DNA of 64,000 nt from Sipunculus nudus (Eukaryota; Annelida; Sipuncula; Golfingiida; Sipunculidae): contig CM049307.1 in assembly GCA_026874595.1 (NCBI GenBank), forward strand, positions 79,086,643 through 79,150,642. The letters are read 5' to 3'. Made by a program: the position numbers and the translations under genes. The stretch's first letter is position 1, and each line of letters starts with the position of its first letter. Below are positions 1 to 64,000 of the stretch, piece after piece. Below the pieces are notes generated by a model. It was not told the origin of the DNA. It worked only from the letters and a program-made list of their open reading frames with translations, and did not search any database.

Positions 1-338
1 CCAAGTTATGTTTGTTAAAGATGATAACATTTGTTAATTTGATTTAATGTTTTACTCGAGTCCATGTTTTAGTGTATAGAGGGATATTGTAGCCTGACCC
101 TCCTACGTGTAGGTATCAAATATCACAACAAGGTTCGCGTATACATACTTATATTTAAAAAAAGGGATGATGTATCTAACCTGAGAAAGCAGTCGTTATA
201 AATGCCCAATTTTTTTATTATTGAATTTTTATCCTTGTTATGAAAAAAAACATAAGTGAGTTTTTTTACAGTTCACAGATCGTTTTGCATTGTAAAACCT
301 ACCATTGATGGATTATAAATGTTCAAATTTTATTGCAG

Positions 339-455
339 CATTATTTTTTAGGGAACTTAAATCAACACTTAGTCAAAGATCAAGACGCTGCGCTATGGAA
401 AATGATGCTCCTAACTTCCATTGAGAAGATAACGGCCTCTGAAAATGGCACAATG
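339..455 (+). CDS. possible internal exon of an unidentified gene
   Basis: A 39-codon open stretch starts after a TTGCAG acceptor and ends with ATG before a GTATAT donor, so it is phase 0 at both ends. It reads HYFLGNLNQHLVKDQDAALW and continues to a Ser/Glu-rich end. The composition looks coding, but I do not recognise the family. A second possible acceptor (TTTTTTCAG) at about 725 leads into a short open stretch before a stop, but the phase does not join cleanly. This could be an isolated exon of a gene beginning left of the window, or a transposon remnant. Confidence 0.3.
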
Positions 456-809
456 GTATATAATTAATTAATATTTTATTATAACTACTTATAGTGAGTT
501 GTTATATGTTATAATATGTTGTTTTATACACCTAATATCTAGACATTAGTTATACAAAATTTACAACATACAGTCTTAAATTTTACATAAATAAAATAAA
601 AATCCATGTTCTAGTATACATACAAATTTATAATAAATAGTGCTGTAGATATCCGGAGTTTACTTTTCTATGAGATGATACCAACTTTGACTACAGATGT
701 ATTGTTATTCATGTTATTTTTTTCAGACTGTTCACGAGTTCTCGTGGGGAAAATAGCCACAGTTTCAGAAAATCCTCAGCTATAGTCCACGTATATGGGC
801 AGTGGAGGA

Positions 810-811
<2 letters not shown>

Positions 812-877
<66 letters not shown>

Positions 878-882
878 ATATA
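812..882. repeat. (AT)n microsatellite
   Basis: About 70 bp of alternating A/T with one interruption near 866. Confidence 0.95.
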
Positions 883-2082
883 ATGGACAGCAAAGTTGAG
901 GTAATTTATTTGACGATTTTAAATGCTTTAGTCATTACCATGGGGTATATAGACAAAGGTAATGAGTGCAAATGTTAAAATATAACATTCCCTCCACGTC
1001 TGATATTAAAAAAACATAATTAAGGCCCGACGTAAAAAAAAAAACAAAAAAAAAACAGGATGTAGTTGCCGGATAAAAATACTGTGTGGATAATATATTT
1101 ACATCACACTCGTCTTACTGTTGCATGTCTATCCTTAAACTGTACAGGCTATTACTCAACGATAGTTAATTTTGTTTAAGGGAAGAATGGTACCTGTCCA
1201 AAAAAGAGGGACGAAGGCAAAAAAAAAAAAAAAAATGGCAATGCAAAAGAAGACATTCCATTGTTGTGACCCATAAGGTATTTAGATTTAACACATTAAT
1301 ATGACTCGTAGTAAATTTTTTTTTATGACAATCAGTCAATATTTATTTCTGTATTGCTGATTTTGATTAATTCATTATATACGTCATTATATACGACTGG
1401 CTGATTCTGAGTTTGAAGGATATAAATTGATATTCACCCTGGATGTGCCTGGATGGATATCTTACGTGTTTTCTTCTTTTTTTACATTGCAGGACAATCA
1501 GTTGAGACGATCGGACGCCATTCAGCATCGTGTTATATGTCCATAGGCGATGACAATGGCGTCGAGGCCGTATAGCAAGACGTGGAGAGAATTTATGTCG
1601 CGACGTAAAAAGTGCATCACAGATTGTTCTCACTTTGACATGCATGCATATACATGCATAAAATTAACGTGGAGAACTAAAGTGTATCCAGTTCTCATTC
1701 TTGGATTTTGTATAGACTTATATATTTATGATAACTATGCAATGCTCGGAATATAATCCCCATTGAACAAGACATTTTCTGTGGAACTGCGACAGTACCT
1801 GGGATAAAAAATGGAAAGAGTGGCACAGACTCGCATGGTTTCATCTCTATACTTCTATTAATATTATCACAGTATACTGAATATTCTTGTTTATGTAAAC
1901 ACACATACATATTTGTGGCTGTTTACATTAAATTTTACCTACTTACTTCTTATTTTAATTACCATAATTAATGTGTATAATACATATATCACAACAGACA
2001 ACATCAGTTAAGTAAACAATAAATACAGTATGTAACATATACATCTATTTTATTTCTATGTGTCCAGTGTAATTTACACATA

Positions 2083-2085
<3 letters not shown>
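883..2085. other. noncoding stretch, no gene recognised
   Basis: AT-rich DNA with several poly-A runs (near 1036, 1218). Two exon-like fragments after TTGCAG or TTGTAG (near 1494 here and near 2910 further on) share the segment CATAGGCGATGA. They may be diverged copies of one repeat; no longer coding frame is visible. Confidence 0.4.

Positions 2086-2159
<74 letters not shown>
2086..2159. repeat. (AT)n microsatellite
   Basis: 74 bp of uninterrupted alternating A/T. Confidence 0.95.
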
Positions 2160-2163
<4 letters not shown>

Positions 2164-2164
2164 C

Positions 2165-2800
2165 AGGGTATTTGGTGTGTAGATCCTAAACACTTTGGTT
2201 TACAGTGTATTGCTACAAAAAAACTTCGATATAAATACATCTCCAGCATCATTAAGCATTCAGTTAGGTTGGATGACCGTGAAACGAGATATCGCTATTT
2301 TGTAAATCTTCTAGTTTTTAAATGTTTATTTGATGATGCACCTCCTACTTTTAGACATGGCTTCAAATATGCATGTCATCCATACAGTACACGTCACACG
2401 ACCAGTGCCAATCTTGCCATCGTAAAACCGAGAACTAACAGATTTAAATCAAGCTTTCTTTACGCATCACTGGAATCAACTTCCCAAAAATTTAAGACAC
2501 GCACCTGATGTTAAGCGTTTTAAACAACCAGATACACTCTTTCTATGATGAATTCCATGTTTTTAAACTCAGAATTTCAGTTACTCGACCTTTATAATTG
2601 TATATGTTTACATTTGTGTCATATTTAGCAATCTATGTTTTCAAAATGTGTATGTTTAGAACATTGTTTTAAACATTTTATTTATTTCAATGACTATTTT
2701 ATTATGAGTATGTAATGTATATCTCTTTGTCAATGTATATATCTCTATGATATTTCCAGGACCCAATCGAAAAACATGCTGAATGAGCCATCCTGGTAAA
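2165..2800 (+). mobile_element. 3' end of a non-LTR retrotransposon (LINE)
   Basis: A frame through 2269-2508 resembles the extreme C-terminus of LINE reverse-transcriptase polyproteins. It has a run equivalent to 'KCLxxxAPP', then a basic 'TRHTT' stretch, a 'KPRTNRFKSSF' stretch and a degraded 'WNxLP'-type segment. It ends at 2506-2508 (TGA). A 3' tail follows, with a GGACCCAATCGAAAAAC block near 2759 and GCCATCCTGGTAAAAT near 2788, in the style of CR1/RTE-like 3' UTRs. The rest of the ORF is missing, so this is a 5'-truncated, inactive copy. Confidence 0.6.
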
Positions 2801-3403
2801 ATATATGTATAAATACAATAAAATAAAATATATTAAAGATATTGTTCAGAGTTTTATATTTTATATAATTTGTTTTGTTTGGCTAACACAAGTGTTTTTA
2901 CATTGTAGCCACATAGGCGATGATGAACCAGCAATCTACATGATGCGTAACGTATATGCTTTGCTATTCACAAGATTATCTGATTTTTAAGTCTCAGAAA
3001 AATACATATTGTCTTCTTCATGAGCATGTTTTAGGTGACTTTTTTGTGAAACAATAGTACATATTACATGTTTCTTGCACATCTACTCATAAGTATGACG
3101 AACAGATAAAGGTATACCATGCTATAATTTAAATAAATAGATTTTTTTTTAATATATCGATTAATGACGGCCACTGAATAAATGAATCGATTATTTCACA
3201 TTAGTGGCGCTCACATATATTTTTTTTCTAGAGCTACTCGTTTGGATAACCAATGCTGAGTATACATGTGAACGTTGCCGCACTTTTTGCACTGAAAACG
3301 TTCAGTGCTAGATCCCGCGTCTGCGTATTGTGTGAACATTTCATTGTGCTGTCACAAACGTCATTATACGCCAGTTCGCAAACAACGCCGCGCTGTTTAA
3401 AGC

Positions 3404-3406
<3 letters not shown>

Positions 3407-3468
<62 letters not shown>
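3407..3468. repeat. (AT)n microsatellite
   Basis: About 62 bp of alternating A/T. Confidence 0.95.
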
Positions 3469-3471
<3 letters not shown>

Positions 3472-5410
3472 ATAAATTGTGAAATATACTCAGGATATTC
3501 CTATGCATATCCATTAACTTACTTGTGGAAAGTGTCGTTCACGTATGTCAGCTGATCACTGCTGGACTACTATTATACTGCACCAAACTTGCCGCACACA
3601 AAAATATGCGATGACACGAGTGCACTGGGACTCGCTTGTTTTGCCTTTCTGGTTGAGTGAGCACTTACTGTAAATGCAAGAGCGTGCGCATGTTCTTACC
3701 ATTTGGAGGGGGGGGGGGCAACAAAAATTTGAGCGAAGCTCTCGTAACTCACACGTGTATGCGATATGTACCATGAGTATTAGGCTCCTCCAAAGGTGAA
3801 TGGATTAAAACATTTACGTTTACATCGACATGTCTTAGTAAATATCACTTATTTTCATCCTGTGAATATAGAAAAAATGTAAAGATACACAAATGACCAA
3901 TAACCGTAATTTACAGCATACAGACCTATAACCAGTTGAACAGCAAGACCCTAACTAAGATTTTGTGAAGACGTCTGAGGTTTTTTTGACATTCTGCTGT
4001 TCTCAATCCATACGTATGTATTACAGGCTGTACTCGGGCGCAAAAATTGTGTAAGCTACTTAGGGCAAAATGTTTGCCCATGTTGTTCTTATGCTCTTCT
4101 GTATTGTGTTGTGCTTGAAAAGTAGCTGAGATTCGTGTTGTGCTGAATGCGGAATGAGAGATTTCATATGAACCTGCACGGCGGCAAGCATGTTTTCTAT
4201 GTGTTGCCCCTGGATGCCACCTGGAACCTTCAGAAAAGGCTACATGTAGCGATTCGTTTAGCCTGATACGAATTCCGCATGCCAGATCCGCGCTGAAGGA
4301 ATCTGGCCTTATTTAATTAGTCAATATCGATGTTATATGCATCCCGCATTTCGCATTCCATACATGTATAAGGAATCTAAGCTTTAAACGTTTGATCATT
4401 AACCCACATGTAAGTAAGGCTAGCCCAAGTTAAACGTCAAATATCGTTAAAATGTTTCAAAATATAAATTCACAGCTACTATACTGGTTTTGCCTATGCA
4501 TAGAGTAAGGCATACATTGCGTCATGGGTGAATATCACTGACGATTGGAATGGTCTATTCAATCAAATTATTAAGATTCTGTTTTATGGAGATAATATGT
4601 TGACGCCTTGAATGTGATTTGAAAGCTAGGTTTCCATAATCGCGAACGCGAGAACGCACGCGAAGGCGAAGGCACCAGAGTGCAGAGGATCGTGTGGGCG
4701 CTCTAGACATCCTACCAGATACTGTGATTTAACTGTCTAGAGTAGGGCATTTTTGTAATAATAAGGTTAAACGCATTAAAGATAGGTTTATCTTATATGC
4801 TGGTCCCCTTCATTTCTGTAAGCTTTGGGTATCTGTGTGTGTGTGTGTGTGCACGAGCACGTGATTCAGACAGACGGAGAATGTCACACTTGTTCAACTC
4901 TTTAATTCAATTAATCCAATCAGTTTACGAGATGTTTGTAAAATATGAATTAATTTGCTGTTTATTCATATAAGACGTCTTGTACAAACTTAATTTACAA
5001 CACCAAGGTCTCTTGTACACCCGTACACCAATAAACTCCCTCTAAAGATTTGCATAATATAAAAAAATAAGTTTTTTTTTCATAGATTCTTCAACTCCTT
5101 CATGACTGGGCTTTAAAACCGTTTGAAGTTGTGTCATGTACTGACATGAGCATATTAACTTGTATTAATGTATCATTGCCATAGTTCATTTATTTAATTA
5201 GTGTTTGGCAATAGCTTTGCCTCAAAATGTGAATTAATCATAAAAAATCAAGAAATGACGCATATATAGCCATATAGTCATAAGTGACGTTGATATTATC
5301 AAACATACAATGATACACTGCTGTATAAAAGCTGGACAATCTTCCTTTTATTCATTTCAACTTAAATTAAGTATCAAAATATCAAACTTTTGTGAATTTG
5401 GGACAATAAT

Positions 5411-5412
<2 letters not shown>

Positions 5413-5489
<77 letters not shown>
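5413..5489. repeat. (AT)n microsatellite
   Basis: About 77 bp of alternating A/T. Confidence 0.95.
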
Positions 5490-5492
<3 letters not shown>

Positions 5493-5862
5493 AAGAGCAA
5501 AATTTGTTTTTATGCCAGTCTCAGTGAACCTCTACTTTTCAGAGGTATGTATATGAAGATAAGTCTGAATGAAAGATTCTCACAGAAATATTTTCAACCA
5601 TTTTTATAAAAAAAACACACACATATTGGAGGGGTAAGCGCAGAAAGTTTTAGTTAACACACCTCACCACGTCTTTATTAAATAATGGTTTGTAGTGTTG
5701 ATAAAAAGGTATTCAAGTAATTTTTTTTACCATAAATATGTTTAAATTATAGTTTTATTCGATAGGAATTATTATTTTAGTATTGCAATTAAATTTTCAT
5801 AATAATTGCATTTCATTTCCGGTACTTGCATATATATTTTGATACTTTTTTTTACATTCTGC

Positions 5863-5864
<2 letters not shown>

Positions 5865-5916
<52 letters not shown>
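5865..5916. repeat. (AT)n microsatellite
   Basis: About 52 bp of alternating A/T. Confidence 0.95.
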
Positions 5917-5918
<2 letters not shown>

Positions 5919-6794
5919 TTTAATAAAAAGTAAATATAGAGAAATACCCAGTAACACAACGTAATTTTATTTATATAGAGGCATTCTTCCCAAATTAGTA
6001 TAAGTGTGATGGTTTATTTATCCGTAAATGAAGAAAACCTAGATGTTTGCAGTCTCCCTTTACGCTCCCAACTGAGCGATAACTGGGAATTAGTTATTGC
6101 GCGTATGACCACAGAAATCAGGTCACGGTCCGAAGTAAACATACGGTGCAGCTCTGTCACCTAAGACTAATATTATGCATAAAGGACAGTTCTTCAAAAT
6201 CGGCCATATGAGATATAGCACATACATTGCAGAATAAATAAAATTAACCCCCAAAAAAATTATTTAGTGGTTTTGTACTCAGGGGAACCTGACAAAGTCC
6301 ATACACAAGCAAATGAACCAAAATATTAATATAGTAATAAACTCATCAACTCTTGTAAGCCTTGTATCCTTACAGGTGTTGTCTTCATGATGATGTTCAC
6401 GTTTGTCACGACTTCACAACTTTCAGAGGCCATGTACGTGCATAAAGACACTAGCAAAGTAGCATGGTTTCCGGCCTGCATGCCTTGCGCTACGCTCAGG
6501 GAGGCATTGCACAACATCATCGTTCCACAAGACACAGCGCGAAACAATAACAGAGCCACGTGTTAGAATGTTTACACGTGTTGGTCTGCCCGATTTGAAT
6601 AACCGTGATTTACATACTCGCCACTTGATGATCAGTTAACGAAAAAAAATTTCTTTTTATCCTTCAGCTCTTTCGGATGTTCGTAAACTCTCCGTTACCT
6701 CCGTTACCTTCTTCTGCCCGAACTTTGCTATAAAAACAACCAGGGATGTTCAAGTAACTCAAAAATTGGGAATGGGATGTCTTTATCGGGCTCA

Positions 6795-8250
6795 TTTAAT
6801 GATGAACTTCTTATAGTAACTTCCAGAAATACAACACGATATCAGAACAGGTGTAGACACTTTACAGATTTCACTGAATATTGATGGCATTCTGCTCTTC
6901 AAAAGGCTCAAAGAAATCCTTGAGGCCAATCTTGTGCGCCATTCACTTACAACCAAGGAGAATATTTCCGGTGGCACTGTCATGGTCCCAGCAACACAGT
7001 TAATTTTGAATTTTGATGGACACTGCTCGAGATCTTTGTCAACTTCTGCAGTATGGACCGCGGTATGATAAAACCACAGTTCCAGTGAAACTGAGAGCCA
7101 TTTTTTGTGACACTACTGCAAAGGCTATGGTTAAAGCAATCAAACCAGTATCAGGCTAGTATGGGTGGGAAAAATGTTCTCAGCGTTTGGCTTGGTAGAA
7201 TTTGCTATACAGAAACCCAAAACGTAGAACCTCGCACTGATTTATCATTCAGGCAGAAGACAAACAAAGGAGATCATTATGGGGTTTCACCTCTCTATGA
7301 CGCACCAGTTGAAATGACAAAGCATTTTCCGCTTGATTACATGCATCAAGCATGTCTCGGGTTTATGAAGCAACTTCTTTTGGCAAGGATCCAGGGAAAG
7401 AGGGGAGTGAGAATATTTGCTGCCCATTCAAATGAAAATAGTAGACAATTGTTTGTACAAAAGTTTGTGTCACATGACTTTGCATGCAAGCCCAGAGGAC
7501 TCAATGAAATTGACAGGTGGAAGGCAACCGAATACAGATAACTCATTCTGTACACAGGAAAGATTTATTGCATAAGACTCTGAAGAAAGAGTTGTATGAT
7601 CATTTCTTGACATTAAGCGTTGCACTTTGCATCCTTGTCTGTACGCGGCTCCAGAACATCACAGGGAATACGCACATGCTTTTTCTGGTATACATTGTAG
7701 AACATGCATGTATCTTTTAGGGGCTAGAATTTCTGGTATATAATGTTCACTCCTTGATCCATCTCTCTGCAGAGGGAGAAGAATATGGCTGTCCAGATAG
7801 CATTTCAACTTTTCCGTTTGAGAATTATTTCCAGCAGATAATAAGAGAATCGTTCGATCTGGGAAGAATCCACTCCAGATTATGAAGAGGATGGGGGAGA
7901 TAAATCAATTTGACAATAATCAAGTCCAGATCACCCAAAAAAAATGTGCTTACATACTTAATAACTTAAACATGTTGAGAAATCGTTGTAGTCACCAATG
8001 AAAAGGATAAACAGGACATCAACAAAATTACATGTTGCTCTGCAGATTTTGTTTTCGATCACAGGCATTATTTTCTCAGCCTTGTGACTCGCGCGTACTT
8101 GGTGTGTATCAAGTGAACAATCGAGATACTTGCATGGAATGGTTTCTGCCAGGAGCCTACAGAGAACAAGTCATGGTCAACGAAGAGCAAAGAACCGGTG
8201 TTATATTCATGCGTTCTTACAAGATGAACATGCAGGCTGTATTAATATGA
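6795..8250 (+). pseudogene. decayed transposase-like gene, 'FPLDYMH' family
   Basis: Several frames must be joined to follow one protein. In order: near 6865 a segment reading 'LNIDGILLFKRL'; at 7107-7541 a long open stretch with 'YGVSPLYDAPVEMTKHFPLDYMH' interrupted only by my quotation limit, that is YGVSPLY then FPLDYMHQACLGFMKQLL, and ending 'RWKATEYR'; near 7735 'YNVHSLIHLSAEGEEYG' and 'STFPFENYF'; at 8032-8250 'LFSQPCDSRVLGVYQV'. This order matches a family of transposase-like proteins common in cnidarian and molluscan genomes, distantly like plant CACTA TNP2 proteins (family assignment from memory). At least three frame changes and internal stops make it inactive. I did not find flanking terminal repeats. 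Confidence 0.55.
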
Positions 8251-8980
8251 GGGGAATAAAATCAAGTTGAATGCGTCATGTATCAACATAATGTTTAGCT
8301 ACTTACGGTAGTATATAATTGATTAAAATTGTTGACCATCAAGTGAAGAAATATTCTGTTATAAGCATTTTGAAAGAAAACGATGTGAATAAAGAACATG
8401 TGAACAGAATAGCATTATTATCATAAAGCCAGACCAATGAGAGTCGGAATCAGTAATGTATTGCCTTTGACCATCCATTTGTATACAATAGGTACGATAC
8501 TTGTTTAAAATTTCGTGGCTGAAATTATGTGTTACAACGCCTGAACTGTTTGCCTAGGATACATATTGGATATAAGGAATCTCTGCACCAATAGGATTGG
8601 TCAAGACAGCGCTTTTTCAAATGTTTCTGTCCAAAGATATGCATCCTTCTCAACCCACGTCTGTATTTGAGAATATCAGTGTTGATGACTGTATAAAGTG
8701 TATTAGTAAAGTGAACATTTTAAATGGCTCAGCATGTGGCGCCATCTCATGGACTTGTGTTATACTAATGTATATGCATATTATCATCGTGTGGCTCCAT
8801 CTATAGTACGCCTATAGCATTACGCATGCGCATGTGATAAACAAGTTTGTGTCCGCCATTTTTTATTTGTGTTTGCTCTGTATGTTGATCGAGTGTTTCG
8901 AGCGCCAAAAAAAAACAACTGGCGACGCGGTTATATTCAAGTGTGTATAACGGACAGGTTCAGGTCAGTCGCGGTGTCGT

Positions 8981-10180
8981 TTATGGGCAAAATAGGATCT
9001 TTTTGTGAGGCCGACAAGCCGTTCGAATGTCATTTGGACAGACCTGAGCAGTTTTTCATTGCAAATGATATGGACAGCAATGGAAATACGCTCCCGAGGC
9101 AGCAGAAATCTTGCGCTTCTAAAGTAGCAACTGATTTTCCAGCTGCCTGGGTTGACCGTTTATGATACACTTAGACACCAGGTGGCGATTCGTTGTCTGC
9201 TGAAAAAAAACGTGCATATGATATGACAGCAAGCCAACCAGATGCCAATTAACAAACACTCGACAGGAATCCTGGCTCCGCCCATAGCTGCCCCTCAAGT
9301 GCCACTTTATGACAGTTTATGGTTACACTATGTCAGCGTAGCCATGTATCTGTTGTCTGCAAAACTGAAACCAGCCAGCGAGGTGTGCACGGAGCCTTTG
9401 TTGTTACATTTCGTTTGAATCGTTTGAATTACAGCTCACCGGCCGGGCATCCTATGTGACTAAGGACCGGTGCATACCAGATGTGGGGCCATTCTCTCTG
9501 AGCCTGTGACCTGTTCAAACGGTTGCCGGGGCGATAAGCTGTCACTCAGAATGAGTATTCCTCGCTTGGCTGGTAAACCGTTTTGTCTTCCAGCACAGGG
9601 TCTCATCTAATTCGACCAAAATACAGTGCTCCCCTCTTGTGTAGCGATTTAAGATAAGAGGTCATAACAAACGGCGCTTACGATATAGGTAGTAGACCTA
9701 TGGGTAAAGCGCTGTGTAAAGAGCGTACGCTGAAAAGAAACGAGCAGTGTTACTTAGTTATTTGGGACCTAAGGCTTATGGTATAATCGGAATGTTGTGG
9801 CACCTGAAAAACCTAGTGACAAGTCATTTGAGGAATTGGCGCAAGCGTAGGAGACTCATTTCTCGCCAAAACCGTTGGTTATAGCCGAACGTTTTAAGTT
9901 TTACAAATGTGACCAGGGCCATGGTGAAACGGTTTCACAGTTTGTTGTCACACTCAAACAGTTGATTTTAAAGTGTGAGTTTCGATAATTTCTAGATAGT
10001 GCCCTTCGAGATAGACTCGTTTATTGACTTGCTAATGAAGCTCTACAAAGAGAACTGTTGACCAAGAAAATGATATCTTTCAAAGAGGCTTGTGATGTAG
10101 CTGTAGCAGCTGAGGCAGCAGAGAGGGATAGCAAGGAACTGAGCAAGTTGTTCACACAGCAGAGGGCGCAAGTGCCATAA
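8981..10180 (+). pseudogene. Ty3/gypsy gag remnant, split by a DNA transposon
   Basis: Begins with ATG at 8981 (MGKIGSF...), preceded near 8915 by a TGGCGACGCGG block of the kind found at gypsy primer-binding sites. The first 35 codons look like a gypsy Gag N-terminus ('EQFFIANDMDS'). The frame is interrupted at 9087 by the 641-bp TIR element. Gag-like sequence resumes at 9729 with 'KKRAVLLSYLGPKAYG', then a +1 shift, and continues to about 10180 with 'GETVSQFVVTLKQLILKCEF' and 'EACDVAVAAEAAERDSK'. Stops at about 9848, 9988 and 10024 confirm that it is dead. No zinc-knuckle motif was seen before the protease region. Confidence 0.7.
9087..9727 (+). mobile_element. 641-bp non-autonomous TIR element, copy 1
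   Basis: Starts TACGCTC and ends GAGCGTA, a 7-bp perfect terminal inverted repeat. It is largely the reverse complement of 14735-15442. Shared landmarks are the GAGGCAGC..AAATCTTGCGC block at one end, CACCAGGTGGCG, the CTCGCTGGCTGGTTTCAG equivalent, and the GGTAAAGCGCTGTGTAAAGA block at the other end. It interrupts gag between codons. The 9 bp on the left (9078-9086) and right (9728-9736) flanks match at six positions and align codon for codon, as expected of a decayed 9-bp target duplication. No ORF was found. A 9-bp duplication fits Mutator-like or Merlin-like elements, but I cannot assign the superfamily. Confidence 0.75.
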
Positions 10181-10276
10181 CCAGATATCGCTAATCACAA
10201 ATTTTTCACAGTAATTCAAGAAAAACGATTCGAAGGTCACAGCCTGGGTTGGAAGGTCGGAGAACAGGAAATACCA

Positions 10277-10591
10277 GTGGTTATCTTCTTACAGACGGAA
10301 GTTAATACTGGTGCTAGTGTGACAGCAGCCCCAGAACTGTTTTATAATGAACATTTGAAGTACTTGCAGTTAAAACCAAGTGATATACGTCTGAAGGACT
10401 ATAGTCGTACTCGGCTAGAGTTACTAGGAGAGGTAACGGTGAATGTTCAGTATGGTAACCAAGAGGCAGTGTTACCATTACTTATAGTAAAGGGGGACAG
10501 CGTATCTTTACTGGGTAGAAACTGGTTATATTCCATTAAGCTGGATTGGAAGAAATTGTATACTCTCAATTCAGAGCCAGGACTGCCATAG
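10277..10591 (+). pseudogene. gypsy aspartic protease region
   Basis: A 104-codon open frame in a retropepsin layout. 'VNTGASVT' stands where the active site D-T/S-G is expected, so the catalytic Asp is replaced by Asn. Next come the flap-side 'GEVTVNVQYGNQEAVLPLLI' stretch and the C-terminal 'LLGRNWL' block, followed by 'IKLDWKKL'. This arrangement is characteristic of Ty3/gypsy proteases in invertebrates. The loss of the catalytic residue and the dead flanking gag and RT make it non-functional. It follows gag directly and precedes reverse transcriptase, the standard pol order. Confidence 0.7.
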
Positions 10592-11320
10592 ACTGTCAAA
10601 ACAGATTATGCAGATGTGTTTAGTGATGAACCCGGGTGTATACAGGGATACCAAGCATCACTGAGACTAAAAGAAGAAGCAAACCTGTATTTTGCGAAGC
10701 GCGCCCGGTTCCATATGCTCTCAGAGAAGCAGTCGATTGAGAGCTGGAAAGACTTGAAGCGGAAGGGAAAATATACAGAGTGACACACAGTGAATGGGCA
10801 TCGCCCACAGTTAACATTCGAAAGGCCAATGGACAAATTCGCCTATGCGGAGATTATAAGGTATCGATGAACATATTCCTTGCTGTTGATCAGTATCCAC
10901 TACCATAAGCCGAAGATCTCTTTGCCCAACTAGCTGGTGGTAAGTGCTACACTAAACTTGATTTGGCCTAGGCATACATTCAACTTGAGTTAGATGAGGA
11001 CTCTCAAGCAATGTTGATCATTACTACCCATCGAGGACTAAATCGCTATAGGCGCTTAAACTATGGTATTGTTAGTGCCCCGCCATTTTCCAATGGTGAT
11101 TGAAAAAAAAAGATACTTGCCGGTGCGGATGTGTTGTTACCTGGATGACATTCTCCTATCTGCCGGACACTCAGATGAACATGAGCAGGAAATCAGAGAA
11201 GTTTTGACACGGTTAAAGAACCAGGGAGTTCGCTTAAATCCTGAGAAATGTCAGGATAGGCAGCGGAGTGATGAATACCATGCACACAGGATCAACAGTG
11301 AAGTCCGTATTCATAATTAG
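10592..11320 (+). pseudogene. gypsy reverse transcriptase, truncated and frameshifted
   Basis: After the protease stop the sequence continues in gypsy RT order: a 'DYADVFSDEPG' start, 'VNIRKANGQIRLCGDYK', 'YPLP' and 'GGKCYTKLDLA', 'LNYGIVSAPP', then the active-site block 'CYLDDILLS' near 11140, and 'LNPEKCQ' near 11240. The frame is broken by stops near 10908 and 10969, and by frame changes after 11060. Homology ends near 11260. No RNase H or integrase follows, so the 3' half of pol is missing. Confidence 0.75.
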
Positions 11321-11854
11321 TTTTTTTTTGGTCTTGACATGATCTTCTTTATTTTTTAACTGTGCCAACTTAACTATATATAGCGGCGTAGTGGGGTCTA
11401 TCATTCATCCGTCAGTATAGACATTTAGATGTATATAAATTCTGTGTCTGCTGCCTCCCTGACCCAGATACAGTTTATCTTGATCAGATTGTAGCTGTCA
11501 ACTGGCTGATGCTTAACGTCTCCCCTATCCCCCCCCCCCCCCCCACCACACACACACACCTCCGTCCACCTGCTGACCAGGTGATACATGCAACCTAATG
11601 TCAGCTAGCACTGATCCTGAAACCCGTATGAAAAGAAAGCATAAATTTTCTATCTTAGCAGTTCCTAACCTCTGGAATTGGCACTCTCTGTCTTATTGGA
11701 AAGATGAAACAAATCACACATTTAAGTTTGCAGTTAAATTTAAATAAATGTTCACACAGCAGCTATACATTATGTGTAGAGTGCTTTGAAAGTAATTATG
11801 TTAAATACATGTAAATTCCATTATTTTGACTTGTTACAGGTGCTCTTTTTATTA
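11321..11854. other. noncoding stretch
   Basis: No gene recognised. Contains a 16-C run at 11529-11544 followed by a short (CA)n. Confidence 0.4.
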
Positions 11855-12557
11855 TGTGACACGGGCGTAACTCCTGTTTTTGCACTCGTGTCTGGCCGCG
11901 TATTACATTCCCTGTTTAATCCGTACTGGTTGAACTCTCGTTGTCATGCTGGCTGGGAGTTTTCACGTTTGGCCGAGGTCACGTGATGGCCCTGGTATGT
12001 GGAGGTACGCACAGCGATGTCTTCTCGAGAATTCCTGAAACGCGTGTTGTGCAAGATCTTATAGACTGTTCGAGAAGTGAAAAATTCTTGGCTTGAGGTG
12101 TTAAGATATACAAAGGGGCTATGTTTTAGAATGGGAGGGCAGAGAGCAGAGAATATTCCAGCGGACGCAGAAGCGTGTGTCAGATTCTAGGACCTTATCC
12201 GACTAATGCGGCAATTATAGATTTTCAAAGACTTTCTCCTGGATTTTATGCATTTAGACTTCAGTTTACTTTCTTGGTTGTTGCAAGAACTTTCCACTGG
12301 ACTGTCATTCTCCGAGAGTATACATTTAAGGAACTTATCGTGGTAACGTTGTTGGTATGCAGGTACTGTGCACATTATTTTCCTATGTGATTATATTGAC
12401 TTGTTGCTATACCGCTGTTTTACTGTATAATTGTATTGATTTAGTGCATTGTATTGTTAGGGTTGTTTTAAGAATAAATTATAGTTATTTGTTAAATAAA
12501 AAAAACACTGACTTCTTTATTCATTTCCCCAGACATTTCACGCTGCCTAGTGTTACA
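11855..12557 (+). mobile_element. candidate solo LTR, about 703 bp
   Basis: Begins TGTGACACGGGCG and ends CGCTGCCTAGTGTTACA. The ends form an imperfect TGTRACAC..GTGTTACA inverted repeat with the TG...CA termini of LTRs. Near the 3' end are AATAAA-type signals (about 12472 and 12497), and CG-containing sequence near 11880-12050 could be U3. It lies about 600 bp after the gypsy pol remnant on the same strand, but I found no second copy at the 5' side of that element and no target duplication. Membership in the same element is therefore unproven. Confidence 0.4.
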
Positions 12558-13131
12558 GAATCTGATTTGTTTTTATCTCCATTACAAAATTTGTGTTCAT
12601 CACGCATACGTGATCTGTTTATATTAGGTTCTGTAACAGACTGTTGATACACTAGGGATGTTGTTCCTATTAAATTAATAATATTCACTGTATAGGAGTC
12701 ACGATGTTTATGTGCATATTAATGAGATAGTATCAGTTATGTGAACATTTACAAAGTAATGCATGATCTGCTCCATGGATGCATGATTTTTTCAAGTGAC
12801 TTTAGGTGTAAACATGCGGATTTCAGAGACTTAATAGGATTATCGACTTGTCGCTGTTGTGGTGAAGTATGCTGTATTTCTCCTCCATACAGAGGTTACA
12901 TTGGTCCGAGGTGCATTTCATTGTGTTAGAGCGTTGGATTATTTCCCAGGGGGTAGAATAATTTATTTGTCATAGCTGGGTCCCAAACAAGCGTCAGTTA
13001 TCTGATGATCGTCCGGGTGCGGATACCGGCAACGGCGTGAAACTCAAGCTCCAGCGTGCTTAACGCTTAGTTAACCTGCTCCACCTTAGCTGTATCGAGC
13101 ACTATACTGCAAGCACTGGAACCTATTAAGG

Positions 13132-13200
<69 letters not shown>

Positions 13201-14318
13201 TATATTCATGATTTTGAAACAACCATATATAGCAAAAGATATTCATTCTTTCAGGACTCATTTCTGATAGTTAGACCAAACACTACCTATTCATACTCTT
13301 GCCCCTATATATAAGAAAAATATCTTAACACATTATTATGGTACATGGATACTACAAACAAAATGAAATCAGATAATAAACATAATTGGCTTGGTGTATT
13401 TATTTTAAATTTGACGATCATGTCATTGGAGCCTACAAACCTTCACCAGAATCTCTTTTAATATCAGTAATGTGTTCACATGTGCACTGTCATGCTTCAC
13501 AATCACGGGTTTACCTTGGATGAACAAATATACACGAATGGATAGTACAAAGTAATGGTCTTTTGTCATGATGGTATATAAGAGAAATTATGTTTTAATT
13601 ATTCTAATTACTCCGAAACTTAAATGGGCTATTGATAACCCTAACCCTGTTCAAATGTTTAGCAAAAACCGTCAATAATTTTATCTCTAATTTGCTTAAA
13701 GGCAAAGCAACGAACAACGACTTAAAGTTGTTTTTTAAGTGCTTAAAGCACCGAAAGATATTAACTTGCCTTTTATCTTGGAGAGTTGTCAGTTTTCCAT
13801 TTACATATATTTTTATAAAATATGTCTTTTCACTTTGGAAACTGTTAGTTTTTCGCGTGTAAGAGCCTTCGATGCCTTATGTGTCTATTCACAGCCGTAT
13901 AATAAATTACTGAAACTGAATAACCTACCAGGGTAGTAGTATCATATGGGGTTGTGGGAAAAAAAAGCCTGCCATCATGACAGATGAAGAGAACAATTTT
14001 CAGGCCCCGCTGTTTGTGACAGGTGATAAGAAGCAAACCTTATTCAAGTTTCCTGAAGTGCTATTCAGTGACGGGACTTAATGCACGAACAAGATGAGAA
14101 CCCACAATGAAAATATCAAAGACATCATGTCAAGAAAATGTTACTTTGTGAAGCCATTATGTGTTTGATATTACTTCACAAATCTGTGGCAGCCAAACAT
14201 GAAGGCTTTAGTCAGGAGATGACAACCCCATACCGACTAGGAGACAATGATAAAGAACACATCATATCATGCAAACATTAAAGCTGGTGTGTATTCGTTT
14301 CAAGGAAAGTCAAATGCG
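12558..14318. other. noncoding stretch with one (AT)n array
   Basis: No gene recognised on either strand. (AT)n at 13133-13198. Open frames here are short and lack family features. Confidence 0.5.
13133..13198. repeat. (AT)n microsatellite
   Basis: About 65 bp of alternating A/T. Confidence 0.95.
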
Positions 14319-14384
14319 TGTGCTGCCATCTATTGAGAATTCTATGAATTCCGAATTCTCCATACTACAATAGATGGCAGCACA
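14319..14384. repeat. perfect inverted repeat upstream of the array gene
   Basis: Arms of 17 bp (14319-14335 and 14368-14384; core GTGCTGCCATCTATTG and its complement) flank a 32-bp spacer that itself contains two GAATTC sites. It lies 77 bp before the ATG of the array gene, so it would fall in the promoter or 5' UTR. It could be a stem-loop, a paired protein-binding site (the CCATCT core resembles YY1-type sites) or a small palindromic repeat. Confidence 0.7.
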
Positions 14385-14460
14385 TATTTTTTTATATGAT
14401 CGGTATTTTTCGAGTCTGTACGCCCGTCCTTGAACCCGTGTGTCATCAACACCGTCAATC

Positions 14461-15521
14461 ATGGATTCCGTGAATCCAGGGTCCGCGAGGTGGCGGAAGT
14501 TTTCTTCTCCTGGTCAGCTGTCCGTTGCCAGAAGGCGGAGGCAGCGGAGGACCCAGATGACCCGAGTCTACATTGGGTCGCACTGGGATGAGTGGGAGAA
14601 GCAGAGGGTTGGTTGTCACTTCGTAAAACAGGCCGACTTCATCCGGCACCTTCTGAAGGTCCATCGTGCCGCCCATCCTACTTCTAGTAGTAGTAGTAGT
14701 ATTCTTACTCCTGGTGTCCGCTCAACGTCCCGTCTACGCTCTTTACACAGCGCTTTACCTATAGGGCTACTTCCTATATCGTAAGGCGCTGTTTGTTATG
14801 ACCTTGTATCCTGCTTTGCAACACCAGAGGGGAGCACTGTATTTTTGTCCAATCAGATTAAACTTTGTGCTGAAAGACAAAGCCAAGCGAGGAATACACG
14901 GAGCCAATCATATTCATTTCTTTTTGAGTGACAGCTCCTCCCCCAGCGTAACCGTCTAAACAGGCCACAGGCTCAGAGAGAATTGCCCCTGACGTGGTTT
15001 GTTTAGGGCCTTGGCACATAGGATGCTCGGCCGGTGAGCTGTAATTCAGACGAAACGTAACAACAAAGGCTGCGTGCACACCTCGCTGGCTGGTTTCAGT
15101 TCTGCAGACAACAGATACATGGCTACGCTAACACAGTCATAATGTCATAATCGAATCGGTCGATGATGCGAGAATGATTAAATCGAATGGTCGAGCAATT
15201 TAAATTCGACCGGAAACTCATCAAACGGCGCTTGAAGCGCGGCAATGGGCGGAGCCAGGATGCCTGTTGAGTGTTTGTTTTTTGGCATCTGATTGGCTGC
15301 TTGTCACATCGTACGCACGTTTATTTCAGTGGACAACAAACCGCCACCTGGTGTCTAAATATATTATAAACGGTCACAGCTGGCAGCGTGAAAATCAGTT
15401 GCTTCTTTAGAAGCGCAAGATTTCCGCTGCCTCGGGAGCGTACGTCCCGTCAAGGTCGCCATGCTCAGTCTGCCACTGACGTTAGGCATGTAGTTACAAC
15501 GGACAAACATGGGAAAAAGAG
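14461..15521 (+). CDS. array gene exon 1 (interrupted by transposon)
   Basis: The ATG at 14461 is the first after an in-frame TGA (14431-14433), with G at +4. Coding runs to 14734, where a TIR element is inserted, and resumes after the second copy of the target duplication (15443-15451). It ends with two nucleotides of a codon at 15521 before a GTGAGC donor. Without the element the exon is 344 nt (114 codons plus 2 nt). It encodes a basic N-terminus with an RRRRQRR run, then 'TRVYIGSHWDEW..FIRHLLKVH', which resembles a small N-terminal domain common in this family. A six-Ser run from a (AGT)n tract and a 'HVVTTDKHGKKR' end follow. With the element present, the frame stops inside it at 14782-14784. 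Confidence 0.7.
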
Positions 15522-18500
15522 GTGAGCTGGGTTAAAGACTTACAGAAGCATTGAATGTGTGATGAATCGGAGCAATTATAGAATCCATCCTACAGGCTGG
15601 CGAGCGATGGTAATTCATACCAAAAACTGTCCTTATCAGAGTAGGGGCCGAAGTGCTACCCTGTCCTGTAGTGGTACATTCATAATAGCCCAACATGTAC
15701 ATGATATTCATAAGCTTTATCGACTCGATATAGTATCACAGTGGAGTAACATTTATAGTCCAATCACGATCAGCTGAGCGCCGTGACCCATGGGTCCCTT
15801 GTTTTATTTTATTTTTAATTTGGTTTTCTTTTTACACATGAGTAAGTTTGGTGTTATTTGTCATTTGACTTTCTTTGTTTTCTAAACTTGATATATACTT
15901 TTCTTGGGAACATATTTTTTTTTATAAAAACAGGCATGCAAATAAGCTATAAAAATGTGTTCTAAAAAAGTTTTTGTATCACAACTCTGTGTATTTGCTC
16001 AAGTTGTATTGAATATTTTAACACTTCTGTAGATATTTATAAGGCATGTACTGGAATAATGCTTCTAAATATCTTAGGAGGTGATATAACCTGTTTAATA
16101 GACTAGACATTTTATGATTTACTTAATCATTAGAGTAAAGCATTTTAAAATTAAAGACCTTTTTATGTTTGGCAACAAATAACATACATATTTTCCTGAA
16201 AGAAAGATCACCAAAATAATGCTGCACTTGAATTACTTACAGTCTTATAATTAAATTAGTTTCTAGTGCATGTTTGTGTACAAGCCTGAAGTAAAAAACA
16301 ATATTTTTTGTTATAGTTGATTTGTTGAAATAAAAAATTACATTTGTAATGCACAAAAAAAAAAATTTAAAAAAACTTGGTTTACATTCAGAGGAAAATG
16401 TGAAGGATTGTTTTTTTGGTAGTAAGTTCCCTGTGAATGTCTTCTTATGATGGAAAAGTAATATTATGGCATATCAGCTTTCCAAGTGAGTAAAGCTATG
16501 ATTCCTTTTTAGTGGTTGAGGCCCCAGTATATGGTTGCAGAAAGGCCTATTCCTTTTATGTGGTTGCAGATAAAATGTTTGTATATGCAATATACATAAT
16601 TTGGTTGTAATTTTATTTTTTTAACCAACAATCTGTAGTGAAATCTGCAGTAAAAATATTATGGTTTTTCTTGTATTTCAGAGAAGCATTTGTCCATCAG
16701 GGCACCAGCAGTGACATTGTCCCTCCTACTCAAAAAAGACTGTCCAGGTAATTGTTACTTTAATTCCTTTTTTTGTACTAAATTTTTTGTACTTTGTATT
16801 TAGCTGACTGATTTGTCATTATAATCTGCTGGTAATTCCCTCTGTTTAATGCTGTTTTGTGATGCAGTAATATTATGGCATTCCAACTTTCCAAGTGAGT
16901 AAAGCTATGATTCCTTTTGAGTGGTTGAGGCCCCAGTATTTGGTTGCAGCAAGGCCTATTCCTTTTATGTGGTTGCAGATAAAATGTTTGTATATGTAAT
17001 ATACATAATTTGGTTGTAATTTTATTTTTTTTTACCAACAATCTGCAGTGAAATCTGCAGTAAAAATATTATGGTTTTTGTTGTATTTCAGAGAAGCTTT
17101 TGTCCATCAGGGCACCAGCAGTGACTTTGTCCCTCCTACTCCAAAAAGACTGTCCAGGTAATTGTTACTTTAATTCTTTTTTTTTGTACCTAACTTTATG
17201 TACTTTGTATTTAACTGACTGATATGTCATTATAATCTGCTGGTAGTTCCTTCTGTTTAATGATGTTTTGTGATGCATTAATATTATGGCATTCCAACTT
17301 TTCAAGTGAGTAAAACTATGATTCCTTTTTAGTGGTTGAGGCCCCAGTATGTGGTTGCAGCAAGGCCTATTCCTTTTATGTGGATGCAGATAAAATGTTT
17401 GTATATGTAATATACATAATTTGGTTGTAATTTTATTTTTTTTTTACCAACAATCTGCAGTGAAATCTGCAGTAAAAATATTATGGTTTTTGTTGTATTT
17501 CAGAGAAGCATTTGTCCATCAGGGCACCAGCAGTGACTTTGTCCCTCCTACTTCAAAAAGACTGTCCAGGTAATTGTTACTTTAATTTTTTTTTTTGTAC
17601 TTAACTTTTTGTACTTTGTATTTAACTGACTGCTATGTCATTATAATCTGCTGGTAGTTCCCTCTGTTTAATGATGTTTTCTGATGCATTAATATTATGG
17701 CATTCCAACTTTCCAAGTGAGTAAAACTATGATTCCTTTTTAGTGGTTGAGGCCCCAGTATTTTGTAGCAGCAAGGCCTATTCCTTTTATGTGGTTGCAG
17801 ATAAAATGTTTGTATATGTAATATACATAATTTGGTTGTAATTTTATTTTTTTTACCAACAATCTGCAGTGAAATCTGCAGTAAAAATATTATGGTTTTT
17901 GATGTATTTCAGAGAAGCTTTTGTCCATCAGCGCACCAGTAGTGACATTGTCCCACCAAGTCCAAAAAGACTGTCCAGGTAATTGTTACTTTAATTCTTT
18001 TTTTTTGTACTTAACTTTTTGTACTTTGTATTTAACTGACTGATATGTCATTATAATCTGCTGGTAATTCCCTCTGTTTAATAATGATTTGTGATTCAGT
18101 AAATATTATGGCATTCCAACTTTTCTATGATTCCTTTTTAGTGGTTGAGGCCCCAGTATTTGGTTGCAGCAAGGCCTATTCCTTTTATGTGGTTGCAGAT
18201 AAAATGTTTGTATATGTAATATACATAATTTGGTTGTAATTTTATTTTTTTTACCAACAATCTGCAGTGAAATCTGCAGTAAAAATATTATGGTTTTTGT
18301 TGTATTTCAGAGAAGCATTTGTCCATCAGGACACCAGCAGTGACATTGTCCCTCCTACTCCAAAAAGACTGTCCAGGTAATTGTTACTTTAATTCTTTTT
18401 TTTGTACTTAACTTTTTGTACTTTGTATTTAACTGACTGATATGTCATTATAATCTGCTGGTAATTCCCTCTGTTTAAAAATGATTTGTGATGCAGTAAA

Positions 18501-21500
18501 TATCATGGCATTCCAACTTTTCTATGATTCCTTTTGAGTGGTTGAGGCCCCAGTATTTGGTTGCAGCAAGGCCTATTCCTTTTATGTGGTTGCAGATAAA
18601 ATGTTTGTATATGTAATATACATAATTTGGTTGTAATTTTATTTTTTTTACCAACAATCTGCAGTGAAATCTGCAGTAAAAATATTATGGTTTTTGTTGT
18701 ATTTCAGAGAAGCATTTGTCCATCAGGACACCAGCAGTGACATTGTCCCTCCTACTCCAAAAAGACTGTCCAGGTAATTGTTACTTTAATTCTTTTTTTT
18801 GTACTTAACTTTTTGTACTTTGTATTTAACTGACTGATATGTCATTATAATCTGCTGGTAATTCCCTCTGTTTAATAATGATTTGTGATGCAGTAAATAT
18901 TATGGCATTCCAACTTTTCTGTGATTCCTTTTTAGTGGTTGAGGCCCCAGTATTTGGTTGCAGCAAGGCCTATTCCTTTTATGTGGTTGCAGATAAAATG
19001 TTTGTATATGTAATATACATAATTTGGTTGTAATTTTATTTTTTTTACCAACAATCTGCAGTGAAATCTGCAGTAAAAATATTATGGTTTTTGTTGTATT
19101 TCAGATAAGCATTTGTCAATCAGGACACCAGCAGTGACATTGTCCCTCCTACTCCAAAAAGACTGTCCAAGTAATTGTTACTTTAATTCTTTTTTTTGTA
19201 CTTAACTTTTTGTACTTTGTATTTAAATGACTGATATATCATTATAATCTGCTAGTAATTCCCTCTGTTTAATGATGTTTTGTGATGCAGTAACGTAATG
19301 GCATTCCAACTTTCCAAGTGAGTAAAGCTATGATTCCTTTTTTAGTGGTTGAGGCCCCAGTATTTGGTTGCAGCAAGGCCTATTCCTTTTAAGTGGTTGC
19401 AGATAAAATGTTTGTATATGTAATATACATAATTTGGTTGTAATTTTATTTTTTTACCAACAATATGTGGTGAAATCTGCAGTAAAAATATTATGGTAAT
19501 TGTTGTATTTCAGAGAAGCTTTTGTTTATCAGGGCACCAGCAGTGACATTGTCCCTCCTACTCCAAAAAGACTGTCCAGGTAATTGTTACTTTAATTCTT
19601 TTTTTTTGTACTTAACTTTTTGTACTTTGTATTTAACTGACTGATATGTCATTATAATCTGCTGGTAATTCCCTCTGTTTAAAAATGATTTGTGATGCAG
19701 TAAATATCATGGCATTCCAACTTTTCTATGATTCCTTTTGAGTGGTTGAGGCCCCAGTATTTGGTTGCAGCAAGGCCTATTCCTTTTATGTGGTTGCAGA
19801 TAAAATGTTTGTATATGTAATATACATAATTTGGTTGTAATTTTATATTTTTTACCAACAATCTGCAGTGAAATCTGCAGTAAAAATATTATGGTTTTTG
19901 TTGTATTTCAGAGAAGCATTTGTCCATCAGGACACCAGCAGTGACATTGTCCCTCCTACTCCAAAAAGACTGTCCAGGTAATTGTTACTTTAATTCTTTT
20001 TTTTTTTGTACTTAACTTTTTGTACTTTGTATTTAAATGACTGATATATCATTATAATCTGCTAGTAATTCCCTCTGTTTAATGATGTTTTGTGATGCAG
20101 TAACGTAAAGGCATTCCAACTTTCCAAGTGAGTAAAGCTATGATTCCTTTTTTAGTGGTTGAGGCCCCAGTATTTGGTTGCAGCAAGGCCTATTCCTTTT
20201 ATGTGGTTGCAGATAAAATGTTTGTATATGTAATATACATAATTTGGTTGTGATTTTATTTTTTTTACCAACAATATGTGGTGAAATCTGCAGTAAAAAT
20301 ATTATGGTTTTTGTTGTATTTCAGAGAAGCTTTTGTTTATCAGGGCACCAGCAGTGACATTGTCCCTCCTACTCCAAAAAGACTGTCCAGGTAATTGTTA
20401 CTTTAATTCTTTTTTTTTGTACTTAACTTTTTGTACTTTGTATTTAACTGACTGATATGTCATTATAATCTGCTGGTAATTCCCTCTGTTTAAAAATGAT
20501 TTGTGATGCAGTAAATATCATGGCATTCCAACTTTTCTATGATTCCTTTTGAGTGGTTGAGGCCCCAGTATTTGGTTGCAGCAAGGCCTATTCCTTTTAT
20601 GTGGTTGCAGATAAAATGTTTGTATATGTAATATACATAATTTGGTTGTAATTTTATTTTTTTTACCAACAATCTGCAGTGAAATCTGCAGTAAAAATAT
20701 TATGGTTTTTGTTGTATTTCAGATAAGCATTTGTCCATCAGGACACCAGCAGTGACATTGTCCCTCCTACTCCAAAAAGACTGTCCAGGTAATTGTTACT
20801 TTAATTCTTTTTTTTGTACTTAACTTTTTGTACTTTGTATTTAACTGACTGATATGTCATTATAATCTGCTGGTAATTCCCTCTGTTTAATAATGATTTG
20901 TGATGCAGTAAATATTATGGCATTCCAACTTTTCTATGATTCCTTTTTAGTGGTTGAGGCCCCAGTATTTGGTTGCAGCAAGGCCTATTCCTTTTATGTG
21001 GTTGCAGATAAAATGTTTGTATATGTAATATACATAATTTGGTTGTAATTTTATTTTTCTTACCAACAATCTGCAGTGAAATCTGCAGTAAAAATATTAT
21101 GGTTTTTGTTGTATTTCAGATAAGCATTTGTCAATCAGGATACCAGCAGTGACATTGTCCCTCCTACTCCAAAAAGACTGTCCAGGTAATTGTTACTTTA
21201 ATTCTTTTTTTTTGTACTTAACTTTTTGTACTTTGTATTTAAATGACTGATATATCATTATAATCTGCTAGTAATTCCCTCTGTTTAATGATGTTTTGTG
21301 ATGCAGTAACGTAATGGCATTCCAACTTTCCAAGTGAGTAAAGCTATGATTCCTTTTTTAGTGGTTGAGGCCCCAGTATTTGGTTGCAGCAAGGCCTATT
21401 CCTTTTAAGTGGTTGCAGATAAAATGTTTGTATATGTAATATACATAATTTGGTTGTAATTTTATTTTTTTACCAACAATATGTGGTGAAATCTGCAGTA

Positions 21501-24500
21501 AAAATATTATGGTAATTGTTGTATTTCAGAGAAGCTTTTGTTTATCAGGGCACCAGCAGTGACATTGTCCCTCCTACTCCAAAAAGACTGTCCAGGTAAT
21601 TGTTACTTTAATTCTTTTTTTGTACTTAACTTTTTGTACTTTGTATTTAACTGACTGATATGTCATTATAATCTGCTGGTAATTCCCTCTGTTTAAAAAT
21701 GATTTGTGATGCAGTAAATATCATGGCATTCCAACTTTTCTATGATTCCTTTTGAGTGGTTGAGGCCCCAGTATTTGGTTGCAGCAAGGCCTATTCCTTT
21801 TATGTGGTTGCAGATAAAATGTTTGTATATGTAATATACATAATTTGGTTGTAATTTTATTTTTTTTACCAACAATCTGCAGTGAAATCTGCAGTAAAAA
21901 TATTATGGTTTTTGTTGTATTTCAGATAAGCATTTGTCCATCAGGACACCAGCAGTGACATTGTCCCTCCTACTCCAAAAAGACTGTCCAGGTAATTGTT
22001 ACTTTAATTCTTTTTTTTGTACTTAACTTTTTGTACTTTGTATTTAACTGACTGATATGTCATTATAATCTGCTGGTAATTCCCTCTGTTTAATAATGAT
22101 TTGTGATGCAGTAAATATTATGGCATTCCAACTTTTCTATGATTCCTTTTTAGTGGTTGAGGCCCCAGTATTTGGTTGCAGCAAGGCCTATTCCTTTTAT
22201 GTGGTTGCAGATAAAATGTTTGTATATGTAATATACATAATTTGGTTGTAATTTTATTTTTTTTACCAACAATCTGCAGTGAAATCTGCAGTAAAAATAT
22301 TATGGTTTTTGTTGTATTTCAGATAAGCATTTGTCAATCAGGACACCAGCAGTGACATTGTCCCTCCTACTCCAAAAAGACTGTCCAAGTAATTGTTACT
22401 TTAATTCTTTTTTTTGTACTTAACTTTTTGTACTTTGTATTTAAATGACTGATATATCATTATAATCTGCTAGTAATTCCCTCTGTTTAATGATGTTTTG
22501 TGATGCAGTAACGTAATGGCATTCCAACTTTCCAAGTGAGTAAAGCTATGATTCCTTTTTTAGTGGTTGAGGCCCCAGTATTTGGTTGCAGCAAGGCCTA
22601 TTCCTTTTAAGTGGTTGCAGATAAAATGTTTGTATATGTAATATACATAATTTGGTTGTAATTTTATTTTTTTACCAACAATATGTGGTGAAATCTGCAG
22701 TAAAAATATTATGGTAATTGTTGTATTTCAGAGAAGCTTTTGTTTATCAGGGCACCAGCAGTGACATTGTCCCTCCTACTCCAAAAAGACTGTCCAGGTA
22801 ATTGTTACTTTAATTCTTTTTTTTGTACTTAACTTTTTGTACTTTGTATTTAACTGACTGATATGTCATTATAATCTGCTGGTAATTCCCTCTGTTTAAA
22901 AATGATTTGTGATGCAGTAAATATCATGGCATTCCAACTTTTCTATGATTCCTTTTGAGTGGTTGAGGCCCCAGTATTTGGTTGCAGCAAGGCCTATTCC
23001 TTTTATGTGGTTGCAGATAAAATGTTTGTATATGTAATATACATAATTTGGTTGTAATTTTATTTTTTTTTACCAACAATCTGCAGTGAAATCTGCAGTA
23101 AAAATATTATGTTTTTTGTTGTATTTCAGATAAGCATTTGTTTATCAGGACACCAGCAGTGACATTGTCCCTCCTACTCCAAAAAGACTGTCCAGGTAAT
23201 TGTTACTTTAATTCTTTTTTTTTGTACTTAACTTTTTGTACTTTGTATTTAAATGACTGATATATCATTATAATCTGCTAGTAATTCCCTCTGTTTAATG
23301 ATGATTTGTGATGCAGTAACGTAATGGCATTCCAACTTTCCAAGTGAGTAAAGCTATGATTCCTTTTTTAGTGGTTGAGGCCCCAGTATTTGGTTGCAGC
23401 AAGGCCTATTCCTTTTATGTGGTTGCAGATAAAATGTTTGTATATGTAATATACATAATTTGGTTGTGATTTTATTTTTTTTACCAACAATATGTGGTGA
23501 AATCTGCAGTAAAAATATTATGGTTTTTGTTGTATTTCAGAGAAGCTTTTGTTTATCAGGGCACCAGCAGTGACATTGTCCCTCCTACTCCAAAAAGACT
23601 GTCCAGGTAATTGTTACTTTAATTCTTTTTTTTGTACTTAACTTTTTGTACTTTGTATTTAACTGACTGATATGTCATTATAATCTGCTGGTAATTCCCT
23701 CTGTTTAAAAATGATTTGTGATGCAGTAAATATCATGGCATTCCAACTTTTCTATGATTCCTTTTGAGTGGTTGAGGCCCCAGTATTTGGTTGCAGCAAG
23801 GCCTATTCCTTTTATGTGGTTGCAGATAAAATGTTTGTATATGTAATATACATAATTTGGTTGTAATTTTATTTTTTTACCAACAATCTGCTGTGAAATC
23901 TGCAGTAAAAATATTATGGTTTTTGTTGTATTTCAGATAAGCATTTGTCCATCAGGACACCAGCAGTGACATTGTCCCTCCTACTCCAAAAAGACTGTCC
24001 AGGTAATTGTTACTTTAATTCTTTTTTTTGTACTTAACTTTTTGTACTTTGTATTTAACTGACTGATATGTCATTATAATCTGCTGGTAATTCCCTCTGT
24101 TTAATAATGATTTGTGATGCAGTAAATATTATGGCATTCCAACTTTTCTATGATTCCTTTTTTAGTGGTTGAGGCCCCAGTATTTGGTTGCAGCAAGGCC
24201 TATTCCTTTTAAGTGGTTGCAGATAAAATGTTTGTATATGTAATATACATAATTTGGTTGTAATTTTATTTTTTTACCAACAATATGTGGTGAAATCTGC
24301 AGTAAAAATATTATGGTAATTGTTGTATTTCAGAGAAGCTTTTGTTTATCAGGGCACCAGCAGTGACATTGTCCCTCCTACTCCAAAAAGACTGTCCAGG
24401 TAATTGTTACTTTAATTCTTTTTTTTGTACTTAACTTTTTGTACTTTGTATTTAACTGACTGATATGTCATTATAATCTGCTGGTAATTCCCTCTGTTTA

Positions 24501-27500
24501 ATAATGATTTGTGATGCAGTAAATATTATGGCATTCCAACTTTTCTATGATTCCTTTTTAGTGGTTGAGGCCCCAGTATTTGGTTGCAGCAAGGCCTATT
24601 CCTTTTATGTGGTTGCAGATAAAATGTTTGTATATGTAATATACATAATTTGGTTGTAATTTTATTTTTTTTACCAACAATCTGCAGTGAAATCTGCAGT
24701 AAAAATATTATGTTTTTTGTTGTATTTCAGATAAGCATTTGTCAATCAGGACACCAGCAGTGACATTGTCCCTCCTACTCCAAAAAGACTGTCCAGGTAA
24801 TTGTTACTTTAATTCTTTTTTTTTGTACTTAACTTTTTGTACTTTGTATTTAAATGACTGATATATCATTATAATCTGCTAGTAATTCCCTCTGTTTAAT
24901 GATGTTTTGTGATGCAGTAACGTAATGGCATTCCAACTTTCCAAGTGAGTAAAGCTATGATTCCTTTTTTAGTGGTTGAGGCCCCAGTATTTGGTTGCAG
25001 CAAGGCCTATTCCTTTTAAGTGGTTGCAGATAAAATGTTTGTATATGTAATATACATAATTTGGTTGTAATTTTATTTTTTTACCAACAATATGTGGTGA
25101 AATCTGCAGTAAAAATATTATGGTAATTGTTGTATTTCAGAGAAGCTTTTGTTTATCAGGGCACCAGCAGTGACATTGTCCCTCCTACTCCAAAAAGACT
25201 GTCCAGGTAATTGTTACTTTAATTCTTTTTTTTGTACTTAACTTTTTGTACTTTGTATTTAACTGACTGATATGTCATTATAATCTGCTGGTAATTCCCT
25301 CTGTTTAAAAATGATTTGTGATGCAGTAAATATCATGGCATTCCAACTTTTCTATGATTCCTTTTGAGTGGTTGAGGCCCCAGTATTTGGTTGCAGCAAG
25401 GCCTATTCCTTTTATGTGGTTGCAGATAAAATGTTTGTATATGTAATATACATAATTTGGTTGTAATTTTATTTTTTTTACCAACAATCTGCAGTGAAAT
25501 CTGCAGTAAAAATATTATGGTTTTTGTTGTATTTCAGATAAGCATTTGTCCATCAGGACACCAGCAGTGACATTGTCCCTCCTACTCCAAAAAGACTGTC
25601 CAGGTAATTGTTACTTTAATTCTTTTTTTTGTACTTAACTTTTTGTACTTTGTATTTAACTGACTGATATGTCATTATAATCTGCTGGTAATTCCCTCTG
25701 TTTAATAATGATTTGTGATGCAGTAAATATTATGGCATTCCAACTTTTCTATGATTCCTTTTTAGTGGTTGAGGCCCCAGTATTTGGTTGCAGCAAGGCC
25801 TATTCCTTTTATGTGGTTGCAGATAAAATGTTTGTATATGTAATATACATAATTTTGTTGTGATTTTATTTTTTTTACCAACAATATGTGGTGAAATCTG
25901 CAGTAAAAATATTATGGTTTTTGTTGTATTTCAGAGAAGCTTTTGTTTATCAGGGCACCAGCAGTGACATTGTCCCTCCTACTCCAAAAAGACTGTCCAG
26001 GTAATTGTTACTTTAATTCTTTTTTTTGTACTTAACTTTTTGTACTTTGTATTTAAATGACTGATATATCATTATAATCTGCTAGTAATTCCCTCTGTTT
26101 AATGATGTTTTGTGATGCAGTAACGTAATGGCATTCCAACTTTCCAAGTGAGTAAAGCTATGATTCCTTTTTTAGTGGTTGAGGCCCCAGTATTTGGTTG
26201 CAGCAAGGCCTATTCCTTTTAAGTGGTTGCAGATAAAATGTTTGTATATGTAATATACATAATTTGGTTGTAATTTTATTTTTTTACCAACAATATGTGG
26301 TGAAATCTGCAGTAAAAATATTATGGTAATTGTTGTATTTCAGAGAAGCTTTTGTTTATCAGGGCACCAGCAGTGACATTGTCCCTCCTACTCCAAAAAG
26401 ACTGTCCAGGTAATTGTTACTTTAATTCTTTTTTTTTGTACTTAACTTTTTGTACTTTGTATTTAACTGACTGATATGTCATTATAATCTGCTGGTAATT
26501 CCCTCTGTTTAAAAATGATTTGTGATGCAGTAAATATCATGGCATTCCAACTTTTCTATGATTCCTTTTGAGTGGTTGAGGCCCCAGTGTTTGGTTGCAG
26601 CAAGGCCTATTCCTTTTATGTGGTTGCAGATAAAATGTTTGTATATGTAATATACATAATTTGGTTGTAATTTTATTTTTTTACCAACAATCTGCAGTGA
26701 AATCTGCAGTAAAAATATTATGGTTTTTGTTGTATTTCAGAGAAGCATTTGTCCATCAGGACACCAGCAGTGACATTGTCCCTCCTACTCCAAAAAGACT
26801 GTCCAGGTAATTGTTACTTTAATTCTTTTTTTTTGTACTTAACTTTTTGTACTTTGTATTTAAATGACTGATATATCATTATAATCTGCTAGTAATTCCC
26901 TCTGTTTAATGATGTTTTGTGATGCAGTAACGTAATGGCATTCCAACTTTCCAAGTGAGTAAAGCTATGATTCCTTTTTTATTTGTTGAGGCCCCAGTAT
27001 TTGGTTGCAGCAAGGCCTATTCCTTTTATGTGGTTGCAGATAAAATGTTTGTATATGTAATATACATAATTTGGTTGTGATTTTATTTTTTTTACCAACA
27101 ATATGTGGTGAAATCTGCAGTAAAAATATTATGGTTTTTGTTGTATTTCAGAGAAGCTTTTGTTTATCAGGGCACCAGCAGTGACATTGTCCCTCCTACT
27201 CCAAAAAGACTGTCCAGGTAATTGTTACTTTAATTCTTTTTTTTGTACTTAACTTTTTGTACTTTGTATTTAACTGACTGATATGTCATTATAATCTGCT
27301 GGTAATTCCCTCTGTTTAAAAATGATTTGTGATGCAGTAAATATCATGGCATTCCAACTTTTCTATGATTCCTTTTTAGTGGTTGAGGCCCAAGTATTTG
27401 GTTGCAGCAAGGCCTATTCCTTTTATGTGGTTGCAGATAAAATGTTTGTATATGTAATATACATAATTTGGTTGTAATTTTATTTTTTTTACCAACAATC

Positions 27501-30500
27501 TGCAGTGAAATCTGCAGTAAAATTATTATGGTTTTTGTTGTATGTCAGATAAGCATTTGTCCATCAGGACACCAGCAGTGACATTGTCCCTCCTACTCCA
27601 AAAAGACTGTCCAGGTAATTGTTACTTTAATTCTTTTTTTTGTACTTAACTTTTTATACTTTGTATTTAAATGACTGATATATCATTATAATCTGCTAGT
27701 AATTCTCTCTGTTTAATGATGTTTTGTGATGCAGTAACGTAATGGCATTCCAACTTTCCAAGTGAGTAAAGCTATGATTCCTTTTTTAGTGGTTGAGGCC
27801 CCAGTATTTGGTTGCAGCAAGGCCTATTCCTTTTAAGTGGTTGCAGATGAAATGTTTGTATATGTAATATACATAATTTGGTTGTAATTTTATTTTTTTT
27901 ACCAACAATATGTGGTGAAATCTGCAGTAAAAATATTATGGTTTTTGTTGTATTTCAGAGAAGCTTTTGTTTATCAGAGCACCAGCAGTGACATTGTCCC
28001 TCCTACTCCAAAAAGACTGTCCAGGTAATTGTTACGTTAATTCTTTTTTTTGTACTTAACTTTTTGTACTTTGTATTTAACTGACTGATATGTCATTATA
28101 ATCTGCTGGTAAATCCCTCTGTTTAATAATGATTTGTGATGCAGTAAATATTATGACATTCCAACTTTCCTATGATTCCTTTTTTAGTGGTTGAGGCCCC
28201 AGTATTTGGTTGCCGCAAGGCCTTTTTTTTTATGTGGTTGCAGATAAAATGTTTGTATATGTAATATACATAATTTGGTTGTAATTTTATTTTTTTTACC
28301 AACAATATGTGGTGAAATCTGCAGTAAAAATATTATGGTTTTTGTTGTATTTCAGAGAAGCATTTGTCCATCAGGACACCAGCAGTGACATTGTCCCTCC
28401 TACTCCAAAAAGACTGTCCAGGTAATTGTTACTTTAATTCTTTTTTTTGTACTTAACTTTTTGTACTTTGTATTTAAATGACTGATATATCATTATAATC
28501 TGCTAGTAATTCCCTCTGTTTAATGATGTTTTGTGATGCAGTAACGTAATGGCATTCCAACTTTCCAAGTGAGTAAAGCTATGATTCCTTTTTTAGTGGT
28601 TGAGGCCCCAGTATTTGGTTGCAGCAAGGCCTATTCCTTTTATGTGGTTGCAGATAAAATGTTTGTATATGTAATATACATAATTTGGTTGTAATTTTAT
28701 TTTTTTTACCAACAATATGTGGTGAAATCTGCAGTAAAAATATTATGGTTTTTGTTGTGACATTGTCCCTCCTACTCCAAAAAGACTGTCCAGGTAATTG
28801 TTACGTTAATTCTTTTTTTTTTGTACTTAACTTTTTGTACTTTGTATTTAACTGACTGATATGTCATTATAATCTGCTGGTAAATCCCTCTGTTTAATAA
28901 TGATTTGTGATGCAGTAAATATTATGACATTCCAACTTTCCTATGATTCCTTTTTTAGTGGTTGAGGCCCCAGTATTTGGTTGCAGCAAGGCCTATTCCT
29001 ATTATGTGGTTGCAGATAAAATGTTTGTATATGTAATATACATAATTTGAACATATGATATATGTATATAGTATTTTTGTATAATATATATTTTTAAATG
29101 TTATGTATCCCTTTATTGTGAAAAGTGGCTATAAAAGATTAGGAAACCAGCTGCTAGAATTGAAACAGATACATGTATTAGGCAGATCACTCACCAGTGA
29201 ATGTTTCACAGGCAATATTCAAAAAAATTATAGTGATTTAATTAAATATTTTCAGGCAGAGAACATTTTTCCTTTTGGCATACACTGATAAACACTCTAT
29301 TCCTGGGGAAACCCCTATGTGACATATACAATTCTGCAGTATTCCTCATCAGATAAAAAATTTATGTTGAATCGGGTGCTACATGATCTGTCAACAATTT
29401 ATCTGATGACAGGTCGGATAAGTACCTTGACTGCGACCACATGTAAGAAATTGGCCCTTCATAAAATCATATGTTTGAATCTATCCACAACTGTGACCTT
29501 ACCTAGGCTGCAACTGCATAAAAGGAATCATAGCTTTAATCATAGACTTGTGCATTGGATGGGGGACTATTTGTGCCTCTTAGCCCTTGTTTAAATTTTT
29601 TTCTTGTATTTTCATGTATTTAAGTTTAAGAGGTGATGCTGAGCAAGGTTTAAGGATAATAGGGCATCAGTGATACCAAACTTTCCTAGGTGAACACATG
29701 GCACTGTAAATGTAGATATGTTTATAGCATATGGTCTATATAGAATTCATGATCATGTATTATTTGTTTATTCTCTTCAATTTTAGCAATCCCAGTGCAA
29801 TCGAGCTACCAGGATATTTAGATCAGTCATCTGATTGCAGCAGTTTGTTTAGTAAGTTACCACATTTTGTCTTTCAAACAAGTTTCTCACTCCCTTGTTC
29901 TCTCTTTTTCTCATATGTTTGTCACTGTTACAGAATGATTTGTGTAATGAGAGTGGTGAGAATTGTATATGTATAACCCTTTTCTTGGTGAATGTGAGAA
30001 CAAAGTTATTATATTCCGCTGAATATCTGTCTGTGATATCTTACATATCTAACACTTGAGAAGCAGGTGTTAGAAGCGGGGGGGGGGGGGGGGACTTCTC
30101 CATCCCATCTTCATATCAATATATATAACCGTGGTTGGACGATTCTTTTACAGATTCCATAATCAAATTAAATTTTGATCAAACAGTTTATTATAGACTG
30201 TAGTGATTGTACCACATAACGTTCCTGTGATTAATGTCTGAATTCCATCTAAATTCTTTCTTTCAGGAACCCCAGAGGTAAGTGGTCTGAGGAAAGTGAA
30301 GGTGATCAGAATTTCACAAAATGACCATCCTTTATGTACTTCAACTCCTGCCAAGGCCAAAAAATGTCTTCAGACTCAATTCTGGTAATTCAATATTTTT
30401 TATCCTTACCCTCATCCTTATAGAGAAGCCATCTAAAGTAAGTTTGAAATTGCCTGCATACTTTGGTTTGTATTTTAAACCCTTGAAAAAACAGCTTAAT

Positions 30501-31623
30501 TGTAGATATCAGTGAAGACATTTGGTCAGTAGTAGTAGTAGTAGTTGTAAACGATGCAGACTCTCATGTATGATTAGCTCATATACCAAGGTTTACAAGT
30601 ATATATTTGTAAGTTACAGATGATGTTTCCCTTAATGCCATGGGGAATGTTTTAAGTATGTTTGTGGCATATATTGTGTTTGAAAAAGTATATCATTTGA
30701 AACAACTGTAAATTTTCCAAACTTCAGCTCAGGTGGTATCGAGATGAGTGACATTGAATGTGATGAAGATGATGAGGACAACAATGCTGATGATAGCAAG
30801 TAGGTAGCATTAGATGTAATATTCTGCTGTGTCTTAATTTTTAGCTCAGCTGACTATAAGTCATGGGGTGTTTTTTCTTGTAAGAACATTTGATTTACTT
30901 TTCACAGTCGGTTTATATAGATTTAATCTGTTAAATTCTGTAATTTAAAAGTAAAAGCTTAAAAATTATTTTAGTTACTGAAGTTTTCTGAGGCTCTAAT
31001 GTATTTACATTTTGAACCTCCAGACCAGCCATGTCTGGTCCCTACAGCCTTGTCTGGGTAAACGAGACACCCTTTCTTGTACATATTTTAAATACTGATA
31101 CTTCTATATTACTATTCTGCTCAACTGCATAATAAATACAAAAAATTACATCTGTCAAATGAACTCTTACAGACTTACATACAACAATGGTGATACACAT
31201 ATCTGTCACATTCAGTAGAGGGCCATGGGCCCCTTGTTCAATATCAGCCCTTATGATGGTCAATTTTATCAGCACCTTTTTATCACTTCAAAGGCTACAA
31301 ATTTATAAAGCTGACAGTCATCATATACCAATCATTTTGACCTCCTTTTTATTCCAATTGCTATTTCTGACTTAACATAAATTTCTCTTCAGAATGTGCA
31401 CAATAGGCAATTATTTTTTTTGGTTTACCATCATTCAGAAAATGGGATTGTTCAGTTGAACTAAAGCTGTGACCCCCCAGTTCAGCAAACTTGTGGTTTG
31501 GGATTAATCCCCCATTAATGCATTTTGCATTAATTGCATTCATTGACATTACCAATGAGACATTGATGGGTATTGTTTGATTTCAGGATACTGTGACTTG
31601 TGTTGTGTGTGTGTATTTTATAT

Positions 31624-31689
<66 letters not shown>

Positions 31690-34600
31690 CATATATAATT
31701 ATATTGGAATCCCGCCTTGCGAATAACCCACCATTGTGACCACCCCTATGATTCATGATGAAACTACATTTCAGCATGAATCAGAATTAAACTTTTTATA
31801 GTGAAATTTGAGCATATGGCACAGAAAAAATGAATGGGTTTTTGTTCTACACATAAACCTTGAACAACATTAAACATGTAGAAGACTTGTTGCTGCCTGG
31901 AGCTTGGTTTGGAGTTAAAATTTTACATGCAGATACTTTGTGATAACACTCCGTGAAACCCCAAATTACATTATGGTCATGGATGTATGTGCTACAGGCT
32001 TTATTAATATGTCACATTCAGCTGGGCATCATACATGGCCACAAGTTATGAGAAGCATCCTTTTAACTTTTTCAACTTTAATCATTTATGAGTTCTATAG
32101 AGGTATTATTTAAAATAATAAATGATTTTTTTTGCAGTTTTGATGAGAGTACCATACTCAACATAAATTACCCAGAAAGAGACTCTCCATTGGATGAATG
32201 TGAAGAAGGAGTTTGTGATCCATTGTGCCAGAACAAGATCTCAGGTGGTGTTACAACCGATGAAGATGCCATTGGTTCAAAAAAGTGTATTGCACACAAC
32301 TCCAGTCTGGTATCGTTGGTCAAGATTGCTGTTGGTAGTAGGTGTGCGAGGTGTGGTGGACAGCTGAATTTTTCATCAGTTATGAGGGCTACATGTCTTG
32401 TAGTCACATGGAAATGTAGCCAGGACATCAGTCACAAAGGTAGCTGGGCATCGCAGCCAAGGATACATGGCATGTACGCTGTTAACCTTCTTTTACCATC
32501 ATGCCTAGTACTCTCAGGAAATAATTACAGCAAGGTGGCTCTGATGACCAAATTCTTAAATCTTGGATTTGTGGGAAATGCTAACTTCTACAGGTATGTA
32601 ATGATGTAATATTTTTATAATTTTTAATTTGTAATATTATGTATATTCTAAGGTCATCAGTGTTTGGGTTACTTTTCAACTAAATGACCCTTGGTCACAG
32701 CATGACCTGGGACTGTGACATTATATCAAATGGGAACATAAAACTTAAGAGAATAGAAATGAAACATAACCAGACAAATACGGCACAGATTGTTGAAAAG
32801 TCTGGATTTATTAAAATTATGAAATACCACAAAAATGTGTCACCCTTTCTTATGTAATTTTTCAAATTACCTTATATCTATAAGGACACACATTTAGAGG
32901 ATTCTCTGCATAACTATTTTTTTCAAAAGGAGGATCAATAATAATGGAAACTGTGATGACCTAGTTAATTTTTTTTTCCTGCTCATGAAGTCTGGTCACA
33001 TAAAAAAGACTCTCAATTTTGAGTGCACTTAAGTGAACCTGTAAACAGTTAAGGGAACAAATCAGGCATTGTCTTTTCAGAATACAACGTCTGTATGTGC
33101 ATCCAGCAGTTTCCAAGTACTGGGAAAATATGCAGGAAGACTTGATGGAAAAGAGAACTCAGCCAATTTGTGTAGCGGGGGATGGTCGCTGCGATAGCCC
33201 AGGCTTCTCAGCACAGTACTGTACCTACAGTCTGATGGATGTGGACACCCACCACATTCTGAACATCAACGTGGCTGATGTTAGAGAGGTGCAGGGAAAG
33301 TCTACTAATATGGAAAAGCTAGCGTTTGAACGTTCCATGGCTGAACTTATGGCAAAGGCTACTATCAAGGAGATTGTGACTGATGCCCATAGCCAAAAAA
33401 ATTGTTTATTGAGTAAGTACTGTAAATTTTCTTATTTTGTTTTCTTATAACATGTGGAATTTCTATTTTTTTTGCTTTCATATTCAGAAAAAAACCCAGA
33501 AATACCCTGAGAGAAAACTCAGTGGATACCTTTTGTTTAGTAATTATTGCAACATATGTGCTATTACAAGCCTTAATATTGGTTTTTATGCTTGATCATA
33601 TTGAAATAATTCCATTTAGATTTCAGGTATGTGAGCATTTTAACTGTTTTAAATGATGAAAATATTTTTTTTTCTTTTCCTCCAAAATGAACACCTGAAA
33701 AATCTATTTAAATTGGAAATCCCATAGATGGCATTAAAAAATTCTAATAAAAATCTGCAGTAAGTTTCATGTTAAATGAAGTTTCTCTAAAGGATAAATA
33801 AAAATGTGTCAATCTGTAAACCAGAATCTGTAACCTTATATCGATGAACTGCAAATATGATCATTCCTATTAAATATTTGTTACTGTGAAGCCAATTTAA
33901 TGTTTTCTTTACACTGATTAGGTAAATCATATTTGGCTTAGCAATATTTTCCAGCTTTTTTGGTATTTCATTAAATTAAGGAAACTACAAATAAATATTA
34001 GACAGACTCATTAATTAATATTTCCTCTGATCATATCCTTATCAAAACAAATGTGAAAATCTTAGTTATGATGTTGCAGAGAATGATGCCAAGTACAAGA
34101 ACATGATCCATCAGTTCGATACTTGGCATCTCAGTAAAAATCTAACTAAAAAGCTGGTGGCTGTAAGTTGAAGCAAAGTCAGTCAATGCTCTCTGTATTA
34201 GCAGTTCAGTTTCTTTCATTGTTACGTAATTGTGCTTTATTTAACAAATATATGCTGTTTCGTATTTATGTTTTTTTTTTCATTCTCACAGGTTCAGTGA
34301 ATCAGCTGACTGACATAACCCATGTGTCAGTGAATGTCTTGTGTCATTATACATTATACTCTGTTTGTGTGGGGCACCAATTGAAATATTTGAATCATTC
34401 CTGAAATTGTGCATACAGTTGATTAATTCATCCTAGAAATTAAGCAAACCCCTCTATTTTCCATTGAAAACCTGATGGTTCCCTCTTTTATATGCTTCAT
34501 AGTTTGCATGGAGGTTCTTCAATGTTATGTTCTTTGTACATGCATGGAATTAGATCAGCATTGCCAGTTTGTTGAAGTTTAGGCTGGGACTCCGTATTCT

Positions 34601-37600
34601 TGGTCAGAACAGCAGGAAATATTGATGCTAACTTTCATAGGAAATAATATTTAGCTCATCTAACAATATCTTTAACTTATTTTGATAACTATAGTATTTA
34701 TTTCATTTTGAATTTTAAAGTTATATTGTTGTCACTACCAATTTTAGCTGAATGCCCTAACCCACAGTTCTATCTATTGTACTAGGATGTACATTATAGT
34801 ATTGATTTTTATAAGAGTGGAGTATTATTGTATACATATCATCTGTCCGTTAACTTTGTGTTGCCGCTATAAGATACCAGGGCTTTGCGTATTAAGCATG
34901 TTTGTGGTACTCTTGTTAAATATTGTTTTTCCTAATTTTGTCAAAATATTCTGGATGACAAGAGTTATAGATGATTCCACATGTTTTCATTTTTTTTCCT
35001 TGGAGTTTTATGAATAAACAAGTGCTGTGCTAGTTGTGTGACCTACAATTTCTAATGTTCATCTGTCAGGCATCATTGATGGAAGACATTGCTTGAGGGG
35101 AACTAAAGGTGTGTTATATTTCTGTTTAGGCTGCAAAACAGAGAGGCTGTGGTGACCTCCATGCCTGGATTCCGTCAGTCCGCAACCATTTATGGTATTG
35201 TGCAATGAAGTGCGGTGGCAACACGGAACATCTGAAGGTTTGTTGGATTTGCCTCTATAGTTTAATGTGTGTGATGAATGCTCAACATTGAAATACAAAT
35301 ATTTGCTGTAGATGCAGGATCAAACAAACCGACAAGGCTTTTTAGTGAACCTGTGAGCTTATGCAACATTTCAAGATAATCAAATAAATAAAAATAAGAA
35401 ACCAGCCTGCATCATTTTCTGGGAACACAATTTCTGAGAAACATATAATTCATTTTTTCGGCCTTAGCTTATATCAGTAATAATTGATAATTATTAGCTT
35501 GTTAAGGAAAGACATAACTTTACATTTGGTTGTAATAGTACCACTAATATAAGTATTGGAATAAAATTTATATTAAGTTTTAGCTGTTTTTTTTTATCAT
35601 TATAAAACATTTTGCGCATGTTGTGCTGAGCATGTATTTTCCAGATAATTCTTTACAGGAGAACTGGACAAAGTGTGTCCTCCACTGTTCAAATATCCAT
35701 CAGTGGATCATGGATCCCCATGGATACACCAGTGGTACATGTGACCACCCACTCCCACTACCACCTGAGGAGGTTGACAAGCCCTGGATAAAGCAGGGAT
35801 CAGAGGCCCATCACGCCTTCATCAGAATTGTTTGGGACAAGACCCTGCTCAACAACCTAGAATACATTAGGAATTTCAGGTTGGTAAAATTTATAAGCCG
35901 ACAAAATGATTGAGTCCATGCAGCACTGTATATATATTTGTCAGTTGGAATTAAGTCAAAAGTTATTGTTAAAAAGTGTTTAAAATTTTTTAAAAGGCAA
36001 TTGTTAAAACATTGTAGAATAAATTATGTTTGGAAGAAAAGTCTAAGTATTGTGTACTTCAAGCAAACTCAGGATGGTCGCCAGGATGGTCCAGCTATAA
36101 CTAATGGGCTGCTATAGCAGAAATAGTCTGAGATTTTAAATCAACCAGATTTTAAATCAATTGCAGTGAATTCTGGGTAAAATCATCCACTCAAACCTAC
36201 AAAAATAATTATGTAGCAATTTAAAACTTTTCTTTTTGACAAATTTGCAGACACACAAGCTGGCTTGAGCTGTGTCATGCCCATTTGCTGATGTATTGAC
36301 CAAAGAGGAACTCTTTCAAGTAAGTTTCACCCTAAATACATTTATCTTTAATAGGAACAACATGAACTCTTTGATACATTGTTTATTAATTTGTTGCATA
36401 ATTTCAATTATTGAATGTTTAGTTATTAGTTTTATTAGCTCAGCTGACTTAGTCATGCTGAGGTATAGTGATGGGTCATTGTCCTTCTGTGCAGCCATCT
36501 GGCTGTCCCAGTGTTCATTAGAAGGGCACAATTCCTAACTGTAAGAGCTAGGATCATGAACCCTAGGCAGTCTTAGAGGTTCTTAGGTTCTCCTTGGAAA
36601 CCTTAAATTAGGTCACTGCTATCCATATTCCTTGAGATACAGGCTGTGATTGCACCCCCTAGAATTAATTCATATTGCCAAAATTATCATCTTAAACCTT
36701 CCATCTTTTGCATATGGGTCACCAAAATTAGGCCATTATCTCATGCTTGTCAGCTGAGCGTCATGACCCATGGGTAACTTATTATTATTGAACTTAATTT
36801 ATAAAGCACCTTATCCCAAGAATTACACTAAGGTGCTTTACACAAAGACAGTAGCATATTAAAAATTATTAAAATTAGTCCTTCTGATGCAAACCCAAAT
36901 CCATGGCATAATTGAAATATGCAATATTATAATGGTTTCATATTATAAAAGAGTAATATCACAAATTATATGCTAAATTATAATGACGTGATTTCACTCT
37001 CTGGTTTCATTCTTGCAAAAACTATTGCTGTTTAGATCTATTTGAGATTTCTGATCAATTTCAATAAGCTTATCATTACAGTACATTACATCCCCTCCAT
37101 TACCTCTTGCAAAGCTTTTTATGTTTTTTAAACTTTTCGACAATTAACAACTAAATACAGAGGCTTGCTTTCACAAAACAGAAAATATGTACCAAGCCTG
37201 ACCGAAGTGACGCTATCTAAATGAGGCCCGATCTCATTTGAAAAGTAACAGTTAAAATAAAAGTTGCGTTTATTTTTTTTTTAATGCATTAACCAATACA
37301 AAATGGGTGAGGTAGAATGTTTTATGTGAAGACAATTGTTTTCATTGCAGCTTTATTGGCTACAAACTTAGGACTCTATTAGCAGCCATCGACTACAACT
37401 CCCATATCAACAGGGAGATAACACTTGATGCAGAACATGAATTGAGGTATAAACACTTTTATTTTCACTCATAATTCCAGTCACAGTATTTGGTATGCTG
37501 AATGAAGCCAGGTTAATGAATCAAGACCACTAATAAGATAATAGTAACAGTAATCCTCTTATTATGGCTGCACATCTATTTACAGCCACATCCTGAGTTT

Positions 37601-38597
37601 ACAAAACACTTCTTGCATGCTTCTTTGCATGTATATGTAATTCTTGAAGACTATTGTATGAACACGCTATTGAGGTACTTTTATACTTTTTTTAAGCAAA
37701 AAGCCTGAATACTAGATAAACCATTTATTTAAACCCAGACAGCTAAAAAAGGCCAGGTTTTCAAATCTAATTTTTTTTTTAAGACCACTAGGATAAAAAT
37801 GTAAACTACAGAACACCATGATACAGATTTAACATATATGTGCTGTTTTCCATGACAGTAACTATGATTCAGCTGATTTAATCTTGAGGATCCTGTTCAA
37901 GGTCACCAGTTTTGTAACTCGCACCAAAACATGGTAGGAACAATTTGTGTTCCAAATTTTGGGAAAATATGTGAGGCCCTTCAAAAGTTAGGGGGTTTAC
38001 AAAAGTTTTACGCTTCGGCAGATTTGACCTTGAACATGAAGGTCTTCAGATTTCAAACACGTCCTTTTTTATTGGAACAATGAGAGTTTCAGATTTTGGA
38101 TGAGCATTTACGTTTATGACCACAGACGATGGCAGTGAAAATAATGTCTCCCAAGGACAGGAAGGGGGAAGTCAAACAAACACTTTCTCCAGGAACTGAT
38201 AAAAAACAAAACAAGAAGTGTTTGTGCCCAAACTGTAAGGGCATGAATACACTACTTAAACTATTAAATGAATGATGACCTTCAACTCTGAATTTTCATG
38301 GTCTGCTGTATGATCTGACTGAAAATATTAAACATTGATTGCAGATTCCAAGCTTTGTATAGCAAGTGGTCCAAGAAGTGGACCCCCTACCCCAGGAAAG
38401 AACCCAAGGAATATAAGTATATTCCTGACCTACTAAAAGACATACTGGAGGAAAGGAAGTATTCCGATGAAAAAATGGATGTCAAGGCCACGAAACTTCC
38501 AAATGACCCCAGTAAAATTTGTCAGTCAACTGCAAGGGTTCCTAAACCATCCAGGGAAGAGTTAAAGGAAGAACTGAAACGAAGGTTTTCTAAATAA
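14461..38597 (+). CDS. DDE transposase-like gene with ~30 tandem 66-bp exons
   Basis: Spliced model. Exon 1 is 14461-15521, interrupted by a TIR element. Array exons lie within 16682-28421. Eleven 3' exons follow: 29787-29851, 30267-30384, 30728-30799, 32138-32593, 33081-33412, 34080-34162, 35130-35237, 35659-35879, 36251-36319, 37351-37446 and 38345-38597. Every junction phase fits. Without the array and the insertion the CDS is 2,217 nt (738 residues). Protein order: a short N-terminal 'RVYIGSHWDEW' domain, Ser-rich linker, 22-residue repeats, acidic region, CxxC segment, then a transposase fold with 'GDGRCDSPG', 'VTDAH' and 'SWLE' as the likely D, D and E residues. The fold belongs to a transposase-like family expanded in fish and marine invertebrates (recalled, not searched). 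The 5' insertion and a TGA in exon 36251-36319 suggest a null or pseudogene allele, unless they are polymorphisms or assembly errors. Confidence 0.75.
14735..15442 (-). mobile_element. 708-bp non-autonomous TIR element, copy 2
   Basis: Starts TACGCTC and ends GAGCGTA. A perfect 9-bp target duplication CGTCCCGTC lies at 14726-14734 and 15443-15451. It is the inverted relative of 9087-9727. The perfect duplication, against 6/9 for copy 1, suggests a younger insertion. It sits within exon 1 of the array gene. Removing element plus one duplication copy (717 bp) restores a continuous frame to the donor site. No transposase is encoded, so it depends on a source elsewhere. Confidence 0.85.
15522..16454 (+). 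other. intron 1 of the array gene
   Basis: Noncoding. Near 15772-15805 it contains CAGCTGAGCG..GTGACCCATGGGTC, the terminal motif of a repeat also seen near 36750. Poly-T-rich towards the array. Confidence 0.5.
16682..16747 (+). CDS. array exon 1 of 30 (example of the repeat exon)
   Basis: 66 nt, entering with one nucleotide and leaving with two. It reads EAFVHQGTSSDIVPPTQKRL then S and a split Arg codon. It is unusual in having Gln where later copies have Pro in TPKR. Acceptor TTGTATTTCAG, donor CCAG|GTAATTG. Confidence 0.75.
28356..28421 (+). CDS. array exon 30, last complete copy
   Basis: 66 nt with intact acceptor and donor, reading EAFVHQDTSSDIVPPTPKRL. It belongs to the His-Gln-Asp variant also seen at 18311, 18708, 19912 and 26741. 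The following copy (to 28793) is truncated by a deletion spanning the acceptor and the first part of the exon. Confidence 0.75.
29051..29786 (+). other. intron after the array
   Basis: Noncoding, no gene seen. A stretch of about 40 bp at 29507-29546 is the reverse complement of part of the array unit (AAAGCTATGATTCCTTTT..GTTG.GGC), an inverted relict. Confidence 0.5.
29787..29851 (+). CDS. array gene exon following the array
   Basis: 65 nt between CAATTTTAG and A|GTAAGT. It takes two nucleotides from the array donor (AG+C gives Ser) and reads 'NPSAIELPGYLDQSSDCSSL' then Phe. The other two frames do not continue from the array, which fixes the array reading frame. Confidence 0.7.
30267..30384 (+). 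CDS. array gene exon, basic linker
   Basis: 118 nt after CTTTCTTTCAG, ending TG|GTAATT. Reads TPEVSGLRKVKVIRISQNDH and a Lys/Cys-rich end. An internal GTAAGT at 30277 would give an alternative 11-nt exon, but the long form stays open and in phase with the next exon. Confidence 0.65.
30728..30799 (+). CDS. array gene exon, acidic region
   Basis: 72 nt after CCAAACTTCAG, ending AA|GTAGGT. Reads SGGIEMSDIECDEDDEDNNA then DDS. The strongly acidic stretch precedes the transposase fold, as is usual in this family. Confidence 0.65.
31629..31684. repeat. (AT)n microsatellite in an intron
   Basis: About 56 bp of alternating A/T in the intron between exons 30728-30799 and 32138-32593. Confidence 0.95.
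32138..32593 (+). CDS. array gene exon, CxxC segment and start of transposase fold
   Basis: 456 nt after TTTTTTTGCAG, ending AG|GTATGT. It contains 'RCARCGGQLNF' and a spaced Cys pair ('TWKCSQD'), a likely small zinc-binding segment. Then 'GSWASQPRIHGMYAVNLLLP', 'LSGNNYSKVALMTKFLNL' and 'FVGNANFYR' follow; this order precedes the first catalytic Asp in the family. Confidence 0.75.
33081..33412 (+). CDS. array gene exon with first two catalytic-type Asp residues
   Basis: 332 nt after GTCTTTTCAG, ending A|GTAAGT. Contains 'VAGDGRCDSPGFSAQYCTYS', a hallmark block with the first acidic residue, and 'KEIVTDAHSQ' with the second. A Met/Leu-rich helix with 'MEKLAFERSMAELM' lies between them. These are the D and D of a probable DDE triad. 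Confidence 0.8.
34080..34162 (+). CDS. array gene exon 'QFDTWHLSK'
   Basis: 83 nt after ATGTTGCAG, ending at a GCT|GTAAGT phase-0 donor. Reads 'YKNMIHQFDTWHLSKNLTKK'. The H.FDxWH..K block is typical of this transposase family, directly after the second Asp. Confidence 0.75.
35130..35237 (+). CDS. array gene exon 'WIPSVRNHLWYCA'
   Basis: 108 nt (36 codons), phase 0 at both ends, between TCTGTTTAG and AAG|GTTTGT. Reads 'GCGDLHAWIPSVRNHLWYCA' and 'KCGGNTEHLK', the expected helix-rich segment. Confidence 0.75.
35659..35879 (+). CDS. array gene exon, Cys/His-containing segment before the catalytic Glu
   Basis: 221 nt after TTCTTTACAG, ending AG|GTTGGT. Reads 'ENWTKCVLHCSNIHQW', 'GTCDHPLPLPPEEVDKPWIK' and 'DKTLLNNLEYIRNF'. 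The spaced Cys and His residues could bind zinc, as in related proteins. Confidence 0.75.
36251..36319 (+). CDS. array gene exon with catalytic-type Glu and an in-frame TGA
   Basis: 69 nt after AAATTTGCAG, ending AA|GTAAGT. Reads HTSWLELCHAHLLMY, then TGA at 36297-36299, then PKRNSF. The phase matches exons on both sides and the residues on each side of the TGA match the family pattern, so the exon is placed correctly and the stop is internal. The likely catalytic Glu (WLE) is ten codons upstream. Nonsense mutation, base-call error and recoding are all possible. Confidence 0.7.
36429..36790 (+). mobile_element. candidate short dispersed repeat inside an intron
   Basis: Begins TTAGCTCAGCTGACTTAGTC and ends GTCAGCTGAGCGTCATGACC then CATGGGT. 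Similar terminal motifs occur at 15772-15805 (end type), 30841 (start type) and weakly at 31200 (end type). I recall such sequences as abundant repeats in bivalve genomes; the class is uncertain. Confidence 0.4.
37351..37446 (+). CDS. array gene exon 'LAAIDYN'
   Basis: 96 nt after TTTCATTGCAG, ending AG|GTATAA. Reads 'FIGYKLRTLLAAIDYNSHIN' then 'REITLDAEHEL'. The 'LAA.D.N.N' block follows the catalytic Glu region in family members. Confidence 0.75.
38345..38597 (+). CDS. array gene last exon
   Basis: 253 nt after ACATTGATTGCAG, ending at TAA 38595-38597. Reads 'FQALYSKWSKKWTPYPRKEP', 'KEYKYIPDLLKDILEERK' and a basic C-terminus. The 'K.SK.W..Y..K..K.Y.YIP' pattern is the usual tail of this family. 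An AATAAA-type signal overlaps the stop at about 38594-38599. Confidence 0.8.
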
Positions 38598-38679
38598 ATT
38601 CTTTACTGTGTTTAGCAAACCATACACTTGATATTGTCCGGTTTTTATATGTCCAACAGTTATACAGTCCTTATAATAA

Positions 38680-39225
38680 TTAATTATTATAAGGAAGTCT
38701 ACCAACTCTAACAAATCCACGATATTGACCATCTGGGGATGGGAAGTGATCCCGGATACACCAAACCACACAGCTTGGTATAACCACACGGTTTCCAGTC
38801 CCCAGACGGCCAAACTTCCATAGCACATACTGCCTGTATGCAGTATGCCTCAACGTGGCATTATTGTCCATTTGATCGTTCAGTCCAAAGAGGTCGTTTC
38901 GGTTTTGGATTGCCAAATCCAGCACATGCACATTTAGACACACCATTTCCAGGATATCCCTGGCAGTATCTAAAATGCAGGGCCCATCTCTGCGTCTGCA
39001 GCAGAGTTGCTCCTCAGGTGTCCTTTGATGCCTGCATCTTCCACAGTGACACCATTGTGGGGGGCCCTCTCCTAGATTTGGCGGATTTGGTGGTTGAGGT
39101 CCTTCATCTGTCTCTTGCTGAAGCGTTTCTCTGGACACCTCCTCCTTGAGTATCCTTCTCAAATTTGGATACGCAGCTAGAGCCCGCTTTGTAAACCTCT
39201 GCAGGCAGCCAAGTGATATATTCTC
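38680..39225 (-). CDS. last exon: P2X7 C-terminal (ballast) domain
   Basis: 182 codons including the stop, after a TGTTATATAG acceptor. It starts ENISLGCLQRFTKRALAAYP, followed by a Pro/Glu-rich linker. The domain then has 'WCHCGRCRHQRTPEEQLCC', a spaced Cys cluster that binds zinc in P2X7, and after a helix 'TLRHTAYRQYVLWKFGRLG', 'NRVVIPSCVVWCIRDHFP' and 'GQYRGF'. This order (WC.CG.C, CC, AYR....W, NR.VIPSCVV..IR..FP...G.Y.GF) is diagnostic of the domain. It appears intact. Confidence 0.85.
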   Translation of the reverse strand, partial: ENISLGCLQRFTKRALAAYPNLRRILKEEVSRETLQQETDEGPQPPNPPNLGEGPPQWCHCGRCRHQRTPEEQLCCRRRDGPCILDTARDILEMVCLNVHVLDLAIQNRNDLFGLNDQMDNNATLRHTAYRQYVLWKFGRLGTGNRVVIPSCVVWCIRDHFPSPDGQYRGFVRVGRLPYNN

Positions 39226-42200
39226 CTATATAACAATTAGGAGAATAATATTTAGTAACAGTCATTCATCAGTTTTTAGATTTTCTGATGTTTGACATGG
39301 TAATGTCAGACAGATGTGTTCCTGAATGTCATGTCACCACTGGAGATGGTAACCAGGAACAAAGTTTCAACAAACTACTTTTGACATACTAGGGTGACAT
39401 AACAAAGGGTTGGATCAAAGAATGTTAAATGTTCATTATAACAGTCCAAGGCTGTTATCAAAACTTATTTTTGAGGGGTCGCAAGACTGTTAAGTACAAT
39501 TATACACATATTCAGTGAATTATGGAAAATAATTCGTATGACCAAGTGTTTGTGTAGTATCTTATCTTAACAATTGAACCAGGAACAGAAGGATTAAGAT
39601 TACAAAAGCCCATACCACTGCTAGATTAGGTGCTTGAGCTGCAGCAACAACATTCTCTGTTTCAGTAGTAGGCGTGTCCATAGATGAAGCTACATTCTGA
39701 TATCAGATATGACAGGGTTAACTAGTGATTATATATGCAATATTTAGTTATTCATCTATGAAGAGTTTGCATGAATCCTTACAGTGTAGTACTGGACCAA
39801 AAAGTGTGCACATGCATCTTGGTTTGTGCATTTAATTCACACAATCCTGTCAGACTGATCAATTACTAGTATTGGTAATTACAGAGATGTTCGAACCCTG
39901 GACTGCATAGTAATATTATATATTAACTGAGCAACTCTTTCCTCGAAACTGCTCAATTTTCTATAATTAGTGAACACCCCTGGTTATAGAATGTAATTTT
40001 ATATAACTTATGCTAATAACTGAAACAACTGATCGGAAAAATTGCATACTGATACTGAACAGTGTAGCAGTGTCAGAATACATGGATTTAAAAATACAAC
40101 TTGAGGAAAGGGCATACCTGTTATCTAATTAAGAACTTGTCATTTATAACAGAGAACTTCACAGATGTTTAAGATATATGCTATGATAAAAAAGGCTGTT
40201 ACCAGGTCTGTTGAAAGAGCCATTTCTGCTACTGTCTGAACAGATGTGTCCAAAGACTGGTTACATGGCAGAATAATGTGGACTGGGTTCTCTTCTTCTT
40301 GAAATGATACAGCCAGTATCTGAGTGGATATAACACTGGTGATCAGTGTGGATTTCTGCACAAGGTACTTGGTATAAGTGTAAACTGGTCTTTCAGAATG
40401 TTGTGCATGGCATAATTAATAATGTTGCACTTGTAAAATGTCATAACATTCTTGAATGTAGTTGTAACACATAACACCAGTGATCAGTGTGGATTTCTGC
40501 ATAAGGTACTTGGTATTTATGTTAACTGGTCTTTCAGAATTTGGTTCATGGCAGAATTTATAGTGTTGCACTTGTAAAATGTCAGAACCATAGATAAAGA
40601 TGTAGCACAAAACACTGGGGATCAGTGAGGATTTCTGCACAAGGTACTTGGTATATGTGTTAACTGGTCTTTCAGAATTCGGTTCATGGCAGAATTAATG
40701 GTGTTGAACTTGTGAAGTGTCAGAACCTTCTTGAATGTAGTTGTAACACACAACACTGGTGATCAGTGTGGATTTCTGCACAAGGTACTTGGTATATGTG
40801 TAAACTGGTTTTTCAGAATTTGGTTCATGGCAGAATAAATAATGTTGCTTTAGTAAAATGTCAGAACCTTCATAGATGAGGATGTGGCACAAAACACTGG
40901 TGATCAGTGTGGATTACTGCACAAGGTACTTGGTATATGTTTTAATGTGTCTTTCAGAATTTGGTTCATGGCAGAATTAATAGTTTTGAACTTGTAAAGT
41001 GTCAGAACATTCTTGGATGTGGTTGTAGCACATAACACCAGTGATCAGTGTGGATTTCTGCATAAGGTACTTGGTATATGTGTAAACTGGTCTTTCAGAA
41101 TTTGGTTCATGGCAAAATTAATAGTGTTGCACTTGTAAAGTGTCAGAAACTTCTTGATTTTGTTGTAACACATAACACTGGTGATCAGTTTGGATTTCTG
41201 CACAAGGTACTTAGTATATGTGTTAACTGGTCTTTCAGATTTTTAGCCATGGCAGAATTAATAGTGTTGCACTTTTAAAATGACAGAACCTTCATAGATG
41301 AGAATGTAACTCAATAAACTGGTGATCAGTGTGAATTTCTGCACAAGGTACTTGCTATATGTGTAAACTGGTCTTTCAGAATTTGGTTAATGGCAGAATT
41401 AATAGTGTTGAACTTGTAAAACGTCCAAACCTTGAACGTGGTTGTAACACATAACACTAATGATCAGTATGAATTTCTGCATAAAGTACTTGGTATATGT
41501 GTAAACTCGTCCTTCAGATATTGGTTCATGGCAGAATTAATAATGTTGCACTTGTAAAATGTCAAAACCTTCATAGATGAGGATGTAGCACAAAACACTG
41601 GTGATCAGTGTGGATTTTTGCACAAGGTACTTGGTATATGTGTTAACTTGTCTTTCAGAATTTGGTTAATGGCAGAATTAATAGTGTTGAACTTGTAAAA
41701 CGTCCAAACCTTAAATGTGGTTGTAACACATAACACTAGTGATCAGTATGGATTTCTGCATAAAGTACTTGGTATATGTGTAAACTTGTCCTTCAGATAT
41801 TGGTTCATGGCAGAATTAATAATGTTGCACTTGTAAACTGTCAAAACCTTCATAGATGAGGATGTAGCACAAAACACTGGTGATCAGTGTGGATTTCTGC
41901 ACAAGGTACTTGGTATATGTGTAAACTGGTTTTTCAGAATTTGGTTCATGGCAGAATAAATAATGTTGCTTTAGTAAAATGTCAGAACCTTCATAGATGA
42001 GGATGTGGCACAAAACACTGGTGATCAGTGTGGATTACTGCACAAGGTACTTGGTATATGTTTTAATGTGTCTTTTAGAATTTGGTTCATGGCAGAATTA
42101 ATAGTTTTGAACTTGTAAAGTGTCAGAACATTCTTGGATGTGGTTGTAGCACATAACACCAGTGATCAGTGTGGATTTCTGCATAAGGTACTTGGTATAT

Positions 42201-44470
42201 GTGTAAACTGGTCTTTCAGAATTTGGTTCATGGCAAAATTAATAGTGTTGCACTTGTAAAGTGTCAGAAACTTCTTGATTTTGTTGTAACACATAACACT
42301 GGTGATCAGTTTAGATTTCTGCACAAGGTACTTAGTATATGTGTTAACTGGTCTTTCAGATTTTTAGCCATGGCAGAATTAATAGTGTTGCACTTTTAAA
42401 ATGTCAGAACCTTCATAGATGAGAATGTAACTCAATAAACTGGTGATCAGTGTGAATTTCTGCACAAGGTACTTGCTATATGTGTAAACTGGTCTTTCAG
42501 AATTTGGTTAATGGCAGAATTAATAGTGTTGAACTTGTAAAACGTCCAAACCTTGAACGTGGTTGTAACACATAACACTAATGATCAGTATGAATTTCTG
42601 CATAAAGTACTTGGTATATGTGTAAACTCGTCCTTCAGATATTGGTTCATGGCAGAATTAATAATGTTGCACTTGTAAAATGTCAAAACCTTCATAGATG
42701 AGGATGTAGCACAAAACACTGGTGATCAGTGTGGATTTTTGCACAAGGTACTTGGTATATGTGTTAACTTGTCTTTCAGAATTTGGTTAATGGCAGAATT
42801 AATAGTGTTGAACTTGTAAAACGTCCAAACCTTAAATGTGGTTGTAACACATAACACTAGTGATCAGTGTGGATTTCTGCATAAAGTACTTGGTATATGT
42901 GTAAACTTGTCCTTCAGATATTGGTTCATGGCAGAATTAATAATGTTGCACTTGTAAAATGTCAAAATCTTCATAGATGAGGATGTAGCACAAAACACTG
43001 GTGATCAGTGTGGATTTCTGCACAAGGTACTTGGTATATGTTTTAACTTGTCTTTCAGAATTTGGTTAATGGCAGAATTAATAGTGTTGAAATTGTAAAA
43101 TGTCCAAACCCTCTTGAATGTGGTTGTAACACATAACACTGGTGATCAGTATGGATTTCTGCACCAGGTAATAGGTATATGTGTCAACTGGTCTTTCAGA
43201 ATTAGGTTCAGGGTAGAATTAATAACACTGCACTTGTAAAGTGTCAGTGCCTTTCTGGATAAACATGTAGCTCATAACTTTGATAACCAGAGTGGATTTC
43301 TGCGTACTTTGTATATGTATAATTTGGTCTAACAACATAAGGTTAACGGCAAAATTTACCTGTTTATCAAACATTCTCCTATAATTACCTCATCATCTGA
43401 TTGAGCTTCATGCTCAGGTATGTCTTCTTCCACTTCCTCAAAGGAGGTCTCTGCAACGAGCCTTGTGGACCTGTTGTAGCAGGGAATGCCTCCCACACCA
43501 CATCTGCAGAGACGTGAGCAGAGTGCACCTCTGCTAAGGCAAGGGCAAGCTCCCCTCTTTTCTTTCCTTTCAGAAAAGGAATCATTGTATTCTTTTTAAT
43601 GCACAGGTTTTAAAATGCAAGGAAGCCTTGGGTAAACTGGGTGACTAAACTGAATTCCTGATAAATGAAACTGAACCCTTTTTTGTGTCTGTTCTAAGAC
43701 TTTTATATGTGTCCTAGCTAATTTTCTGGTTATCTGACCTCAAACATTTATCTGAGATTAAACAGTTAAGGTCAAGTGGGCACAAGCTTGAGGTGACAAT
43801 CAATTAGATATTCATTGTAGTTTCAGTAACTAGGATCTTTCAGTATGTACATTGAAGCAGTGCTATAAGTTTACACACACAGGATCCAGAGGTACACTAG
43901 AGGATATTGGAACAACAGGCGCAGATCCAAGTTTTTGCTGGGGGGGGGGGGGGGGGGGGGGGTTCAAGCCAAGTGAAGATTAACATTGGATGATTATTCG
44001 GGCAATTTACCTCCCATGGTTTAAAATAAGTCTAAACAAATATTGGTGGCTGAGAGCAGGGGTGGGGATCTCGACCCCCCCCCCAAGGATCTGCGCCTAA
44101 ACCACATGATATCTAATATGCATGAAGGGAATTTGCTCCATCTTTGTTCGCCAAATTCTTGGAAACTGCATTGCAGATGACACTGTACCATACCTCATTT
44201 TAAAGGTTATTGTACCCACATTGACATCATCAGTATCAGAATAAATAATTTTTAATGTACCCATCATTTTGAGTGATTTTTGCATGTTTTCTGACTTGTG
44301 GAGACTACAACGGAAAACAGCGGAACTGCCTTCTACGAAGACCGGATTGTCTTTAACTTCCTCCAGAAAAGGATTGTTGTTAAAGGAGTGTTGTGCATGT
44401 GCTTGTGAGAAACCCTTCTCTCTTCCAATGAGGGATTTAAGCATGTTTGGCCTGACATTTGATACAGGCG
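38680..44470 (-). CDS. Cys-rich plus P2X7-ballast-like domain gene (3' exons)
   Basis: Spliced model of at least three exons: about 44470-44194 (tentative), 43566-43389 and 39225-38680. Phases agree: ATG AG | G AAA at the first junction and GAG | GAG at the second. The protein has an uncertain N-terminal part, a Cys-rich segment, an acidic linker and a C-terminal domain like the cytoplasmic ballast domain of P2X7 receptors. I see no P2X channel part, so this is a free-standing ballast-type protein, as known in many invertebrates. The gene is convergent with the array gene (82 bp between stop codons). The 5' end is not identified. Confidence 0.6.
39226..40319 (-). other. intron of the ballast-domain gene, before the satellite
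   Basis: AT-rich noncoding sequence; no gene seen. Confidence 0.5.
40320..43340. repeat. ~140-bp satellite array in an intron, with eight-unit higher-order repeat
   Basis: About 20-21 units anchored by GATCAGTGTGGATTTCTGC and TTTCAGAATTTGGTTCATGG; starts recur near 40341, 40481, 40621, 40760, 40901, 41044, 41183, 41323, 41462, 41602, 41742, 41882, 42023 and so on. Blocks about 1,121 bp apart (for example 41078-41278 and 42199-42399; 40695-40892 and 41816-42013) are nearly identical, a recent eight-unit duplication. The TCTTTCAG in each unit looks like a plus-strand acceptor, but no consistent exon follows. Confidence 0.9.
43389..43566 (-). CDS. internal exon: Cys-rich motif and acidic linker
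   Basis: 178 nt after a polypyrimidine-led CTGAAAG acceptor, ending GAG|GTAATT at phase 0. Reads KEKRGACPCLSRGALCSRLC, then RCGVGGIPCYN, then an acidic tail ending SDDE. The C.C...G..CS..C.C pattern resembles short zinc-binding Cys motifs (CXC-like) in invertebrate transposon-derived proteins. The next exon, about 4.2 kb away across the satellite, joins in phase. Confidence 0.6.
43917..44098. mobile_element. 182-bp inverted-repeat element
   Basis: Perfect 12-bp terminal inverted repeats AGGCGCAGATCC / GGATCTGCGCCT. A 23-G run (43940-43962) lies just inside the left end and a 10-C run (44075-44084) just inside the right end, so the termini could pair further. No clear target duplication and no ORF. 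MITE-like. Confidence 0.6.
44194..44470 (-). CDS. possible upstream exon of the ballast-domain gene
   Basis: An open frame reading LIGREKGFSQAHAQHSF, 'NPFLEEVKDNPVFVEGSSAV', 'DDVNVGTITFKM', ending ATG AG|GTATGG. Its 2-nt end phase matches the next exon. The acceptor (left unresolved near 44454-44470) and the family are not known to me. Confidence 0.4.
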
Positions 44471-44479
44471 CTGATCCAT

Positions 44480-46960
44480 GTGTGTGGTGAGTAAATGTGG
44501 AAACACATGACTCTTGCTTATGAATAAGAAGGGTTCAACCAAGGAGGATTAATACAAGGTCCACATTTCCGGGAAAGGTTTTGGGATAGGTTGAGCCGGG
44601 GTTTCCAGGCCTCAAAATTTGTCAGATACAATTAAAAAATGGTTGCGACTTCACTTGGGTCGGCTTCTGCTACTAAAGAAGTATGTATGTTCTGTATCTT
44701 TCTTCAGGAATAGTCTCATCATAAACCTGAATGTCCTCCCGCTCCAATTTGGTTTGTAAGTGTAACACTACTCACCAGATCTTCAAGGTAAGCATACAGG
44801 TATTTGAATTTCTTGCATCATGCACAGCCAGGTAAAATAGATTATACAAAAAAAAATAATTGTACACATCTTGAGACAGTATCCCATTGAAAATCTATAT
44901 TTTCTTTTAACTTTTTAGAATAAAAAAAAACTCCATCTTAAATAATTCATCACCCCAACCCAGTAAAAATAGCTATTTTTAAATAAATCATGACAGGTGC
45001 TTTTCTTTACGATAGAAGTTATGGTGAATATGAAATTACTGGGTCTGTTAAATAAGAACCGATTCTATTTAATTATTCTAAATTGCTCCAAACAAATATT
45101 TTTGTGTTACTGGATTTTTCAAACCAAACTATTTTTCAAACCATATAACTGGTTCAATGCCTTGCTGAACACGTGCTTTCTTGAAATCAGATATTTACAG
45201 CTGAATACAGTCATATAAGTATAAAAAAAAGTTCTATCATTAGTTCATACATACAATTATTATTCAGCCACTATCGCTATGTATTGGTCATATTATGTAG
45301 AACAGTATTTTCTCTAGCACACATACATTGCACGCATGTATTACCCCCCCCCCCCCCCCAAAGAAGTACATAAATACGTATTTGACTTTCTGTACATTTA
45401 TTTATTTTTTCACATTATAAATTCAGAAAAATGTTAGACAATTATGCATAATATCTGGTTTACAGATTAATTCGTGAAAAAATCAAATTATTTATTGAAT
45501 ATTATGGCATGAATTTATATGCACAATCACGAGTGATAAATACGAATACCAAAAGAAGCATCAACAATGACAATATATTCATCTTTTATCACTCACCTGC
45601 CGCTTCAACAGTGAGCCTGCATTTTTTTATATTGTAACATGAAACAGTGATAGAATATTTATTTTTAAGTAACATTGATAATTGGAACGGCACCCAAGGT
45701 CACCATTTATAATATCGGTTAGCGCAAGGCCGTACGTTTGAGTTTGACTATACTGTAGATTATACATGAGACCACTTGTTTTGGCCAGACGGCGAAACTA
45801 TATAGCCATCAATCGTTCATCTCCACTGGATGCTTTGACAGTCTTATTCTGAATTATCATATATGAATAACCTGACTGCAACAAGGATAAACTTTCTGTC
45901 TCCACCTTCAGAAACACGAATGCCATTTTTTTAAATATTCACCACCGAACATGTTTGAGTTTGATGTGTACGGTCTACAAAATCTTGAAAATGACATTGT
46001 CGTTGACAATACACGTTTTGATCCAAACCAGCATTATGAATAGTCCTATTCATTCCTAAAAATGCATTGAAACGTACCTGTTGCACATATTTCGACAGGT
46101 GCAACCTGCCCCTGGGTCACCTGAAAACTGCTGACGTGCCTTTTGGGTATGCATTATGATACTGAACACTCAAGTGAGATGGGACGAACTGCTGTCACAT
46201 GTGATTTCACCGTGTGCTCGCGGTAAACCTGCGCATGCGCACTGACTTAAAGGTGGGGTATCTTTCGAAGCAATACACACCAGCTTTAACACCTTATGCA
46301 GCCAATATCTATTCTAGACAAAATTAAGTGTTCTATAATGAAATCTGAGGAAACTTTATACTTCCCTGCAGACATACTTACACTGGCCGTGTGCAAAGAA
46401 AAGAAGATGACGAAGATTTTTCAACAACCCCCCTCCCCCCCCCCCCCCCAAATGAATAAAACACAGTTTCATAGCAGTTCTCAAATCAACAGTGTATTAA
46501 ATGATTTGAAATAAGAAACGCGTTCAACACGACAGGCGAAATGTTCGCGTTCAGTACATGTGTACTTTGATTCCAGAGCATTGAAATTTATAACAATATC
46601 AGGGTCAAGCTTGTACATTTCAAGACACCGCTGGTCCGTAGCAGCTGTTTATATTCCCTTTACATAAAAATTGTATTGCACTAGGAAGTAAAAGCAAAAA
46701 TTACAACATATAAGTGGCATCTTTAACTTGTATAATGTTTTATCTATGTAAATGTATTAGTTATAGATCTGCAGGTGTGTAATTCTCAGTATAGGGGTCA
46801 ATTTCGAGTTCCCAAACAGAGGGAAAAAAGTTGTTGCAAAATTCATTTTTTCTTCTTTCCATTTCAAGCGGGATATATGAAAGATCAAAAACTCCCATCA
46901 GCAGCGCACTTTTATCCATACTTGCTTTTTTACCACAATAGAAGAATAGCAGTCTTTAGT
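44480..46960. other. noncoding stretch
   Basis: No gene recognised with confidence. On the minus strand near 44640-44760 a short frame (KLEREDIQVYDETIPEERYR) looks coding-like and might be an upstream exon of the ballast-domain gene, but I could not place its splice sites. Poly-C runs at 45344-45359 and 46435-46449. Confidence 0.35.
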
Positions 46961-46967
46961 CAGCAAG

Positions 46968-49900
46968 TCAACTCCGTTACAGCAGTTTATTTTTTTAAAA
47001 TCACAAAATAATGCGGTAAAAAAAGAAGAATGAATGTGTCACGTATGTAGATTTTACAAAAGTATGGTACACAATCATCATAAACACTAGAGTTTGATAT
47101 GAAAATTATTCCTGACATTTTTATTAATGCTAAATAATAAGGTGATAGTGCACACAAATGTTTGACCCATAAAGTGCATTGAAGAGAACTTGCTAAAAGA
47201 GACAGGTAAACGCTCAATATTACTGATCTCCTACAAATTGTCCATCATTTGACAATAGTTTGTAACGTTATCTTCTGCAAAGTCTGGAGGAAAACGGTCG
47301 AATATAGTTTTTGGCTAAAATGTTGCGCTGACTGGAATGTAACGGAGTTGATAACGCACTAAATTATTAAGATATTCTTAACTTAACTTTTAACACATTT
47401 GAACAAAAAGTAAACAGATAACTATCAAGTTGTATCATGCTAAAATATATCGACACAAGTTACCCTGACCGGTAAACAAAAGTTTACCATATAAAGTTTA
47501 TTTTAAACACATAAAGTCAATTAATGTAAATTACTGCTAAATTGAACAACTCGGCTCGGGATTGTTGCGAGAAAGAACTTGCTAAATGCCTACCTACTAG
47601 GTATTTAACCATTTCAATATGAATTCAATAAAAACATATTTCTCCTTTAATGACAATAAAATACTTGAGAAAGTAAAGAAATGCCAACATTATCTAAATC
47701 CAGGAAAATATTGTTACAATTAAGAGCTGTAACGGAGTTGATCAATTTTCAACAAAAATGATAGTCTTGTTACCTTATAGAGCTGTGCTATATATGCAAC
47801 TGGCATTAAAGGCTAGTGTCATCTAAACTAATAAAATATTACCATTAATTTCACAAATATTTAAAACATTAACCCAAATATTATAGTAAACTGATTCCAA
47901 TTTTTGGATTTACAGTGAATCCTAAGTAAAAAGGGCCTGCTCGACCACTTAAAAGGTGTACACAGTAATATGTTCCAAAACTTTCTCCTAATTTAATGCA
48001 AAAGACTTCATGTTTTATTAAGAAGTCATAATTTCCTTGGATGGTCAATGCAATGCTAAAACGTGATGGAGCTGAACACTTTCAGCGGCCTTGTAATCAA
48101 CCTGAATTCGTGTTACAATAAAAGCTGTCAGGTGTAGAACAGAGAACGGAATGCACAACACACAGTGTTCATATTTGGAATGTTCTCCCTTCGTTTGTGG
48201 GTTAAGGGGATATTCTTTCTTATATAAATGCCTAACACTTCATTAGATGAATCCAACAGAAAATAATAATGTCTATATACCCTCATTCGTTCTTTTCCAG
48301 TCTTAGCCATGGTGATTAGCCTGTAAACCCAATGAATTTAAGTTATAAGCTCATAAACAAACTAGAGGTGCGGACCGGACCGCTTGGACCGATAACACAA
48401 AATACCGGACCGCTTATTCCTGGACCGGACCGGTTGGACCGCCGAACTTAATGTTAAAAGGATTTAGTTAAACAAATGAGTTTCAGGATTTAGTTTCACC
48501 AACAATCGTGTTATGAACAAGGGGTAATAAACCATCTCAGAAAGACTCATTGGCTACATAAAATATATTTAAAGCAATGACAGCTGCAATAGTACAATTA
48601 TATACGTGAACATGTATTATTATATTTTTTTTTCCATCGTGAGTAACAGTTAAAGTTCATTTTTTGTTATTAACTTATGATTGAAGTGACATGTTCAGCA
48701 TTAGATCATTGTCCCTGCTGTGTTGCACAATGCTGATACTTTTGCTTAGTATAATAAGACCAATTTCTATACGATGAATACATTAAATATATTCTTTATA
48801 TTAAATTATTAACAAAGGATTAATAAGTTTTCTGTATCAGATCGCACATAAACTATTACAGAACTTATCAGCTGATGTCAATCTGCATCCCTGCCCAGCA
48901 TAATCTTTGAATCAGCTCGCCCAACCCTGCACATTAGATTAATAAGTTTTCAATATCAAATCGCACTTAAACCGCTACAAAACTTCATCAGCGGCTTATA
49001 TCCTAATTACTATGCCCCACACAGTAACACAAAATATTTACCACTGAAAAATTTATTAACAAAGACTGTAATTTTAAATTTGTCATTAAAAATCAAACCC
49101 AGATCCTGCGATTAAAGTATAGATTATTATATTACATTTTATAGCACGTTTTGTTGTGTATGATATTTGGTTTTGTTAAATATTTGAACAAATATATGTA
49201 ATAAAAAATATGTAGAACAAACGTTGAATAAAAGGAATTACTATATATTTTAATTTTGATGATATTTTAACAAATGTGCCGAACCCCTTGGACCGGTCCA
49301 CCTTATGGACCGGAACGCTTACAGCTGGACCTGACAAAAACAGGGCGCTTACTTGGTGCATCGAACGGTCCGGTCCAATCCGCACTTCTAAAACAAACTT
49401 ATAAAATATGTCTAATATATAAGTTTTAATGTTTCTATTGCTGTCAAATTTCAAGACTAAAGCATTTTTTAATTACCAAAATTAGTTATTTGTTTTCAAA
49501 GAGCAACAGTATTTTCCAGACCAAGATAAACGCATTAAAAGGGATTATACTATATATCAAGTGGTCAGTGAAGCTGTTTCTTATCTTCAGTGTGCTTCTT
49601 TATAAATCCTCTCACCAGAGAATAATTTATTACTGGTTGGACTTTTCATAGAAAAAATGTTTGGTGATTCGTCAACTCCGTTACAATAGAATCGCAACGG
49701 AGTTGATCGTAACGGAGCTGATTATTTTTTAAATTTTACCTAATCAGCGGACATGATAGACATGAAATCCTTCAAACAAATATTTCAATTCTGATAGATT
49801 TACGATGCCTCTCTCTGTTCATGGATGTTTATAGGTTTCAACAATTACTTTTTTCACAAATGGCGTAACAGAGTTGATGGGTGAATTAAGCTACTTTACT

Positions 49901-50061
49901 TTTTATACACTTTTTCACTGATAAAAATCAAAACTCCGGATTGAAGCCATGATTCTTCACTTTGAATGCCCTACACTGTAACGAATGATATGATCAGCCA
50001 CTCGATTTGTTCCACTGGATGGCTGTAGATGGCATATTGGTGCAGTTGTAACGGAGTTGAC
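46968..50061. other. cluster of a 13-bp motif, TAACGGAGTTGAT
   Basis: Eight exact or near-exact copies: 46968-46980 (reverse), 47340-47352, 47730-47742, 49672-49684 (reverse), 49695-49707 (C for T at position 1), 49710-49722 (C for T at position 10), 49866-49878 (A for G at position 5) and 50049-50061 (last base C). The flanks of the copies are otherwise unalike. Not explained by any gene or repeat I recognise. Confidence 0.7.
48363..49390. mobile_element. 1,028-bp non-autonomous hAT element
   Basis: Begins TAGAGGTGCGGACCGGACCG and ends CCGCACTTCTA, with a perfect 8-bp target duplication AAACAAAC at 48355-48362 and 49391-49398. The TAGAGGTG terminus and 8-bp duplication are standard for hAT. 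Both ends carry many GGACCG/CGGTCC words (for example TTGGACCG), probable subterminal transposase-binding repeats. The interior is AT-rich and has no transposase. Confidence 0.85.
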
Positions 50062-50069
50062 GAAAATTT

Positions 50070-51100
50070 GGGACATGGCTTCGTTAGTCCAGCGAGTGAA
50101 AAATACTGAAGAGCAGCTCATAGAAATTTTGTAGGAAGCACATTAGATCTTGTTTATAGTAAACAAACACAAAAATACCCGAATTATTAGTGATGGGTAC
50201 TAAATTTATTTATATTTTCATTGGAACCTCTTATTTAGGACATATATTTTTTTATTACGGTTTCATTTTGGATCTTAAAAATTGGCCTTAAAATTGTATC
50301 TGGACTTACTCTTGCAATATTACCCTCACATGGGGAATCGAAATAAATCGTCAAACTCATTCTGATATAATTATAACCATGATTGTGTGTTAATAATACC
50401 CTATGAAGCAGTCGGACCCTATTTTGACCCCTATTTGAAGAATTGCACAGGTACCTATCCATACTTTCTACATTATCAAGGCCAAACACATAATACAGTC
50501 TTGTCTCGTCCCAAGACGCTTTATTCCGATTCGCTCTGCTCATCTCCATCATGTGATCTTATCACAGTTGTGGATTCTGCAACAAAATACAGTCATAACC
50601 TGAGGAATTACAGTATTTCCACAAATGTGCACTATCCCAATCCCGGTGGAAATAACATCATTTGATTGCGGTAACCTTACACTCGCACAGAATAATAAAA
50701 GACTAAGATCCAAGCCGGTCATCAGCTTGGTTTAAGGCCAGGAGACCCCGGTTAACAGCATCACAACTACACAGACTCATTAACGGACAAAAACATGTTA
50801 ATAGCATGTTTAATGAAACACCTGTTCAAGCAGAACAAGTGGTTTATGGTAGAATAATTAAGCTGCAGCTCTGGGTCAATATGCATTGGAACAAAATGGC
50901 CATATTCAAAAATGGTGTTTGTTGTTAACCTTGTTATAGGTTCATATCTGAAATGATATTTCAGTTATGGGGATGTCCTTATGGAAATGCGTAGCAAGGG
51001 TAATTTTGGATATGCTAAATAAAGGATGAAATCAAGGCAAAGTAGCAGACGTCTAACCATAAATGACTAAAAAAGAATTCTGGGGCAAAAAAAAAAAAGG
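50070..51100. other. noncoding stretch
   Basis: No gene recognised. Short overlapping frames on both strands near 50235-50665 lack family features. Confidence 0.4.
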
Positions 51101-51475
51101 TTGTGCGAGTACCTGATATTCAGAAATGGTCATAAATTCTTTGCGGTCTTGTTTTATGCGGACTGCTGTGCCTTCCATGTTTATCTGGTGTCACATGACC
51201 GTGTCCTTGATCTTTTTGCCGCAAGCGGCCAGCGGAAACGGCCCATCGCCACGCCCACCTATCAAAAGTCAAAACAAGGGTGGATCATGACACGTGTTGA
51301 TTTTGTGGAGAGGATTGTGAAGCCCTGGCTTGGGCTGGACTTAATGTTAAAACGTGAACAGTTGGACATACTCGATCACTTGGTGAATGGGCTTCGGCAA
51401 ATCCCTGTGTTTCATGTTGTTGCCTACGGTCGTGGACGCGTGGACTCAGTCAGAGACCGTGCCATATCGCGATAG
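51101..51475 (+). CDS. unrecognised open frame, possibly an exon fragment
   Basis: 124 codons. The middle part, 'GWIMTRVDFVERIVKPWLGL' then 'KREQLDILDHLVNGLRQIP', has the amphipathic, GC-richer look of real coding sequence, unlike its surroundings. The N-terminal 30 residues are probably not coding. I do not recognise the family. It could be an exon of a transposon-derived gene. Confidence 0.3.
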   Translation: MCEYLIFRNGHKFFAVLFYADCCAFHVYLVSHDRVLDLFAASGQRKRPIATPTYQKSKQGWIMTRVDFVERIVKPWLGLDLMLKREQLDILDHLVNGLRQIPVFHVVAYGRGRVDSVRDRAISR

Positions 51476-53230
51476 TTATCAGTCCACTAAGATCGATCCC
51501 TTAGGATCAGGTGGAGGCGTTTACCCAGCAAACACATAAGGTAATCATAACGTTCCTGGAATGTCATGGTTTGGTCACGAAAAGGACGTCTCCAAATAAC
51601 GTCAGCAGGACGTTATGGGAACAGTTTACTGTAGCTGTAATTTGTAACGTTGAGAAAACGTCAGGATGACATTCCTTATTTATCGCTACGCGCATGCGCA
51701 AGAAATGCGCATGCGCACTAGATGACATCGCTTCAGGAGACGCCGTCATATTATCAGTATTATCTGAATAATCTACATATCAACTGCAGTGGAAGGCAGC
51801 CATCATTTCAAAGTAAGTGAACTTAAGACATAACACCAAAAGAAAACAAAGAAATAATTATTTGTGATATAGGACAATTGAGGTAGCAATACAAAGAGTG
51901 TTTGAAACTTCAAAATACTCCCATGCCCTGGTTTGATGTTTTTTGCTTGTATTAATATTTATTTACTGGTTGACATGTCTCATATAAATCAGTGTTTCTT
52001 GGCGTCCCTGATAAGTGGCCATTGTTTATCATCCTTGGATATGCATATAAAGTAATGTGACTTAATAGTGAAGCGCATGCACGAGGAGAATACAAGTCTC
52101 ACTGTAAACAGGGGTCAGCAGTAACACTGTGCAGACTCTCTAGTGTACGACACTGCTGTCAGGGGATTGTTGGTGTCCAAATCTGACCCTAGCAATGCAC
52201 CGCGTGGCATCAGAATGCACACTGACAACGGAAATACACAAGTGGTTAAAAGGAGCCAATGGAGTACGTTAAAATGCATCGGATTATAAAAGTTTCATGG
52301 TGAATAAATGATTTAATGAGAAGGAACCGATGTGGTCTGTGACATTTGATAGCATTATATTTTTTCCGGTCCATTAATACTTTTCACAAATATTCGGTAT
52401 GCGTTACAGGGACGCCGGTGCACGTGCATCTGTTGTGGTTGAACAGCTGATTCCATGTATAGTCCGTCCCAAAAGCCTTGTCCGCATGTTTTTTCCACGA
52501 TAATTATTTTAAGAAAATTCTGTAAAAATGGCCTTTGGCCTGAAGTAGTTAAACAGATTTTTAGCCAATTTCGTGTTAAGTATTTATATATCATGTTAAA
52601 CGTATTTACTTTGCGACTCTTATGCGTTATTTATGCTGAAATACCGTGGATGGCGTCTTCCCGGCACTGCTGGACAGTACATTCCTCCATGGTACACTTT
52701 CCATGTCTATGACCAGAGAGCTTAGACGACGAAAGGGTTCACTCCGCATGCGTCATGTTGAATTTTGAGACACTAGCGCCGCCATGCGGTTTGGGAGTTA
52801 AGGCATCAGGGACGCAACACAAACAGAGCTGTTACCAGTTACTGGTTTGCAAGTGCTTGAAATGTTTGGAGCCTAAAGTCATTGTTGACAGTCATTGTTG
52901 ATTGTATGTGACTTACTTATTTATTTATCTTACATTAGGAAAGAGAGTTATAGTTAAAGGTCTTTTAAATGCTGAATATTTGACTTTCCTTTTTTTATCG
53001 CTCACACTGGCACTGATTACTGGTTTATATAGACCCAAGGATTCACTCATATGCTTCGTTGCTGTCTGCCCTATCATGGATCTGGATACCAAGGTCGCAT
53101 AAATTGCAGGTAATTGTGATTATTTAATAGAAAATCTTACAAAACTGTGCCCTGTTAGTCTAAGTAGAAAGAAAGTTCATTTCTCGAGTAGGGATGCTAG
53201 TGCTAATCTCTTTTTTTATTGGTTTGTTTT
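51476..53230. other. noncoding stretch with dispersed repeat
   Basis: Near 51530-51660 several AACGTT/AACGTC words (CATAACGTTCCTGGAATGTC, GGACGTTATGGGAACAG) suggest a fragment of a dispersed element. At 51691-51716 a near-palindrome of GCGCATGCGC words. No gene. Confidence 0.4.
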
Positions 53231-53620
53231 CAGGGTTGGGGTCAAGTACGTATTTGTATTTGAACTAATATACAGTCAAAGTATGTACTTGTATTTGTTT
53301 TGTGCAAAATTATACTATTTGTATTTGTATTCTATTTCAATATTTGATGTATTTGATCAAATACTGTACAAATACATATGTATAAATACATATTCATATC
53401 TGCCTCAATTAAAAAAATAACTATTACCCAACTTCTGAACAACCCAAACGACCGCATCAAGTCAAGTATTTCTCTTCTCCTTGAAACATTATGAATATGT
53501 ATGGTACTAAAGAATAATTATTTTTCTCTATTACGAATACATTTGCGTATTTGTATTTGTATTTGTAGTTGATGTTTGTATTTTTATTTGTATTTATCTT
53601 CAGTCACTCGAATTTGTAGT
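53231..53620 (+). mobile_element. fragment of a hAT-like element with TATTTGTATTTG repeats
   Basis: Begins CAGGGTTGGGGTCAAGTACG, a hAT-type terminus, followed by many TATTTGTATTTG words to about 53600. The complementary right terminus was not found, so the copy is truncated or rearranged. Confidence 0.45.
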
Positions 53621-55600
53621 TGAACGAGACAAGCTATCGTATTATATGTGTATTTGGCACACTGCATTTGACCCAAACTATGTTTGCTTTACAGTTTTGT
53701 AATTTTTAAAGAATATTGTGGTTTAATGCATGAAAAAATTGTCTTTTGTGATAATTTATTAGTTTTGCATTAAAAATTAATAAAAAAAGATTAAAACAAA
53801 CCTCTTAATTTGATAAACATTTGGAATATCATGTTTTCGTATGAAAGATTATAAAATACAAAATTATGAAATTGCAATTTAGAATTAAAAAACACCTTTT
53901 CCACAATTTTATATTTTTATGGGTATCCAAACATTTTGAATAATAATATGAGTTATATCCCTTGCATTTGTATGACAAGTGACTTCAGAATAATCACACA
54001 CACACAAACAGCACACAATATTATAATACATAGAAGCATCCTCAAATGATTCCCAGTGGTAATTTACCAACAACCGTTGTAGTTGATTGACAATGTGTTG
54101 TTTGACAATATGATGTTTTCAAAGCAGAGTTTTGTGCATTTGTCATTACAGAGATATTTGGCAATTTGGTAAAGTTGTCTAGAAAAATGTATTTTTTATC
54201 CATTTAACTTATATCTTAACTGACTTTATAATGTGTGACTAAGTATTATAACAAGAATGGGTCACTTACATACAATCATATTATAACTTGAATAAAATGA
54301 CACATTTGGGGATAATATAACCTCTGAAGCGAAAAAAAATGCATATTCCGCTACCAATAATATAAATAATGCCAAGACAAAGTGTACACTGGTATAAAAA
54401 TTATTAAAGTATGCCCTTTTTTTAAAAAAAACCACTTATTTTGAAAAAATTAAAAAAACGTACTGGTTCAAATGAATGGCCATTTCAACAATTATAAACA
54501 AAATATGCAAGTACATGTAGTTAAAGTTTACCAAATGATACTAACCACTGTATGGTGACGGTAACAAATGCAGAATATTTAAAATTGGTATACATTCATA
54601 TATGTATGTACAAATATTATAACAGATGTGTTTATCACAGTGACCTTTGGAAGTCCCACAAGTTAACAGAAGAGATGTACACGTTTATAATAATGATTAT
54701 CCCTTATTTTTTTTTAGAAAAGACCTGTTTCGACAATCAATGAATCAGTAAAAAAACTTCATGACCAGTTATGCAAATTGTTACGAAGACAAATTATTCA
54801 GGGGAAAATTCTGGGCCGATCCGGGATTCGAACCCATGTCGATGTAGCACATGTCCGGCGTTCCAACCGCTTCACTAGAAAAGCGAGACAGTTTGGTCCG
54901 CTTTTATGTGCACCTAGTAACAAAATACACACAGTTTAAGTTCACCGCCATCTGATACTTAGCATTGTTTAGTGGTGATAACAAGTAGAGAACATGTTGA
55001 AATTGATATACATGCATATATTTATGAATATCGTTAGAGCTGTGTTTATCACAGTAGTCTTTGCAACTCCCACAAATTAACACACGATATAAACCTGTTA
55101 AACCGATGTTAAACCTTAGTTGTCAAGGTCATCCATAATGAACTTAATCTAGCCCTCAACTTAGTGAATCACAGTGGATTTACTGTATATGTCATATAGT
55201 TTTATATTTCAAGGGATAAAACACTCGGTACTCTCCGCTAATGACTTGGTTCAAGGCAAGTGGTTTTCTCCAGGTACTCCATGTTCATTTACCTCTGGAC
55301 ACTACCTGAGTAATGTAGGCTGCCTTCTTTAGTTATATTAGTTTAGTTATATTAACTATTTGTGCAATCCATGTATAATAAAGTTTAAAGTTACATTGCG
55401 CCAAGACTGAGTCATAGATGGACAGGCGGATTGACATTTATCATTTATATGTCCCTGCAGACAGATGGACAACAAGACCTTTTCACTGGTACATTTAAAT
55501 GTGAGCCTTCCTGTTCTTTACTTTATGGTTGAAAAGTGTCCTGCTCTCAAAGTTAAAGTAGTAATGAAGACGACATATAACATAAGGGTAAATGATAGAA
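53621..55600. other. noncoding stretch around the SINE head
   Basis: AT-rich, no gene recognised apart from the tRNA-like segment. Confidence 0.4.
54815..54885 (-). repeat. tRNA-like SINE head
   Basis: On the minus strand, an A-box-like TAGTGAAGCGG (54867-54877) and a perfect B-box GGTTCGAATCC (54824-54834) lie 43 bp apart, as in tRNA genes. The 5' and 3' acceptor strands do not pair, so this is a tRNA-derived SINE or pseudo-tRNA rather than a working tRNA gene. Confidence 0.6.
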
Positions 55601-55604
55601 TGAA

Positions 55605-55990
55605 CTACCAGGCCATTCTTGTGTTCCTTACACGTTTTAAAGATCTTGTAGGGACTGAACTTACAACCAAATTTTTAAGGGTCATCAAGACACTGTTAGA
55701 ACATACAGTATGTATAATTTCTCTCTGTAACATTTTCTCCACCCGATTCAAAAATCTAGACAGAGCCTGTGAAGGAAGATGTAGTGGACCTACTGTTGAG
55801 TTATCAATCTGATTGTATGCCTTGAAATGACACAAAAGATCATTTTCTTCTACCGTGTTGCCTTCCTTTGTCAGAAGTGTAATACGTTGATGGCACTGAA
55901 TCTTGTTGTTTATTTTCCTGATTATAAAGCCACCAATGTATGAAACAACATTAGCAACAGTACTAGAACATAACATTGGAAATCCTCAGT
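55605..55990 (-). CDS. P-element-like C-terminal exon
   Basis: Reads 'SSTVANVVSYIGGFIIRKIN', 'KIQCHQRITLL' and 'PSQALSRFLNRVEKML', ending at a stop at 55605-55607. The 'YIGGFIIRK....C..C'-type block followed by 'PS..L..++..+E' is the usual end of THAP9-like transposases, with the second Cys of the pair not evident here. Confidence 0.6.
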
Positions 55991-56035
55991 TGACTCTATT
56001 ACTTGACATTCAGATGTTACTTTTTTGCACTTTTA

Positions 56036-56624
56036 GCTTGGATTTTCAATTGCGGGTATTTCAGTGTCTGAAAGACGGCGCTTTTCAGAACAAACTGTTT
56101 GGCTGATATCATTTAGGGATATGAGTAGTTGATCTGTGTTAAGGGCACAATTAGAATTAGGTACACCCATTAAAAGCATGTTTGTTGTAAGAGAACGATA
56201 GGCAAAAGCTAATTCCCCGGAGGAAGGGTTGAAACGGTGGCCATCCTTTCATCGAATTTGTGTAAAGAAGTTCTCCAGGCAATCCTGCTTCAGTCAACCA
56301 GTGAGCAGGGACCTGAAGCCAGATATTTGCAGCAAGTCAGTCAAAATGCGTTCAACAGCATTCAGGGCCTGTACCGTTGCATCAGAGCAAGGCTGCTGTA
56401 CCTTGTCTTGGGTTGACCAAGAGCTGACCATTGTTCGGAAGTGAGTGTTCCTTTGAATAGTCTCATTACTTGCCGTTAGAGGTTTGATCAGCTTGTTTCC
56501 TCTCGAGGAAATCAAAGATGTCATTTACTTGCTTTAGGAAGTTAGCAGTCTCTACTGCTGTAGCTGTCATCTTGCCGAGGGCAACTAGTGTGTGGATGCC
56601 GGCATACAGAGAATGCGAACAAAC
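56036..56624 (-). pseudogene. P-element-like exon, copy 3 of 3 (long, with stops)
   Basis: Begins after CTTACTGCCCAG with VCSHSLYAGIHTLVALGKMT. It needs a frame change near 56510, then continues 'RGNKLIKPLTASNETIQRNT' and 'QALNAVERILTDLLQISGFR'. The motif TG*LKQDCLENFFTQIR*KDG has two TGA codons where copies 1 and 2 have sense codons at the first site. It then runs on as 'SSGELAFAYRSLTTNMLLMG' to an end near 56036. This is the only copy continuous with the C-terminal half. Confidence 0.65.
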
Positions 56625-56639
56625 CTGGGCAGTAAGATT

Positions 56640-56657
56640 AGATAGATAGATAGATAG
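56640..56657. repeat. (TAGA)n, LINE 3' tail
   Basis: Four TAGA units forming the terminal repeat of the LINE. Confidence 0.8.
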
Positions 56658-58330
56658 TTTATTTTTTATATAGCGCTAATCATCATAAAAAGATCTCTAC
56701 TGCGCTAGTTATACAATAGACTATGATATTAAAAACATATGCACATTATATATGACCAGTAAAACCTAGAATAGCATTTATATATATCTAAATTCAGGAA
56801 TAGTTTTAAAATAGAATGTCTTCAGATCGGACTTAAAACGTTCATAATTATCCACGAGTCTCAAATGCACTGGTAGGTTGTTCCACAATATAGGAGCTGC
56901 GTATCGAAATGATCTACAACCGACTGTTTTCGTTTTTGTTCGTGGTACTCTCAAAGTGATGGCATTGTTTGAACGTAAATTGTATCGAGCATGATCACAC
57001 AGCATAAGCATATCACTGATGTAAATCGGGGCTAAACCATGCAAAGCTTTGAATGTAAGGATTAATATTTTGTATTCACATCTGTATTTGACTGGTATCT
57101 TAAGCACCGGTGAAATGTGATCAAATATAGATACTTTACAAATCAACCGAGCTGCAGTGTTTTGGACTCGTTGCAATTTCTTTAATTTACATTTAGGTAA
57201 ATTAATGTACAAAGCATTACAAAAATCCAACTGACTAGTCACAACCGCATGTATCAATGTCTTCGCCGAATCATATGTTATATACTTCATGATCTGCTTG
57301 ATATTATAAAGACTATGAAAAGCATTGCTACATGTGGCATTAATTTGTTTGTTCATACCCATATTTAATCCAGCCATAAACCTAAATTTCGTGCCATCAC
57401 TGAACATTTGACTATATCCTCTCCAATCCTAATAGAATCTAAATTAACTTTAGCCTATTGCTGTATGGTGCTTATCACTAAAACATCCGTTTTTCCGTCG
57501 TTAATTTTCAGTTTATTCTGTAGCATCCAGTGACGTACATCTCTAACACAGTTTTCCATAGCCCGTACAGCAATTTCTTCTTTTCCAGGACGGAAACTCA
57601 GGTAGAGCTGATGATCATCAGCATATCCATGTACCTGAGGAAGATGGCCTTTGACTATTTCCATTAACTGCCGACAGTACACAGAAAACAATACAGGCCC
57701 ACAGCAGGATCCCTGGGGAACCCCACACTTACGTTCAAATATGTCAGACAGAGTTCCATTTACTTTAATTCTTTGGGTCCGATTAGTTATATATGATTTA
57801 AACTAATTTATTACTGTGCCACAAAGGCCCAAGTCCTTTTGCATAGTTTCCAATAACAATCGATTGTTTGTCTGGCAACTGTGCTATTAATGTTCGAACT
57901 TCCTCATGTGTACTTAGCTGAAACTCCCTGTAGCATCGCTTTGCTGGATCGACACTCTGAGAATTCATGTACATCTAGATGCAAATCGTCTAAATACTGT
58001 CTAATTTTTGTGATTTTGTTCTGAAAAAAAGAACCAATCGCATTTGCTATATCGGCATCATCTCCCTCCGACGGATACTCTGTAGTTTGCTTTCTCTTAT
58101 AAAGAGACTTTGTCAAACTGAACAACTTTCTTGAATCATTGCCACATTTTTCAATTACATCAATATAGTAATCACGTTTCGCTGCATGTATTGCTCTACA
58201 GTACTGTTTCTTTAACTGCTGATAACATTTTTTATCCTCTTCTAACCCAGTTAATCTCCATTTTCGTTCAGCTGATCTGGTGTTCTTTTTTAAACATTTC
58301 AAGTGGCTGTTGTACCATTTCAACTAATGT
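56640..58330 (-). mobile_element. CR1/L2-like LINE inserted beside exon copy 3
   Basis: 5'-truncated and broken. In order on the minus strand: 58323-57904 is the endonuclease-RT linker ('AERKWRLTGLEEDKKCYQQL'); 57691-57455 is RT with the 'HGYADDHQLYLSF' active site; 57407-56778 is the RT C-terminus ('TSQLDFCNALYINLP', 'LKKLQRVQNTAARLI', 'ALHGLAPIYISDML', 'YAAPILWNNLPVHLR'). Gaps and stops lie between these. The 3' end has GCGCTATATAAAAAATAAAC and a (CTAT)n tail at 56641-56657, a terminal microsatellite of the kind L2/CR1 elements use. It ends about 16 bp upstream of the exon copy 3 acceptor. Confidence 0.85.
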
Positions 58331-58689
58331 TGCGTCCTAATAACTTTCGTTTTTCACCTACAATCAGTATATTAAATATAAAGTAATATAAACATATCTC
58401 TGTGAACAATGTTTTTGTGTGTCCGTCTGTCAGGTTTTTGTTTCCTAAATATTTTCCAATTTCATGCTTACCTTTGTCGGGATTGGTTTAGGAGTGTCTG
58501 GCTTGTCTGTCTGTCCGTCTGTCAGGTTTTTGTTTCCGTGCGATAACTTTTCTATATATTTTACAATTTCACTCAAGTTTAGGTAAGTGATTGCTTTCAT
58601 GCTTACCTTGGTTGGGACTGGTTTTCTAGTGTCTGTCACTCTGTCTGTCCGTCTGTAAGTTTTCGTTTCCGTACGAAAACTTTCTTAAG

Positions 58690-59048
58690 TATTTCCAGGC
58701 AATCCTGGTTCAGTGGACCAGTGAGCAGGAACCTGAAGCCAGAATTTTCCAGCAAGCCAGTGAAAATGAGTTCAACAGCATTCAGGGCCTGTACCATTGC
58801 ATCAAAGCAAAGTAAGGCAGCCGTACCTTGTCTTTGGTTGACCAAGAGATGACCATTGTTTGAAGTGAGTGATCCTTTGAAAAGTTTCATTACTACAGTT
58901 AGAGGTTTCCTCTTATGGCCTGAATGTTGAGGAAGTCAAAGATGTCGTTAACTTGCTTTAGGAAGTTAGCAGTCTCTGCTGCTGTAGCTGGCATCTTGCC
59001 CAGGGCAACTAGTGTATGGATGACGGCGTACACAGAATGTGAACAAAC
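58690..59048 (-). CDS. P-element-like exon, copy 2 of 3
   Basis: Starts after AATCTTGCTTCACAG. Reads VCSHSVYAVIHTLVALGKMP, then 'ETANFLKQVNDIFDFLN', and near the end 'LLTGPLNQDCLE'. Like copy 1 it ends at the minisatellite boundary, so the duplicated block was exon start plus upstream intron and minisatellite. Confidence 0.55.
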
Positions 59049-59979
59049 CTGTGAAGCAAGATTAACCTACAATCATTATTAAAAAATAATGTAATATATG
59101 TATAGCTCTATGAACAATATTTTTGTGTGTCCGTCAGTCATTTTCCCCTAAATATTTTCCAATTTCATTCAAATTTGGGCCATTGATGGCTCTCGTGCTA
59201 ACCTTAGTTAGGATTGGTTTTGAAGTGTCTGGCTTGTCTGTCTGTCCGTCTGTCTGGTTTTCGTTTCCTTGGGATAGCTTTCCTAAATATTTTCCAATTT
59301 CATTCAAATTCAGGTTAATGGTTGCTTTCATGCTAACCTTGGTTGAGATTTGTTTTTCGTTTCCGTGCGACAGTTTTCCTAAATATTTTCTAATTTCATT
59401 CAATTTTAGATTAGTAGTTGCTTTCATGCTAACCTTTGTTGGGAATTGATTTCAAGTGTCTGGCTTCTGTCTGTCACTCTGTCTGTCCGTCCGTCAGGTT
59501 TTCGTTTACTTTGCGATAACTTTTGTAAAAATTATCCTATTCAAATTTGGGTCAGTGATGGCTCTCATGCTTACCTGGGTTGGGACTGATTTTGGAGTGT
59601 CTGGCATCTGTCTGTCTGTCAATCAATCTGTCTGTCAGTCAGGTTTTCGTTTCAGTGCGATAACTTTCCTATATATTTTCCAATTTCATTCAAATTTGGG
59701 TCAGTGATGGCTCTCATGCTTACCGGGGTCGGGACTGTTTTTTTTTTTAGTGTCTGGCTTCTGTCTGTCACTCTGTCTGTCCGTCCGTCAGGTTTTCGTT
59801 TCCGTGCGATTACATTCCTAAATATTTTCCAATTTCATTCAAATTTAGGTTTGTGATGGCTTTCATGATTACCTGGGTTGGGATTGGTTTTGGAATGTCT
59901 GGTTTCTGTCTGTTTGTCACTCTGCCTGTCTGTCTGTCAGATTGTCGTTTTCGTACGATAAATTTTCTAGGTATTTTTC

Positions 59980-60326
59980 AGGCAATCCTGGTTAAGTCGA
60001 CCAGTGAGCAGGAACCAGAAGCCAGAATTTTCCAGCAAGTCAGTAAAAATGAATTCAACAGCATTCAGGGCCTGTACCATTGCATCAAAGTAAGGCAGCC
60101 GTACCTTGTCTTTAGTTGACCAAGAGATGACCATTGTTTGAGGTGAGTGATCCTTTGAAAAGTTTCATTACTTGCTGGTAGAGTTTTCCTCTTAGGAGCC
60201 AATGCTGAGGAAGTCAAAGATGTGATTTACTTGCTTGAGGAAGTTAGTGGTCTCTACTGCTGTAGCTGGCATCTTGCCCAGGGCAACTAGTGTATGGATG
60301 CCGGCGTATCCAGAATGTGAACAAAC
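59980..60326 (-). CDS. P-element-like exon, copy 1 of 3
   Basis: Starts after AATCTTGCTGCACAG with GTT TGT TCA CAT TCT. It contains the equivalent of the 'CSHS' block, a Leu/Ala-rich helix and 'TGRLNQDCL' near its end. It breaks into the minisatellite after the QDCL motif. Short deletions or frame changes inside are likely. Confidence 0.55.
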
Positions 60327-60660
60327 CTGTGCAGCAAGATTCACCTACATTCATCATATTAAAAATAACTTAATATAAGCATAGCTCTGTAAACAATGAT
60401 TTTGTGTGTTTACGTCAGTCATGTTTTTTCCTAAATATTTCATTCAAATTTGGTCAGTGATGGCTCTCATGCTTACCTTAGTTTGGATTGGTTTTGAAGT
60501 GTCTAGCTTGTCTGTCTGTCTGTCTGTCATCATGTCTGTCTGTCAGTTTTTTTCCCTAGCAAAAACTTTGTAAATATTATCCTATTTCATTCAAATTTGG
60601 GTCAGTGATTGCTCTCATGCATACCTTTGCTTGGATTGGTTTTGGAGTGTCTATCTGAAA

Positions 60661-61109
60661 TAAATTATCTCCAGCTGCTCAAAAACAAAATTATCCAATT
60701 TGGTTCAATTTCTCAATGTGTTTTAGTGTTTATGTTTGCCTTCAGATGTCTCAACATGTCATTGTGGATTTCGGTCGTATTTGTTCATGTGTTTTAGTTT
60801 TTGTGTTCGCCTGCTGATGTTTCCACATGTCATAGTGCATCTGTTTAAGTTTTCTTGTGCCCTCAAGATTTTCTCCACATGTGATAATTTTGGTTGCTTA
60901 TCAAACATGAAAAACATCAAGAGCCCAAAGGGGGGGGGGGGGGGGGGCATTAGTTCCACGAATGTGCTTGTTGCAATTTTTTTAGTAAATCATTGTTGAT
61001 AAAAGTACACTAATTGATTTTAAATAACATATACCTGTGTAGATTTAATGAATGAAAGTGTGTGTGTTGAAAGAACATGGACTTCTTTTGTCGTATAAAC
61101 ATGCAAACA
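60661..61109. other. intron-like noncoding stretch
   Basis: No gene. Contains an 18-G run at 60930-60947. Confidence 0.4.
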
Positions 61110-61221
61110 TTGGTGTGAGCGTCGGAAGGTAGATATGCTTCTTCGTGATTCTTGGGGCGAGTCTCACCGGTTGTTCAACATCAAAGTTATAGAATAGCTG
61201 AATATCCTTCCAAGAAGCAGT
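61110..61221 (-). CDS. P-element-like exon 'LAPRITKKHIYLP'
   Basis: Starts after AATACTACAG in phase with the preceding exon: TASWKDIQLFYNFDVEQPVR, then LAPRITKKHIYLPTLTPM. The 3' boundary is uncertain (near 61105-61115); no strong GT donor is visible. Confidence 0.6.
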
Positions 61222-62046
61222 CTGTAGTATTCATATTGCAAAGTATTGAGGAGATACAGTTATTTATTTACCCTTCTATATTTATTACATACATTAAAGA
61301 TGGACTATATCATGTTATTATCAAAATGTCCACAAAAATATACTAAGTTGCACTTTTTATTCCACCACTCTGCTTTAAAAAAATATTATGAGTTTGTTGA
61401 TAATTTTGGATGACTCTCCTTCCGGTGACAGACAGAGATAAACTAATGTTATGATAAACTTAACCAACATAGGTATAGCTAAAATGCCATGCATTACTAA
61501 AATGTAACTCTCGAGTGCATAACTACATTAATAAATAAAGAACTCAACAAGTATAAATATTTGTTTATTACTGATGGTTACAGAAATCAGATATACATAT
61601 GCTTACCTTACAAAAAATTTATCAGGCAATGTTCACCAACAATGTTCTGTAATATCACAGTCAAATATAACTTAGCATATAACTGAAAACAAATAAAGTT
61701 GTACTGCCTTATTATCATAAAAGAAAATATTAGTATATTGAAAAAAACTGTTATTATCACAAAGCATTTTAAATGACAGGCCTAATAGAGAAAACAAGTA
61801 AGTACATAACTTAAACCATCAATTATGTCCTAACTATGATTGTTAAATAGTAATTTTAGAGGATGCATATTAACAAAATATGCTAATAAACAAAACAGGC
61901 AAAGCTCAAGTATGACTTCAAAACTTAAATTTTTCAACAAATGTTTCAGAAGCAAAGATCATAATAAGAAAGCTTTGAAGCAGATTTCTGTATGGGCTGC
62001 TTTGAATGAACAGAGCAACTATAAATATATAAACAAAATGTTTAAC
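61222..62046 (-). other. intron of the P-element-like gene
   Basis: AT-rich, no other gene seen. The minus-strand frame at 61918-62133 is a read-through of the 62142-62047 exon. Confidence 0.5.
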
Positions 62047-62142
62047 CTTTCCATCACTATAAAAGATGTCTTTCTTTTTGAGGTTGTTTCTCACATTCTT
62101 AAGAATGTGGGGCACATCATGAAAAGCATACACACGCTTCTC
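62047..62142 (-). CDS. P-element-like exon with second catalytic Asp
   Basis: 96 nt, phase 0, between TTCAATTTCAG and AAG|GTTAAA. Reads EKRVYAFHDVPHILKNVRNN then LKKKDIFYSDGK. The 'D.PH..KN.RNN' block is the second Asp motif. Confidence 0.8.
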
Positions 62143-62174
62143 CTGAAATTGAATAAAATAAACTGAAATTAATA

Positions 62175-62179
<5 letters not shown>

Positions 62180-62228
<49 letters not shown>
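62180..62228. repeat. (AT)n microsatellite
   Basis: About 49 bp of alternating A/T in the intron between two P-element-like exons. Confidence 0.95.
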
Positions 62229-62229
<1 letters not shown>

Positions 62230-62485
62230 TTGCGGAACACTGAAACAGTGAAATCACAGCCATAGAATATTCAATAATACAACATTGTGGAAGTTGTCCT
62301 CAATTTAAAATGCCCACAAAAATTAATTAAATTCCATAATTTAAACACAGTATTTCATATCAGTCAGATTTAACAGAAAAATATTAAGAAGAAAATCCAG
62401 GTATGTTAATTGTCATGACATGTTAAAATTAAACTACAACATTCATGTATTTACATTTTAATAAACAACAGTTAAAAAAAAAAAC

Positions 62486-62605
62486 CTCAAAGAAAGGTTT
62501 GTCTCTTGTCACACCCAGCGCATCATAAAGAGACCTGTTACAGGATCCTTGATCACAGATAACCACCTGAGGTTTCAGTGCTATATCATTCAGGGCTTCA
62601 AGGAT
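62486..62605 (-). CDS. P-element-like exon with first catalytic Asp
   Basis: 120 nt, phase 0 at both ends, between TTATTTTTTAG and GAG|GTTTTT. Reads ILEALNDIALKPQVVICDQG then SCNRSLYDALGVTRDKPFFE. The VxxCDxxxxN block is the first Asp motif of P-type transposases. Confidence 0.75.
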
Positions 62606-63221
62606 CTAAAAAATAAAAACTAGTGTTGTTAGAAGAAATTATGACAAGCCAGTCTCCATTAAAATTCGAATATGGCATTATTTTTCGTTAGTGCTTTTGG
62701 GTTGCAGTATATGGATTTGTTGCTTCATATTACCATTTATAGACGTTTTTTGCTTGTGGTTATATTTTTACAATGTTGTGAAACGTTTGGATGCTAAAAT
62801 TGTGTAGTTGTATGGCTGTGTGTAAAACCTGGATGCTGGACATCGGACCCAATTTTTACAAAATTCACCATATTTTAATAATTACTCATCAGATACCCAT
62901 AAAATGTCTAATGACTATAGCTCATATATAGTTACTTGAGGATCTCTAGCCATTGAGTACATTTGAGTTCTGTTGTAAGGTTTAAACTAGTTTACGTGTA
63001 TATATAGTTTGAATGCTGTTTATATGTTTTATTTTATAGTCATAGACTTAAGTGCACACTGTAATTATGGTTTTATTGTATTACATGTATATTTGTATAG
63101 TATGTAAATAAATGTTTTCTTGAACATGTCCCAGTCTTCTCTTCTTCTTGTTAAATTTAAAAAAAATGAGCTGCTCAATATAACAAATGAGTTTTGTGAT
63201 TGTAATTTTGAAAGAGCAATG

Positions 63222-63282
<61 letters not shown>

Positions 63283-64000
63283 GAGTTTTGTAATTGAAAT
63301 ATTAAAATTTATAAATACATGTATATGTGAAGTACCGAGACATATATATATACATATGTATAAAACCATACATATACAATAGTCAAGTTTTCCAAATTAT
63401 AAAATGAATTAGATACTGGACATGATCACTCAAGGAAATAAAGTAATAAATAAAAATGTTTGCTTAAAAATTTCCAGTAAAAATAATTGGTCATAATATT
63501 AATAATAATTTACAAATCTCCAAACATAAAAAGATGTCATTAAGTTTTTCTTTTGTGATACATAACATTATAAAAAAATTATTTAAAATTTCCCAGCAAC
63601 TGAGCCTGTTAAAATGTATTAATTTATAATTGCACTGAGACCTAAGAATTTATGAAGTGTGCATGAAACAATTCTTCCATTGGTCGTCCACGAGCGCCCT
63701 CTGGTGTCACATTGGTGTGACAAAAAGGGTGTCATATTTTGTGGAACAGCTCTTGATTAAATCCCCCTCCCCCCTTGGCATCCCAGTCTTACCAAATTGG
63801 TTATAACTAAATAAATGGGGAGAATTTTAGTCTGGGATTTGCTGTGCTGGCATTTATTCACAAATTAATTATCTGAGTACTTTTTGCACGGATAAAATTC
63901 ACCATAAACACAAAATACTTCAATTTCTATAGACGTCCGAGGTGAATAACGTTTAATAAATTTTTTTTAGTCCATATCAAATCACGTTACTCCGCAGGAA
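62606..64000. other. noncoding right end of the window
   Basis: Probably intron of the P-element-like gene, whose N-terminal part (a THAP domain is expected) should lie further right. Holds the (AG)n array; no exon recognised. Confidence 0.4.
63225..63279. repeat. (AG)n microsatellite
   Basis: 55 bp of uninterrupted AG. Confidence 0.95.

Follow-up and report, generated by a model that had tools for sequence, protein, structure and literature searches.

Structure of the candidate element

The window (the whole 64,000-bp stretch of Sipunculus nudus DNA analysed in this study) contains a gene with many introns which, judged from its sequence, is the transposase gene of a DNA transposon of the Kolobok group (Kol0-type). 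The candidate element carrying it occupies positions 14278-46289 (Table 1). Its ends were recognized in an inverted-match search of region 8001-14460 against region 39226-52000; no inverted 18-mer match of any kind was obtained in 300 block shuffles (0/300). Both ends (at 14278 and 46289) carry the 4-bp TTAA of the Kolobok target site duplication, as well as an AG that agrees with the 5'-RR ... YY-3' termini of this group. Three related copies (C10/C9), of which the right end alone was seen, have TTAA and AG at that end. The left end of the candidate element has just 18 bp in common with the TIR family represented at its right end, and the other 18 pairs of this family are without any listed transposase or KolX match. 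The terminal motif of the C10/C9 copies did not occur in the window clearly beyond chance (1 match at 3 mismatches, 0.12 expected; 3 matches in a second search, 2.19 expected), and an Rfam search of the window gave no match.

The second protein typical of the Kol0 lineage, KolX, which resembles the C-terminus of P2X7, is encoded by a gene converging on that of the transposase. Among the KolX-type genome matches listed, 23 of 30 likewise converge on a transposase match. The C/DxxH transposase, TTAA target, RR ends and KolX are all features shared with Kolobok Kol0 elements, as described in two reports (PMC9587614, PMC6004289). The present copy differs from these elements in its length (32 kb), its many introns and the expansion of exon 2; the ten full-length Xenopus Kolobok elements tabled in one of these reports measure about 7-14 kb (PMC6004289).

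Table 1. Predicted features of the candidate Kolobok element (positions in the window)
Feature	Position	Strand	Evidence and remarks
Candidate left end: TTAA target site + 14-bp inverted terminal repeat, AGCTGGTGTGTATT	14278-14295	+	Exact 18-bp inverted match to 46272-46289
Exon 1, leaves 2 nt	14461-14780	+	Phase; protein match to C10/C9 exon 1 (E 2e-6 to 7e-6); donor inferred
30 complete copies of exon 2, 66 nt each, in 397/410-bp units	16682-28421	+	TRF 16496-29049; in-frame TAA in 10/30
31st unit, truncated; exon acceptor and 5' half missing	28728-28793	+	Unit comparison
Dispersed MITE-like repeat, ends CTATGATTCCTTTT / AAAAGGAATCATAG	28941-29533	+	Genome comparison; first 108 bp present in all 30 units
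Exon 3 (..AIELP..), enters with 1 nt, leaves 1 nt	29787-29851	+	Phase; short AIxLP likeness to exon 3 of relatives
Probable exon 4 (..TSTP..), boundaries uncertain	30267-30383	+	Reading of relatives; alternative, two micro-exons
Acidic exon	30728-30799	+	Phase; acidic exon at the same place in C10
CxxC-motif exon, conserved in the family	32138-32593	+	Phase and relatives
Exon with AGDGRCDSPG and VTDAH motifs, probably catalytic	33081-33412	+	Phase and relatives; first two D by inspection
DTWH exon (C/DxxH signature)	34080-34162	+	Phase and relatives; DVWH in C5 and C10
Conserved exon	35130-35237	+	Phase and relatives
Conserved exon	35659-35879	+	Phase and relatives
Phase-symmetric exon, candidate catalytic E (HTSWLE), in-frame TGA	36251-36319	+	Phase and relatives
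Conserved exon	37351-37446	+	Phase and relatives
Last exon, including stop	38345-38597	+	Phase and relatives
KolX gene with P2X7 C-terminal ballast domain; converges on transposase	38680-39225	-	Pfam P2RX7_C 2.6e-39; P2X7 chains 2.2e-23
141/279-bp tandem array within the candidate element	40330-43303	.	TRF; shared with a C14 relative
Candidate right end with TTAA; final 85 bp are the terminal sequence of a TIR family	46205-46289	-	Inverted match and genome copies

The transposase gene

The splice sites of the gene model were chosen by us, and with these sites the phases proposed in a first-pass annotation of this DNA, made from its sequence alone, are reproduced: exon 1 leaves 2 nt, exon 3 enters with 1 nt and all later junctions agree as far as the stop at 38597. 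The AIxLP likeness of exon 3 to that of relatives was equalled in 85 of 2000 shuffles at best (C10). Between 29851 and 30728 the frame is kept both by a single exon of ~117 nt and by two micro-exons (30267-30277 and 30424-30437); the latter version was discarded as the main model, since the relatives favour one ~117-nt exon starting at 30267.

The candidate D, D and E residues are located in conserved blocks. The C/DxxH motif, recognized by inspection between the second D and the last E, reads DTWH here and DVWH in C5/C10. Cys residues occur between this motif and the last E; in almost all Kolobok lineages a zinc finger is placed there, according to PMC9587614. Searches with the transposase gave weak, sub-cutoff matches in Pfam and none in PDB, and naming the domain from these databases was abandoned for want of an above-cutoff match.

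Comparison with fragments of two dead relatives yielded a dN/dS of 0.11 for 92 codons in the last two exons and of 0.35 for 104 codons in a single exon, values that are rough given the high dS (1.56 and 1.07, respectively); against the C5, C10 and C15 copies silent sites were saturated and the ratios unusable. Purifying selection on the tested exons argues that this copy is not a long-dead relic and that its protein mattered for a long time. Exon 36251-36319, which is conserved in the relatives, contains an in-frame TGA in this copy; it is phase-symmetric, so that its skipping would leave the frame open. We infer that this copy no longer makes the full transposase.

The array of exon 2

Analysis with TRF revealed a 397-bp unit repeated 31.3 times between 16496 and 29049 (score 20522). 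The 66-nt exon is complete in 30 units (span 16682-28421), preceded by AG and followed by GT in 30/30, and it enters with 1 nt and leaves with 2 nt, which bears out both the 30 acceptor-exon-donor units and the exon phase given in the first-pass annotation. A search of the 1.43-Gb genome with the exon and its flanks gave 31 matches, every one inside the array, and no copy of the unit elsewhere. For the relatives L040, L041 and L044, TRF reported no array with a period >20 in the stretch that separates exons 1 and 6. At the place of the array, the C5 and C10 relatives have a single exon of the same phase; the symmetric phase, therefore, need not have arisen as an adaptation to the array. The unit and this single exon 2 show no significant sequence homology (best C5, 120/2000 shuffles), and their equivalence is based on position and phase. 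The 108-bp start of the unit is 94-98% identical to 28941-29048 in 30/30 units, and a fuller copy of this MITE-like repeat, which is dispersed in the genome, closes the array.

Most units are distinct: 3 of the 435 unit pairs are strictly identical, or 14/435 when gaps are disregarded. Such identical pairs make an exact copy number hard to assemble, and an assembly artefact would mean that the number or order of units is wrong, or that the stop units derive from collapsed haplotypes. The units mostly differ, however, and the window is without N, and we regard this explanation as highly improbable.

In the frame entered with 1 nt and left with 2 nt, 10 of the 30 units contain a TAA stop directly behind the acceptor (A/TAA), and the remaining 20 are open. 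The order of open (o) and stop (x) units is ooooooxoooxxoxxoxoxoxoxooooxoo, the latter being scattered between unit 7 and unit 28. The first-pass annotation had held that any copy number could be included without breaking the frame. This does not apply to the array as it stands: splicing in every unit would lead to termination in unit 7, the longest stop-free run being six units. The frame is open into exon 3 if the whole array is skipped or if units 1-6 alone are used. Behind all ten TAA stops lies an identical G-to-T change, from which we infer a single origin of the stop across the units.

The other frame of the array (enter 2, leave 1), which would be reached from an alternative first exon with an ATG at 15509 (MGKR) leaving 1 nt before GTGAGC, is open in 30/30 units, yet little can be concluded from a 66-nt frame being open in copies so closely related. 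Exon 2 of the relatives is entered with 1 nt and left with 2 nt, and the MGKR frame is closed after 11 codons by a TAG in exon 3, never reaching the transposase, which led us to reject this extremely unlikely alternative.

Constraint and evolution of the units

In a functional coding exon VNTR (nearly) all units would be open and the exon would be better conserved than the introns. Neither is seen here, with 20/30 units open and a diversity of 0.052 in the exon compared with 0.027 and 0.045 in the introns on its two sides. Variable sites make up 15/66 of the exon and 63/330 of the introns (Fisher p = 0.50). Silent, replacement and stop changes in the exon number 6, 10 and 1, close to the 4.6, 12.0 and 0.3 expected without selection (p = 0.43 for the silent share). 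The exon is free of indels, whereas gaps affect 29 intron columns, which points weakly in the opposite direction to the no-constraint result; most of the gapped columns are accounted for by T runs or by a single ~13-bp variant.

These data bear on a protein with a functionally variable number of 22-residue repeats, produced by splicing or by copy-number change. The 20 open, in-phase units with intact splice sites, the six consecutive open units on the 5' side, the purifying selection on the tested downstream exons and the variable-number expression of SmPoMuc arrays (PMC2576457) are consistent with it. We nevertheless consider it quite unlikely, given the stops in 10/30 units, the unconstrained repeat and the in-frame TGA downstream. 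Of the earlier reading, the transposase gene, the tandem exon copies and the symmetric phases are retained; the freely variable repeat number is not (10/30 stops, exon unconstrained).

Alternatively, the stop copies might act as poison exons, competing for splicing and sending most transcripts to decay, so that the copy number of the array would set the amount of transposase. The splice sites intact in 30/30 units, ten stop units included, the interspersion of the latter from unit 7 to unit 28, and the open frame into exon 3 when the array is skipped or units 1-6 alone are used fit such a role. However, ordinary homogenization would also preserve splice sites, the array exon is under no visible constraint, the ten stops are one and the same substitution, and a further stop follows later in the gene; this role therefore seems unlikely. 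Its extension to a splicing brake, in which open and stop copies compete and unequal crossing over tunes the output of full transposase as a self-limiting rheostat of the transposon, is very unlikely.

Divergence within units 7-30 is highest between neighbours (0.0475) and lowest at a distance of two units (0.0275), with 0.029-0.033 at the other lags. Lags 3, 5 and 7 are not raised, indicating an irregular higher-order pattern; the exon types of units 10 to 23 read Axx Axx Ax Ax Ax Ax (x, stop type). The array is thus satellite-like, being composed of head-to-tail, homogenized unit types that recur, irregularly, in twos and threes.

Relation to known exon arrays

The kringle IV type 2 VNTR of LPA resembles the array in consisting of coding tandem units in variable number; its units include introns. 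It differs in its 5.6-kb units and many expressed protein isoforms, whereas the unit studied here is unconstrained. By analogy, exon 2 of SmPoMuc of Schistosoma mansoni is a close precedent: according to PMC2576457, this exon and its flanking introns form genomic tandem repeats of up to about 20 copies. These repeats are >93% alike and subject to concerted evolution, and some members are termed probable pseudogenes. SmPoMuc has a 27-bp exon in ~1-kb units of a mucin gene, with variable-number transcripts demonstrated (PMC2576457). The present array, known from DNA alone, belongs to a transposase gene and consists of 30 units of ~400 bp, each with a 66-nt exon; a third of the units contain stops. 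The first-pass annotation had considered such an array undescribed, which is not the case for the exon-plus-intron architecture; within a transposase gene, none was found in the titles and abstract beginnings of the open-licence literature.

Origin and significance of the array

It is probable that the locus is a Kolobok Kol0-type copy in which a segment of ~400 bp containing exon 2 has expanded, in a satellite-like and protein-neutral manner, to ~31 units. The segment would have comprised exon 2, intron sequence on either side and the beginning of the neighbouring MITE-like repeat. Unequal crossing over may have driven its tandem growth to ~31 copies, which would then have been homogenized like satellite DNA, giving unit types that recur in twos and threes. 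For the protein, the expansion would have been neutral, with stop units spreading as easily as open ones. Two properties of exon 2, its place in a weakly conserved linker and its symmetric phase, may explain why the array was tolerated; the frame would be kept if the array were skipped or if one or a few open units were spliced in. The AG and GT kept in 30/30 units, the exon without indels and the purifying selection on the tested exons are observations that speak against a neutral reading.

On this probable interpretation, the locus would provide a clear natural example of a satellite of exon and intron growing inside a gene, one third of its copies bearing a stop mutation, and it cautions that symmetric exon arrays in raw sequence should not be taken as designed protein diversity. 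It would also represent a many-intron Kolobok transposase in a very large candidate element, where a MITE-like repeat accompanies the amplified segment.

Structure and reading frame of the exon array

The first-pass annotation described a tandem exon array of symmetric phase in a transposase-like gene, and this description holds: all 30 complete 66-nt array exons are preceded by AG and followed by GT (30/30), and the exon phases of the gene model are consistent throughout, between 14461 and the stop codon at 38597. Its further claim, that any number of these exons can be included without breaking the frame to give a protein with variable repeats, does not stand. In the coding phase, which enters with 1 nt and leaves with 2 nt, 10 of the 30 units carry an in-frame stop (A-TAA); these are units 7, 11, 12, 14, 15, 17, 19, 21, 23 and 28, the others being open, and inclusion of all units would terminate translation within unit 7. 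A search of the 1.43-Gb genome with the array exon and its flanks (E <= 10) gave 31 matches, none outside the array, such genome match lists being lower bounds.

Across the three possible frames, 20/30, 30/30 and 0/30 units are free of stops. The frame open in all units was considered and rejected: it needs a different first exon (MGKR) and meets TAG in exon 3, so it is the frame of the annotation that leads to the transposase. The MGKR exon leaves 1 nt and gives only a short frame; the GC content around it is higher than in the array. A second in-frame stop (TGA) is present in exon 36251-36319 of the window copy, at a site occupied by a sense codon in 7/7 aligned relative loci (L039-L042, L044, L047 and L049).

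Features of the window (positions are those of the window)
Feature	Position	Location or relation	Basis
Open frame, aspartic-protease-like, resembling a retroelement remnant	10181-10588		by eye; no Pfam match above cut-off
Perfect 17-bp hairpin	14319-14384	just inside left end of candidate element	
ATG exon MGKR	15509	before GTGAGC	
Tandem array, 31.3 copies, unit 397 bp	16496-29049		TRF, window
Truncated further array exon	28728-28793		
593-bp MITE-like repeat with inverted ends	28941-29533	after array	
141/279-bp tandem array	40330-43303	inside candidate element; also beside the C14 relative, about 75-84% identity	
Open frame, reverse-transcriptase-like, resembling a retroelement remnant	56778-58323		by eye; no Pfam match above cut-off
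Additional tandem array, periods 96/149/298 bp	59258-59977		

The candidate Kolobok element and its ends

PMC9587614 gives TTAA, RR ends and C/DxxH as Kolobok traits and, for Kol0, considers the P2X7 ballast domain likely to derive from KolX. In the window, KolX lies downstream of the transposase on the opposite strand (P2RX7_C, 2.6e-39; P2X7 chains, 2.2e-23). Genome-wide, a convergent transposase match from the list lies within 12 kb of 23 of the 30 KolX matches, and the other 7 lack one; 50 of the 84 transposase matches entered this count, the rest being additional exons of loci already included or lying close to them.

An exact 18-bp inverted pair beginning with TTAA is located at 14278 and 46289 (18-mer in 0/300 block shuffles); with up to one mismatch, this end motif occurs 60 times in the genome, versus 3 for the reversed control. 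The right ends of the C10 and C9 copies, the only ends seen there, consist of TTAA followed by AGGGATAGTCTCG reading inward. The motif TTAA plus AGCTGGTGTGTATT (14278 and 46272 in the window) forms 19 inverted pairs genome-wide. The 18 besides that of the window span 8.2-23.5 kb (17 at 8-12.3 kb, one at 23.5 kb), and none contains any of the 84 listed transposase or 30 KolX matches; they thus represent a TTAA-ended family. The right end of the element is supported by its last 85 bp, which share 87-90% identity with such ends at at least 38 places, and by the C14 relative, which tracks the window at 74% as far as 46241. The left 183 bp matched only themselves among the genome matches listed, and the left end and the unity of the element are therefore less certain.

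Selection on the gene and on the array exon

Comparison with two dead relatives gave dN/dS values of 0.11 over 92 codons of the last two exons and 0.35 over 104 codons of a single exon, both at high dS; comparisons with the C5, C10 and C15 copies were saturated. On these values, purifying selection acted on the tested parts of the protein through much of their history. Since there is one internal stop downstream and AG/GT is present at every modelled intron, the gene would be at most recently disabled, so a domesticated or recently active state, and hence rival readings, are possible.

No constraint on the array exon was seen among units in diversity, variable sites or the mix of silent and replacement changes. 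Diversity was 0.052 in the exon, against 0.027 in the upstream and 0.045 in the downstream flank; variable sites numbered 15/66 in the exon versus 63/330 in introns (p = 0.50), and sites with a shared variant 7/66 versus 21/330 (p = 0.29). The exon changes comprised 6 silent, 10 replacement and 1 stop (expected 4.6, 12.0 and 0.3). The sole point in favour of constraint is the absence of exon indels (0, versus 29 gapped columns in introns), tempered by the location of most intron gaps within T runs or one ~13-bp variant. Because the units are non-independent, all of these tests are descriptive.

The window gene shares an exon 1 and its downstream exons with relatives on C5, C9 and C10 (two copies on C10). 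By inspection, the C5 and C10 relatives contain a single exon (78 and 174 nt, respectively) of the same enter-1/leave-2 phase between exon 1 and the I(E/R)LP exon. In sequence it does not significantly resemble the array unit (at best 120 of 2000 shuffles), so the two are taken as equivalent from position and phase. In L040, L041 and L044, TRF detected no array with a period above 20 in this interval. The C10 and C9 copies are mutually 99.4-99.98% alike. The C5 palindrome (L039/L040; G000:C5:66231797-66244277) carries two Kolobok transposase copies in 5.2-kb arms, 99.9% alike, with an exon 1 present once, inside the 2-kb spacer, together with the proposed exon 2. At G000:C10:28203000-28224500 (L041-L043), two copies 99.98% alike lie 12.1 kb apart, and a second inverted terminal motif starts directly after the TTAA of the first, which suggests abutting elements.

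Growth of the array

The starts of all 30 units share 94-98% identity with the first 108 bp of the MITE-like repeat, so the amplified segment takes in the beginning of that repeat. At least 39 dispersed places in the genome match the initial ~108 bp of the unit, and 6 of 8 examined loci (L001, L003-L006 and L008) are also similar, well past this stretch, to the sequence 3' of the array. Within units 7-30, adjacent units differ most (0.0475) and lag-2 units least (0.0275), with 0.029-0.033 at lags 3 to 7. From unit 10 to 23, exon type A is followed by two stop-bearing units twice, and then by one four times; unit types thus come back in groups of two or three, in which one partner is open and the other mostly carries the stop, in an irregular higher-order pattern. 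Identical pairs number 3/435 strictly and 14/435 with gaps ignored. Unequal crossing over would be a natural mechanism for such growth.

No exon array in a transposase gene was found in the open-licence literature. As described in PMC2576457, SmPoMuc, like the window gene, has exon 2 with introns in tandem, in up to about 20 copies under concerted evolution, and LPA KIV-2 is a further system of this kind.
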